A stretch of DNA of 64,000 nucleotides from Tetracentron sinense (Eukaryota; Streptophyta; Magnoliopsida; Trochodendrales; Trochodendraceae): positions 20,714,607-20,778,606 of the forward strand of contig CM026568.1 of assembly GCA_015143295.1 (NCBI GenBank), in the 5' to 3' direction. This document shows positions 1 through 64,000 of the stretch, in pieces. How positions within the stretch are numbered: the first letter of the stretch is position 1; every line of letters begins with the position of its first letter. Made by a program: the position numbers and the translations under genes. The notes below the pieces were generated by a model. It did not search any database, had not been told where the DNA came from, and worked only from the letters and a program-made list of their open reading frames with translations.

Positions 1-857
1 TTTTCTATCAAATACCTGAAATAGAAAAACAATACCCAGTGAAGCATAATAGGAACAAAAACAAGATTTAAGTATATAACAAGCATATCTTTGAGGTGTG
101 TAATTGTGTACAATTACGTCAATCACTTTTCCTTTGTTGAGTTATACATAATAAATCATAATAGAAAAACTCTCCAAAATCACAAGAATCTTATATGAGG
201 AATCTACATAATAATAATCATGCTTTAATCACTTTCTTATTTTAGATCTTGATCGTATCATTCTTATTTACATTAAAGATTATCATATTGGGAGAAAGGA
301 ATTCATATTAACCTCTCTTGATCGCTTCTCTACGATCTATCACTTGAGAATAGCCTTTGATCTCGATCTCTAATCGCTTATCTTCTTCTCTAGTTGAAAG
401 TCTCTAGAAAACCCTAGGTTTTTCTTTTTCTAGATCTACAAAACTCTTAGAAACTTTTTCCAACCCTTAACTCATGAAATAGGGTCTTTATATAAGGTTT
501 AGAATCCTAGGGAAGCCAAAAACTAAAAAAAAAAAAATGTGTTTTTCGGAATTTCCGTGCGCAATCTACGATTGATTAGACCTTACTGGACCTGGCTGAT
601 CGATCGGTCCTGATGGCTCCGATCGATTGGACCCTTACAGATCCTTTTTTTTAAAAAGTCTTTTGCTATTTTTGATTTACTTCATTTCATGCAATTTAAT
701 TCTAAAAAATAACTTAAATTAAATGATTTATTTGAGTTTTAAAATTCATACGTTTCCCATTGATTTTATAGACTTAATTACCTTAAAATTAAACACATAT
801 TTCTATAGAATTTAATAAATAACATGAATGTTAAGAATGGTAAATTTGAGGCTCTAT
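1..857 (-). mobile_element. LTR relic, family X copy A (cut by window edge)
   Basis: Read on the minus strand, this stretch resembles the promoter half of the LTRs at 2373-5327 and 50941-53104. It shares a TATA-like box (486-497), a pyrimidine-rich leader, and an end reading like GGCTCTATA (849-857), compared with GGGTCTCTATA in copy B. No protein domain is seen. The family is probably Ty3/Gypsy-like, but only by the general look of the LTR. The left end lies outside the window, so its completeness is unknown. Confidence 0.5.
569..632. promoter_or_regulatory. Palindromic-unit cluster in LTR copy A
   Basis: There are three degenerate units near 569, 597 and 619, each built on GATYGATY and followed by a GACC-like tail. 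They lie about 70 bp upstream of the TATA-like box at 486-497 on the minus strand. Similar clusters occupy the same position in the copies at 5052-5178 and 50942-50973. A role as U3 protein-binding sites is inference. Confidence 0.5.
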
Positions 858-1345
858 AAAAGTCCACTTCTATCCCATCCCGCTCATTTGAATCTGTCAG
901 AGCCGGTGCCCCACTAGATCAGGCTGTCATGATCTTCCCCTAAAGCACTTAAAGTATGACCCACGATTTAAAGAAAAAAATCTCGTTGGAGAGGTTTTTA
1001 ATAAATGAAATGAAATAGAGAGATCCATGGGTATGAGTATGATCTTGGGGGTAGTAAAAGTATAAAGGATGACGATAGGGTTTTTATTTAAAATAAAAAC
1101 AATTAAGAGTTTGATAGCCGGCTTGCAGTGGTAGCACCACCCACCGGAAAAAGAAAAACAAGAACTAAGAGGTCACCAAAGGGTCGGCGACTTTGATACC
1201 ATATAGAAATTCTGAATAGATAACCCAAAACTCTTAACTTGGAAAGACAATATTAAAGATAATCCTAATATAGTGAAGTTACTAATCTAAGATTATTTAT
1301 GAGATCATGTGTATCTCATAGATATTACATTATTATTTCCCTAAC
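858..1345 (-). mobile_element. Copia-type leader, primer-binding site and LTR remnant
   Basis: The 890-1201 part is clearly related to 40430-40711, in shared phrases such as ACTAGATCAG and TGACCC(A/G)CGATTT. It ends in a reverse-complement primer-binding site (ACTTTGATACCA, 1190-1201; compare TGGTATCAAAGT) followed by LTR-like sequence. It is an old relic of the Copia-type family seen at 37831-40935, oriented on the minus strand. No coding sequence is recognised. Confidence 0.55.
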
Positions 1346-2372
1346 ATAATATTTTCCTAATATAAATGAGGCAAAGTAACTGCAAGTTCCTATTTGTCCA
1401 ATGTTTCAATAATGTATGATAAAGGAAAAAGTGGGCACTTAGAAGTCATTTCGAAGGGATATATCTCTTATTTTTAAAAGACCATTTTGAAATGACAGGA
1501 GTTTTGAATGGCTTTAAGGAGAGTGCTAGTCCCACTCTCCTCACATTGCAACCACCCCTTTTGTGGCAAAAGACAAGGGTTTCTAGTGGGCCTACTGTTT
1601 TTCTACCTCCAAAAGGCGCATGTGCAAAGAGAGGAGAGAGGGGCGGGGGTAGCAAAATCCTAATTTAAAAGAGGAACTCCTTGGTCATATCGGGGTTCTC
1701 ACTTGCGAGAAGAGCATAGTTAGTCAGGAATCATTTGTGTATTTTGGAATAGTAATTCAATAGTTTGTTTATAAATTCGATGAAGAAAAAGCATAACATC
1801 AAAAGTGTATTTCAGAAACAATTTGTTTATAAGTTGGGCCAATACGCCAAAATTCGTTAAAAAATTTGGCTAAACATATCAAATGTGTATGTAAGATTAC
1901 CTTTCACTTACACTTTTATGTAATTGAATAAATAAAGCTAAATAACCTAAGTATATAAAAAAAAATATAAAATGTATAAATAAATCAAATCTAATGATTA
2001 AGTAATTATATTAAACTAAAAAAGTCATAATAAAAAAATGTCTATAAGTTATTTCTCTAAATAAATGGTGTACACTAAGTCATGAATTGGAGATTCAGAA
2101 GAAAATTTGCCCTCTTTGAATTTTTGGGAATAAAAGCTTAAATTATCATCTCATTGCAATGGATATAGAAAACAAAAAGAAGCTATCAACACAACTAAGC
2201 AGTTGTGATGATAAAGACGGTAAAATAGTTAAAGTTAGAGATTTAGAGAGAGAAAGAGATCGAGAGAAAGGAAGGGGATTGAGTGGTAACCGGTTAGTGT
2301 TGCAAGGCTGGCGACTTTCAGTGACTCTGTGGCCAATGAGATATAGACTTAGGGTTAGGGATAGAGAGAGAG
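1346..2372. other. Intergenic, nothing recognised
   Basis: AT-rich sequence with short chance open frames only. A purine-rich patch (about 2238-2274 and 2355-2372, GAGA-type) borders the LTR that follows. No domain, RNA gene or clear repeat was seen. Confidence 0.6.
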
Positions 2373-3027
2373 TGTGTCAACGACCCCAAAACCCCACCTT
2401 TGACATGATGAGACTTTGGGCTCGTGACATTTCTTAAACCTGCTTAATTCCATGACAAAAAGACAATATTGAAACAATACTCCAAAAATGATGATTATAA
2501 AATTTCATATCCATTAAACAAACCATCATGTACCTTCATAAGACCAAGTTAAACCCAACTCACGATATATTTGGGTAACCCAATACCCAAACCAAGTTTA
2601 AACATAAGCAACATCATGTAAACTAAAGTATCGATTACAATCTTTCTCAATAAAACAAACTATAATATAATAATAGGGAGAACTATCAAGACCCCTGGCT
2701 CCCTCTTCAGGAAGCACACCTACTTCTCCCTCTTCAATGTACTGCTCCTCAACATACGGCTTCATCATATGCTCTTGCTCTATACCTGCTAACAATAGCA
2801 GGTCGACCGAGTATTGAAATCACTCATCGTATATACAGTTCAACTAACAACATAACATAACCTGTACATGATTAATATCATAATTAATTTCATATTTACA
2901 TAATCAGAGTGCGGGAACACGTGAGCATATCATATCATCATCTTGACTCGTGTACTTGTGTGACTCTTGGACTTAAACATGTGAGATGCATATTCATAAT
3001 TCATATGTGTGCATAAGAAGTAACAAG

Positions 3028-3114
3028 TCCTGTCAACGCTTAATTCATAGTGTTTGTCCCGTCAATGCATAATTCATAGTGTTTATCCCATCAATGCAAA
3101 ATTCATAGTGTTTT
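3028..3114. repeat. 29-bp tandem repeat, three copies
   Basis: Three adjacent 29-bp units share TCAATGC and AATTCATAGTGTTT. They lie inside LTR copy B, in the part of the family that also carries tandem repeats in copy D (53390-53700). Confidence 0.85.
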
Positions 3115-3711
3115 TATATTGAGTAACATAATCATGACAACTCATAGGGTGGTATGTTCATAACTAGGGAGATATTCTTTCAAAGCATAATATGTTACAT
3201 GTCCATGTTTGATGCATGCATGATCTTGTGAGACTCGTGAATCCCTGGACCTTACTTCTTATCATGCATGTGAAATGTGCTTAAATGTCGTGATTGAAAT
3301 TCGAATGGATAATCCCTTAGATTCTGATCCTCTGCCAAGAAACTTCGCTAGGGTACATCTACCTAGTTGGAGAATTCCTGACCTGGAAGACTTCCTTTAG
3401 GTTTTGGCCAACCCAAATACTGATCACCATACAAGGTAGATAGGGTATAATTTAACACAACAATCATTAATAATTCCATATCATAATTATGCATTTTTCT
3501 AAGACATAATGGTAAACATTAACACACAATTCACTTCAATTACTCCATTTATTTCACCATTCACCCATAATTCCCCATCTCCTCCATAATTTTAGCCCAT
3601 TCACTACACACATAATCCATAACCCATAGTCATGCATTCAACCCTTCCTTCATAGTATTTCCCATCCTTCATTCATGACATCCCTAATGCATATAAATTC
3701 TCAATTCATAT

Positions 3712-4560
3712 AGTTAACGCCCCATTTTTACACCCCCTTTTAACCATAATTAATTTAACCATGATAGGCTCAACCAAACCCTAGGGCAAACCCTAGATCT
3801 TAACCAAAACCCAAACCCTAAGCTAACCCTTCCCTTATCATATAAATCCCCCCTCTCCTTCATGTTAAGGGGATTCCAAAACCTCCACAAGAAATCCCTG
3901 TCCAAACTCGGCCAGCCCTATCCACAGCCTTCCTCGGCCTTTGCCTTCACCTCAAGACAGAAGATTGAATGTAACCAACACAGAAGATTGCCCAAAAAAT
4001 ATGAAAAAGACCAAAATTCTATTATCTTGCTTTCTTTACTATGGTTAAGTCCCCTAACCATGGTTAGCACCCTTCTAATTGCGGTTAGACTTAACCTTGC
4101 ACTTGACCAACCCGGTCAATTAAACCCTAGCCTTGGGCTAGATCCTTGACCACCCTTATGCACACATGCACACACCCCTAGCCTTGGCATGGGCCCATAT
4201 GCCAGAACTACGCTCGGTCTGATCTCACCCCAATGTGAGTACATAGACAACCCAACTCGGATTCGACCCTAGCCCATCTAGTTTTCTTTCTTTCTTGGAT
4301 TAGCAATTGATTAAACACTGAGGCAAGTTAATTAATTTTGAGATTAAATTAACTTAAATTTAGGGAGTAGGTTACCATTTAAAAATGGAGGTCTTAGGGT
4401 GCCTAACACCATCCCCGGGGCTTAATCGAACCACTTATCCTAACTCTGATAGACCATTAAAACTTATCCAACTATCCGGGACCTATTCCTAAGCATGAAT
4501 AGGTGGCGACTCTCAATCAAACCCAAATGTGAAATTGGGTAGAAAAATCTCATGCTCACA
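3712..4560 (+). mobile_element. Solo LTR, Ogre/Tat-like Ty3/Gypsy, nested in copy B
   Basis: It is flanked by a perfect 5-bp duplication, CATAT (3707-3711 and 4561-4565). Its start (AACGCCCCATTTTTACACCC) and end segment (AGTAGGTTACCAT, GGTGCCTAACACC, AGGTGGCGACTCT) match the larger solo LTR at 25463-28150. Such phrases are typical of Ogre/Tat LTRs as I remember them. It is a single LTR without an internal region. It is younger than the LTR it interrupts. Confidence 0.75.
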
Positions 4561-5051
4561 CATATTCTAATATCCATAACCTATGTACAACATGAAAAAC
4601 ATATACAAATCTTCATTCTCATCTTTCTATAACATGCAAAACAATCATAGAGTTAGATGGGAGAATATTTTGACCTTACTTCATAGTCAAGCTAATCAAT
4701 CTATACATAATCATGTAGATATCTTGGTAATCCATACTTTTTCATGTATAAGCATTGCAATAGATTAGGTTAGAAAGTATATCAACCTTAGGGATCGTTC
4801 CCTTCAATATATCCAAATCGCTAGCAAGAGGCTTTGGAGGTGATCTCCAAGCCAAATCCTCCTTCCGCAAGCAAAATTCTTCTTCTCCAACCCAAATCCC
4901 TCTTGAAATACTAGGTTTTCCCCAGATTTCTCCCAAATTAGGTTTAGAAACTCTTAGAACCTAAAACTCTTGAATTAGAAAGGTTATTTATAGTTTAAGA
5001 GTTTAAAACTCTGATTTCCGTAACTTATAAAAAAATCATGTGTGTGACTTG

Positions 5052-5178
5052 TGATCGATCGTAGCCCTTCAGTGCAATCAATCGTCTATACGGGTGTGAT
5101 TGATTGTAACCAACACAGAAGATTGCCCAAATTTCTTATCTCGGACGATCGATCATGGGTCCCCCTACGATCGATCAC
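5052..5178. promoter_or_regulatory. Palindromic-unit cluster in LTR copy B
   Basis: Five units built on GATCGATC, CAATCAATCG or GATTGATTG begin near 5052, 5075, 5098, 5145 and 5167. They lie about 60 bp upstream of the reverse TATA-like box (CTATAAATAACC, 4982-4993). The 5098-5131 part also occurs in the nested solo LTR at 3963-3996. Confidence 0.6.
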
Positions 5179-5704
5179 AGACTCTGTTTTTCCACTTTTC
5201 TTCTTGTCTAAGCATTTTAAACCTCCTACCCCTTTAGTTATAATTAAACACACTTAGCAATACATCAATGGCTATTATACTCCTATTAAACAAGGTAATT
5301 TCAGGAATTCAAATTTGGGTCTCTATAGAGAGAGAGAGAGAGATGTATGTGAGCCTACGAGAAAGAAGAAAGAGGGTTTAAGAGCTTATTTTACTGTTTA
5401 AGGCATTCTTTATCTTATACATATTATTCAGGAATGATCCCTCTTAGTGATAAAATTCGTGAATTTTTTCATCTCCGCGAATTTTTCATCTCTTTAAATA
5501 ACATGGATGGATTATATGAATAAAGAGTTATAGGTATTACACATATAATACACACATTTACTAACTATGGACATCATGCTAGTCAAGATGCACATTTCAA
5601 AAAAAATCTTCACTCGCACTTCGGGTGCAACACATGTTGTTGCAGATCCGAACCTTTTGTAGATGTCTCTACAATGACTCTTTGCAGAAATCAAGACAGC
5701 GTTG

Positions 5705-5832
5705 AAGCGGAGCTCTTCTTTTTACACTATAGTTGTGGTATGCCGGTAATTATTGAAGTAGGCTGGGTATTTACACAACATACCATAATTACAATATTAC
5801 CACTTAATAGTGTAAAAAGGGGAGCTCCGCTT
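5705..5832. mobile_element. Small inverted-repeat MITE
   Basis: The arms begin AAGCGGAGCTC and end GAGCTCCGCTT and continue inward over about 25 bases (CTTTTTACACTA). It is 128 bp with no coding capacity. The target duplication is not clear, so the superfamily is undecided. Confidence 0.65.
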
Positions 5833-6359
5833 AACGTGGTGAAACAGAGCTCCTCTTTGTATTTAAGCAAATTGTCTTTAGCATATGTCAGAAAAATGGT
5901 CTCGGACATCCACACATCATCCAACATATAACAATAAAAATGGGTTTAGTCATTTCATTTTCTCTCCATGTTTTTGACTTTTCCCACTTGATATCTCTTT
6001 CCTTTTAATCGCACATGTTGGATGAAATGTGACTCAAGGCCCTTTTTCTGGCATCCGCTAGAAACAATCCGATGCCTATTTAAACCGACAAAGAATTCTT
6101 AAAATAAAGTCTCTCCTAAATTCTACAAATAATTCTTGTTGAGGACGATTCTAAGGATAACAGCGAATAAAAAAGTGACACATGTCATATCCACAGTGAA
6201 AGTTTGCGTATGGGACTAGCATTACACTGCTTAAAGTTCATGCCTCTAATGGAATCAACAGGGCTGTCCTAGAAATCTCACATAGAGAGAACGCTGTTGT
6301 TTTATAGCCCCCAGATCTTAAGTCCACAACTCTCTCTCTCTCTCACTAAACCAGCAGCC

Positions 6360-8588
6360 ATGTTTGGAGGAGCTCGTTCTGTCCTCTCTCTCACTACTTT
6401 CCTTCTAACCATCTCACTTCTTCCATCCCCATCACGTCCCGCCACGGGCTCCTTCATCTACGGTGGCTGCTCTCAGCTAAAATACAACCCAGGCACACCA
6501 TACGAGTCAAACCTCAACTCACTCCTCACCTCCCTGGTCAACTCAGCCACCTTCTCATCCTACAACAACTTCACCATCCTCGGTTCGACCCCCCAAGACG
6601 TGGTCTACGGTCTCTACCAATGCCGAGGCGACCTCCCCATGCCCGACTGCGCCACCTGCGTCGCTCACTCAGTGAGCCAACTCGGCGTCCTTTGCTTCGA
6701 CTCCTCCGGTGGTGCGTTGCAGCTTCAAGGGTGCTTCGTCAAGTACGATAACACTACCTTCTTAGGGGTGGAAGACAAAACTGTCTTGATGAAGAAATGT
6801 GGGCCGTCGATTGGGTATAACACCGACGCGATGAGCCGTAGAGATGCGGTGTTTTCGGGGTTGGCGAGTGCAGGTGGGGCCTACAGGGTTGGTGGGTCCG
6901 GGGGAGTGCAGGGTGTGACGCAGTGTGTTGGAGACTTGAGTTCATCCGAGTGTCAGGATTGCGTGTCCGAGGCGATCGGACGGTTGAGGACCGATTGTGC
7001 AACGGCGGTTTCCGGTGATATGTTCTTGGGTAAGTGTTACGCGCGGTATTCTGCGGGAGGGCAGTATTCCAAGGCCAAAAGCGGTAAGCGGTTTCACCAC
7101 CCCAGATGGTGGTTTCTGGTTTATGTGGCGGTCTGTTTGATCGTAATTTGTGGGATTTGAGTATATTTATTTACTAAAATCTCCTTGTTTGGTTTTGAAT
7201 TCACCTCGTCCCTTTGTAAAATAAATGCGAAAATTGAGTCACTTGCAAGGTGGTTTAGGTTAATTCAAAATATTCAAGAAGATTTCGCACCCTTTTTTAT
7301 TTTATTTTGCGCGTGTATGAGCATGAGTGGGGCTGTTTGATTTGGGGGAGTATTTTTAAATGTACAAATGTTACGAAAATACCCTGATACCCTCATGTAA
7401 TCAAGGAGAATTTGGTATTTTTGAAATTTAAGAATGCTAGAATTAGTGCTATATCATTTATGTGGTGGGTCTTTATAGTAATTCAGATTTGATAGTTACC
7501 GTCTGATCAAGATCCAACGGCTAACAAAGGATCTCGCACTACGAATCCATATGATATTTTATATTTGAATTTTGCTCACTTTCAAATTTAGCTAATATTC
7601 GATTTAAATACTACAATGATAGAAAAGATAAACCCAAATTACATGGGATAAAAATAATGTGTTACAAAGTATGCTTGAGACACCCCTTAAAGTATTCAAA
7701 GACTTTTTTGTCTAAAAGGGGAAAAAGCTCCCTCCCAATTGCTTGACTATGGTTACCATAATTTAGCATATCATGAGACAAGCAGACCCCACATTGAATC
7801 AATTCTCGATGTTATTTGAGAATCCTATGATGATGATGATGATATTAATTTTATATGATTTAAGTAGTTTGATGTGAAGAATGTATTTTTTTTTAATATA
7901 AAAAAAGATAAATATTAAATATTTAAAAAAAATTGTATAGAAACAGATATACAATTATTAGTATATTTACAAAGAATATGTGAAACCATTTTTTTATATA
8001 TATAAATTTGACTGGCATTTTCAACCGCAGATTCTTCTGAAGAGGACGCTGGGAAGACGCTCGCAATTATCATTGGAATATTGGCGGGAGTCGCTTTAAT
8101 TATCATTTTCCTTTCTATAATAAGAAAGGGGTTTCAAGAGAAAGGTAGAAATCTTTCATTTCTTTTTCTAAAAATTGTATTGTGTATACTTGTATAGGGT
8201 TAGTTGAGAAAACAAATGAATACCCTTAATTCACTTAGGTGGTGTTTGGATTGGGTTTTTTTGGCCAAAAATCAATTGTAATAAAATTGATTGTGTAATA
8301 ATTTATGATCAAATAATCATTTTTTCAAATAATAGTACGAAGTTGAGAGACTCACCTACGTATTCTCCAAACAATATTATTTGAAAAAATGATTATTTAA
8401 TCATTAATTTATATACAATCAATTTTATACGTATTCTCCAAACATTATTATTTGAAAAAATGATTATTTGATCATTAATTTCTACACAATCAATTTTATC
8501 ATAATTGATTTTTGGCAAAAAAAACCCAATCCAAACACCCCATTAGTACTTATTTATGTTTATTTTATTTTTCATTGCAGGTAAATAA
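6360..8588 (+). CDS. Plasmodesmata-located protein (PDLP), three exons
   Basis: The exons are 6360-7083, 8031-8144 and 8581-8588, giving 281 residues. All introns start GT and end AG, and the frame is kept throughout (phase 1, then phase 1). The protein has a signal peptide (about 1-28), two DUF26 domains each with C-x8-C-x2-C (C88/C97/C100 and C189/C198/C201), a membrane helix (about 250-271) and a short cytosolic tail ending GFQEKGK. This is the usual PDLP plan, with apoplastic DUF26 ectodomains at plasmodesmata that limit cell-to-cell traffic and act in defence. The ATG at 6360 is preferred over the in-frame ATG at 6297 because it leads straight into the signal peptide; the leader is CT-rich. 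The last coding exon is only 8 nt. A MITE lies in intron 2. The class is secure; the PDLP number is not assigned. Confidence 0.93.
8238..8541. mobile_element. Long-arm inverted-repeat MITE in PDLP intron 2
   Basis: The outer arms of roughly 100 bp are near complements, GGTGTTTGGATTGGGTTT at the left and its reverse at the right. Two direct copies of a block of about 70 bp (CGTATTCTCCAAACA followed by ATTATTTGAAAAAATG) lie inside. It has no coding capacity. It lies wholly in the intron 8145-8580, ending about 40 bp before the acceptor of the 8-nt exon. The family is undetermined. Confidence 0.8.
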
Positions 8589-11500
8589 ATTACAATCCGA
8601 AGGAAAATCCTGGACTTTCAACCCTATGTTAACTTGCTTTCGGTGGCACTTTCCCGTCACTTTTGTTTCAGCTTGGTGTCAACTTTTCTCTCTCTCTTTA
8701 TCTTTATGGAGTTTTTTCCTTTTATATTGGCTCTAAAAGAGAAATAAATGGGAAGATGGAAAGATTGGTGTGTGTGTGTGTGTCTGGAGTCAGGTACCTT
8801 GAAAGAAGAGAAGAGCTAGTTTGAATAGAGAGATGATACCAAAGATTCCACACTCCCACTCCCATGATCAAAGTTTCTTGTCTAATGTGTAGAAATGGCA
8901 AAATTCTTTTGTGAAATTGTAGATGAGATCATGTGTTTTGAGATGCATGTTCTTCTAGCTAAGGCTTTTCTGACCTACTTTCTTTTGTTACTTGTGTATA
9001 TAGGGTTGGCAAACTTTGGTTTTATCCAAAATTAGACTGCAGTTTACTTGCCTCTAATTTTCAGTTGCAATTTTTTTTTTTTTTTGGGGTGGGGTTGGGG
9101 TGCAAAAATTAGGGTTAAGCCCACTTGCCATCTGATTTCATTCACTGGCTCAACCAGCTTCCTCTCTAACCGGAGCCATTCCCGTTAGTGATAATACACA
9201 AACACACGTAACAATTGGAATGCTCTCATGCAATCAAAGATGACCACTTCTATAAATAAAAATTTAAAATCTTAGTTAAGTAAGCATTAACCTTATGTGT
9301 TAATACTAACCAACCAAGGTTAATAATCTTAACCGGGTATAAGAATTAACCATGGGAACAACCACTTTACCCATGGCGTTCCCTCATTGGGTAAGCAATC
9401 CCTATAGGAAATTGACACGTGGCATGGTTTTTGGGAATTCTACCATTAGATGTCAAGGTAGGTCCTTGGAAGACATGTGGCAAAAAAAAAAATCTAATCA
9501 GATTTTTTAGACCGTCTTAATAGACTTTAGTTTTTCAACATTAACCCCTAAGGATTCACTAATTAAACCTTATTTATTTATGTTATAAAAATTTCTCATT
9601 CTTCAACAATTAATCGGATGGTCTAGTTCGAAATTTTCGATTAGTCTTGATTCTTGTCATGTGCCTCCTAAGGTACCACATTGACATCTAACGGTCAGAT
9701 TCAAAAACAACTTATCACATATTGAATTTTTAAGGGGTGCTCACTAGAGGTTTTGTAGGTTGTTTATAACTTGTATATGCTCTCTCATCCATTATCCATA
9801 GCTTTTGGTCATGCTTATGGCTAAGAATTTTCTTAAAGGTGGATCAATGTAGTTGCAATAAGATAGAAAATGTGGAATTAGCTAGCTCTTGATATAATCT
9901 AGTTCATGGCCCTACCAGTACTTTATCCTTTTCTTTTTCAATCATGGTTACATTGCCACACCATTTATATACTAAGACATTATCAAGGTGACCACTCCCA
10001 GAGTTGGATGGGAGCTACTAAATTAATCACATATTGGCTTCAGAGATTCAGAGGAGAGAGAGAGTTTAGGGAATAAGGGATGATGCTTTTGGGGACCCGT
10101 GAACAATGAAAGTTTCGTGTATAAAATTGCAGTTAGTGCCACTAATGTATCCGATGCAATAAAGCAATAGATATGATGATCTTCAACAAAGGAAACATAA
10201 AGAAGCAATAATGTGACAAGAGGCCTGACAGATTAAACTTTAAAGGAGCAGATGTGAAGAAAATGAAGAATGAAAGATAGAGATCGAATACTCTTTTATA
10301 TTTCTAAGGACTCCTCATCATGTGTATATTTATATATAACCATCATACAAATATACAATACATATTCTGTGCAATCCTTTTTCAATATATATGTAGTTGT
10401 ACACATTTTCTCAGAATTCTCCCATGCAAGATTGGTGTAAAGTCATCGACAGTACACAGCCTGGATCTTTCGATATCTTCGATTCTGAAACGTATGTTCT
10501 GCTGTAGCCTTCATGCATGGAGAATTTTCGTATTATTTTGATAAATTTAACCCTCATTTTGATATCATCAAGCCCCACAGAAGCACTTTTGAAGATTTTC
10601 CATGTAAAACATTATAGAGGTCTCTACAGACGCTTATGGCAATTCCCTCACTATCGGTCTCGGTATCGGTATCGGTATCGGTATCAGTTTCACAAAAGTC
10701 CCTTCCATTAGGTCATTATCCTTCTATATAAGACTGAAATGGTATACAAAGTGAAATTTAAAGACGGTCTGAACCGTATATAAGCTATATATAGGTAATG
10801 AAATATGGAAAAATCAATATAATGGGGCCATTTGGCATCACTTCTTACGGTTCTCTCATTTTGAAAAATAATTAATTCTTTTAAGTTTTGTTTCTTGTAA
10901 TCAATTTTGTACTAGGAATGCATTTGGTAATTATCAGTCATAATTAATTATGAAGAAAAAAAATAACAGAATTTCGTTTGGATGAAAAAGAAAAAGAAAA
11001 TAAATAAAATTGTTTTAGGTATTAAATATGGTTATATTATCAACACATATATAAATGACATAAAATGCCAATTTTTTTTTAAATTATTATGTCTCATTTA
11101 TCTTGTCAATTTTGATGCTTATCTCGTTATTTTTAAACGTGTTTCTCATAATTGATTCTAAAAAACAAAATTTTTTTTTTCCTAAAAATTGTGTCTAAAG
11201 TAGGACGATTCGTAAAATCATTTCCTAACAATGACTTGTCAAACACGTTTAGACTGTTTCTGTTCCCGGGATAAGAAAAATCATTCCCAATGAACGATGC
11301 AAACAACCCTTAATTATTTTGAAGAATTCGCTAATCTATCTTATATTAGGTTGCACTTTAATAAGTGGTTGGTGGAGACAGATTTCTAGAATGCTGTAAT
11401 TATTCCTAGTACATAATAGCTAAAAGGTGACCTTCCTTTTAATTATTTTTTAAAGAAAAAGTATATAAACATCCACTATTATGTACTACTATAAAATGAT

Positions 11501-11761
11501 GTGAGATTATGCAACTACCATGCTTCATCAGTAGTGGTGCAATTATATACTAGAACATGTTTTTTAAAATAAAAAAAATAAAGGTGCGAAAGCCCATCAT
11601 AAAAGAAAATATGCTAGAAACATATTTTATGTCCAAGAGCATGACAAGATGAGGTAAAGAGATAGTGACAAGCAAATTGAGTTTGGGCTCGGGCTGAATT
11701 TGGGCCTAGTGTAAATTGTAGAGTCAAGCCTGAGTCTAAGCTGAGTACTAGCCTTGTCTAC
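8589..11761. other. PDLP 3' region and intergenic DNA
   Basis: The first few hundred bases are probably the PDLP 3' UTR, with a short GT microsatellite near 8769-8783. The rest is AT-rich. Visible items are a GGTATC microsatellite near 10655-10690 and a fragment rich in GGGCT/GGGCC at 11670-11720, like hAT subterminal repeats. No gene is recognised; the open frames here have no domain. Confidence 0.55.
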
Positions 11762-11766
11762 AATGG

Positions 11767-13348
11767 TGAAAGGGAAAAAATCTCGTACACGCCACGCGTT
11801 TGTAGCAGCTCGGCTGGTAGAGGAATGATAGCAAAAAGCCACCTGTGAATGAGCCTGAGGGGGCGGGTGTGCAACCTGAAATAAGCTCCGATGATAAAGT
11901 CAGTATAAGGCACAAGCACAGTATAAGGCACAAGGCACATAATAGTATAGAGATACTTATCCTGAGGTCACTGGGTATATGCACTTGAGGATGAGCTCTG
12001 GTGAGGCACTGGGCATATGCACTTGAGGACGAACTCTGGTGAGGCACTGGGCATATGCACTTGAGGATGAACTCTGGTGAGGCACTGGACATATGCACTT
12101 GAGGACGAGCTCTGGTGATATGCTCTGGAGATTGTAGCTCAGGAGGCACAAAGAATATGGCTCAGACAACGTAACTCTGACAAGGCACAGACATCGTAGC
12201 TCAGGTAAGGCACAGACAATATAGCTCTGACAACGTAGCTCTGACAACGTGCTCTGATAACGTGCTCTGATAACGTAGCTCTAGCTCGGATAAGGCACTG
12301 GCACAGTAGCTAGGATAAGGCACTGAGGACGTAGCTCGGAAGGCACTAAGGACGTAGCTCAGAAGGCACTGACAACGTAGCTCAGAAGGCACTGACAACG
12401 TAGCCCGGATGACGTAGCTCTGATAAGATAGCTCGGACAACGTAACTCTAGCTCTGATAACGCATACGTTGTACAACAGACAACGGGTACGTTGTACAGC
12501 AGACAACGGGTACATTGTACAGCAAACAACGTGAACGTTGTACAGCTCACGACGGGTACGTTGTACATCAGATAACGGACAACGAGCTCTGCACTATGCA
12601 CAACACAACGGGCAACGGATTCGACACCATTCACAGCACAACGGATTCGGCACCATTCACAGCACAACGTATTCGACACCATTCACAGCAGACAACGCGA
12701 CAACGGATTCGGCATTATTCACAGCGTCAGGCACAAGTACATGTGTGATTGCACTCATCAGATGATCAACTGCAAGGCCGTGCAAGTGGCAGTGTGACCA
12801 TTCATGGAGAGCATCAGGCAGACATGGCCTATTTGAGAGAATCTGACGGCCATAAACGCTTGTGAGGCCATAAAGAGCATCAAGTAGCCGGAGAACACCA
12901 AAGGAAGATGAGAGAATCAGGGGAGTGGCCATCTACACAGCACTTCAGGGTAGGGGTGTGAATGACTCAAGCTTCTCAGATCTCCCTCTTCCTCTTCCTC
13001 TTCCTCTTCCTCTTCCTCTTTCTCTTCCTCTTCTTCTTCTTCTTCTTCTCTTGATCTCCTCTCTTGCCTTTAGCACCATCCTTCTTTCTTCTTCTTCTGC
13101 CCTTTCTCCCCTCTCTTGCTTTTCGCACCATCATCCTCTTCTCTTTGGTGATTGTTGCTTATTTCTAGGCATTTGGAGTCATCATGACTTGTGCAGTCAT
13201 GATAAGATCACCTGTCAGACAACACTCAAGTGAGCCAGCACATAGCCTAAGTGGGCTTATGTCGGCTAAATTGTCAGAATTTGTGAGCATGAAAAATCCC
13301 TATTTCACCCCTTCTTTTTACTCCTTTTTATGAATTTTATCCGTTACA
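11767..13348 (-). repeat. 3' LTR of the 4.55-kb element
   Basis: This is the 1582-bp LTR. It holds four copies of a 38-bp unit (about 11968-12120), a long run of degenerate ACGTAGCTCTGA-like units (12130-12460), CGTTGT/ACAACG dyads (12460-12570), AACGGATTCG units (12600-12720) and a (CTTCCT)n tract (12980-13045). The partner LTR has three 38-bp units and a shorter CT tract, which explains most of the length difference. Confidence 0.92.
12460..12720. promoter_or_regulatory. Array of CGTTGT/ACAACG dyads and AACGG sites in the LTR
   Basis: About five units of roughly 23 bp combine TACGTTGTACA with CAGACAACG, forming imperfect dyads. They are followed by about four units of 26 bp with CACAACGGATTCG and CATTCACAG. 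The array repeats at 15440-15710 in the other LTR. AACGG is the known core of MYB-type (MSA) sites in plants. That the array is a U3 enhancer is inference. Confidence 0.5.
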
Positions 13349-14779
13349 TTTAGCCCATTCTCGGTGCCTTGAACTCCGTTCGAGGTGCCGAGAATACTCC
13401 ATGGGTAAAATTCCCGAAAATGATACCTGGTCCGCAGACACTGATTGTGCTCCGTTCTCCGCTCTCTTCTGTTGTAGATGCTCCGTTGTCACTGATACGT
13501 TGTGCATTCACCAGCGAAGACGAGCTTGTATCATCCCCTAGTCAGGTCAGAGCAATTGCTTCTCGTGCACAGTACCTCAGAGCATGTGTCAGAGAGCACG
13601 GGAATGTACATGTATCACAACACCAAGAAAAATGAAGTCATTAGGTACTTCGAGCACGAGAATGTGCATGAACACGTGAAGATGCATGAGCACAGAGATT
13701 CACTTGATAAACACAGAAATTCACTTGATAAGCACAGAGATTCACTTAATAAACACATAGATGAGTTTGCAGTAAAAGCCATCATAAATATAGACAAATG
13801 CTATCTCACGCGAATGACTCGTAATGGGGCATCATGACACCATGCTCAGATGACATTGCATGAGGATAAGCCAATTGGTCGCTTAACGAACAATGCATCT
13901 GACTGAGTCACAGAGGTCCCGTAGTGAGCATCATGCTTAGATATGTGTTGAACCGTGTGGTAAGACACCTTGCTCGAATGACATGTCATTAAGAAGCTAC
14001 AAGTGTCCCATCACCGTATTCAGACATATCAGATAAGACATCATTTGACATTGCATTCACGATGTTTTTTACTTGATATGGCACTGGTCGCTTCTCTTGA
14101 TCTTTCACTTGATCACGATTGTAAGACACAGACACATTATGAGATGACAGTAAAAGAGTACGGAAGCGCATAACATAACACATCATAAATGCAATCAGAC
14201 AACTAACATTTCATATGATAGGCCTCGTGATGGGACACCACACTCAGATGACATTTCATTAGTATAAGCCACTAGATTTGCTCAGATGACAATTCATTAG
14301 ATAAGCCACATGTGTCCCGTGGTGAGTACCCTACTCAGATGATAAGTCATTTGATATTGCATTTATGACACATTTCATTAGACAGTTCATCGATCATTTA
14401 CTGATAGGCTGATAATTCACTTGAGAATTCACTTGATATTGAAAATTCACTAGAGCATGCACTGGACAGTTCACTTGATAAAGCACTTGAGAATGCACTC
14501 GATAATTCACTTGAAAAAGCACTCGATAATTACCTCTTGATTGTTGTCATGGAGTGAAAGCCCCATTCAAACGTAGAGGATGCTCGTCATTTGTGATTGT
14601 CTAAGCCCCTTTGCCTCATTCTCAATTAATCCCACAGAGGGTTCGGATTCCCACAGAGGGTTTGATTTCCACAGAGGGTTTGAATTCCCACAGACGGTTT
14701 GATTTCCACAGAGGGTTTGAATTCCCACAGAGGGTTTGAATTCCACAGAGGGTTTGAATTCCCACAGACGGCGCCAATT
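13349..14779 (-). repeat. Internal region of the LTR element, non-coding
   Basis: No retroviral-type domain is seen. It has short tandem runs, including CACTTGATAA(A/G)CACAGA units (13690-13760) and many ATTCACTTGA-type units (14400-14530), and then the array beside the primer-binding site. The polypurine tract expected at the 13349 side is weak (GAGAATGGG in reverse). Confidence 0.75.
14622..14776 (-). promoter_or_regulatory. Primer-binding site with tandem array of PBS-like units
   Basis: The primer-binding site complement TTCCCACAGACGGCGCCA lies at 14759-14776. Next to it run about eight 18-19-bp units of the form GTTTGAATTCCCACAGAGG (14622-14770). Each repeats the CCCACAGA(C/G)G part of the site without its terminal GCGCCA. 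Only the last unit carries the full site next to the LTR. Confidence 0.8.
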
Positions 14780-16317
14780 TGAAAGGGAAAAAATCCCGTA
14801 CACGCCACGCGTCTGTAGTAGCTCGGCTGGTAGAGGAATGATAGCAAAAAGCCACCTGTGAATGAGCCTGAGGGGGCGGGTGTGCACCTTGAAATAAGCT
14901 CCGATGATAAAGTCAGTATAAGGCACAAGCACAATATAAGGCACAAGGCACATAATAGTATAGAGATACTTATCGTGAGGTCACTGGGTATATGCACTTG
15001 AGGACGAGCTCTGGTGAGGCACTGGGCATATGCACTTGAGGACGAACTCTGGTGAGGCACTGGGCATATGCACTTGAGGACGAGCTCTGGTGATATGCTC
15101 TGGAGATTGTAGCTCAGGAGGCACAAAGAATATGGCTCAGACAACGTAACTCTGACAAGGCACAGACATCGTAGCTCAGGTAAGGCACAGACAATGTAGC
15201 TCTGACAACATAGCTCTGACAACGTGCTCTGATAACGTGCTCTGATAATGTAGCTCTAGCTCGGATAAGGCACTGGCACAGTAGCTAGGATAAGGCACTG
15301 AGGACGTAGCTCGGAAGGCACTAAGGACGTAGCTCAGAAGGCACTGACAACGTAGCTCAGAAGGCACTGACAACGTAGCTCGGATGACGTAGCTCTGATA
15401 AGATAGCTCGGACAACGTAACTCTAGCTCTGATAACGCATACGTTGTGCATCCGTTGTGCAACAGACAACGGGTACGTTGTACAGCAGACAACGTGTACA
15501 TTGTACAATAAACAACGTGAACGTTGTACAGCTCACGACGGGTACGTTGTACATCAGATAACGGACAACGAGCTCGGCACTATGCACAACACAACGGGAC
15601 AACGGATTCGACACCATTCACAGCACAACGGATTCAGCACCATTCACAGCACAACGTATTCGCCACCATTCACAGCAGACAACGCGACAACGGATTCGGC
15701 ATTATTCACAGCGTCAGGCACAAGTACATGTGTGATTGCACTCATCAGATGATCAACTGCAAGGCCGTGCAAGTGGCAGTGTGACCATTCATGGAGAGCA
15801 TCAGGCAGACATGGCCTATTTGAGAGAATCTGACGGCCATAAACGCTTGTGAGGCCATAAAGAGCATCAAGTAGTCGGAGAACACCAAAGGAAGATGAGA
15901 GAATCAGGGGAGTGGCCATCTACACAGCACTTCAGGGTAGGGGTGTGAATGACTCAAGCTTCTCAGATCTCCCTCTTCCTCTTCCTCTTCCTCTTTCTCT
16001 TCCTCTTCTTCTTCTTCTCTTGATCTCCTCTCTTGCCTTTAGCACCATCCTTCTTTCTTCTTCTTCTGCCCTTTCTCCCCTCTCTTGCTTTTCGCACCAT
16101 CATCCTCTTCTCTTTGGTGATTGTTGTTTATTTCTAGGCATTTGGAGTCATCATGACTTGTGCAGTCATGATAAGATCACCTGTCAGACAACACTCAAGT
16201 GAGCCAGCACAAAGCCCAAGTTGGCTTATGTCGGCTAAATTGTCAGAATTTGTGAGCATGAGAAATCCCTATTTTACCCCTTCTTTTTACTCCTTTTTAC
16301 GAATTTTATCCGTTACA
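14780..16317 (-). repeat. 5' LTR of the 4.55-kb element
   Basis: This is the 1538-bp partner of 11767-13348, next to the primer-binding site. It carries three 38-bp units (14984-15099) and the same downstream arrays. The right end CCGTTACA is followed by the AATGG target duplication. Confidence 0.92.
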
Positions 16318-16450
16318 AATGGAATTTTCACAATGACTACAAACCTTTCTGATTTCAGTTGATAATAAAAACTATAGCAGTGCCTAACAAATTTACTTTT
16401 GCTAAATCATTATAAGTTAGAATAATCAAACCTTTGGAGGATTGAGCTAG

Positions 16451-16648
16451 ACAATGAGAAGGAAAAAGAAAGGGATCGAATGATAAATTTAAGAGACCAG
16501 GAAGGTTAGGATCTAAACAATGAGAAGGAAAAAGAAAGGGATCAAATGATAAGTTTAAGAGACCAGTTAGGTTAGGATCTAAACAATGAGAAGGAAAAAG
16601 AAAGGGATGGAATGATAAATTTAAGAGACCGGTTGGGTTAGGATCTAA
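16451..16648. repeat. 66-bp tandem repeat, three copies
   Basis: Three exact-length 66-bp units start ACAATGAGAAGGAAAAAGAA and end GGTTAGGATCTAA, with few differences. They are not CRISPR-like: there are no spacers. Their origin is unknown. Confidence 0.9.
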
Positions 16649-16993
16649 AACCGAACGATTAAATTCATTTTAACAGGAATCGCCTGCATCAAATTGTGGT
16701 ATCAAAGGCAGCTCTTGAAGAAATCGAGTTTAGTGATGAAATTGAATAGGTTATATGGAGAGCAAATCTCATCAAATCAACTTACAAAACTAATTCTTAT
16801 AAATAAAGGGGCGCCAATTTCTGACCCAACCTGTAAATCAGCCCAAATCCACAATTTTCACTGTTCAAGCTGATGTTTGGGGCCCTGGGGCTTGGATATC
16901 CCTCTTGATCACCAGCTCCAAGTTCCAACTAACAGCAGCGTTGGAGTAACAATCTCTTAAACTTTTTCTAGGCTGCAACACCATTTTCTTCTT

Positions 16994-17201
16994 TTGTTAT
17001 AAATCCTCTCTGATTTCAGTAAAGCATGCCATCTTCTACACCCTTTTTGCTTTACCATTTCCTACTTCTTTCCTGGGACAAGAGTAATCAATTTTTTTTT
17101 TTTTTGTTATAAATCCTCTTTGATTTCAGTATAGAATACCATCTTCTACATCCCTTTGCTTACCATTTCCTACTTCTTTTCTTGGACAAGAGTAATCAAT
17201 A
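16994..17201. repeat. Tandem duplication of about 100 bp
   Basis: Two copies (about 16994-17090 and 17103-17201) share GTTATAAATCCTCT, CATCTTCTACA and ACAAGAGTAATCAAT, and are separated by a T-run. No coding is seen. The surrounding 16649-16993 holds nothing recognised apart from a TGGTATCAAAGGC phrase near 16698. Confidence 0.8.
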
Positions 17202-17210
17202 TTTTTATTT

Positions 17211-17378
17211 ATTTTTCTTGGAACGAGGGTATTCAAGCCTCTTAGAGCACCCAACTATGTCGGTCGGCCGTGGAAAGCCGGGATAAATCCTAAAGAGTGG
17301 CCAATAAGGGGAACGGACTCGAACTCAAGACCTCCGCTTCTTGAGGCATGGTCTTGGCCACTAGCCCAACCCCTCAAC
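17211..17378 (-). mobile_element. tRNA-derived SINE
   Basis: On the minus strand it has an A-box-like GGGCTAGTGGCCAAG near the right end and a B-box-like GAGTTCGAGTCC, correctly spaced for a tRNA-type pol III promoter. The T-rich stretch on the + strand at the left is the tail side. There is no full tRNA cloverleaf, hence SINE and not a tRNA gene. The layout resembles Au-type plant SINEs. Confidence 0.7.
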
Positions 17379-18234
17379 TTTGCTCACAAGAACTTTTGCG
17401 TATGTGTTATATGCACAAAATGGCATTGCCTCACTCCTATGCTCATCTACTCACTACTCAATCACCCAATTAGCAAAAAAATTATTATATTTATCTTCAT
17501 CATTAGTGGCTTATTCTAATAATGGGGTCATCAACTTGAATCTTCTGCCTTTCCATTCTATGAAGAACTATAGTCTCTGTCAAAGCGTGTGGGATTAAAT
17601 GTTTACCATTCACATTATTTTTAGCTTAATTTTTATTCACCCTTTTTAAGTCTTCAACTTGTACCGTCCAGTTTGCTTATTCTCATCATTAGTCTTTATT
17701 TCCATTATTATATAATGCACTAATTAGTTCTCTTTTCTAATCTCTTTGTGGATTCCTCTCACTATCCTCATTTCAACTATAACAACTAATTTTATTTATG
17801 AATATGTTGTTTTTAGATCCTTCAAGAATTATTGTATTATTTTTTCCAAATTTGACCAAAATGCTTGAGCCACTTATCATTCAGGAAGCATATCTTCACT
17901 ATAGCCATCCAATCCTAATTTTATGGTAATTACCTCCACCATCTCTCAATCTTATGAATAACTAAGCTAAGATTTCAGAATTGGTCACTTTTGGGTATTT
18001 TAATAGAATAGTGATTAGTGGACCGCAAGGTCCTCTTGCTAGCTGACCACTCAATCAAATTTCAAAAAAAAAAACTAATGAGGGTTAAAATTTCTTAACC
18101 ACAATGAAATGGACGCATGTTGCCTCCCAATTGTGCGGTCCATTTTCCATCTTAATATTACCTCAACCTTATCTTTGTTTTTGCTAAGGGAAATGGCCTC
18201 CTATGTCGTCTCAAATTGAATTATAGTCTTAATA

Positions 18235-18594
18235 TGATGCAGGCCCGTCTATGGGTTCAGTCCCACATCAAGTGTGTTTTGGGAACACCTGACGCTCTTA
18301 TGTAGTGGGGGTACCTCACCCCAATAGATTTTCTTTTGGGAGTGAGCCTCGCTGCATCAGTGTTATCAGAGCCAGCTCTTGGGCACTGACATGTGGATTT
18401 GGGACCCCATAATTTGAGGTTGTGTTGTACCCCTCTCGCGAGACACGAGATTTCAACGTGGGAGTATGATGCAGGCCCGTCTACAGGTGTTAAGTCCCAC
18501 ATCGGGCATGTGTTGGAAACTCCTGGCGCTCTTATGTAGTGGGGGTACCTCGCCCCAATAGATTAGTCTTATGGGAGTGAGCCTCGCTGCATCA
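18235..18594 (+). mobile_element. TRIM element, 360 bp, with both LTRs
   Basis: Two LTRs of 125 and 128 bp (18235-18359 and 18467-18594) both start TGATGCAGGCCCGTCTA and end GCCTCGCTGCATCA. A perfect TAATA duplication flanks the element (18230-18234 and 18595-18599). The 107-bp internal part begins with a primer-binding site one base off the tRNA-iMet type (TGTTATCAGAGC, 18361-18372) and ends with a purine tract (ACGTGGGAGTA). It cannot code. This is a textbook terminal-repeat retrotransposon in miniature. Confidence 0.93.
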
Positions 18595-18599
18595 TAATA

Positions 18600-19315
18600 A
18601 ATCATATAATGGTCAACATTCTTTAATTAGCGGAAGCTGACAAATATTAACTAACCCAATTCGAAGTAACTATTTGAGAGGAATAGCCGTACAACTCTCA
18701 AACTTTTTTTTTTTGTGGAGTTTTTTAGGAGATCACTCGATTCTTGCCAAAGTTGTATTCCACATATTCTATCTTGATCCAAATTATTTTGAAACCTTTA
18801 GAACTATAATTATCCACTTTTAAATTCACCTTGTCTTTAATCTCATACATATATCACGACATCTACAAAATAACACAAACCTTGTCATCACTCGGTCTAA
18901 ATCCCCGTCTAATTTTGGGTTGTGGGAGGAATAAAAATTGCAGGATTGCGAAAACTTGGGACCATGCTAACATCCAAAACATAAGCAACATTTTGTTGGC
19001 TTAAGCCCAAGCTCAGCCCTGCCCTACATTGAACTAACAAAAGCCTTGGATGGATCTAAAATGACTTTTTTGGCCCATGCCTGGTCCAGCCTGATGGGAG
19101 GCTATGTATTTTTCTTATGGCTAAAAAGTGCTATTTTGGGTACAAAAAACCCTCAATTTTGTTTTTTGTTTTAATTTTGTTCACAACATACCGCAACCCC
19201 GGTTGGTATTTGTTCTAAGTTAGCAAAGGGGTGGATATTATTGCCATCACACCCTTTGGGACTTGATCCCGGATTGATCAAGTGGTGGCATATGCACACC
19301 ACCAAAGAAGCTAGC
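18600..19315. other. Intergenic, nothing firm
   Basis: AT-rich. Some phrases at 18960-19090 (TTAAGCCCAAGC, GGCCCATGCC) look like remnants of hAT-type element ends. No gene. Confidence 0.5.
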
Positions 19316-19488
19316 TTTTTTTTTTTGGTAAATGCGGGTATCCTGGGCCAAACTCAGACTAATTTCACGTGATGTATAGGTACCTTTAACTCATACATCC
19401 AATATTGAGAGAGCCCAGATTCGATTGCGAGACTTTCGTGTTTATGGTTTGTCCTTCGACCACTAGGCTACACCCCGAGGGTTCCAAA
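19316..19488 (-). mobile_element. tRNA-derived SINE, second family
   Basis: On the minus strand, GTAGCCTAGTGGTCGAAGG (A box) is followed by a B-box-like CAATCGAATCTGGG. The body ends in ATACCCGCATTTACC and an A-tail, seen as a T-run on the + strand at 19316-19328. The body differs from the SINE at 46138-46268. Confidence 0.75.
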
Positions 19489-19904
19489 GGGGGAAGCTTT
19501 GCTTCCCCAAATCCATCTATTTGTATATGACCTCTATAATGTTTCCACTTTTCTTTTTCCTTTTTTGGATAAAGTATGACCTTGTGTATTATACAAGTTA
19601 TACTTTAATCACCAACTTTGTTTAAGAATGACAAACCCGATCCAGGCCTAATAGTTAATCGGGCCTGTAAATCTGAACAACCTGGCCCATTTGGTCGTCC
19701 AGGCCTAATATAAACACCTTACGTTGTATTGCCACATGTAACCTTAAAGTGTCTCCAAGTGTCATGAGTCCTAATAAGAGCTGTCCACCTCATTTTTTCC
19801 TGCGAGAGAAGGAAAAAGGGCGATAGATCTAGGGCTTCCTCAGTTTTTCTTCTGAGATTCACTGGTTTTAGGGTTTCGCTTTCATCAATTACGGTTTATC
19901 CGAA

Positions 19905-20297
19905 ATGGCGTTGGAGTGGGTGGTACTAGGATACGCCGCTGCTGCGGAGGCGATCATGGTGATTTTACTAACCCTACCGGGTCTGGATCGTCTCCGGAAG
20001 GGCCTGATTGCGGTGACTCGGAACCTCCTGAAACCCTTCCTCTCGGTGGTTCCCTTCTGTTTGTTTCTGCTAATGGACATATACTGGAAATACGAGACTC
20101 GGCCGTCGTGCGAGGGCCAGTCCTGTACTCCGACGGAGCATCTCCGGCACCAGAAATCCATCATGAAGAGCCAACGCAACGCTCTTCTCATCGCCTTCGC
20201 TCTCATCTTTTACTGGCTCCTCTTCTCCGTCACCAATCTCGCCGTTCGCCTCGAGCAATTGAACCAGCGCGTCGACAAGTTGAAGAATCAGGATTGA
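19905..20297 (+). CDS. BAP31-like ER membrane protein
   Basis: A single exon encodes 130 residues. Three hydrophobic segments (about 5-25, 42-60 and 91-113) with a charged loop between the second and third match the N-terminal domain of BAP31/BAP29 proteins. A short polar tail (LEQLNQRVDKLKNQD) replaces the long coiled coil of animal BAP31. Plant short forms of this length are known as B-cell receptor-associated 31-like proteins, thought to reside in the ER and aid membrane-protein sorting. The start at 19905 is the first ATG after an AG-rich leader, and the protein begins MALEWVVLGY, which fits the family. An overlapping longer frame (19916-20581) is out of phase and not used. The family call is confident; the function in plants is inferred. 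Confidence 0.92.
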   Translation: MALEWVVLGYAAAAEAIMVILLTLPGLDRLRKGLIAVTRNLLKPFLSVVPFCLFLLMDIYWKYETRPSCEGQSCTPTEHLRHQKSIMKSQRNALLIAFALIFYWLLFSVTNLAVRLEQLNQRVDKLKNQD

Positions 20298-22787
20298 TTT
20301 CCACACCCCCTTTGAATCCAGATAAAAGCGTTTGCGTTCTTAATGTTTTTTCAATTTCCAATTTCCCCCTTTTGTTGTTACTATGCTGTTTTCAGGTTTT
20401 AGTTCTTAGGATTGCTTCTTGTGGTGGCGTTTTAACTTTTAACTACGGTGTCAATGAGAATGGGATTAATGCAATCATCATAGATAAATCTTTGGAGTTG
20501 TTTATGCAATTTGTTCTATCTTTGGGGGAAGTGGGTATCGTGGGAAAGAAACTTATCCAACTTAATTCTAGATTTTTTTAGGTTGTTGGTTGCGAAATCT
20601 AATAATTTTTGGTTGATATGCAAAAGGGTTAAATTAGTTTCAGCTTTGATAATGCTTAAAATTTGCTGAAGACGTAGTCCTTGGCCAGAATTCTTACTTC
20701 TTGTTAATTGAAAATAGCAATCCAACTAATGTTGGGCCCGTTCAGTATGTTTTATAGAATTACATTTCATTTGATTCCTCCTCTAGTTGTTCTTTTCAAC
20801 ATAATCTTGTTTTAAGTTGTTTGGTCCCGTTGGTAATTTACATCATATAAGTTATGGGGCGTTATCTTTTCAATGCTACTATGATGTTGATAGATGGGTT
20901 CTGCTGCTCAAAACAATCTTGGAAGTGGCCGACAGTTATCGATGCATAAAAATCTTAGCAGTTAGGTGTTCATGTGTTTGTTTTGAATATGAATACAAGT
21001 CATCAGATTTGATCTGTCACTACTGGACAAGTTCATGTCTTTTTGGCATGGTGTAAGAAAGATGGTCCATATATTAGCTTATGGATGCAGTTTTGTACAC
21101 TTAAAGCCCTAGACAGGACAAAAGCTTGAGGCTAGGACCACTAGGTGAGGAAGACCATAAATGGGGACCCTTGGTTAATTAAGACTTTACTAACAGCTCT
21201 TTAGGTGATTGATTAGATATTCAAGGTTTATAAATAATGCTCTGTACCAATCATGATCCTTTTGGAGTTCTCTATTTCTGTCTGATGGTTGATTCTTATC
21301 TTGATTCTTTTCCTTGTTATAGACTTATAGTCTCCTCTGGTCATAATGCTATGATAGAGGTCTACTGAAAGTCATCTTAGCCACTTCTACTAGTATTTGG
21401 GTGTTCCAACAGGTTGTTGAGTAAAAGGATCATGAATGTATAACAACTGGTACTTATTTGCAAAAAAAAGGAGGGGGGGGGGGGGATTTTTTTTTTAATG
21501 GAATTCTCATATTAGATTCTTTGCCTTTCTTTTTCATTAGAAAGTTTAAATAGACTAATTAAATTGTGGGTGAAAAATTGTCTCTCAAGTCTCAACTTAT
21601 CTGGAAACAAAGAACAAAATTTACTTCTGACTTCTGAGATTGTATGATCTCGTGGAGACATCTGTAAGTTGCTCATTTGTAAGCTTGTGTCTACACTTTC
21701 CGAGGAACAATGTCCGTCTAGCTCCTCCAATGCCTGCCTTCAGAATTTGTTAGAACCTGAATGTGACTATTTTCTGATTAGATACATGTTGGTTGATACT
21801 TTTAGGGCATGCTTCTGTTGGTTATCGTATTGCATAAGCTGGCTCTTGTTGGGATTGAAATGATTCATTATTGGGCCTACTGAAAGCATTGGCTCTTAAT
21901 GATGTTTGAAGATTATGGTTTAGTCGTTGATTTTGCAGTTTGGGTTGATGTGACCTTCGGTTGGGATCAATGCAGTTGAGATGTGTTTTTCAGATCACTA
22001 TGTTAATGACCCCCGAAATGTTTTACTTGTACCCACTTTGCAGGTGTAAGGCGAATGAATTAATGCCGATAGCTGTCTCTCTGTTCCCAAATGGTGTTCC
22101 CAAATGGGGGAATGAAATTAGTTTCTTGGTGCCAGACTGTCAATATAATGGGATAGGGTCGTTAGAATTTTACTGCAAGTGCTTGCATGGTAGGTGAGGA
22201 ATCCCGTAGAAACTCCAATCTCACATAAGAGAATTTTTAAGAACTGAGGACGAGCTGTGTCTTTTGAAGTGAGAATGGGAAGATAGAGAGGAAGCTTAAA
22301 CCATTATCAAAGGTTCATCTAAATGCACTATGAGGTGGGTACTGTTTTTACACCCTAAGATGACTATCCAGATCGTTTGCCCAAATGGGAGGGCATATAG
22401 CTTCATTTTAAAATTGCAGGCAGAAATATGGATGTCATTCAATTGTGGCTTGTTATCCTCTTTACCTCCAATGAAAAGAGTCATTTATTCGACATGACTC
22501 CCAGCAGGACATTCAATCACCCTTTCTAACCTCACTGGGCCGAAAGCACACGTAAATTCTCACTTCTTGCTTCTCTCCTACCACATATGGTCTAGTCTGT
22601 GTTCTTCCCTGATCTTCTTGGCCAGCGTTTTTGAAGGCCAGGATCTCTCCAATAGGTGATTACAACTGTTAAATATACGTACAGGCCACAGGGAAGGCCA
22701 CAGGGAAGAACTCGGACGATTTGCTTCTCATCCTACATGCTTTTACTTTTTGTCAGTCTTACAAACTTCTTGCCATTTGGCAACAAG
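20298..22787. other. 3' region of the BAP31-like gene and anonymous DNA
   Basis: It probably starts with the 3' UTR. It contains a G-run at 21473-21485 and many T-rich, intron-like segments, but no open frame with a recognisable domain. Additional 3' UTR introns or an unrecognised gene cannot be excluded. Confidence 0.45.
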
Positions 22788-23196
22788 GTTTGAAATTTCG
22801 TTTTCGGCCAACCCTAACTACATCGAAATTGGGTTTATTTCGAAAATTAGATTTCGGCCGAAATTTTGGGTCAAATTTTGGATTTCGAAGATTTTAGAAT
22901 TTTGGCCGAAATCTGATTTTTTTTAATTTTTAAATAGGTATATTTTTTTTTTATTATTAAAATTCTGAAATATTTCGAAACTGAAATTTCAAAAATTTAT
23001 ATATTAATTTTAAAAATAAAATAATAATATTTATATGTATATATAAAATTTTAATAAAATATCATTTTTTAACATATATGTATTAATAAAATATCAATAT
23101 TTTAGATTTTGAAATTTTGCCGAAATCCAATTTTTTTTGGATTTTGGTTTCGGGTTGGCTGGCCAAAATGGTCGCAAATTTTGAAATTAAAAACCT
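22788..23196. mobile_element. AT-rich repeat with TTTCGGCCGAAAT units, likely MITE
   Basis: The left part (AAGGTTTGAAATTTCG) and the right part in reverse (AAGGTTTTTAATTTCAAA) are roughly complementary. Between them lie many copies of AAATTTCG/CGAAATTT. No target duplication was found. This layout is common in plant hAT-type MITEs. The call is tentative. Confidence 0.45.
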
Positions 23197-23738
23197 TCTT
23201 TCACAGTGCATGCAAAAAAAAAAAAAAATTTAACACATTTATTGTGTCCGGCGACACACACATTTGCACTCCCCATGAAGCATCATCCTCACACAAAACG
23301 GGAACTACCGTTTGAGGGAGTATGGTACTTTTTATGGATTACACACCAAGTACCCAACCAGGTACTAGGGTGTCGTGTGTGCATTTCCATATGGCCTCGG
23401 ATTCTCTCTCGTGGTCTTTGGGCTACCACAATGTGTGGTGTCTTGGCCGGAGAAGTCATTTCATCGTCTTCATGATTTTGATTTGTCCGCACATGATACG
23501 ACATGTGGTGATAAAATGATAAGAAAAAGTGAGATCTCAAGTGGGGAGAAGTTAAAATCATGGAGAGAAAATGCAATGACTTATTTTTTTTATGCCAAGT
23601 GTCGTACACATTGTGGTAGCTCGAGACCAATTTTCTGGCCCCTCCACAGAGAATCTGAAGCCTTTCCGTATAAATGGGCAACGGATTTTCTATGACAGAT
23701 CCACTTTTTTCATGAGGTGTTAACTAAGGGCTATAGCA

Positions 23739-24111
23739 TGCATTGCACATTACATTGGATGGTGCACGACATTGGGTGGTACACGTGCACCTCCCATGCT
23801 TGCTACATGTCCTCTTTGACATCAATAAACCGTGGTTAAAATTCATTCTTCCTAAGGTTAAATAGTCTAATATTGATTTTTAGAAAAAAAAATATTTTAA
23901 GTAATTAACATTGCTTATGAGTGACAAAAAAAAAAAAAACCTTGCTTATGATTCCGTACTCTTTTGGTTAATTTTTTAGTTTTTAAAAAAAAATCAAGGT
24001 TATATTATTTAACCTAATGAATCTTAACCGCAGGTTGATGGATGTCAAAGATGACATGTGACGAGCTTGAGACGTGTGTGTACCACCTAACCTATCGTAA
24101 TCTACAATGCA
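23739..24111. mobile_element. Fold-back element, about 373 bp
   Basis: Long imperfect inverted arms start TGCATTGCACATTACATTGG at the left, with a matching reverse at the right (ATTACGATAGG, TGCATTG). Both arms carry ACATGTC, TTTGACATC and a TTAACC...GGTTAA core, shared with elements at 28987-29352, 42165-42430, 47080-47285 and 63165-63275. No coding. Confidence 0.65.
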
Positions 24112-24305
24112 TATTATCACTCTGCCCAAGTTAAATTCCTTCCCACGCGCTCAAGCAAAGAATGGTGCCGAGTGTAATGCTGTGGCATCTACCGAGGTAA
24201 TCTATTTCATTTTTTTGCTTCTTAGGAATGTTAATTATGTACTTAACTTGACTAGTTAAATATTCTAGTAATTTAAAATTATTATATATATATATAATTG
24301 AGCCG

Positions 24306-24442
24306 AGCTTTTAACGAGTCAAATAAGGGTGTGTTTAGGTTTGACTCATTAATTAAACGAGCTTGAAAATTAAGTTTTTAACGAGTCAAATAAGGGTATG
24401 TTCAGGTTTGATTCATTAATTAAACGAGCATGAAAATTAAGC
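24306..24442. repeat. 66-bp tandem duplication
   Basis: Two copies of TTAACGAGTCAAATAAGGGT with ATTAATTAAACGAGC. The adjoining GAGCCGAGCTTTT and AAGCTTGAGCTTGA phrases suggest a degraded hAT-type element end. Confidence 0.75.
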
Positions 24443-24854
24443 TTGAGCTTGACTTGTTCATTTAATCATCTCTAGGCATTCATGAAACAAAAGGGCTAGT
24501 TGTCCTCCAGAACAATTGAAAAAAGTAAATTTTTTTTAGAGAGTAAGTTGGGGTTAGACGAACCCCTAAATTAATTATAATATATTCTTTAATTTTTAAT
24601 TTTAATAAGGAATAGTCATGGGATAGGAGTAAGGGTAATTGTCCCCATAAACAAGGATAAATAATACCGTGAGACGTGCAAAACGTATGAACGGAAATGG
24701 CTCAACAACTTGGTCTCAAAAAACAAAATAAGGGCCTACGCTCCCGAACCTCCCATCTCCCTACACCTAGAATATTTTGTATCTACCTTATCTTTTCCTA
24801 CAAATTCATCAATAATTATTAACATTTTCAATTTTCTATAAGAAAATCTTGCAA

Positions 24855-25375
24855 CAATATGTGTTGTAACTAATGTTATCAAGTTCGCTGTCTACTATAG
24901 CAAACCGCGAAACGAACTAAATCGTGGTTCATTTCAGTTTGATTTGTGAAATTGAGTAAACTACACGGTTGTTTTAAATGGTATTGGGTTCGTTAAAACT
25001 TTTATTAGTGAAATTGTTGTTGTAACTGGGCTTATCAAGTTCATTGTCGACAATAGTGAACCGCAAAACAAACCAATTTGTGGTTTGGTTTGGTTCGCTT
25101 GATTTGTGAAATTGGGCAAAATATACTATTGTTATAAGGGAAGTGATTAAAAACTCTCGATAGTAGGTACTATCGAGAGCTAAGGCTATAAGATTGAAAA
25201 TCCAAAGGTGCAAACACTTAGTGTGGGTCCACCATTTAAAGAGTGTGGAAATTCTTGCCTTTGGATTTTCTATCATGGGGCTATGCTCTCAGTAGTACTT
25301 ACTATCGAGAGTTTTCCATCACTTTCCTTGTTTTAAATAGTATTGGGTTCGTTAAAATTTTTATTTGAGTTTACT
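24855..25375. repeat. Tandem duplication of about 165 bp, second copy split by a MITE
   Basis: The blocks 24860-25010 and 25021-25137 plus 25328-25375 share TTATCAAGTTCG, GATTTGTGAAATTG and GTATTGGGTTCGTTAAAA. The uninterrupted first copy shows what the site looked like before the MITE at 25138-25327 landed in the second. Confidence 0.75.
25138..25327. mobile_element. Mutator-type MITE, 190 bp
   Basis: Terminal inverted repeats of about 75 bp begin GGGAAGTGATTAAAAACTCT and end with the complement of GGAAAGTGATGGAAAACTCT. The flanks TTGTTATAA (25129-25137) and TTGTTTTAA (25328-25336) form a 9-bp duplication with one difference. A 9-bp duplication with long arms indicates the Mutator superfamily. 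No transposase. Confidence 0.85.
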
Positions 25376-25462
25376 AATATTTTTCTTTTGGTTCGGCGAA
25401 TTTATATTTTGGGTTCACAATTTTTTTTAAGTTCGCAAATCACTCATAAGAAGAGTATTCAT

Positions 25463-28150
25463 TGTGAACACCCCATTTTTACACCCTTGAAAATCCTCCT
25501 TACAAATTTATTATTATTGATTATTTATTTATTTATTTATTTTTATTTTTATTTTTTATTTACTATTATTTTGGGTGTTATTTTGGTCTCCGAGAGAGAG
25601 AGAGAAGAGGAACCCCATGTTCAAACTCCACATGATCCATAACCCAATCGCAAAACCTGCGATCCAAGTCCTCATGCCAAATCCAAAGGCTGTAGCTAGC
25701 CCCAATGGCTAAAGTCCATCATTTAAACAAAATTTTTTGAGAAGCCAATGCTTAGACACAGCCAAGCCCAAATCCTCAAAGGGTTTGAACCCTAAGGTCC
25801 AAGGCCCATCTCAATTTCCTATAAAGCAAGAGAGGAGTAAAAAAAAAAAAAAAAAAACACTATTCATTCTCGTGAAAACGAGTTAGCCGCCCTCTCTTCT
25901 TCCCCAACAATCCCTCAGTAGCTCGAGTTCCCCTCTCTCGGCTGGGTCGCAGCACCACCGGCAAGCTTCCCTTTCCGGCAAGTTACAGTGATCTTCGGTA
26001 AGCTTCACTTCACCGATTCCTTTTATCCCTTTCTCCTTCGTTATCTCAGAGATCTAAACTCTGTTCGTTCTCACCGTGGGTTTCGGATTGGGTATCCAGA
26101 GTCATCCATCGTCTTCCGGCCAGTAGCTCACCATCGCGCAGCCCGTCTTGCTCCATGCCGATCATCCTCTCCAGCAAACCGAACCGGAACTGCCTCTGCT
26201 CCTCAGAACCAAGAAATCCACCTCCACTCACCTCTCTCCATTTTTTCGAGTAAGCGATTCTCCATTTCTCAGAATTCCTATTCTTTTTTTTAGATCTGAA
26301 ATTTCTAGATCTAGAACCTTAGATCTAGAAGTTCGAATCTATAATTTCTAAATCCGGTCTGTGTTCTTATTTATTTCTGAATTTATGAATTTTTTTATTT
26401 GTTAATTTCCATCTCAGTTAACCTCCGATCTCCACCGCCGGACATATCCAGCCTCCGCGATCATTTCTTTCTTCTTAGCGCCGACCGTGTTCTCCGGCGA
26501 GCTCTGTTCCGGCGAGTGCCAGGCTCCATCCAGCTCCGGTAAGCAGGTAATCATACGGGTTTGTCTTCCGTTTCATTTAGATCTGGAAATTCCAGATCTA
26601 AACCTCAAGTTCTTCACCTGATTTTTTTAGTTCATCAGCAGCAAGCTCCGATCATCTTCCCCAGTTAAGTTCGAGTTCAGATCCTTCTTCAGCCAGCAGA
26701 TCCGGTTTGTGGCTATCCCTCATCACGGTAGATCACAAATCCAGTTCCTCTGGTAATTCCTCGATTCAATCTCTTCCGATTTCATTATGCAACTCGATCA
26801 ATCTCACGGTTTCAAGATCTGTTCTAGTCCAGAGTTGGATTCATAGTTTTCTTTATTTGTTATTTGATTTTGTATGTTTTGTTTTTCTCACTTGCACAGG
26901 AGAAAGGTCCGGCCATACCAGTGGTTTCTTTGGATCTCATTTTCCATTTATTTTATTTTATTTTATTTTATTTTTAGTAAACCCATTGTTCTGTGGGTTG
27001 AGAGGCGGTGAGACAGAGTGACTTGTTTTCGCCATTCATTCTCACCGGAGCAGCCGCCAATATCGCACATTTCCCATCAACCGCACGTAGGTACGTGTCT
27101 TCCATGCGTATTTATTTATTTCATTTATTTATTTATTTATTTTTATGTATATGTGTGTGCAATAAGTTTAGGCCGATATTTTTTTCTATTTTGCCTACAT
27201 TGGGCATTTAGGTAGGTTCTTTTTAACCCTAAATATTTGGCTTACCCCCGTTAGTTAGCCTTACACAAAAAAAAAAAAAAAAATATAAAAAAAGATTAAA
27301 ATAAATTAAAGGTACTGGTCCATCCTCCCTTGGGACCTAGAGCAGGGTCCGTATTTAAACCATAGCCTCTTTTGGTTTAAGGCCGCTCGATCCGTCCTGT
27401 TCTTTGCCTTTAAGATAATTAAAATCATTTAGACTTTATTTTCCTTTTGCCTACCTTGGGCACTTAGGATAGCCTTAACTAGTTAAACTTGCCAAAGTTA
27501 AAAAATATAAAAAAATACAAAAATACAAAATAACAAAAAATCCAAAAAATCTGAAAGAAATTGACCCTAATAAGTGAACGCCCCCTAGAGCTCCCCCACG
27601 AGCGCCTAGCTACGCGGCCATCTCCCGGAGTGAGATTCATAAATCTCAATTCCACTTCCCCTCCCCAACTCAAACACGAGTTGGAAGTGACCACACTCCG
27701 AAACGAGTATAAAAACAGTCACGGATCCCGAACTACTATTAGGGTCTGATTCCGACTAACCGGATAAGTAGGCAGCCCAATCAGGGTTCGACCCCAACCA
27801 AAAATAAACTTTTTACACCCCATTTTGATTTGTACTCGATTAGCAAAATTAATAATTGTTTTAGGAAATGTTAAGTGATTTTTAAATGTTTAATTTGGAC
27901 CTAATGAGTAGGTTACCATCATTGGATGGAGGTCCTGGGGTGCCTAACCCCTTCCCCAGGACCTAAAGGGATCTCTTACCTAGACTACTCTGGACCGTAG
28001 ACCCCCTTATTTGGATTATCTTGGGATCCTACTTCCCCTAAGTAGGTGGCGACTCTTAGAATAAATTTAGCGTTATTCCTCTACTCTCGGACCTCATCTC
28101 GACATTTAGAGTTGAGAGGGGAGGAAATGCGGTAAATTTTGGTGTTCACA
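25463..28150 (+). mobile_element. Large solo LTR, Ogre/Tat-like Ty3/Gypsy
   Basis: The 2688-bp unit starts TGTGAACACC and ends GGTGTTCACA and is flanked by a perfect TTCAT duplication (25458-25462 and 28151-28155). The 3' part carries AGTAGGTTACCAT, GGGGTGCCTAACCCC and TAGGTGGCGACTCT, as in the solo LTR at 3712-4560. A TATA-like TCCTATAAAG lies near 25818, followed by a long pyrimidine-rich region. Open frames inside match no domain. It is a single LTR, presumably left by LTR-LTR recombination. Confidence 0.85.
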
Positions 28151-28479
28151 TTCATGATTCTTCAAAATAATTATTTATAATATATTTATTATATGTTTTT
28201 TTTTTTGTGATAGAAATTCTTAGTAGAGTCAATCTGTCGTAGGGGTAGCTTGGGCAGTGGAGCTCTTGCTTATTCTTACCCGGGAATGATTAGATGCCTA
28301 GACCTCCAACTTGGGAAGGCCACACCCCTATCACTCACGCAAGAGGTGGGGGTGTATAAGAGGTGGGGGTGTATATTTAATTATATGCTTAATAAATATA
28401 TATATTATAAAATAAATATTTGTTTTAGATCTTTACTATTATAATGCGAGAGCCTTGTGTTAGATGAATTTTCCCAAAT

Positions 28480-28855
28480 TCCTAAAATACCCTTATATAA
28501 AAACAGAACATTGATTTAATGTTTTACTTTAATTTCCAAACTATCCCTTGCCTTTGATTTAATGTTTTACTTTAATTCCCAAACCACCCCTTGCTCATCT
28601 ATCTATTTAGAATCACAGTCAATCACGATTGAACTTGAGGAGAGTTCAATCACACTCCCGGGTTAACACGTGTCCCTTTTAACTCCTATTAATTATGGTT
28701 AACTCCTTCCCCTCGCATTCACGTGCATTGCCCGTGCCACTAACGAGTTCAATTGCACCCACGGGTTTGCACGTGTCCCTTTTAACTCCTATTAACTGTG
28801 GTTAACTCTTTCCCCTTGCTCTCACGTGCATCCCACGATGCCACCCGCTAGTGTT
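28480..28855. repeat. Short tandem duplications
   Basis: At 28510-28600 two copies of ATGTTTTACTTTAATT-type units occur. At 28640-28855 a unit of about 105 bp occurs twice, sharing CACGTGTCCCTTTTAACTCC and TGGTTAACTC. The second set carries the TTAA(N)TGGTTAA core of the fold-back family. Confidence 0.7.
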
Positions 28856-28986
28856 TATAAAGATTGTAACCCATATGAAAATTTTTGAAATTTGCCTATG
28901 GGTCACCACTCCTCTTTCCCACATAAATGTTGTCTATGGCGACACAACAGTCGACATATCAAAAGATATCAAAAGGAGTCAAATCC

Positions 28987-29352
28987 TCTACGGTGATAAC
29001 CGGATTTGGCAAATCCGGTTATCACCCCTACAGGTCACCACTTGTCTCCTTGGACACCCCTTAACCATGGGTAATGTTCACCCACCCCTAGGGTTCACCC
29101 ACCTATTTTTGGTTTTTTTTTAAAAATATTAATTCTATTTTTAAAATTTAAAAACTGTTTTAAAACTTTTTTTAATATTAAAAACAGTTTTTTAATTTTA
29201 AAAAAAGAATTAATATTATAAAAAAAACCAAAAATAAATGGGTGAACCCTAGGGTGGGTGAACCTTACCCATGGTTAAGGGGTGTCAAAGGAAACATGTG
29301 GTGACCTCTAGGGGTGATAACCGGATTTGCCAAATCGGGTTATCACCGTAGA
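28987..29352. mobile_element. Near-perfect fold-back element, about 366 bp
   Basis: The two halves are nearly complementary end to end: TCTACGGTGATAACCGG at the left matches the reverse of the right end. Each terminus itself contains a hairpin (GGTGATAACCGGATTTG and its complement, 28992-29026 and 29314-29347). CACCCCTTAACCATGGGTAA occurs in both arms. An AT-rich centre joins them. No coding. GACATATCAAAA occurs near 28954 and at 29351-29362 but does not abut both ends, so no target duplication is claimed. Confidence 0.8.
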
Positions 29353-30374
29353 CATATCAAAATCATCCATCTTTTTCTTTTTGGACATTATTCTACTGTT
29401 TTTCGAGTTACAATTTAATGCCGCCAACACCACTTCCTGGAAGGGTAGTTGAGGGCAACTTTGGCCGGCGACCCCTTAGTAATTAGGGAGAAGGAGTAGG
29501 TCGGGATAGAATCATAGCCAATTGCAATGGGTTATGGTCCTATCTCGAGTAGGTCTTGTGTTTAAAATCCCTTTAAAATAATAGCCCTCCACCAGTCTAC
29601 CCGCACCGCATGGACCCATATTGCGTCAATCTCAACGCCCAACGTTTGGTGAGTGTTAATATTTGGAGTTGCCCTTTCGACACATTAGTTGGGAGATATG
29701 CTCCAATCAATTCTGAATGACTTCCTCTCCCGTTGATGTTGGCAAGGAGACTGCCACCGGCCATTCCTAAGGTGCCACATCCACATCGGCATTTCATGCC
29801 AATTATGACATTGATTAGTGTGCACACTTTGATTGGTGTACAAATGTCAAAATTAGTAGGTATTAAAAAGGCGGATAGGAGTCGTCGATGAAAACCGACA
29901 TTTTATTACATTGTGGAAATGCTTAATAAGTTAAGCATTTTCTTTAATTTTGTTTATATAATGATTCTATCAAAAGAGAGGGCTCATGTTTTTCTTGTTA
30001 CCGGACCCCTTATTTGTTTATCTAATAACTCTATCAAACACATTAAAAAAAAGTATTTTCCTTTATATTTTTTTAAAAAGAAAATCAAAGTTAGATGGAT
30101 GAACTTCATGAGAGAGTGAATTAGCAAAATAAAAGAAGACTATTCGGTAAAAATTCATGAGGGATTAATGAGAACTTCAAATGAGAATGAGTCTAAAGAG
30201 ATACACCTTTTAGCGATCAACTTAAGAGGCAGGACTAAATGAGTCTGAAAAATGAAAAGATTAAAAATATTTATCTTTAAAAAGTCTCAAGACAGTGACA
30301 AAATAAAAGAAAACCGTTTGGCAAAACTCATGAGAGATTAATAAAAATTCAAAGACGGATAAGGCTTTATTTTT
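29353..30374. other. Intergenic, weak internal duplication
   Basis: Segments near 30115-30180 and 30290-30360 share AAATAAAAGAA(G/A)A and CATGAG(G/A)GATTAAT, indicating an old local duplication. No gene or RNA is recognised. Confidence 0.5.
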
Positions 30375-30520
30375 TATTTTTTTTAGTATGAGACACGATT
30401 AGGCCGGAATCTCGGTTAGCAAGTTAGTATCTGTTCTACATTAAACCCAGAATCTCCTTCCTAAGGAAGAGATACACCTATCATTGGGCTATTCCTCGGG
30501 TGTAATTTCTTATGCCTTAT
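30375..30520 (-). mobile_element. Degraded SINE related to the one at 46138-46268
   Basis: On the minus strand, ACAGATACTAACTTGCTAACC matches the 3' body of the SINE at 46138-46268 (AGTAGATACTAACTCCTAACC). Box A and box B are only loosely kept (TAGCCCAATGATAGG, GATTCTGGGTTT). The T-rich + strand at 30366-30385 is the tail. Confidence 0.55.
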
Positions 30521-31329
30521 ATGCCTGGGCTCAATGTTTTATTAGCATCCTTATAAATTCTAATATTTGTAACAACTTTGTAAAAATTCTAATATTTTAT
30601 TAGCATCCAATAAAATTTAAAATTCTTATAATTTTAAAAACTTTAAATAAAATGTTAAAAGCCTAATACTTTGGGGGATTATTTAATTTTATGTAATTTA
30701 CATAAAAATTATTTAATTTGAAGAAATACAGAAATTAGTTCTAGTACTAGGTCACGGTTAACTCTAGTATAGACTCTAGAATCTAAGACCATACGGTCCC
30801 GCTAAAAAGGTCCTTTTAATAAAGCCTGCTTCGTGTGTACCAAGTTCCACTGTCCCACTACATTGCAACAGAGTCCAATTCAAATTTTCAGAACCACTCA
30901 CTGACTATATAGACAGTAGTAGTCAACTAACATTTTGTGGGTCCCATCATTAACATATCCACGCTGTCGGAGAGATCCTTAAATAATATTAAAAATTTTC
31001 AGATTGTAATCTAAAACGGAAAATTCCAAAAGCCGCATTTATGCGCGTAAATTGAACATTCTCAAATTTATACAATACTGCAAAAACTTCCTATAAGGTA
31101 GAAAGGACGTGATATTAACGCTCGTTAAATGACAGTGAAGATGGTATTTTATTTTCCCAAAAAAACAACATTCTAAAATAATTAAAAGAAATCAAAAGCT
31201 AAGACCTCAGAGTACAACAAGAAGGGTTTATGGGTTTAATGCCACAGCGTCCACTCTCTAAACAGAGACGAAGGTGAAGGCATGAAAACCGCTGGATAAT
31301 CAACGAGAGTGGTTTTGTGAAACCGCTTA
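30521..31329 (+). promoter_or_regulatory. Upstream region and leader of the receptor kinase gene
   Basis: AT-rich upstream DNA with no clear TE. Close to the start codon lies a short upstream open frame (31282-31299, five codons, MKTAG then stop), 30 nt before the main ATG. Whether it lies in the transcript is unknown. Confidence 0.4.
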
Positions 31330-34300
31330 ATGGCGTCTCATCTACTGTCTCTTTTCCTGTTTCTGGTTTTCATCCCTCCCGGAAAACCAGACCTCGCTTC
31401 AGACAAAACCGCCCTCCTCGCTCTCCGTTCCGCCGTCGGCGGCAGATCTCTCCTCTGGAACCTAACCCAACCAACTCCATGTACATGGCAAGGCGTTCAC
31501 TGTGAAGACAATCGTGTCACCGTCTTACGTCTCCCCGGTGCCAAGCTCTATGGTCAAATCCCGGCCGGTACCGTCGGAAATCTGACCCACCTCCGAACCC
31601 TCAGCCTCCGTCTCAATGCCTTGTCTGGCCAACTACCGCCGGATCTCGCCTCCTGTACTGACCTCCGTAACCTCTACTTGCAGGGTAACCTGTTTTCCGG
31701 CGAAATCTCGGCGTCATTGTTCCGACTTCATAACCTCATTCGCCTTAATCTCGCCGAGAATAATTTCTCCGGGGAGATTTCTTCGTCGTTCAACAACCTC
31801 ACTAGGTTGAGGACGCTGTATTTGGAGAATAATTATCTGTCTGGTTCGATTCCAGAGCTGAAACTCTCTAATCTGAAGCAGTTTAATGTTTCATTCAATC
31901 GATTGAGCGGGTGGATTCCGTCGAGTCTTGGAGCAATGCCGCTTAATTCCTTCGAGGGGAATCCTCTCTGCGGTGGCCTGCTCGAGTCGTGCATTAACGG
32001 CGAGAAGAAGAAGAAGTTGTCGGGAGGAGCAATTGCCGGAATTGTGGTCGGATCGGTGGTTGGATTTCTTGTTATTCTGATAATTCTGTGCATTTGGTGC
32101 CGGAAGAAGAGTAATGGAAAGACTGGGTCAATCGACATCTCGCCGGTGAAGCAACCGGAACTGGAGATTCCGGGTGAGAAATCGAAATCGATGGAAAGGG
32201 GATGGAATGGTAGTTCGGGAAATGAGTATCCGGGTTTATCGGCGGGGACTGTAAATGAAGAAATTAACAACAGTGGAATTAAGAGGTTGGTGTTCTTTAG
32301 AAAAGCACCTAGGGTTTTTGATCTGGAGGATCTGTTACGGGCTTCCGCAGAGGTTTTGGGGAAGGGGACTTTTGGGACAGCTTACAAGGCTGTTTTGGAG
32401 GCTGGGGCGGTTGTGGCTGTGAAGAGGCTCAAGGATGTGATCATTTCTGAGAGAGAATTTAGAGAGAAGATCGAAGCTGTCGGGGCAATGGATCATGAAA
32501 ACCTCGTCTCCCTCAGGGCCTACTATTACAGCAAGGATGAGAAGCTTCTTGTTTATGATTACATGCCAATGGGAAGCTTATCTGCACTTTTGCATGGTGA
32601 GGATTTCTTCTCTTTTGTTCTTTTTTTTGTTGCTTACTGTTATGCTTTCTAGATTTTTAGTTATATAATTATAGTTCCTTTTTGTGGTTTTTTTTTTTTT
32701 TTTTTATAATGTGCTTGTTTATGATGTCTACAATGTATTTTCTCTGGAAGATTACCATTGGGCAGGCGCCCCCCAAATTTTTTTTGGGGGCCAAGTTCAT
32801 GGGACATCGCCTCTGTTTGTGTCTGTTTTGTAAAGAAAATCTTTTTTTCTCACAAATTCGGGGGGGGGGTAGAGCTCCCCGTTCTCCGGCTCTGCCCCTT
32901 TCCCGGCTACACCCTTATTATTGCTATAGTAAAAAAAAAAAATTCAAAATTTCGGGGGGGGGGGGGGATGAAGCCCCCCCGGGCTCCATGTGGCTCCGCC
33001 AGTGCCATTGGGTTTCATTTTCTTTACTTTAGTTTTATTTTTCTTTTTATTTTGCAGTGTTCTTGGTGTTTTGGATATAAATTTGTTTAACAGTGTCATC
33101 CTATGAAAAATTTATCATATACTAAGTTTAATATACAATTATAGGCTTATAGCTCCTTAAATTTCTTTTGATTGTTACCTGTATCTATATTGCATTACAT
33201 ATGCAAGAAGGTAGTGAGGCATCATATACTTCTTTTCTTTCTGTTTTTCTTTTGGAAAAAAATGTGTATGGCTATCCATAATTTGGGATTTGGGCGGAAC
33301 AGAATTCATGCTGCCGACCCCACCTATTTGGTAGAAGGCACAGATGATGATGGGTACGAATAAATTTCTTTAGCCCTCCCGGTTTTATCATTTGGGTATA
33401 TGTTCTGACCATCGGGAAATTGAATTTATGAATTTTTTCATTTGCATGAAACTTTCATCAAATTCTTCTTTTTAGATAAAAGGCATTTTGATTCATGCAT
33501 GAACAAAATATTACAAACTCAGACATTACAATATCTAAGAACAGGAACCGACTTAGCAAGCTGATGCTCAGTCGAATGCTTATGTGCAGCTTTGTTTGCT
33601 TGACCTTAGCTTATGGCCGATCAAATCACATTTCCTTCAGTGCTTTAATACTTACCAGAACTCCACTCAGATTATCCACTATCGGTTCCTTTGCTGCTAT
33701 CTCAACCCTCGTCTTCAGAAACTTGCCCTTTGTGTTTTCGAAGTCAATATTAACATTTATCACATTGCCTGCCCTAGAGCTAAGCTGAATTTCAACTTCT
33801 CTTTTCTAAAGAGCTTGCAATTTGTAGACCATGCATTTGAATCCATACATCAATGTGTTTGAACTTGAAATCTTTGGTTGTTGTCGATACCTATCAATAA
33901 AACATCAGATACCCTTGGTTAACCAGGTTGCCATGATTGGAGCATGAGGAAAGCACCTGCTACATTCCAATTTTAGAATCTTCTTTTTTGGCAGCAGCCT
34001 TTTTCAGCTTTAAGTTGTAAATGCCATCCTTATCCAGCATGGTTTCAAACTACATTCCTCCTTTGATGTCTCACTGTTTTCTTAATGAGTCCTCCATCTC
34101 CTGAAAGGATATTTTCCACTCATCCATGAACTCCAATGAAACTATACTTCCACCTCTCCCTTTCTCCGGCCACAAACTTCCTCGCCTAGGGGACCTGCAA
34201 AGCTACCCTACTGGGGATTCTAGATTTGCTGTTACTATTCTTATCTGCCTCACTGCCCTTGTCTTCCCCAGACCCCTGACTGGATTCACCCAGCTGCTCC

Positions 34301-36896
34301 TTCTCCTTCCTCGCTCATCGAGGCTCCTCAGTTCCAAAATCAACAGTACTCATTTTTATCTTTATTTCCCACGGTAGAAGGTAAACTTCACCTATGTTTC
34401 TCCTAAGGTAAACCTCATTTATCTCCTCTATGGCCCATTTGGATCGCAAGAATTGAGGAGTGAGAATTGGAATTGGGGGATAAGAATTTCAATTCTAGTT
34501 CGGCCCGCTCAATTCCTAGAAATTTCAGTTCACATAGGAATTGAAACAATACCAATTCCGACATTTTGTGGAATTGCTATATACACCTAGGAAGTCGATA
34601 TCATTTGTCGTGTGCATGAGAATTGACACAATACTTCTATAACCTCAGTATCCCTTTTTCTCGACCTTCTTAGATTATTTTTTATTTGAATTGTCATAAA
34701 AATAATAATTTATTTTAAATGCTAAATATTTTTTAAAATTTATTTATTTATATTTAATTAAGTAATTTTTACTGAAATATTTTTTTATATCTAATTCAAC
34801 TTAAATGATTTTTTAAAATAAAATATTTATTCTAAAAAAATTTAAGTACAGTTTTTAGAAATTTTTAGTAAATATTTATCTTAAATTAAAAAAAAATTTG
34901 AAAAAATATTTAAAATATATAATAGTTATATATTCTGATAGTTGATTATCAAAATAAAAAAATATATGATATTTTATTTTTTGAATAGAAAGTTGTTATT
35001 TATTAAATATCTATTAAAAAATAGGAAACATTAGAAGAATTATTTATCGAAAACAAATATTTTAATCTTTAAATTCATAATCTCTTATATAATTAGAGTC
35101 TATAATTATAATATACTAAAAATTCTCTAATAAAAAAAAATCGAATCAAAACAAAAATATATAATAAAAATTTCGTTTATTTATATTAAGAAGTGGTAGA
35201 ACCCACTATTCTATAGATTTATATTACGTATCGTTACCCACTATATGGCCCAACCCATTTATATGATTTTATCTAAAAAGATAATTATTCATCTCATATA
35301 TGTAAACAAGTGAACTTGAAATTCATAGCATATCTCCATCAATATTCCAATGTACCAATAGTAGAACTTCAATACTTTAGACTTTTCAATTCATAAATAT
35401 TGCAATGCCTATGCATAAGAACTCTTATAAGAACTCTTACAGATGTTCTAATTCTGGCGATCCAAATGACAAGACCATCAATATCATTAGGGGTGGATTT
35501 AATCCAAGTTGAGCTAAGCTAAGCTCGATCTCGTCTCAAACTTGTTCAAGCTTGGCTCGTGCTCGATTCCAAGTCAAAATAAGAGGCTTGAAGCTCGGCT
35601 AAAAAATAATGGCTTGGCTCAAGCTCGAATTGATTCGAGCTCCGCTTGAGCTTGGTTAGTAAAAAAATTATTTATATATTTAAAAAAATATTATTAGTAT
35701 TAATATTTATAATTTATAATTTTATTAATATATTATAATATTCAAGTCAAGCTGAATCAAACAAGGCCTGGCTCAAGCTCGGCTTGGACATAGTTTCAAG
35801 CTCAACTAAAAGCTTGGCTGAGTCAAGCCAAATACTTAGGCTTGAGCTCGATTTAATTGAGCCGGGCCGATGAGCTGGCTCGGCTTGGCTATTGATACTT
35901 GATTTTCTATTTTCTATTATTGTAGTGCCTACATTGTGTTTTCTATGCAAAGAAGAGTTGTTTCTGCTTCAATTTCATTATTTTCTGGATCTGTCTTTGT
36001 GGGTGTGTTCTTGGTGTCTGTGATTCGGTTTCATTTTCGCGTTCATCTGAAACCTCCGTTAAACTCAACTTCAGGAGAAGAAAAATAATAATAGTAGTAA
36101 AAGCAAACTTGTCTTAATGCTGTTGAATTTCAAACACAAGTAGAAAAAGCTAAAGATGAGCCATTTTGCCTGACCAGGTTTCTCTTTTCTGTCTATTTTG
36201 TCTCTGTTATCTTTTTCTACAGGAAACAGAGGAGCAGGTAGGACTCCATTAAATTGGGAAACCAGGTCTAGCATTGCCCTTGGAGCTGCCCGTGGCATTC
36301 AATACCTCCACTTGCAGGGCCCGAGTGTCTCCCATGGCAATATAAAGTCATCCAACATCCTCCTCACCAAATCCTGTGATGCCCGCATCTCTGATTTTGG
36401 TCTTGCCCACCTCGTTGGCCCTACTTCAACTCCCAATCGCATCGCTGGCTACCGTGCACCAGAGGTGACTGATGCCCGCAGGGTCTCTCAGAAGGCTGAT
36501 GTCTACAGCTTCGGTGTTCTGCTGTTGGAGCTGCTGACGGGTAAGGCCCCCACTCATGCCCTCTTGAATGAAGAGGGAATCGACCTCCCTAGATGGGTTC
36601 AATCGGTAGTGCAAGGGGAGTGGGCTACTGAGGTGTTTGATATCGAGCTCCTCAGATACCAAAATGTCGAGGAAGAGATGGTTCAGCTCTTACAGCTTGG
36701 GATAGACTGTGCCGCTCAATACCCAGACAAGCGCCCTTCCATGTCTGAGGTAACAAGACGGATCGAGGAGCTTCGTATCTCTGGCCTACGACAAGAGCAA
36801 GACCTGCAGCCTGATCTGGTCGATGATGCGGATGATGGGTCTTCTCGGCGGATCAATTACATCGGTGTTGGGGCCCCATCTTTATTAATGGATTAA
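31330..36896 (+). CDS. LRR receptor-like kinase, RLK902/RKL1 type, probably inactive
   Basis: Exons 31330-32596 and 36223-36896 encode 646 residues; the CATG|GT donor and CTACAG|GA acceptor keep the frame (phase 1). Order: signal peptide (about 1-22), LRR N-cap with CTWQGVHC (51-58), about five LRRs (62-205), basic KKKK then membrane helix (about 233-256), juxtamembrane region, kinase domain (from about 340). The glycine loop GKGTFG and VAVK lysine (K365) are present and DFG is intact (480-482), but the catalytic loop is HGNIKSSN (460-467), without the aspartate of HRD. Subfamily LRR-III members with this change are annotated as probably inactive; RLK902 acts as a plasma-membrane defence co-receptor. 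The single intron position fits the family. The 3626-bp intron is swollen by repeats. Confidence 0.93.
32763..33004. mobile_element. hAT-type MITE in the kinase intron
   Basis: A perfect 8-bp duplication CCATTGGG (32755-32762 and 33005-33012) brackets a 242-bp unit. Its ends, CAGGCGCC and in reverse CACTGGCGGAGCC, are imperfect inverted repeats. It contains long G and C runs (32862-32872, 32953-32967, 32973-32980). The 8-bp duplication indicates hAT. Non-coding. Confidence 0.8.
33490..34385 (-). mobile_element. Possible LINE ORF1-like relic in the kinase intron
   Basis: Read on the minus strand, broken frames give phrases such as VWIQMHGLQIAS and FLKTRVEIA. These resemble the DUF4283-type part of plant LINE ORF1 proteins (WVQIHGLP ... 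LRVRVEID). The match is by eye and short. The rest of the segment has host-like base composition. It could instead be a retro-pseudogene of another gene. Confidence 0.35.
35488..35895. mobile_element. hAT-like non-autonomous element in the kinase intron
   Basis: The left end TAGGGGTGGATTTAATCC and the right end CTATTGATAC resemble the TAGGGGTGTCAAT termini common in plant hAT elements. Many subterminal copies of AAGCTCGGCTTG/CAAGCTCGA lie on both sides of an AT-rich centre. No 8-bp duplication could be confirmed. No coding. Confidence 0.65.
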
Positions 36897-37830
36897 AGAA
36901 GCATCATGATCATTCATTATGCTTATTTTTAGCATGTTAAATCTGATGCTTTTGCTCGTTTAACGTGGGGGTCATCTTTTATCAAGAATCAAAACTTTCT
37001 ATGTTTTTTCTTTCTTTTTTTCTTTTTTACTTTACCTTTGTAGCAGCCCCTTATTTCTTTTAACTTTTTGGGGTTCAATGTTTTTCGTGAGTAGCCTTGT
37101 AATTGTATTTCTTGGTGTAGGGATGGTGGTTGCTGCTTTTGCTTTTAAAGCCAACTCTCATTCTATTTAGATCGCATTCAGGTGAGTCAAGTACCCATAC
37201 CTCATGTGGCTTGTGCCAGTGGCAGCGTGTGTGTGGGATGTTCAGAATTTCATTCCCTTAAATGAAGGTGGTTGATTGGCTCACCATGTTTAGCCTGCTT
37301 CTAAGTCAAGTGTTCGGCTCTCTAATCTACTAATTAGGGGTAGTCAACACTAAGTAGTGTTGTGGCCTAATCGTATAGGGAAGAAACCTACCCATTGTAA
37401 GAATAAGTACCACATGTTTGCTAATCTTTATCCCTTCTTGGGTAAATATTTATTTGATAAAGGTGTTTAATCTTGATTTATCCCTTCTTTGGGTAAATAT
37501 TTATTTAGGGCTGTAGACTGGGTGGTCTATCGCCTGCACGAAATAGGGGCGGGCTGGGGTAAGGTTCCATGGGTTTGGGTTATATCTTTATTAAGTATTT
37601 GAGTTTTGTGTTGGTTTTGGGCAAACCATAATAAAGTCCAGTTAACCCCGGCCAGACCGAAATTGTGCAACCTCTTTCTTATACCCAAATTACACCCACA
37701 TAATAAAACTCTTAGCCATTCAGTCTTGCAATAAAAAAAATAGAGAGAGACGAGGGTTTCATTTTCTATTTTCCCTCTTTCTTCACATTTTTTATTTCTG
37801 AAGTTGGATTTACTCTCCTCACTTGGTATC
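36897..37830. other. 3' region of the kinase gene and anonymous DNA
   Basis: It probably starts with the 3' UTR. At 37425-37505 a short unit (TTTATCCCTTCT(T)GGGTAAATATTTATTT) is duplicated. A GGGCGGGCTGGGG-rich part at 37510-37660 looks like a hAT-type end. No gene. Confidence 0.5.
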
Positions 37831-38791
37831 TGAAGAGAAATTGATATTATTGAATTCTCAAGATGATTACAAAGAGACCCAACTGTTTAAATAGATAATA
37901 GTATATAGATAAATATAAAAACTAAATCAAACCATCCCTAATCTAATGTTAATCAAATCTCAATCTCATTCTAAATCCAAATCTTTCAAATTGTGATGGA
38001 TGGTAATGATATGGTGCATCTCATACATATCATAATCATACATGTACTCTATTACTCCCCCTCAAACTAATGTAGATTTGAAAATATGCGTGAGTTTGAT
38101 ACTCAATCAGGTAAGGTAGCTTGCTAGTCATTCTAATGTCGTTGTAAATCTTGATAGTTGTCAATCGTCACCGTTGTTGATGTGTTGTATGAAGAGAGAA
38201 TAACAAGGGCCTCAATGGGCTATATCTCTATGGGTTAATGAAAAGAGGTGAACCTCAATGGGCCGAATAGCCTCTTGGGCAATGAAATGAGTCTCGTGGG
38301 CCACATTCAAAATGATATCCGTGATAGTGCCGACTATGGTCTTGCTAAAAGGGTCACGGGTCTTCAAAAGGGCATCTTTAAGCTTGAAAAATATATCCTT
38401 GTGTTTTTGCCTCTGGTCTTGTCCAATGGGTCACAAATTCTAAAATTGGTCTCTATGAGCCAAAAAGAAAACCCAATCTATCTCTCTCTCACTCTACACA
38501 ATCAACAACATTTTTTTTTTCGATTCATCCTTGGAATAATGATGAGGTGATGGTAAGTGTTTTCTACAATGACACTTCGTTTGATCGAACTCCAATAGCA
38601 CATTAATCCTGTTGTATTAATAATAGAATGCTAAGTCAACCTGATGAGGTGGTGGCTAAGCGTTTTTGAAAGTGGTGCCAAGCGGACGGCAACTGAAGTT
38701 TGCTCGTGTAGCCATCATTAAATGCTATGTCTATGTAAGATATACACACTAGCAATACCCGACACACCAATAGAGGTGGCAAAAACATCAT

Positions 38792-39135
38792 GTGGTGTCT
38801 ACAGAGATGGTGATAGCTAACATGTTGAAGGATACAAAGACAGCCACAACCCCTGTGGTGGTGACATCTATGTATGGGTGGAGGGCAAACATGAAGAGGA
38901 TTATGATTCTTGCAGTCAGACTTTATCGGATTCCAGCAAGCAAGCATACATGTGTGGTAAGAGGATGTTTGTGATCAACCCGAGACACCCAATCATCAAG
39001 GGACTTCGAAAGAGAGTCGTCAAGGACTCCGAGAATGATAGCGTAAATCAAACCATACGGCTCATTTACCAAACAACACTCATGGAGGGGTGGGAGGAGT
39101 TTAACATAATAGGGAACACGTGGCCGATTGAGTGA
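38792..39135 (+). pseudogene. Endoplasmin (ER HSP90) C-terminal fragment, broken
   Basis: Two overlapping frames give TTPVVVTSMYGWRANMKRIM, then SQTLSDSSKQAYMCGKRMF, VINPRHPIIKGLRKRVVKD and LIYQTTLMEG. This order and wording match the HSP90 C-terminal region of the ER paralogue (endoplasmin/GRP94; SHEPHERD in Arabidopsis), for example YGWSANMERIM and INPRHPIIKEL. The frame shifts near 38905-38920, where a few extra bases stand compared with the expected codons, and homology fades after about 39095. No intron is visible across the matched part, which would fit either a retro-copy or a single exon. It lies antisense inside the Copia-type element 37831-40935. Confidence 0.85.
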
Positions 39136-40192
39136 CAAAGATGGGCCAGATGATTTGATCCAAAACAACATTCACAATAGACGATTCAGGCTGATTTTCA
39201 ATGAAGAAGTCTGATTGCAACCAAATACATAATGGTGAATGGTAATGATGGTTCCGGACATCATAGTCAACTGTGCTGGTAGCATATGGTGGTATTAGCT
39301 ACAGTACTAAGGCATCATCAACTACATGAGGTTTCTGAAAGGCTACGATGCGAATATGGAATGCTATGATAGCATTTGACAAAATAAGGATCGTCCGATC
39401 TAAGTTATAACCTTTGTGACGATGCCCAAGGTTGTATGGAGATTTCTCCTTGTAGGATTTTCATACGCTTCTTTCACAAAGCAAAATAGGTAAGTAGTGG
39501 TTTATTCTCCTTTCCTTGTGTGTCTTTCCCAAAGAAGGGAAGACCCTTTATATAGAGAATAATAGATCCGTTGGATCATTAATTCTCATAGCTTGATCAA
39601 AGGAAAATGTTACCAGATCTACGGTCTGAATTAAACCACATTATTGTCTCACCACACCTCTTGGTCAAAATGGTTACCTAGCTTATAAATGTGTTTTACT
39701 CCGGTCAAACTAGCCGTTGTGGCTGTTGACTTGGTTTTACACCATTTAATGGTACACTCTGATCAAGGTACCCAATCTGATCAGATGTGCCCCATCATCA
39801 GACGTCCCACAATGTCAACATGCATATCATGATCATGCATATGCAACATGAGAAAAAATACTAATATATAATAGATATTTATTTTGTTTTAAAACATGGG
39901 TGATGATATAGTGCATGTGAGGTGTATGAATGTATGTATGCAACTAAGTTTTACCCAAAGGATTGAGGCTTTCTATTAATCCGGATTTATCCATCAACCG
40001 TGGTTATTCCGGTCAAGGGCTTGTAGCCACATGATCCTACAGTTTCATGATCAGATTTGGGCATGACAGATAGAAAAAGGAAAAAGAAAAGAGGATTTAG
40101 AGGGGTTTAGGCCTGGCTGGTGGCAAGCGGCACCACTTGCCGGAAAAACGGAATCAAACGAAAAAAAAATCAAAATAAGCGATGGATCGTCC

Positions 40193-40362
40193 GCTCTGAT
40201 ATCATGAAGAAACTGAATATTATTGATTGACTTAAGTAATTTACAAGGACCCAAAGATGGTTTAAATAGATAATTCACGATTCCTAAAATAGAAGGAAAC
40301 CTCAATTAAACCAAATCTAATATTCTCTAATCTCTTTAATTCAAATTCAAATAATCTTGTGA
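40193..40362 (-). mobile_element. Second Copia-type primer-binding site and LTR end
   Basis: GCTCTGATATCA (40193-40204; reverse TGATATCAGAGC) is followed by TGAAGAAACTGAATATTATT, closely similar to the LTR start at 37831 and 40712. The preceding 40040-40190 resembles the leader near 1110-1190 (GGCACCACTTGCCGGA). It is part of another copy of the same family lying within the element. Confidence 0.65.
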
Positions 40363-40935
40363 AGTCCATCATGTTGGTGGTCACCGCCTAACTGTGAAGT
40401 CCATCGCTGTCGTCTCTCACTCATCTTAGAGGTTGTTGGAGCTAGTGGCCTACTAGATCAGCTATATGATCTCCTCCCAAAAAAATCACGAAGTGTGACC
40501 CGCGATTTGAAAAAAACTTTCGTTGGAGAAATCTTCAATTAAAAAAAAGCAGAGATTATAAGACATGAATATGAGAATTGGGGGGTTGTAGATGTATAAA
40601 AGAGAATGGTAAGATTTTTTAATTTTTTTTAAAAAAGTTTCACATCCGACGGGCCGGAAAGAGAAAAACAATAGATAAAAGGTCACCAAATGATTAGTAG
40701 CTCTGATACCATAAAGAGAAACTGATATTATTAAATTCTCAAGATGATTACAAAGAGACCCAAGTAGGGTTTAAATATAATAGTATATAGATAAATATAG
40801 AAACTAAATCAAACAATTCATAATCTAATGTTAATCAAATCTCAATCTCATTCTAAATCCAAATCTTTCCAATTGTGATGATGGTAATGATATGGTGCAT
40901 TACATGCATATTATAACAATACATGTACTCTATTA

Positions 40936-41703
40936 ATTTCTACAATTAGATATATTCTCTTTCTTTCTCTACCTCTTCGATTTCTACAAAAAAAAAAAAA
41001 AAAAAAAAAAGGATTGATAGAGTTTGCAAGGACATTGAACTCTTTGTGTGATTGTGGTGTAAAACATTGCTTACACAAACTAAATTTATGCATTCAACAA
41101 GAACATAGAGATGATTTTTACCTTTTAGAAACAAGAGATCATAGATGCAATTTTGATGAAATGTCTCATTGCTTTATCATAGATTCTGCGATATTTATTT
41201 ACCATTTAGACAAATCCTTTCCTCATGTATGAAGAATTTTTTTGGTATTATATAGGTTTAAATTTCATCATATATTTTAAGGTACACAATTGTAGTACAC
41301 ATATAAATATATATGTAAGCTGACCTGAAACTATCTCAAACTTATAATAACGTACATAAGTTGGGCTTGAGCTTCATGTATTGGAATGACTTTGGGTTTG
41401 GGCTGAGTTAGGCATGGGAATAAATAAGAAAGGCTAAGCCCAAACTAGCTTAAGCCCATTTATTCAACTTAGGCAATAATCCAGATTGCTTCTTTCATAT
41501 TTTGTGTAGTGGAGAGACATGTTAATTTGTTTGTTTTTCTTCATAGTAACCTGATGCAGAAATCAAAGGGGTGTTGGTCATGAATCTTATAGGTGTTTGG
41601 CTATTGGGGCAGTGCCATAGGGTGATTGGCCCACGGGTAAGACCTGAATGTGATTTAAATAGAAAACAAGATGTGTAGCTTGTTTAAATATTTGGTATAT
41701 GGT
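40936..41703. other. Intergenic, nothing firm
   Basis: An A-run of about 24 at 40988-41011 and GGGCTTGAGC/AAGCCCAA phrases at 41360-41460, like hAT-type ends. No gene. Confidence 0.5.
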
Positions 41704-43411
41704 TGTTGTGTGGAAAAATGCAATCTTGGTGTCCAATACAATACTGACAAAAATATAAAGAACATGTAATCATAACACAAGATATATGTGATGCACCCAC
41801 CATATGAATGCATTCGAAGGCGAAGATGATAAAAAACTTCTACTATGCATAGATTATATGATATTGAGATTTTCACTCTCAACACAAAGCATTCACTCTA
41901 TACGAGAGTCACTGAGATTAGCAGTGAACTTGTTCTTTTTCTCGAGAACTATTCATTTCCCCCAAGAGTTACCTCTCTTCTAAAGACTCCCTGCTTTCCT
42001 GAGAATTACTTGGGCTCTCTCTCATACCAACCTGCTCTCCCTTGTAGCCCTATTCACTCATATCCTCAATCATTACCAGTAAGCTTGGCTATATCCAAGC
42101 TTATTTATATGAATTGTAGAACCATAATTAAAATCCTAAACCAACTAGAATTTCTATAAGGAAAACAATCTGCTTTTCACGGGGTGACACGAGAGCAGCG
42201 TTTCATTCCCCCCCCGAAAGAAAAAAAATCGACATGCGTCCCCCTTTTAAAATCCCTAAGCTGTGGTTAAGATTCACTAACCCTTAGGATTAATACTTTT
42301 AACCTCAGTTTTTAGAAAGAAAAAAAAAGTTCAAATATTAAATACATTTAAAAGGGGCTAACCAACTGTTGGCTTTTTGGAGGACGAGATGTGCTCTCGC
42401 CGCAAGGAGCGGATTAATGTTATTTCTTTAAATTCTAATCCGAACAAAATTACTCCAGATTAACAGAATTTTATATCAAATAGATTTTAGGAAAATCCTA
42501 ACAATCTCTAAAAATTTTGGTGGAACTTGAAAGTTTCATATTTGTAGAACTTTTGCACGCTATTGAATAATATAGTTCTAGACATCAAGTAAAATTTGGC
42601 ATGAAACAATGAAAGTTCTAGACTTTAAAACTTCCGCCAAAAGAACACATCCTTAAGGTGTTACAAATAACATTGCCGCATGTACATCAACTGTAAGAAA
42701 ATTAAGCTTAAAATCCTCGACAAAACTACTTCGTCATCTTCAGCTTCAACAATCTTACACAAACCTTACTAGATCCACCGATATTTGACTTGCCACTAGC
42801 CAAATTGTGCTTCAAGTCTATCTTTTCCACCTCGAGCAGATTGCTACGTCAAAGCCCTAAGAAAAACTCATACCTCACTTAGATACCAATTGTTGTTTAA
42901 AAAAAATACAATCTTAAAGTCGGTGACAATGCAAGAAATATTGAAAAAATAGAAATATAAATAACACAAACATAACCCAAGATATATGTGGTTCACCCAC
43001 CATAGGGCTACATCTAAGGGCTATCATGAACTTTAAGTATGCAAAGATTACATGGTGTAAAGATTTTTACTCTCAAACACAGATGTTCCACATATATTCC
43101 AATCTTTAGAGAGTTGCTGGGATTGATCATTTGAGTCTGCTCTTCTTTGTGAGAGTTATCCGTTCACTCACTCTTCTTGAGAACTACGTACCCAAACTCT
43201 TCCTGAGAGCAAACCACTCTCGTTGGGAATCCTATCCACTCTCATATCCTCGGTCATTACTAATAAGCCTACACCTTAAGCTTATTTATATAATTATAAA
43301 ACCTCAGTTCAAATTCTAAACCAACTAGGATATCCATAAATTCTATTTCCAAAAGATAAGTCCATATTAATGAAATTTTACGACAAATAGAATTTCAGGC
43401 AAATCCCAACA
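41704..43411 (-). mobile_element. Small non-coding LTR element (TRIM-like)
   Basis: The left LTR (41704-42503, enlarged by an insertion at about 42165-42430) and the right LTR (42891-43411, 521 bp) share AAGATATATGTG, CACCCACCATA, TCATATCCTC and AAACCAACTAG, and end CCTAACA/CCCAACA. The 387-bp interior next to the right LTR has GATACCAA in reverse (42882-42889), a TTGGTATC-type primer-binding site. Moderate divergence between the LTRs suggests an old insertion. No coding; no target duplication seen. Confidence 0.75.
42165..42430. mobile_element. Fold-back element inserted in the left LTR
   Basis: It is absent from the partner LTR. It has CGAGAGCA near the left end and in reverse near the right, GACATGCGTCCCCCTTTTAA, and TGTGGTTAAGATTCACTAAC followed by TTAACC, the core shared with the elements near 24, 29, 47 and 63 kb. 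Exact ends are not resolved. Confidence 0.6.
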
Positions 43412-43822
43412 AAAGAATTAGTGATGATGATGTTGAGTACTGTTTTAAAATCAAATCTTATTGTGTCTAGGGTTCACTTAAATTAGCTACACGGGTTTGA
43501 TTTTGAGATAGATAATGTGCAATTGCATGACAAGAACTGTATTTAAGAGTTACGAATAATAAGTGAATATTTTTATTTTCTTCTAAGGATGTGAGGGAAG
43601 AATAAGGATTTGATTATCAAGCGAATTCCAAGGCGATGTGGTGCGCCATGCGGTCCAGTATGGTCTAAAGAGGCTCAGGCAGGTGATCCCCAGAGACCTC
43701 ATAAATTGGCTGACAGTAGACAGTAGTTTGGTCCTCAATTGCTTGGCAACGAATGTGTGTGAAAGGCGGCTTGTGGAGTATTAATCTTAAGCCCCTTTGG
43801 ACAAAATCAGATTAGCTTGCCG
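43412..43822. other. Intergenic, nothing recognised
   Basis: No domain, RNA gene or repeat was identified. Confidence 0.5.
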
Positions 43823-44747
43823 TAGGGGTGGCAATCCAGCCCTTCAGTGAAACTACTGACCCAGCCCTCCCAAGTAAGGCTGTCAAAAAAGCCCATATAG
43901 AAGGGTACCCGGCCCGGCCCGGCCCTCCAAAGCCCTCCAAAGCCCGGCCCTACCCCAGCCCTTGGGCCAGGCAGGGCCAAAAAATTGGAAGCCCTTGTTC
44001 TCTAGGGCCGGGCTAGGGCTCCCCCTGTCCGGCCCTTCCCGGCCCGGCCCTACTTTATCTTAAGATAAATATTTTTTAATAATTTTACTAATATGCTCCC
44101 TTTAACCTTTCATTAACGTTATGAAAGTAGGGCTATGTTTGTAATTGCGCCAACTAAAGACCTTATAAAAACCAACCTAACACAGACCAAACTCTAACTT
44201 GTATTTACATTCTAAGACTTTGTCTCTTCATTCTTCAACTTCAATCGCACAGGCCACATACCACTTCGGCTCTTCATCGATCATCTCTCTCTCTCTCTCT
44301 CATATCTTACTCTCTACTTTCAGTTTTATATTTAAACATATTTTCAATTTTGTTCTATATAGTTTTATTATTCTACTTGTTTACCTATACTATGTTTTGG
44401 TTTATTATGCATGACTGTCACTGATAAGGAAATTTTTTTTTTAATTCTGTCATTGCTCTTTTTGTTGCAATGTTGATCCCAAACCCGAATAAAAGAGGAG
44501 GGTATCCATTTTCATGTAAGGTTGACAGTCGGTGTAGTAAAAAAAAATTTATTATCTTAAATGAAAAAAAAAAATTCCGCTCTTTCTTCCGGCCCGGCTT
44601 GGCCCCGGCCCTTGAGGGGCCGGGCTAGGGCCCAATCAACCCCGGCCCTTGAAGGGCTAGGGCCGGGCTAGGGCTCTACTCTTATAACGAAGGGTAGGGC
44701 TAGGGTTGACCCCGGCCCTACCCCAACCCGGCCCTTTGACACCCCTA
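43823..44747. mobile_element. hAT-like element with GGCCGGGC subterminal repeats
   Basis: The left end TAGGGGTGGCAATCC and the reverse of the right end TAGGGGTGTCAAAGGGCC are inverted repeats of the hAT type. Dense subterminal copies of CCGGCCC, GGCCGGGCTAGGGC and AGCCCTTG occur within about 220 bp of each end, around an AT-rich 500-bp core. No transposase frame, no certain 8-bp duplication. Confidence 0.75.
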
Positions 44748-44940
44748 CTCCCAAGTCCAAAGCTAACAAATTTAAGGGCTCTTTTTCTTACCTAAGGCCC
44801 GTGAGTTAGATAGGGCCGAATTTTCAAGTCCTCTAGCCCGGGTTCCACAGGTCTTACTATACCATAATATACATGTAGAGTATTGGATATTATAAATGAA
44901 ATCTATAATGAGATCTGTATTATACATGTGCTAGATGAGA

Positions 44941-45153
44941 TTGGAATTGGTCTTGCTCTCACAAGACCAAAACCGTCTTGCCCCTTTTCAGTGTCCGACA
45001 TGTGTTGATAAAAATGGGAGAAGTCATTTCATTTTCTCTCTTGTTTTTTTGACTTCTCCCCAATTGATATTTTCTCCACTTTTTATCGCCACATGACGAA
45101 TGCAAGACCAAGGCAAGACGGTTTTGGTCTTGCGAGAGTAAGACCAAATCCAA
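44941..45153. mobile_element. Inverted-repeat MITE, about 213 bp
   Basis: The arms TTGGAATTGGTCTTGCTCTC...AAGACCAAAACCGTCTTGCC at the left match the complement at the right for about 45 bases. The arms also fold on themselves (GGTCTTG...CAAGACC). Target duplication unresolved; Mutator-like by its look. Confidence 0.75.
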
Positions 45154-45245
45154 TTCCGTCTTAGATATATATTTTACATGGTAACACTTTAATACTATAC
45201 CTTATGTTAATACTGTGTCAAAACTCAAAATACATATTAGTATTG

Positions 45246-45605
45246 TGAGACACATCATACTAGCACTAATGCACTGGATCCACTGTTATCAAAATCGGAC
45301 CGGATCGACCGGTCGAATTGGAAAAATCGGGAACCGGTCCCCTCGCCAATTCCCAAAACCGAAATTCTTTATCAAAACCGGCCAGAACCGGTCAAAACCA
45401 GGGAAAATGGGGGAGGGGGAATGAAGAAAAAAGTACAAAAAGTACATGGTGGAACCGGGAATTGGCCACCCTACCAGTTTGATGCCTAGTCCGGTTGTGA
45501 AAACAATGACTGGATCTCATCATACTTTGCAGTTAAGCGTGCTTGGACGAGAGTAGTAGTAGGATGGGTGACCTCCTGGAAAGTCCTCATGTTGCACTTG
45601 CACCC
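45246..45605 (+). mobile_element. 5S-rRNA-derived sequence, probable Cassandra LTR, split by a MITE
   Basis: 45246-45280 matches the 5' part of plant 5S rRNA (CATACTAGCACTAATGCAC). 45509-45605 matches the rest, including box A (AGTTAAGCGTGC), the intermediate element (GAGAGTAGTAG) and box C (GGATGGGTGACCTCCTGG). With the insertion left out, the 5S-like part is about 120 bp, the right length. Cassandra TRIM elements carry such a 5S sequence in their LTRs. The downstream 45606-45730 may be the rest of that LTR, but ends and partner were not found. It is not a working 5S gene. Confidence 0.75.
45281..45508. mobile_element. hAT-type MITE inserted in the 5S-derived sequence
   Basis: The 228-bp unit has ends CACTGTTATCAAAATCGGAC and, in reverse, CATTGTTTTCACAACCGGAC. 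A perfect 8-bp duplication ACTGGATC (45273-45280 and 45509-45516) flanks it. Interior repeats of CCGGTC/GACCGG are typical of a widespread plant hAT MITE type. Confidence 0.9.
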
Positions 45606-46137
45606 CTCCGGTTGAGTTCAACTCTTGTAAACCCCTCGGGCCACCCGCATAGGTTCCATGGTTCTCATGGGCCTTAGGCTTACCAATTCATGTGAGTTGA
45701 GGGGTCTTGCATGCGCCCAAGATTTACCTGGTCTACCCAAAAGAGTGGGTTTGGGGTTCCTATGCCTTATGAATCAGTCTATGGTTACTCCCAAATACAC
45801 TCCCCAATCCTAACCTTTTAATTCAAATAATTATGGATCAAGATTAGATTTGGTTTGACACTAGCTCTAATCTTGACCATTAATTATTTTAATTAAAGGA
45901 TTAAGATTTGAGAGTATACTATAATTTTTTTTTTGGTCACTGATTTGAGAGTATACTTGGAAGTACTCATAGATTGACTCATGCCTTATTACATATCAAA
46001 ATTAAATGCATTCCAATACTATGCCTTATGTTATTATTATTTCAAAATGTCTTATGTAATTACATTTTCAAAATTATATTATACTTTGAACCAAAAAAAA
46101 CAGTATTATACCTTATATTAACACTTTAATAAAAATC

Positions 46138-46268
46138 TATATCAGTGGTAGTGTGTCCCCTCATTAAGAGGGAGGTTCCGGGCTCAAGTCCCATGGAGGT
46201 GGGTGTTGTGATTTCCCCACACTTTTGTAGAGTAGATACTAACTCCTAACCCTCTGTGCAAAAAAAAA
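46138..46268 (+). mobile_element. tRNA-derived SINE with A-tail
   Basis: A-box-like ATCAGTGGTAGTGTGTC, then B-box-like GGGCTCAAGTCCCAT about 35 bp on, a body with GTAGAGTAGATACTAACTCC, and a nine-A tail. The same 3' body is found in reverse at 30375-30520. Confidence 0.75.
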
Positions 46269-47079
46269 CTTATACTATACATATAAGATTTATATATGCA
46301 TTATGTTAATAACGCGTTAAAATATAATAGAAACAGGAAGCATTCAACTAAAATACATAACGAATTATAGTATATTATATATAATTTCATTATAAATGTC
46401 CGGTGGGTTTGGCAGTTTGGGTTGAAAATTGCTACCCTATTTTATTTTTTGTTGAAACCTTATTTAAATACATAGCAAAGAATCACTAATGCATGATAAG
46501 GGTCATTAATACGTGCATGACATTAGTGGATGCTTGTCATGCCTATTTGGAAACTAAATGCATTAGGAATTAACGGCAATGATGGATTCACATGCTTCAA
46601 TAGGAATTAACGGCAATGATGGATTCACATGCATGCAACGTAAGATGTATGTGTTGTTTGTTTTGTCAAAAAAAAATAAAAATTACGTTTGACGTTATCC
46701 AAAGTTTTTTTTGCCAATGAAATCTAAAATGAAACCTTACATTAGTTGAAAAGTTTATCTATATATATATATATATAGATATATATAGAGAGAGAGAAAA
46801 TAAGACATGGAAAAAGAGTTGTGGTTGGCTGGCAGAATTTTTCTCTCATTTGCAAGATTTTTCATGTTTGGCGTGAGTGCAATTGAGCGACTGATTGGCT
46901 TGCCAAGAGTTGTATTGCTCTTTCCTTTGTTTCCTTTTCTTCAAGGGTCTTCCGTAGCGATATCCAGACTATCATCTATAGGTCTTGAAAGAAGTATATC
47001 ATAGTGTAATCATATAATTTATCGATATATCTAGTCGGGTCTGCCTAACCTAGCTTACCTTCCAAAAAAATGATTTAGG
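46269..47079. other. Intergenic with a short tandem repeat
   Basis: A 37-bp unit (AGGAATTAACGGCAATGATG) is duplicated at about 46564-46636. A (TA)n/(GA)n microsatellite lies at 46761-46798. No gene. Confidence 0.55.
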
Positions 47080-47285
47080 AGTAATTTCTATCAACATATA
47101 CGTAGCCTCTAACACTCTTTAAGTCAGGTTTAAAAAGTTTAACCTCTATGATTTAAAAAATTATTTTATTTTTCTAAAAACAAGGTTAGATTTTTTAACC
47201 TTAAGAGTTACTAAATCTTAACCATGGTTAAAGGGAGTTAACAGGGACACATGGCGAGTTGGAGGGGATAAGTCAAAATATTTTA
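47080..47285. mobile_element. Partial fold-back element
   Basis: It contains AATCTTAACCATGGTTAA and GGGACACATGGCGAG, with AAGTTTAACCTC and AAGGTTAGATTTTTTAACC around a short AT-rich centre. It belongs with the elements near 24, 29, 42 and 63 kb by shared core. Ends not resolved. Confidence 0.45.
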
Positions 47286-47619
47286 CTTTGGCTGGGGAGA
47301 GATTTAGGGAGTAAATCCTAAATATTGATCTATAAAGCAGGTTTAGGAAAGGTTATAATTTTAAAATGGGTATTTCAATGCCTTATTTCAAAAACTAAAA
47401 GTTGTAATTTGTAATTAACCTTACTTATAAAGGCTCCGATTGTTCGCACATAAATAGTTTTACAACGTAAATTATTTATGGTGTAAAAACTCTTATGGTA
47501 AAAAAAAAAAAAAGTTTTATACTTTTTTTGTTATTGTTTAGTTGCATTGTTGAAAATAAATCGAAAAATTTCTTTATGCTACTTATTTGTATTAAGAGTA
47601 GAGTAACATTGAAAATTAC

Positions 47620-48070
47620 ATGTAAGAGGAGATTTTTGTCATTCAAATAAAAAATATTTTTATAAACTTTTTAGTTGAAATTTTTTCGTTATTTAGAATA
47701 CATGTGAATATGAGGTATTTTTATTATTTTAGAAAATACATGTAAAAGGGTTTTTTTTTTTTCATTTTAGAAAATACATATAGGGAGTATGTTTGTTATT
47801 TTAGAAAATATGAGTGTAGAGGTGCATTTTTGTCATTTAGAAAATATATGTGAAAAATGATATTATTGTTATTTAAAAAATATATTTGAAGAGTGATATT
47901 ATGTAATTTTGAAAAATACACGCGTAGGGTTATTTCTGCTATTTTAAGAAATATATGTGAAGAAAGGTATTTTTATTATTATGCAACAAGTAGTAAAGGG
48001 GTATTTATGTCATCTTAAATGTGACTAGTGAATGTTTTGTCATTTTAATAAATATATGTGAAGAATAATA
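47620..48070. repeat. Degenerate minisatellite, unit about 40-46 bp
   Basis: About nine units contain GTATTTTTGTCATTTTAGAAA and ATATATGTGAAGA in varied forms. Unit length and sequence drift suggest age. No coding. Confidence 0.75.
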
Positions 48071-50261
48071 CTTTTGCCAAAATTTATTTAAAGGGATGAA
48101 AATTTAATAGAAAAATGACATTCAAAATTTTAAAATGTAAGTTATTTTTTACAAAAATTGCTTATTTTCTATAAAACATTTTTACAACATGCAAAAAATA
48201 ATATTTTTCATGGATTTAATTTATTTTTTCCTATTTTACATCGAAACAATCATAGCATAGAATATAAGTGTAGAGTTATGAGTCTCTAGAATCCATTCCA
48301 CCTATAAAGAGAACCATATCTCATTCATAAGATAAACTGCTTCGTTTATATTTGTTATTGAGTTTAAATACAAGCCACAATAGTTATATAAGCAGATTTA
48401 TAATGCAAAATCTCTTATAATTTCAAAACTGCATCATCTTACAGTGAAAAAGGGAGCTCTACCAAATACTATGGAGAGGCTCATATTTATTTATTTTTAC
48501 ATATTCACTTTTTATTTTTTAGCAAATAAGGACGAATTTGATCCCAAGTTATGCTTTGACACCTAACAACTTTACCAACTTAGCATTCTGACATTAGTAT
48601 CTAGGTCATGGTATCAACTACTTCAATACATCTTCTGGGAAGATACACAATATCATATTTTAAAGTTGAGATTAACCATGAACAACTCTTATTGAACAGA
48701 AACCCAAAAAATGCATTGGGATGGGTATTTATAGAAAAATTTTAACGTTAAAAAATACTCATCTTTTTTTTATATTTGTAATTACCACACTATCACTTTC
48801 CAAGGCAATTTTTTGGATTGTTCCAGTTGACTGTTCAATCGGAACTCCTTTCATAGTTAATATCTTTAAAGTTTGGGCCATTTTAATGAAGAGGGAGTGC
48901 TACCTCAATTTTATGAAAGGGTCAAACATTTTTTAATGTGACCTACTAAAAATTGATTTGACTTTCACACCTATATGATTAATGGTCAATAAGATTTTAG
49001 GCTAGTGCTCTCTTAGTATGGGATCTCAAACACAACTAGAGCTGTTTTCACATATGTTGATATGCACCAATTGGGTTTTGGTAGTCCGTACACAAAATGC
49101 CCCAAAGCAACACATTGCGCAAATTCAGCTAAGAGTTCTTATTTTTGACATCAGTGTTTTCCTACCCATGGTCTTAGAGGGACCCAATTCATCTATGGTT
49201 GAGTGTTACAACTTAATTTAATCCAAATTAATGGACATAAAATTAAGAGTAAAAATAATATAGTGCATAAGAGACACAATTGAAATATCTGGTAAGCACA
49301 GGGTTGAATCTACAGGGATTGACTGTTGTGCAACAAGAATTAAAGAAACGAAATCGAGAGAGAAAAGAGAGATTTAAAATCGGTTTTTCACTCAATGATA
49401 GTGGAGCAAAAGCCACTGAAAATGTAAAGTAAGAAAAAGAGATCTAAGGCTTCAGGAGAATATATCCACCTATCTCTCCTTATGCTTAGATTTGGATGAA
49501 AACGCATCTAGAATTAAATAATGATTTAATCTAGATGAAAAATACTACGATAAAACCACTGATGATTAATTCAATTGAATAATTACAGAAATTTAAAAAG
49601 CACTTTGTATCCAACTCATAGGGGATCCAAGCATTCTATATATCATTAGATCACGGAATCAAAGAACATATAGAAAGAAATAATTAACCAAACTAAGAAA
49701 ATTATTCAATTAAAATTAATAATCAAACCATCCACATCGTCCACATAAGTTGGAAAATGTTTCAAATCCTTAACCTTGGAAGGGTGTTTAGCTAACCATT
49801 ATTAGAGTTGTCATTCTCCTTAATGATTTACTTAACATTATAATAACTCAAATAAAAAAGAAGAATTAAAATAAGAAAACAAACTAAGGGACAAAAGAGG
49901 GGAGAGATAAGAGAACCAAAGACAACCCAAAAAAAATCAATCTCCAAAGAGAGTATTTACACCAATAAAGCAACCACAGGTGGACAAAAGCACCAAGGGA
50001 GAAAGAGACTAGCTAGGGACGCCCCCCAAGAGTTTAAATAGGGCTGGACGTCCAACCCTTCTTTTCCTCTTACAAACTTACTTGTTTCCTTTTTCTTAAG
50101 ACATCTTAAAAGGAAACATGACATCACCACTTTTGCCTTTCTTTTTTCGTTCTTTAGTATAATGGAAATATCTCAATACCACCTTTTTCCACTTTCTCTA
50201 TTTTGGAAGTATTCACTTATGTATCAAATTCTTCTCCACAGGCAAACGATCACTCCTTCCT
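48071..50261. other. Anonymous region
   Basis: No host gene found. The block 49230-50060 (GTGCATAAGAGACACAATTG, GGGTTGAATCTACAGGGA and on) has the look of a dispersed plant repeat, but no ends or duplications were found. Small open frames at 48721 and 49018 match nothing known. Confidence 0.45.
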
Positions 50262-50940
50262 CTTTTTTTTTTCTTTTTTTTTTGGTTAAAAGACATTATA
50301 TTAAATGTTAAACCTCATTTACATAGTTATTCCAAGAAATGCAGGGTGTCTCCTGCCAGGAAAGAAATTGAGGGAAAGGAGATTTCCCCAGGCTTATATT
50401 TAAAGCCACCTGAGCAAAATTGTGTGCTGCTTGGTTTACCTCACGCCGGGCAAACTGAATCTTAACAAGCCTGTTGAGCGTCCATAGGTCTTTTATATGA
50501 GCAACAATTGTAGAGATTTCCCAGTGCACGAACGAGGAGAGATCATTTAGACAATCAGTAAGTTCTTTTGAGTCGAACTCAATGATAACATTTCTCCACT
50601 TAGCCATTTCTATGACTTGAAAACCCAATCGGATTGCCTCTACTTCCGCCACTCTACTGGATCCGCCTGTAAGGGGACGCAGACATAAACAAACCAGCCT
50701 TCCCAGATTGTTACGGACTACAATCCCAGCCCCTGCCCCTAAATCGCTCAGTGAGGAAGCACCATCAGCATTTATCTTCAACCATCCCATAGGGGGAGGC
50801 ACCCAAAGTATTTGCACTATTTTAGGAGAGGTAGCTTCGTCCAGAGCCTACTCCTCATGCAGACTACTACATGTTTTCGCAAGTATCTCCCCCACTAATA
50901 CCTCCACTAGGAGTTTTTGCCCAGAATCTTCTGTAAAGCC
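50262..50940 (-). mobile_element. LINE 3' end (L1 type), 5'-truncated
   Basis: The minus strand carries an RNase H domain (50308-50817), a short 3' UTR and an A-tail interrupted by a G (50262-50283 on the + strand as T-runs). Upstream, frames such as KLLVEVLVGEILAK extend to about 50940 before an in-frame stop near 50850. Beyond it begins LTR copy C. Truncation at the 5' side and the A-tail are usual for target-primed insertion. No clear target duplication. Confidence 0.8.
50308..50817 (-). pseudogene. RNase H domain of a LINE polyprotein
   Basis: 169 residues. WLKINADGASSLSDLGAGAG (first catalytic aspartate), SRVAEVEAIRLGF (glutamate) and NVIIEFDSKEL (second aspartate) form the RNase H core; VKIQFARREVNQAAHNFAQ is the usual C-terminal helix region. 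This is the RVT_3-type domain found at the end of plant L1 LINE ORF2 and in many proteins annotated as putative ribonuclease H. Upstream reverse transcriptase is absent, so it is a fragment, not a host gene. Confidence 0.85.
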
Positions 50941-50941
50941 C

Positions 50942-50973
50942 TGATCGATCTAAACTAACTCCCGATCGATCGG
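50942..50973. promoter_or_regulatory. Palindromic-unit cluster in LTR copy C
   Basis: Two units, TGATCGATCT (50942-50951) and CGATCGATCGG (50963-50973), lie about 65 bp upstream of the TATA-like box of the same LTR. The cluster may be longer in an intact copy; here it meets the LINE boundary. Confidence 0.55.
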
Positions 50974-51548
50974 AACTCACGAATTTTGTTTTTAAAAATC
51001 CTCAAATCACGGACTTTAGGGTTTTAAACCCCTAGGACTATAAATAGAGGTTCTATTTCGAAGGATTAGAGTGTTCTAAATATTTTTAACCTAATTTGGC
51101 AAAGGAGAAGAGAAAACCTAGGGTTCTAAGAGAGATTTACTTGGGGAAGAAGGAGATTGCTCAAGCATGGAAGATTTAGAATGTTCTATATAATGATGAA
51201 TGAGAGTTTCTACTCATAGAATGGAGATTTAGGCATGTGTTTAAGATGTTGGAAAATGATGGTTAAAGCTTATTGGTTAGTTAATTAATGAATTGTTGGA
51301 AATTGTGGAAGGAAAGTGAAGATGGATTGGGTTTGAATGAATGGTTATGAGATTGGGATGTGTGTCTATGATAATGTATGCTTGGAATGAAGTATGAGGT
51401 ATATGAATTGGAGGAATGGTGTTTGTTTTTATGTATGAATGGAAATGGAACGAGTTTAATGTTAAGAAATGTATTATGGAAATGAATGCATTATGCTAAA
51501 AATTTTAGCTATAATTCTTATGTTAAGCTATGCTAAAATGTTAATTAT

Positions 51549-52136
51549 GTCCCGTTTGGTTGCACTTCCGTTTTCTGTTTTCTAAAACAAAATTTTGAAA
51601 ATTTTTACACAAACCATGTTTGGTAACATGTTTCTGTTTTTTTTTTTTTTTAAATTAGTAACGAATTTTTGAAAATCAAGATAACAGAAATTTTATGTTA
51701 CCTCTATTTTTAAAACAAAAAACAAAAATGGAAAACATGGACCCACCCACCCACAATACAACCACAATACCACCACCATCTACCACGACACCACCACCAT
51801 CACCATCACCCACTTACCCACCCACCAACCACCATCACTACCACCACCCACAAACACAATACCATCACCATCCACCACGACAATACCACCCACCACCGCC
51901 CACTACGGACCACCACAATACTACTACCACCACCACCACTACCACCCCCCACCACTACCACCACCATGAATTGAAATGATTTAATCATATTTACCACATT
52001 TATTTTTTTGTTTTCCTTTTTTTAAAGCAAGTAACAATTAGTAATGCCAAACGTGTTTCTTACAAAAAAAATTGAAAACAGAAAATCATTTCCAATTTTT
52101 AAAAACAGAAAAATGGAAGTGTATCCAAAGGGCCCC
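51549..52136. mobile_element. MITE with an internal CCA-rich minisatellite
   Basis: The ends GTCCCGTTTGGTTGCACTTC and, in reverse, GGGGCCCTTTGGATACACTT are inverted repeats, continuing with TTTTCTGTTTT and AAACATGTTTGG-like phrases for about 100 bp. The centre (51745-51965) is a CCA/CAC-rich simple repeat. Open frames over it are rich in Thr, Pro and His only because of the repeat. Superfamily uncertain. Confidence 0.7.
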
Positions 52137-54309
52137 TATGCTTCTCATGTTAAATTATGTCTTATTTATATTGAATGGTGGTTGGTATTCGGGTAAGCCA
52201 AAACCTAGAGGGAAGTCTTTCAGATCGGGAATTCTCTAACCATTCAGAATAGGACGTTATGGTGTAGTTTCCATGGTAGGAGATCGGAACCTAAGGGATG
52301 ACCTACTTGAATATTAATTGCAACACTCAAGCACACATTCACTTGCATGGTAAGTCTTTAAGTCTCATGGGTTCACATGTCTCACAAGAATACATACATG
52401 GCTCGAATATCTCATAAGCTCATAAGTATTAGTCCGCGGAAAGGACATGAAATCTCATAAGAAATATCTCGCAAGCTCATAAGAACATGCAACATGTAAG
52501 ATCAAGTCTAAGAGTCTCTCACGATCACAAGTCCACACGAGTCAAGATGAAAATATGATATGTCTCGCATGTTCTTACGCACTCTGATTATATGTTTATG
52601 AAATGGTTATGATATTGATTATGTTCAAATGATATTATATTGTTGGTTAGACTGCATATACGTTGAGTGTTTTCAATAATCAGTCAACCTGTTATTGTCA
52701 GCGGGTATAGAACAGGAGTACACGGCGGAGCCGTGGATTGAGGAGTTTTATGTCGAGGAAAAAGAAGAAAGTGAGCCTCCAGTTGAGGAAGCTCAAGAGT
52801 TGGATAGGTGGCCATACTATTAGGCCTTGTTTTACTTTTTTGAAAGGATTGTAATAGACTTATGTTACTTAGGTTGATGTTTCTTAGAATCATATACTTT
52901 GTTGGATTTTAGTTATGGTGGGTTATGTTCATATGGGTCAGACTTATGCAAGATGGTTTGGTTATTATATATTGAATTTTATTATTCTCATTTTTGGAGA
53001 CTCGTGGTTAGTATGTCTTGTATATCATGGGATTTTAAGCAGGTTTAAAAATTGTGGTGACTCAATGTCCCATTTTGGTCAAGGTGGGATTTAGGGTCAT
53101 TACACTTTGTATTCTTCCTCAATCCACGGACCTGGAGCACAGATGTCGAATCCCAAACCTATCAAACAATAACAGTTTGGCTAAGCATTGGAAATACTCA
53201 GCAGATACAATGCATAATTAACAATATAAATAACATGCATTTTCAGTCATATCATACTTTATAATATCAGAGTGCGGAAACATAAGCCGTTCGTATAATC
53301 ATTCCATGACATTTTCATATTCATGACTCATGTAGACTTGTGATACATATGCAGACTCATGTCCATTCATACTAGGTTCATCATTCCATCAATAACCATA
53401 CCAATTTTCATTATCATACCAGAGTTCTAAGGTCCATACCATTCTAGGTATGTACCATATTTTCATGTCATCACAAGCTTACCAATTTCGTACCAGGGTT
53501 CCAAGATCCATACCATTCTAGGTTCATATCATATTTTCATGCCATCACAGGCTTACCAATTCCATACCAGGGTTCCAAAGTCCATATTCTAAAGTCCGTA
53601 CCACCTGTATGTAAATTCATGCCCATATCCATACCATATGCATATAAATTACATGCTCATATCCATACCATCTGCATGTAAATTTCATGCTCATATTTGT
53701 TCTCACTAGGTCCATACCGTTCATATCAGGGCCCTATCAATCATATGGGTATATATGTAGACTTACCAACTAGTGGACTCATGCAAACTTACCAACATAC
53801 CATGCCGTGAGACTTGTGCTTGACCGTGTCATGATTAAGCTTTTATCTAGGCTATCTCTTAGGTTCCGATACCTTACCATCGAAATTCTACTATAATGGC
53901 CCCGTACCACAATAGTTAGAGAATGCTAGGTTAATAGCATTATCCCCTAAGCATTGACCTATCCGAAAATTTAATCATTATAGATATATAAATAAACATA
54001 ATTTAACATGTGAAATCATACAAAATATTTATCATTCAATAGGGTATTAACATCAATTCATGTTAAAGAGATTATCAATATCATCTAATAATGTAAAATT
54101 GTAAATCCTTCATCATTCATTATACCATAATCCAACATACATCCGATCCTCCATAAATAATTTATATCCATCATCCATTCTCATCCTCCTTATTCAATCA
54201 AGATCCATCATAAGTTATACTCTAGCAATAATAGCAATTTAAAACAAGATCCAGGATTTTATCAATATTCTTTCCATGAGTTCATGTCATGTCTTTAGAT
54301 CTAAACTTT

Positions 54310-54620
54310 AAAGTCATGTATAATCATTCTACTCAATTAGGGTTTATCTATACTCAATCTTGATTTGAAACTAGCACTCTAAATCTTAAAAATCACGTAG
54401 AATCTACTCAATTAGGGTTTATCTACACTCAATCATGATCCTGAAAACTAGCAATCTAAATCTTAAAAATCACATAAAATCATTACTCAATTAAGGTTTA
54501 TCTACACCCAATCATGATCTTGAAATTAGCAATCTAAATCTTAAAAATCACATAAAATCATTCTACTCAATTTGGGTTTACCTACACCCAATCATGATCT
54601 TGAAAACTAGCAATTCTTAT
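54310..54620. repeat. Tandem repeat of about 80 bp, four copies
   Basis: Each unit has CTACTCAATTAGGGTTTATC, CAATCATGATC and CTAAATCTTAAAAATCAC. It lies within LTR copy D. Confidence 0.85.
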
Positions 54621-54667
54621 TAATTAAAATCGTTAATTATACAAAGTATCAAACATTTCAAGATCGT

Positions 54668-56160
54668 TGTTGCCCAATTATTGGACCCTAGAGGGGGGGG
54701 GGGGGTGATTAGGGTCAATGGTTGATTTAAATTAATATTTAGCTTCTTTTTGCGGAATTTCAGATTGAATTAAATTAACAATGATAGAAACAATTATTGA
54801 AAAGATAAATGAATTGATAAGAGATAAAGAGTGTAAACATAGCAGAATTGTTATCGAGGTTCGGCACTCCCACCTACGTCCCTACCTTAAGTTCTCGGCT
54901 CAAAGGATTCAACACGATTTCACTATCGCACGAGCTTCTTTCCAGGTGAAGCCCAAACCTTTACAATCATTTTCCTAGGTGAGGATTACCACCTTCAATA
55001 CAAGAGAACACTCTCTCTTGACTTTGCAAAGCTCTCCGGTTTTTCAGACAAGAATCCACGATTCTTAATTTCCTTTTATACAAAAGAGTTGTTGGATTTG
55101 AATCCAAATAATAAAGCTCCTTAATGAGTTGAATAAGATTGGAATGCACACTCTACAAATCTCTCAAAAGAATGAGAATTGAAAGCTCAAATAAAGAGAA
55201 ATGTGGTTCTAGGTTTTTCAATGATGTTCTTGATGAGAATTGAATACTATTGAATGATTTGATCAATGGTAGTTCAAGAATAATTCCAGAGTTATTTAAA
55301 GTTCATTTATGAACTATATTTATAGTTGAGGAATGAATAATGTCGTTGAGGAATTCATAAATGCGAAAATAACCGTTAAAAAACTAGCCATTATGAGCAT
55401 TTTGCTGATTCCCAGAGGTAACCGTCGACGGATGAGATTTCCATCCTGAAACCGTCGACGATTCATAAGACAGAAAGTTTTTAAACTTTTTGTAACATCA
55501 ACCATTAACGGCTGGCCAATCCTCTGGCCCATCCATCGACGGTTCAAGCTTAAATTCTCATGAACCTCTATTTTTAAAGACCAATAAGATGGGAATGATT
55601 TTCTAGTTCTTTTGATTTCCCTTAATTATGATTTTAACCATAATTTAAGATATCCTAGGGCCCTGGAATATTTTTCAATAAATTCTAGGATTTCTAAGGT
55701 TAATCTAGGTGCTTGAGTATTTCAACATTCCATAAGTTTGAGGACTTTTTACATAAGTCCTAGACTCATAAATTCAATAATATCTTCCTTGAGAGTTTCT
55801 CTTCAACTTGATTATGGCCTTCGAATTGGTCTTTGACTTACGATCTTCCTTTCTTGATTATGGATCCATCTTGGACTTTGGATATAATTTTGAGATCTTC
55901 AATTTGATTCACATAACCCAAAGACTTGATCTTGACTTTGATGGCATTATATATGATTTCACGACTTGAAATTTGGAGTTCATCTTGGATTTTCTTTAAG
56001 TCACTTTCTTTCTTCATGCCTTGATTTGATGTGTTAATGTTTTCTTAATCAGAATTTTATATAAACTTTATAGAACCATTAATACCAATATGATCATTCC
56101 ATTAATGTGTTATCATCAAAACTATTAAGGGTACATAGGGTTGTAACATTTAGGCTAACA
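54668..56160 (-). mobile_element. Solo LTR of a second family, nested in copy D
   Basis: Ends TGTTGCCCAATTATTGG and GTTGTAACATTTAGGCTAACA (in part) give TG/CA on both strands. Flanks ATCGT (54663-54667) and ATCAT (56161-56165) are a 5-bp duplication with one difference. A reverse TATA-like box (CTATATTTATAG, near 55314-55325) and a palindromic cluster (55421-55546) fix the minus orientation. No internal region or partner LTR. G-run at 54693-54705. Confidence 0.75.
55421..55546. promoter_or_regulatory. CCGTCGACGG palindromic cluster in the nested LTR
   Basis: Units ACCGTCGACGGAT (55421), ACCGTCGACGATT (55451), ACCATTAACGGCTGG (55501) and CATCGACGGTT (from 55534) occur, the last in opposite sense. 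They begin about 90 bp upstream of the TATA-like box on the minus strand. The arrangement parallels that in family X though the palindrome is different. Confidence 0.6.
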
Positions 56161-56400
56161 ATCATCTCCCTATGATCAAATGCTTGCGAAATGCCTTGGA
56201 TCTCGATTTCTAAGCGATCCTTCTTCTCCAATTACAAACCCTTTGAAATCCCTAACTTTCCCCCTTTTACTTTCTCCAAAACTCTTAGATGGATTATCTA
56301 ACCCTAAACCCACGAAATAAAGGGTATATATATGGTTTGGAACCTTAAAATATTTTTTTTTTAAAGTCAGAATCAGTGTTTTTTCGGAAAAATTCTGTTC

Positions 56401-57352
56401 TCAAACTCTACTCCGGTATTTGACTCGTAAATTTTGACTCAATTATCAGAATGAGATGATTAAAGATGCGTTGAAAACTGTATTTGAAGGGAAACAATTT
56501 ATTGTCTAATAGAGATGTCTCAATTTTAAATCCTTGAGGGTCAAAACATCCTGTTAAGTTGAATGAATGTATGAGAGAATCCCGAAACATTTGGATTAGT
56601 ACCGAGAACCCAAGGTTAGAACCCTACACTCCTTGAAGCTAAAAAATAAATACATAACCATATTTTAGGCTATGGGATGACCCCATAGACCTAGAACTTT
56701 TAATTTAATAATAATAATAAGTTAATTATTCTTATTATTATATAAGGAGGAACTCACGGTTTTACCTTTTCAAGACTAATGATGTTACTTTAAGATCATC
56801 ATTATCGTAAAGATTAACTCTCATTATGTTATATCAAAATATATAAGGAAAAACCTTTATTTTATTTTTTTATTTCCTCTTAATTATCCTCAAAAGATTA
56901 AATCTTACTTAATTTTTTTATAAAAATACTCTAATTGATGATTGCTTCTCAAGCAAGTTTACCAAAAGTATTAAATTAGATACTAATTAGTATTAGATAA
57001 GATTAACCTAATCCAAATTAATTTAAAATTCAATTAGAAACAATCAAAGTAAAACTTTTTTTTCTCTCTCTCTCTAACCATAAGTCTCCAATGTTTAGAA
57101 GACACAAATTTACGAATTTGAGGTTTTAAGTGAGTATTTATAAGTTTAAAGTCCAAGCCTTCACGTTTTCCCGCAAGAAATCACTTCTTCGCCCTTACTG
57201 TTCAAAAGTCAGTCGGATTCTCCTGTTTTCTTTTTTTTGATTTATTTTTCTTATTTTTGCATACATATAACATACTAAATTTACCTATGAGGTTTTTGGA
57301 TACATCACATGAATGACACAATTATCAATAAATAAAAATTTGGGACTCTTCA
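56401..57352 (-). mobile_element. LTR relic, possible family X copy F
   Basis: The right end AATTTGGGACTCTTCA parallels AAATTTGGGTCTCTATA of copy B, and a reverse TATA-like box (AGTATTTATAAG, 57133-57144) sits at the expected place. Unlike copies A-C, no GATCGATC cluster is present in its upstream part (57170-57240). The left limit is arbitrary. Confidence 0.4.
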
Positions 57353-57440
57353 CCTTTAAACACTTGAGGCCCTAGGGAAGGCCATAGAAGATTTGTTCGG
57401 TCTTCGATGCTAATGAAGCAACCAAAAACTATATTACGTA

Positions 57441-57608
57441 GAACTCGGATGGGCAACAGCGCTTGCTATTGCCCTGTTGCCCATATGTGTCTTATAAAAT
57501 GAGGGCCCACCAACTGTTTACATGGGAATCACCAAATGATAAAAAAAATGGGGCCCATTTTGCAAGACACATATGGGCAACAGCAAGCGCTGTTGCCCAT
57601 CCGAACTC
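57441..57608. mobile_element. Mutator-type MITE, 168 bp
   Basis: A perfect 10-bp duplication ATATTACGTA (57431-57440 and 57609-57618) flanks near-complementary arms of about 60 bp, beginning GAACTCGGATGGGCAACAGC and ending in the complement of GAGTTCGGATGGGCAACAGC. The length of the duplication and the long arms indicate the Mutator superfamily. Confidence 0.88.
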
Positions 57609-57618
57609 ATATTACGTA

Positions 57619-59004
57619 TGCCTTCGTCATCATCATACGACCATAATGTGTAGCGGCTAGGCAAGCTTAATGTTGCCATCAAAACAAAAGAAAAAAAAAA
57701 AAGAGTCGAGGCCATATGGGTGGTTTGGCACTACCTCTGGCAAAGATCCCCAAGCGACCTGCAGCAATCACTACCATGGTCATTGTCTTATTAGACTATT
57801 CAAAGCAGACTCCAAATCTCGGATGATCTCTTATGATCTTATCTACAACTGTCTTTACATCTCTTCAATTGCTATCTTTAGTAACTACATTTTTTAAGTT
57901 CTATATTGTTATTAGGAGTCTACACGCATCCTACACAAATATATACTAATGAAAGAGAGCTTAACCAATAAAAATTTCAGAATATTCAAACTTGTCTTTA
58001 GGTCTTGGGGTCACCTTTATGCAATGGTGACTGGCCAAGCTACCATTATTTATCGTGTCATGTGGCTCATGTATAGGCATGTCACACATGGAACCTTTAT
58101 TGAACCCGAAAAGCAAAAGAAAAGAACCAGAGGAAGCATCCCATGTGAAATATTTGTGCCATGTGAATCTGCATGTAGGATGACTTTAGACATTGCCCAA
58201 AAAGGACTCAAAATCATTGTATATCACAACCTGCTCCGAAAGAGCGATATAACGCAACTCACTCCCTTATACAGAGTTCTAACAAGGAAGAAAAGAGAAT
58301 CAGAAAGATAACAGTGAAAAGGCATAAAAGATTACATGGGAGAGACGTGGATTGAGGGAGACAAGAGTGAGAGCTTGTCGATAAGATAATTCAGGATTGA
58401 GATGGATGGAGCCAGTGATATTCCAGAAATTCTTCAAAGGTGGTCACCAATCTATATTTCTGTGGCATCTTAGGAATATGTATGAACTATGATGCAGAGA
58501 GTTTGTTTTGTGATAGAAAGTGTAGATTGTTAGAGGTTCTTCGTTTGTAATAAGAAATGAGAAAAAGTTCAAACCAGCGAAAAATAAAATAAAATGAGAA
58601 ACGCTTATACACATGTTCTTGAGGGAGATTTTTTTTTCCTTGGTACAATGCATCATTTATCTAGAGTTAGTAGTTAAATTAGTAAAAGAGATTAGTGAAC
58701 ATATTTAAGGCTGTCAATGGTTCGGTTGGTTAGGCCCGGATCTAATTGGACTTGGTATATATAGCCCCAAGCCCTATCCTTTCTAAGTCGGGCCGGGTTG
58801 GGTCATGTTTTATTATTAACAGGAGCAGGTCGGCTTTATTATAAATGGCCGACTCATCTCTACTCAATAAATATATTATAAATACAATTATGTATACCTT
58901 CGATCTTTAGTGGTATTATGTTGATCTAAATGTATAATAATCTATTTAAATATTGTAAAGTATGGATGAATTATTAGTGTCAGGAAATCAGAGGGCATGA
59001 TTCC
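57619..59004. other. Intergenic, no supported gene
   Basis: A 120-residue open frame (57949-58311) has no recognised domain. A GGCTGTCAATGG/GGGCCGGGTTGGG stretch at 58709-58815 looks like a hAT-type end. Confidence 0.5.
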
Positions 59005-59007
59005 TAA

Positions 59008-59465
59008 GAGCATCTCCAACTCAAGTCTACATAATCCATCTCCAAAATAGTATCTTGTCCATAAATGGAGATGTTGGCCCACTATTTTTTTTTTTTTTAG
59101 TCCAACCCATCCCATCTCCAAAACACTATTTAATCTCCAAATTACTATGGAATGAATAGTGTTAATAGAGAAGTCATCTCTATATATGATGGGCCCCACT
59201 AAAAGTTTTTATTATTAGAAAATTTTAAAAGGGCAAAAATGGTATTTTTAAAAAAATTGAAAGACTCAAAAGGGATAAAAACGGAATTTACATGGATGAA
59301 TAATGTTTTGGAGATATGATCTTCGTTTTCTCTCTCCATCTCCATATATAGAGTTTCACTGTAGCAATTTGTGGAGATTGATCTCCAAATATGGAGCATG
59401 GTTGGAGTGGGTTTTCGGAGATTGATCTCCATGTATGGAGATATGGAGCATGGTTGGAGATGCTC
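59008..59465. mobile_element. PIF/Harbinger (Tourist-like) MITE, 458 bp
   Basis: Ends GAGCATCTCCAACTC and TTGGAGATGCTC are inverted, flanked by TAA on both sides (59005-59007 and 59466-59468). Copies of GGAGATTGATCTCC and ATGGAGCATGGTTGGAG near the right end are internal repeats. The 3-bp TAA duplication is the PIF/Harbinger hallmark. Confidence 0.85.
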
Positions 59466-59618
59466 TAACGTTGGGAAACATAGGGCATTCCTAAACTTCA
59501 TATAACATTGGGAGTATTCATAAAAAGCCCTTTGGCAATTAAACGGCACCAAACTTACTATGATTACTGATACCACGCATTCCCAATATCAAGATGTCCG
59601 GAAGTAGCTTAATACAAA

Positions 59619-61363
59619 ACTAGCAAATACCCCGTATAATGCACGGGATGAAGAAACACTTGAAAGTTTTATAAAATATCAAGGAACATTATAAACTATA
59701 TTTTATTATGTTATAATTCAAACATAAAAACGTATAGAGAGAAGAGATATATGCAAATAGTTTATTAAACTACGTGACTAACTTGCAACAAACTATAAAA
59801 ATCAAGAACTTAAAAAAAAAATTAATTAAATTTAGATTTTGAGAACCTAAGCATTTCAGTTAATTCAGAAAGCAAACAAAAACCTGAGTTTTGATTTTCA
59901 CCGAAAGGCTTAAATATTTACTCACCCTAAAAAAATAAAAAAATAAATGAAAGTCTTAGTATTTAATTTTAAAAACTAATGATTTTAATTAATAAATTTA
60001 ATATTTTATTAAGTGGATGTCTTATTATTTAATTTAGAAAAAATAATGGTTTTAATTGAGGCTTGCTAAGTGGATGATCAATTAAGATAATATGTCATGT
60101 TAACGGACATGTGGAGTTAACATGAAGAGAGACTGAAGGATGTTGAGAGATATATGTCACATGTCACGTGGAACCAACCGACATATAGTATTAATATGGA
60201 TTAATGAGAATCTACCATTAAATAACTCATTAACTGCTCATCATCATTTAAATATACAGTCATTGGTGCGCATTGCATGACTCTTGCACCCGACTTTCAG
60301 GAAACTTTGTTTAATCTTATCTAAACTAGTGAGAGTCACTATCATTAGATTAATTGTTGAATTGAGGTCTTGGGATTCTGCCTAAAATAGATTAGGGAAC
60401 TCTAGGCCGACTCTCTAACAAGCGAACTCGCCCCTCATATGGAATTAAAGTAGGTTGGCCCACAACGAAGCTGTCATTTTAACATGCTTCATTTCCATAT
60501 GAGATGTGAGTTTGTTGTCAGGCAGTCTACTTAACATTCCCCAATTAGATTTCATCATACAAAATTAAAAATACTTTCTCAACCTCTGTTTTATATATAA
60601 AGAAATAAAACTCTTCTCTTTGATCTGCAAACTCCAATCCCTAAAATTCTAAAAATACTGACGTGATACGTCAAAAAAATGAGAGTGATTTTAACAGATT
60701 GTGATAAGAGGGATACAAAGAGAAAGAATATAGAGACGTATTGATCCATTGGAGAGATTTTAAGGGATTGTGATAAGAGAGATATAGATAAGAGAGAGAG
60801 AATCTAGAGACATATTAATCCATGTGAAAGATTTTAGAAAATTGTAATAAGAAGGATAGAGAGAGTAGAGATTTATTTATTTATTTTTATTCACACTCGT
60901 GCATCGCACGGGGTCTCTGCTAGTTATAATATAAAGAAATAAGACTCCCATTTTTGATCTCGATACTCCAATCCCTGGAATTCTACATGTACTGGCATGA
61001 CACCTAAAAAAATGAGAGAAATTTTAAGGGGATTGTGATAAAAGGGAGAGAGATATAATGTAGAGACGTATTGATCCCGTATTGATCCATTGGAGAGATT
61101 TTATGGGATTGTGATAAGAGGGACGGAAATAAGAGGAATACAGAGAGAATGTAGAAACATATTAATCCATTGGAGGGATTTTAGGGAAATATGATAAGAG
61201 AAATAGAGAGTCTGTGTATATTGACGTATTAGATTTTCTTTTTCTTAATTAAATCTTAATAATTCCTTAATATTTGTCTTATGAGCGGTTAATTCTAATA
61301 TATTTTATTTTTTAATTCACACCCATGTATTGCACGGGTCTTTAAGGGATTTAAGGGGATGTG

Positions 61364-61402
<39 letters not shown>

Positions 61403-61542
61403 TGCGTGTGTGCAGAAACGTACTTGATTTTCTTTTTCTAATTAAATCTTAATAATTCCATAAGGTTGTCTTATGAGTTGTGGTTAGTTCTAAGATATAT
61501 ACTTTTATTCACACTCGTGCATCGCAAGGGATCTCAGCTAGT
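59619..61542. mobile_element. Inverted-repeat element with reiterated right end
   Basis: The left end ACTAGCAAATACCCCGTATA with TGCACGGGATGA is matched in reverse at 60890-60924 (CGTGCATCGCACGGGGTCTC) and again at 61508-61542 (TGCATCGCAAGGGATCTCAG), with a weaker copy near 61312-61332. Blocks containing GAGACGTATTGATCC and GGGATTGTGATAAGAGGGA are repeated between these ends. It looks like one element whose right part was duplicated in tandem, or several nested relatives. No coding; a GA microsatellite lies at 61370-61400. Confidence 0.6.
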
Positions 61543-61554
61543 ATATATATATAT

Positions 61555-61785
61555 GGGTTTGTTAACCTCCACGTAGCACGTGAAAGTTAACAAAACTTCA
61601 CGAAAGGTAAAATGGGAGATGCTTTTGTAATTATTGATAAAAGTTATAGCATTCTAATTATTATGATGAAAAATTGATTTTACAAAATGACCCCTATCTT
61701 TCCCCACAATTACAAGAATGACATCAAAAAAATCTATTTTTGCCTTACGTGACAACCTTCATGTGTTACATAAAAATTAACAACC

Positions 61786-61788
<3 letters not shown>
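61555..61788. mobile_element. Inverted-repeat MITE inserted in a TA microsatellite
   Basis: The left end GGGTTTGTTAACCTCCACGT and the reverse of the right end GGGGTTGTTAATTTTTATGT are inverted repeats. Both flanks are TATATATA. The duplication cannot be told from the microsatellite. Confidence 0.65.
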
Positions 61789-61824
<36 letters not shown>

Positions 61825-61924
61825 CGGACAAAGATAAGATTATCAAAGCATGTGAATAAATCACGCCCGACACACTCGTAGAATCTCGTGCTTTGTTAAC
61901 TGCACAAGAGAGTGATTCGCATAT

Positions 61925-62419
61925 ATATAGAGAGAGAGAGCTCTTATGTTATTAAATATCATATATAGTAAATGTGGAGGACCATTAGCTATTACTTTAT
62001 TGAATAAAAATCATGTGCTAGGTTGCATAAAAATTTCTAAGTGCCCTAATAGATTAATTCCCTCACCAACTCCCTCTCTCCCTACTCTTACTTTGTGTGT
62101 GTATACATAGAGAGAGAGAGGGGGAGAGAATTCTTATGTTATTATAGATAGTAAATGTGGAGGAACAATAGATATTACTTTATTGAACAAAAATCATGGG
62201 TTAGGTTGCATAAGAAGTTTTAAGTTAGTAGATTAATTCATTCACTACCTTCCTCGCTCTCACTACATATAAATAGATACTACATATAAATAGAGAGAGT
62301 TTTATGTTATTATATATAGAATGTGGAGGAGCATTATATATTATTTTATCAAACAAAAACATGTGCTACGTCGCATAAAAAGTTCAAAGTTCTCTAATAG
62401 ATTAATTCATTCAACCACG

Positions 62420-62440
<21 letters not shown>
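61925..62440. repeat. Tandem array of three units (about 150-190 bp) with GA and CT ends
   Basis: Each unit begins AGAGAGAG, then CTTATGTTATTA, AATGTGGAGGA, ACATGTGCTA or similar, TAGATTAATTCATTCA, and ends in CTCTCT-type sequence. The units start near 61928, 62110 and 62290. The last runs into (CT)n(AT)n. The purine start and pyrimidine end make each unit a weak inverted repeat. Confidence 0.75.
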
Positions 62441-62474
<34 letters not shown>

Positions 62475-63164
62475 TATACGCCCACCAATTTTCTATTTTA
62501 TTTTTTGCTTGAATTATATATCACCAGCCTACCTCGTGCATTTCATGCTCGAGCTATCTATTTTAGTTTAATAAGCACTCCTTAGGATAATTAATGTCTT
62601 TTCTTATTGTTAAAAATATGATATTTATTTACCAAGTCTGCTAATTGTTGGGGATACAACCTACCATGCATTTATGACACATTTTGTCGTGATTTTACTT
62701 ACTTAAATAAGACGAATGTTAACCTTCATGAAGACTAATGAACTTGTTAAGCTTCAATAGTATTTTTACCCTTATGTATTGAATATCATTCAATTAAATA
62801 TAGGTATTTTGATATTTTCATAAGGAACAATCTATTAAATAAAGGAAAGAAAAAATATAAGAAAAGTCACTGTATTTTCTCTCCCTTGCATTTAAATGAT
62901 GGTACCATTTAAAAAGACTAAATTAGCCATTAATTTTAGTATGTTTGATAATTAATATAAGAGTTAAAATGTCTTGGTGATTGTTACAGGTTCACCCACT
63001 GGGTGAACTTTAGTTACACACATTAAACAATACCTAATGAAACCCTTTGAAATGCATTGAGGAAGTATCATTACCAATATAGAGAGGATGCCTATGTTCA
63101 AAACGTTGATTGAATCTTTCAGTAATTCTAAAACTATCATTTGCTCAAGTATATTTTGACTTGA

Positions 63165-63275
63165 AATTCTCTACGGTCATAACCGGACTTCTTGGAGTTC
63201 GGTTATGCCACTGAGGTTGCCACATGTCCATTTTGACACTTTTTAACCGTGGTTAAGATTCACCGACTTATCCTT
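63165..63275. mobile_element. Single arm of the fold-back family
   Basis: CTCTACGGTCATAACCGGAC, GTTGCCACATGTCC, TTTTGACAC and TTTAACCGTGGTTAAGATTC align in order with the left arm of 28987-29352. The partner arm is missing. Confidence 0.65.
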
Positions 63276-63335
63276 CTAATATAATGAGAATGTCCCACTT
63301 TAAAACGTCCAAAATTGCCCTTATCATATATATAA

Positions 63336-63625
63336 AAAAATTTGATTGAATATTTTTGCTTAATTCTCATACTACCCATTAATAAGCATGGCCGGTTAAA
63401 AACGCAAATTGATTTTTTCTTAATTTCAAAACCACCCCTTATCATATATAAGACAACAAATTCATTGAATTTGGTGGAAATTTGATTGAATATTTTTGTT
63501 TAATTCTCATACTACCCCTTAATAAGCATGGCATGTTAAAAACGAGGATTGATTTTTTCTTAATTTCAAAACCACCCTTTATCATATATAAGACAATAGA
63601 TTCATTGAATTTGGTGGTTAAGTAA
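63336..63625. repeat. Tandem repeat of about 145 bp, two copies
   Basis: Both copies contain TTGATTGAATATTTTTG, TTAATAAGCATGGC, TTGATTTTTTCTTAATTTCA and TTATCATATATAAGACAA. The rest of the window end (63626-64000) holds nothing recognised. Confidence 0.85.
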
Positions 63626-64000
63626 AAAATTACCCCTTACTTATATAGTAATGAAAAAGATCGTGTTAAAAAAAACATTGATTATATTGATTTTTAGCTT
63701 AACTCCAAAAGTAATCTAACTCATATATAAAGATAGAATACCCAAAATGACCTCAAATTATTTCCTATAGTCAGAATGTCCTGAGTATTATTTAATTTCT
63801 AAAATGCCCATAAATCAAACTTCCATACCCAAATATCTCTCACAAAATTTTTTAACCCAAATTAATGCTCATTAAGTTTGCTCATATTCCAGGTTGTATT
63901 TTTAAAAAATGTCTCACATTTATACACCCAAAATACCCTCTGTTTTTTATATATTTAAAATGCCCCTATAGCTTTTTGGTTCTCAAAATGTCCTTACGTC

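Follow-up and report, generated by a model that had tools for sequence, protein, structure and literature searches.

Palindromic unit arrays upstream of the TATA box in gypsy- and copia-type LTRs of Tetracentron sinense as putative binding sites of dimeric proteins

Short palindromes are clustered upstream of the TATA box in LTRs of both Ty3/gypsy and Ty1/copia type in a window of 64,000 nucleotides from Tetracentron sinense (the whole stretch of DNA analysed; contig CM026568.1, positions 20,714,607 to 20,778,606) and in related copies from the genome. They are best read as U3 promoter arrays of putative binding sites for dimeric proteins, under selection, a reading to which we assign a probability of about 0.58. 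On this reading, each cluster would be a cis-regulatory promoter array located in the U3 of the LTR, in which a dyad-symmetric word particular to the family is repeated 2 to 8 times, often at intervals of approximately 20-22 bp, the nearest repeat lying approximately 60-110 bp ahead of the TATA box. A host DNA-binding protein would most likely occupy each unit as a homodimer, adjacent homodimers being aligned along the helix, and the bound homodimers would raise transcription from the LTR or prevent its silencing. The sequence itself shows that the units are repeated and symmetric, specific to their family and kept in position, that those of family 1 (loci related to copy C) are conserved, that there are traces of an ancient duplication within the array, and that CpGs decay by C>T; we infer the binding of a protein, its host origin, and its effect on transcription. 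The original prediction of a modular U3 cassette, perhaps bound by dimeric host factors, is partly supported.

The features in the window are as follows.
489 to 494, minus strand: TATA box of copy A
569 to 632, minus strand: palindrome cluster of copy A, with a single perfect GATCGATC and two degenerate units
4987 to 4992, minus strand: TATA box of copy B, AACTATAAATAACC
5052 to 5178, minus strand: palindrome cluster of copy B, with three perfect GATCGATC and two degenerate units
50942 to 50973, plus strand: palindrome cluster of copy C, made up of GATCGATC and CCGATCGATCGG at a spacing of 21 bp
51039 to 51044, plus strand: TATA box of copy C, GGACTATAAATAGAGG
54668 to 56160, minus strand: solo Sirevirus-type (Ty1/copia) LTR, TG..CA, with ATCGT/ATCAT flanks, lineage assigned via a related two-LTR element
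55319 to 55324, minus strand: Sirevirus-type TATA box, AACTATAAATATAG
55422 to 55431, minus strand: Sirevirus-type unit 4, perfect CCGTCGACGG (10-bp palindrome)
55452 to 55461, minus strand: Sirevirus-type unit 3, CGTCGACG core perfect (over 8 bp)
55502 to 55511, minus strand: Sirevirus-type unit 2, decayed; the commonest form among copies is CCGTCAACGG
55533 to 55542, minus strand: Sirevirus-type unit 1, decayed CCGTCGACGG, register taken from the copy alignment
56160 to 56700, minus strand: copy F, a related gypsy LTR without palindrome units, TATA box at 56332-56327

The window contains six perfect GATCGATC (598, 5053, 5147, 5169, 50943, and 50964), every one of them inside copy A, B, or C and upstream of its TATA box, against 0.39 expected under an order-2 Markov model (maximum of 2 among 200 draws). 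Relative to the TATA box, the centre of the perfect unit of copy A is at -106, the perfect units of copy B are at -63, -157, and -179, and the two of copy C are at -70 and -91; the array of copy C reaches up to eight units in related genome copies. The units predicted for these three copies are thus present, and the predicted distance of 60-70 bp holds for the nearest unit of copies B and C, less so for copy A. Copy F had been claimed to be free of units; it has a TATA box, and a search for palindromes of at least 8 bp with at least 2 G/C in the 466 bp upstream of it found none. Directly adjoining copy F is the Sirevirus-type LTR, whose flanks represent a 5-bp target duplication with one change and which, having no internal region, is a solo LTR. 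As predicted for an LTR of a different family, it carries palindrome units of its own, namely four CCGTCGACGG-like units (one perfect, one perfect over 8 bp, and two decayed) approximately 100-210 bp upstream of its own TATA box.

The window was scanned for 8-bp palindromes repeated within 300 bp, and 13 clusters with at least two copies were obtained (shuffles: mean 1.5, maximum 4). Copies B and C and the Sirevirus-type LTR account for 3 of the 13 and the other 10 lie elsewhere in the window, so two-copy palindrome clusters are not peculiar to array-bearing LTRs. Three copies were reached only by copy B and by a tandem repeat of ATCATGAT (54432-54591). None of the window's own clusters passed a stricter cluster scan, and two of sixty randomly drawn genome stretches of 10 kb (20 kb in total) contained no cluster.

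For positional analysis, all 30 genome loci related to copy C (family 1) and 25 of 30 Sirevirus-type loci (family 2; five with no clear TATA box were left out) were aligned on the TATA box, and perfect 8-bp palindromes with at least 2 G/C were counted in 25-bp bins and compared with dinucleotide shuffles. Palindromes were enriched upstream of the TATA box in both families: 95 against 14.2 in shuffles for family 1 from -200 to -50 (six bins, five with 17-19 each and one with 6), and 28 against 5.9 for family 2 from -225 to -150 (three bins). A further excess in family 2 at -325 to -275 (15 against 3.5) came from palindromes other than the units. Unit spacings concentrate at 18-22 bp; the helical-phase mean cosine of 0.65, obtained with spacings chosen by hand per family and a uniform null, mainly restates this preference for approximately 20 bp.

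Copies A, B, and C are LTRs of Ty3/gypsy elements of a Tekay/Del-like lineage, the name Tekay/Del being presumed. Elements bearing this type of LTR encode gypsy-type RVP_2 (E 6.5e-28), RVT_1, RT_RNaseH, and SH3_Tf2-1 domains, instead of qualifying as Sireviruses; RVP_2 and RVT_1 in one element (C17) and RT_RNaseH in another (C6) define Ty3/gypsy and not the lineage, and the match to SH3_Tf2-1 (integrase C-terminal GPY/F) was at threshold (E 5.4e-7, 30.1 bits, cut-off 30). Neither a 46-aa piece at the place expected for a chromodomain nor two further pieces matched anything relevant. The LTRs of the C17 element (2.1-2.2 kb, starting with TGTAGAG or TGTGGAG and ending with TTACA) fit a Tekay/Del LTR (approximately 2 kb, TG..CA). 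Kin of the LTR at 54668-56160 are placed as copia type by gag domain matches: zf-CCHC at L065:5537-6010 (E 4.4e-5), Retrotran_gag_2 at L065:8654-9133 (E 1.2e-9; this frame follows a second PBS and so may belong to a nested element), and Retrotran_gag_2 in L069 (E 2.2e-20). In a related element (C12), the junction of 5′ LTR and PBS reads ..CAACA followed by TTGGTATCAGAGC, in agreement with the Sirevirus description, an inverted repeat surrounds the PPT (CATCATCAAAAAGGGAGAGA beside TGTTAG, and TTTTGATG..AACACAT within the LTR), and a poly-C signal, CCCCCCACCTC, is close to the LTR end. The kin also have the clustered palindromic units upstream of the TATA box that characterize Sireviruses, four in number with the TATA box approximately 100 bp beyond the last, and the unit, CCG-TCGA-CGG, has the opposite order to the CGG..CCG signature.

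Conservation was compared between units and spacers by identity counted over transversions only, in column-wise tests that treat related copies as independent. In family 1 (28 copies), identity was 0.970 in 64 unit columns and 0.795 in 148 spacer columns; in family 2, units (0.978) were no better conserved than spacers (0.970, p 0.29), and raw identity was lower in units (0.795) than in spacers (0.884), so that selection is not demonstrated for family 2. At a shift of 111 bp the eight units of family 1 fall into a pair of four-unit blocks, with a spacer-only identity of 0.49 (mean 0.26, sd 0.056); the spacer-only alignment score of 7.0 is 3.2 sd above shuffles, although the top of 1000 shuffles scored 11. 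The units likely derive from an old, weakly supported duplication of a 111-bp four-unit block, across which they hold one majority word while the spacers are 49% identical. Among 195 unit cells of family 1, C>T or G>A substitutions at CpGs within CCGATCGATCGG make up 137 of the 168 changes.

These data bear on the possibility that the clusters are remnants of one inherited tandem repeat, a decayed minisatellite that is functionless now. The two-block structure with its residual spacer identity, the unit layout common to related copies, and the fact that units are no better conserved than spacers in family 2 are all in its favour. We nevertheless consider this unlikely, because the 8-bp units of family 1 persist while the spacers of the same repeat diverge, and because unrelated LTRs have other palindromes at the same position; units of 8 bp are also too short for ordinary gene conversion. 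The heavy CpG decay would suit a cassette whose palindromes act chiefly as closely packed symmetric CpGs, serving methylation or its avoidance, rather than as sites for a particular protein; the variable 5′ CpG island of grass Del LTRs has been interpreted as a moving silencing target (PMC4029996). Any methylated CpG decays by deamination, however, and CpG density alone leaves the exact word of each family and the regular spacing unexplained, and this account is the least probable of those weighed here.

It is quite improbable that an element-encoded protein binds the units, with motif and protein changing together, in the manner of the anti-silencing VANC on its own VANDAL family. VANC21 targets do show a family-specific word, dense arrays, gain and loss by tandem repetition, and motif differences between families, but the VANC system belongs to DNA transposons and its motifs lie in a single orientation (PMC5735166); the same core in copia and gypsy arrays is moreover not what an element-specific protein predicts. 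Slightly less probable still is a structural reading, in which pairing between mutually complementary units gives the U3 of the genomic RNA (or of single-stranded DNA) a fold that is itself maintained. Fold z-scores against shuffles were -7.8 (L010), -5.1 (Sirevirus-type array in the window), and -1.9 (copy C), which arise because the arrays consist of self-complementary repeats; any such array folds well, and 8 of 200 copy C shuffles folded equally. The consensus fold of 25 Sirevirus-type copies has 33 pairs (-21.9 kcal/mol), its stem joining unit 1 to unit 4, each together with its flank, and enclosing a pairing between parts of units 2 and 3, but covariation is almost nil (term of -0.67 kcal/mol, 3 of 33 pairs changed on both sides). 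Insertion targeting was rejected as a role for arrays whose place in the promoter is fixed; insertion sites are described as having just a slight palindrome preference (PMC6911290).

Arrays of putative protein sites have close precedents. Repeated motif (RM) boxes upstream of the TATA box are already known in Sireviruses (Bousios et al. 2010, PMC2829016), where likewise the word differs per element, copy number varies, and some elements are without a box; examples are CGGTCGACCG in grapevine and ACAATCGATTGT in tobacco Tnd-1. As described there, the boxes are specific to Sireviruses among Ty1/copia elements, whereas the same arrangement occurs here in a Ty3/gypsy lineage, and the published boxes, Tnd-1 excepted, read CGG..CCG, whereas CCGATCGATCGG and CCGTCGACGG read CCG..CGG and CAGGGTCGACCCTG is neither. 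The new part thus appears to be the extension of RM-like arrays to gypsy elements, which, provided the gypsy lineage is confirmed, would correct the published impression that the boxes are a Sirevirus peculiarity. Cruz et al. 2014 (PMC4029996) reported the variable 5′ CpG island of Del (Tekay) LTRs from grass groups III-IX, with none in grass group II or in the five species of the eudicot group; the sections concerned describe the island without palindromes or repeat units. Use of host factors at U3 sites is documented for the heat element ONSEN and the W-boxes of ATCOPIA93 (PMC12786077), which resemble the proposed arrays in recruiting host factors through cis elements of the LTR; the factor is known and tested in those cases, while it is putative here. 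VANC motifs of VANDAL are similar to the arrays as dense, family-specific short motifs in non-coding DNA evolving by tandem repetition, and differ in belonging to a DNA transposon, in their element-encoded binder, and in their one orientation, the word 'palindrome' being absent from the main text (PMC5735166). If the arrays are protein sites, they would make it possible to test how highly abundant plant retrotransposons are switched on, and why the regions upstream of their promoters change so fast while core promoters do not.

Further families were drawn from the flanks of loci gathered for other purposes. Other gypsy LTRs there carry GGTCGACC units and two further copia-type LTRs carry other palindromes; core promoters are mostly alignable across families and upstream regions are not. 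The claim that position is kept while the palindrome differs holds across two superfamilies with unrelated upstream sequence. The core GGTCGACC occurs in gypsy-type (L017, L030, L039/L070) and copia-type arrays (L069, L065), and its extension CGGTCGACCG, the same as the published grapevine box, is perfect once in the L030 array, which points to a shared plant factor; such a factor, suggested by one palindrome core in both superfamilies, could be retrieved with a 12-bp probe. A TCGA centre is common to all the words linked to LTRs, namely GATCGATC, CGTCGACG, GGTCGACC (in both gypsy and copia settings), and GTTCGAAC, against 12 of 176 among palindromic 8-mers containing four or more G/C; this is a lead only, the words not being independent and some published boxes being otherwise centred. 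It is conceivable, though rather doubtful, that copia and gypsy elements of flowering plants repeatedly evolved arrays for one family of TCGA-core homodimeric proteins, in which the flanks of TCGA would choose the paralogue, so that each family has its own word, and the half-sites would change jointly (GATC|GATC vs GGTC|GACC); the arrays would then record which host factor each element used. Another cluster word, GCATATGC, is not TCGA-centred and occurs in L029 (580-803) and in the window (11975-12096); inspection of the L029 place by eye revealed no array resembling the others. Only transitions separate GATCGATC from GGTCGACC, and hybrid units are seen, so decay could convert some units of one into the other; as the origin of the second gypsy word, GGTCGACC, decay was not favoured, since it does not readily account for perfect units of both kinds in CpG-retaining arrays.

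The palindromic word GATCGATC occurs six times in perfect form in the 64 kb, versus 0.39 expected under an order-2 Markov model, in which none of 200 draws gave more than 2, and all six fall within copies A, B and C of a gypsy-type LTR:

Copy A: 598, minus strand, perfect GATCGATC, centre at -106 from TATA
Copy B: 5053, 5147 and 5169, minus strand, perfect GATCGATC, centres at -63, -157 and -179 from TATA
Copy C: 50943 and 50964, plus strand, perfect GATCGATC, centres at -70 and -91 from TATA

In the second, Sirevirus-type LTR (54668-56160, minus strand), perfect unit centres lie at -101 and -131 from TATA, and CGTCGACG occurs twice in the window (0.015 expected under the order-2 Markov model). 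The clusters upstream of the TATA box described in the original prediction are real and well above chance, and copy F, said there to be without units, has a TATA box and no units. A plain scan of the window gave 13 clusters of at least two palindrome copies, where shuffled sequence averaged 1.5 and never exceeded 4; three of the 13 are these LTRs and the others lie elsewhere; a stricter scan (at least five units with at most one mismatch, two of them perfect, per 250 bp) gave zero clusters in 10 window shuffles and zero in the window itself.

Related copies were collected from the 1.16-Gb assembly, taken to be a plant's by the elements in it (window, G000:C18:20714607-20778606), using part of copy C (50942-51180; 40 scored matches among 3276 candidates, 30 taken as loci L001-L030, family 1) and part of the second LTR (55380-55640; 40 scored among 203 candidates, 30 loci L031-L060, family 2) as queries. 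The elements of family 1 are Ty3/gypsy. An element on C17, which holds two of the copy C matches, has a pair of 2.1-2.2-kb LTRs that share 89% identity (ends TGTAGAG or TGTGGAG..TTACA), reading frames matching RVP_2 (6.5e-28) and RVT_1 (5.8e-34), and an integrase end matching SH3_Tf2-1 (5.4e-7); RT_RNaseH (1.2e-28) was matched by a reading frame of the C6 element. A chromodomain was not seen in three other pieces queried alongside the C17 integrase end, which gave no relevant match. We take the lineage to be most likely Tekay/Del. A related element on C12 has LTRs of ~1.43-1.44 kb (91% identical), TTGGTATCAGAGC directly after ..CAACA, a PPT set within the inverted repeat CATCATCAAAAA, a poly-C stretch close to the LTR end, one frame matching CCHC (4.4e-5) and another matching Retrotran_gag_2 (1.2e-9), the last possibly from an element nested inside it; its marks match those listed for Sireviruses in the consulted part of PMC2829016. 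The second LTR in the window is a solo LTR with flanks ATCGT/ATCAT. In its array (55410-55560), unit 1 with its flank is an inverted copy of unit 4 with its flank, and the array is thereby also a nested inverted repeat, common to 25 copies.

Counts of perfect 8-bp palindromes (two or more G/C) in 25-bp bins from TATA were compared with dinucleotide shuffles, and positional enrichment was found in both families. For family 1 (30 loci, including one truncated without units), the six bins from -200 to -50 held 18, 17, 18, 6, 19 and 17 palindromes (total 95 versus 14.2 in shuffles), with counts near or under expectation past -350 and downstream of -50. For family 2 (25 of 30 loci; five without a clear TATA were dropped), the bins from -225 to -150 held 8, 14 and 6 versus ~2 each; further upstream, at -325 to -275, counts of 9 and 6 make up a separate excess that does not come from the units. 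Because the copies are related, the enrichment characterises two families and should not be counted as 55 independent events. Family-1 copies carry 0 to 8 units (at most one mismatch), with spacing peaks at 22 (36), 21 (19), 50 (15) and 18 (13). Of the 29 copies with any such unit, 16 have the last one centred at -70.

The clusters might instead be one repeat shared by descent, the outcome named in the original prediction as speaking against it. Alignment of 28 family-1 copies, left after a truncated and a duplicate locus were removed from the 30, gave eight unit positions, with GATCGATC the majority word at each. Transversion-only identity, which removes the effect of CpG decay, was 0.970 in units (64 columns) versus 0.795 in spacers (148 columns) and 0.944 downstream to the TATA region (91 columns); in the 25 copies of family 2 it did not differ (units 0.978, spacers 0.970), and raw identity was lower in units (0.795) than in spacers (0.884). 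Selection on the units is therefore indicated in family 1 and, by this comparison of 25 copies, not in family 2. The unit positions fall into two four-unit blocks whose spacings match; family-1 spacers at shift 111 are 49% identical (mean 26%, sd 5.6, over shifts), and the gapped spacer-only score was 7.0, with 1000 shuffles averaging -4.4 (sd 3.5) and reaching at most 11. The descent reading thus probably holds in part: the array would have been enlarged by an old duplication, after which units were kept and spacers were not. Among scorable family-1 unit cells, 90 of 195 are intact; of the 168 changes, 137 affect CpGs of CCGATCGATCGG and are C>T or G>A, the pattern that methylation of silenced copies would leave. 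At three fetched loci (L017, L030 and L070), mixed units of both gypsy words (GGTCGATC, GATCGACC) adjoin perfect ones; decay and half-site change are indistinguishable there.

The arrays are putative sites for a dimeric DNA-binding protein: a dyad-symmetric word is repeated two to eight times, often about two helical turns apart, with the nearest unit 60-110 bp ahead of the TATA box, and is kept while its surroundings change. This repetition, spacing, position and retention have the look of such a site array, to which we assign a probability of roughly 0.58, with binding, factor and effect all inferred. A helical-phase score, with hand-picked spacings and a weak null, agrees. Gypsy and copia arrays of this genome both use the core GGTCGACC, whose extension CGGTCGACCG was published as the box of a grapevine Sirevirus (PMC2829016, consulted part); this argues for a plant factor common to both. 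As RNA, single arrays fold strongly (z -7.8, -5.1 and -1.9), an outcome that self-complementary repeats give anyway. Across 25 aligned Sirevirus-type copies, common stems join units 1 and 4, extending past them, and partly units 2 and 3; covariation is almost nil (term -0.67), with both partners altered in 3 of 33 pairs. This consensus fold shifted the odds slightly, lowering protein binding from 0.60 and raising a role of structure, which is still the less likely reading.

The Sirevirus-type array belongs to a known kind of feature. The consulted part of PMC2829016 describes palindromic repeated motifs in 13 Sireviruses; the word differs from element to element, apart from one pair with the same word. 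Most of these motifs make up CpG islands a short way 5′ of a conserved TATA box, and classic Ty1/copia elements are without them. The comparisons in that part include no Ty3/gypsy, whereas gypsy LTRs of this genome carry palindromes; their arrays carry the known feature into another superfamily. According to the consulted part of PMC4029996, Del LTRs from grass groups have a 5′ CpG island that varies, and those from the eudicot group have none. No report of palindromes of this sort in gypsy LTRs was found in the literature searched, mainly open-access papers, and the word palindrome is absent from the main text of PMC3601003 and PMC11656987 as far as consulted. That such arrays are widespread across the genome is a tentative claim, based on a few words that were found in a biased set of flanks.

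Several other features were observed. At L004 (495-800) and L005 (2490-2711), ~150 bp with a GTTCGAAC palindrome and a TATATATAC box is tandemly duplicated, giving an LTR with two promoter copies. In L009 (~1975-2500), a second LTR-like start (TGTGTAGCACCCCG) sits between CGGTCGACCG units and CCGATCGCTCGG/GATCGATC units. At L070 (~747-1099), a Sirevirus-type LTR (TGTTGCCC) interrupts a gypsy LTR near its palindrome cluster, a single case that may be chance. In the window, 11767-13298 and 14780-16267 form a direct duplication ~3 kb apart, in which several 300-bp pieces show 97-99% identity and which includes tandem units spaced 23 bp (12439-12635). Inverted repeats at 28987-29352 and 8233-8547 resemble MITEs or hairpin loci; their arms of 101-102 bp are separated by 111-164 bp and are 94% and 91% complementary. 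The stretch 63338-63617 is a 140-bp tandem pair (93% identical). From ~6361 onward, an ATG is followed by a frame with ..FIYGGCSQLKYNPGTP.. (by eye), which presumably resembles a cysteine-rich repeat secretory protein at its beginning.
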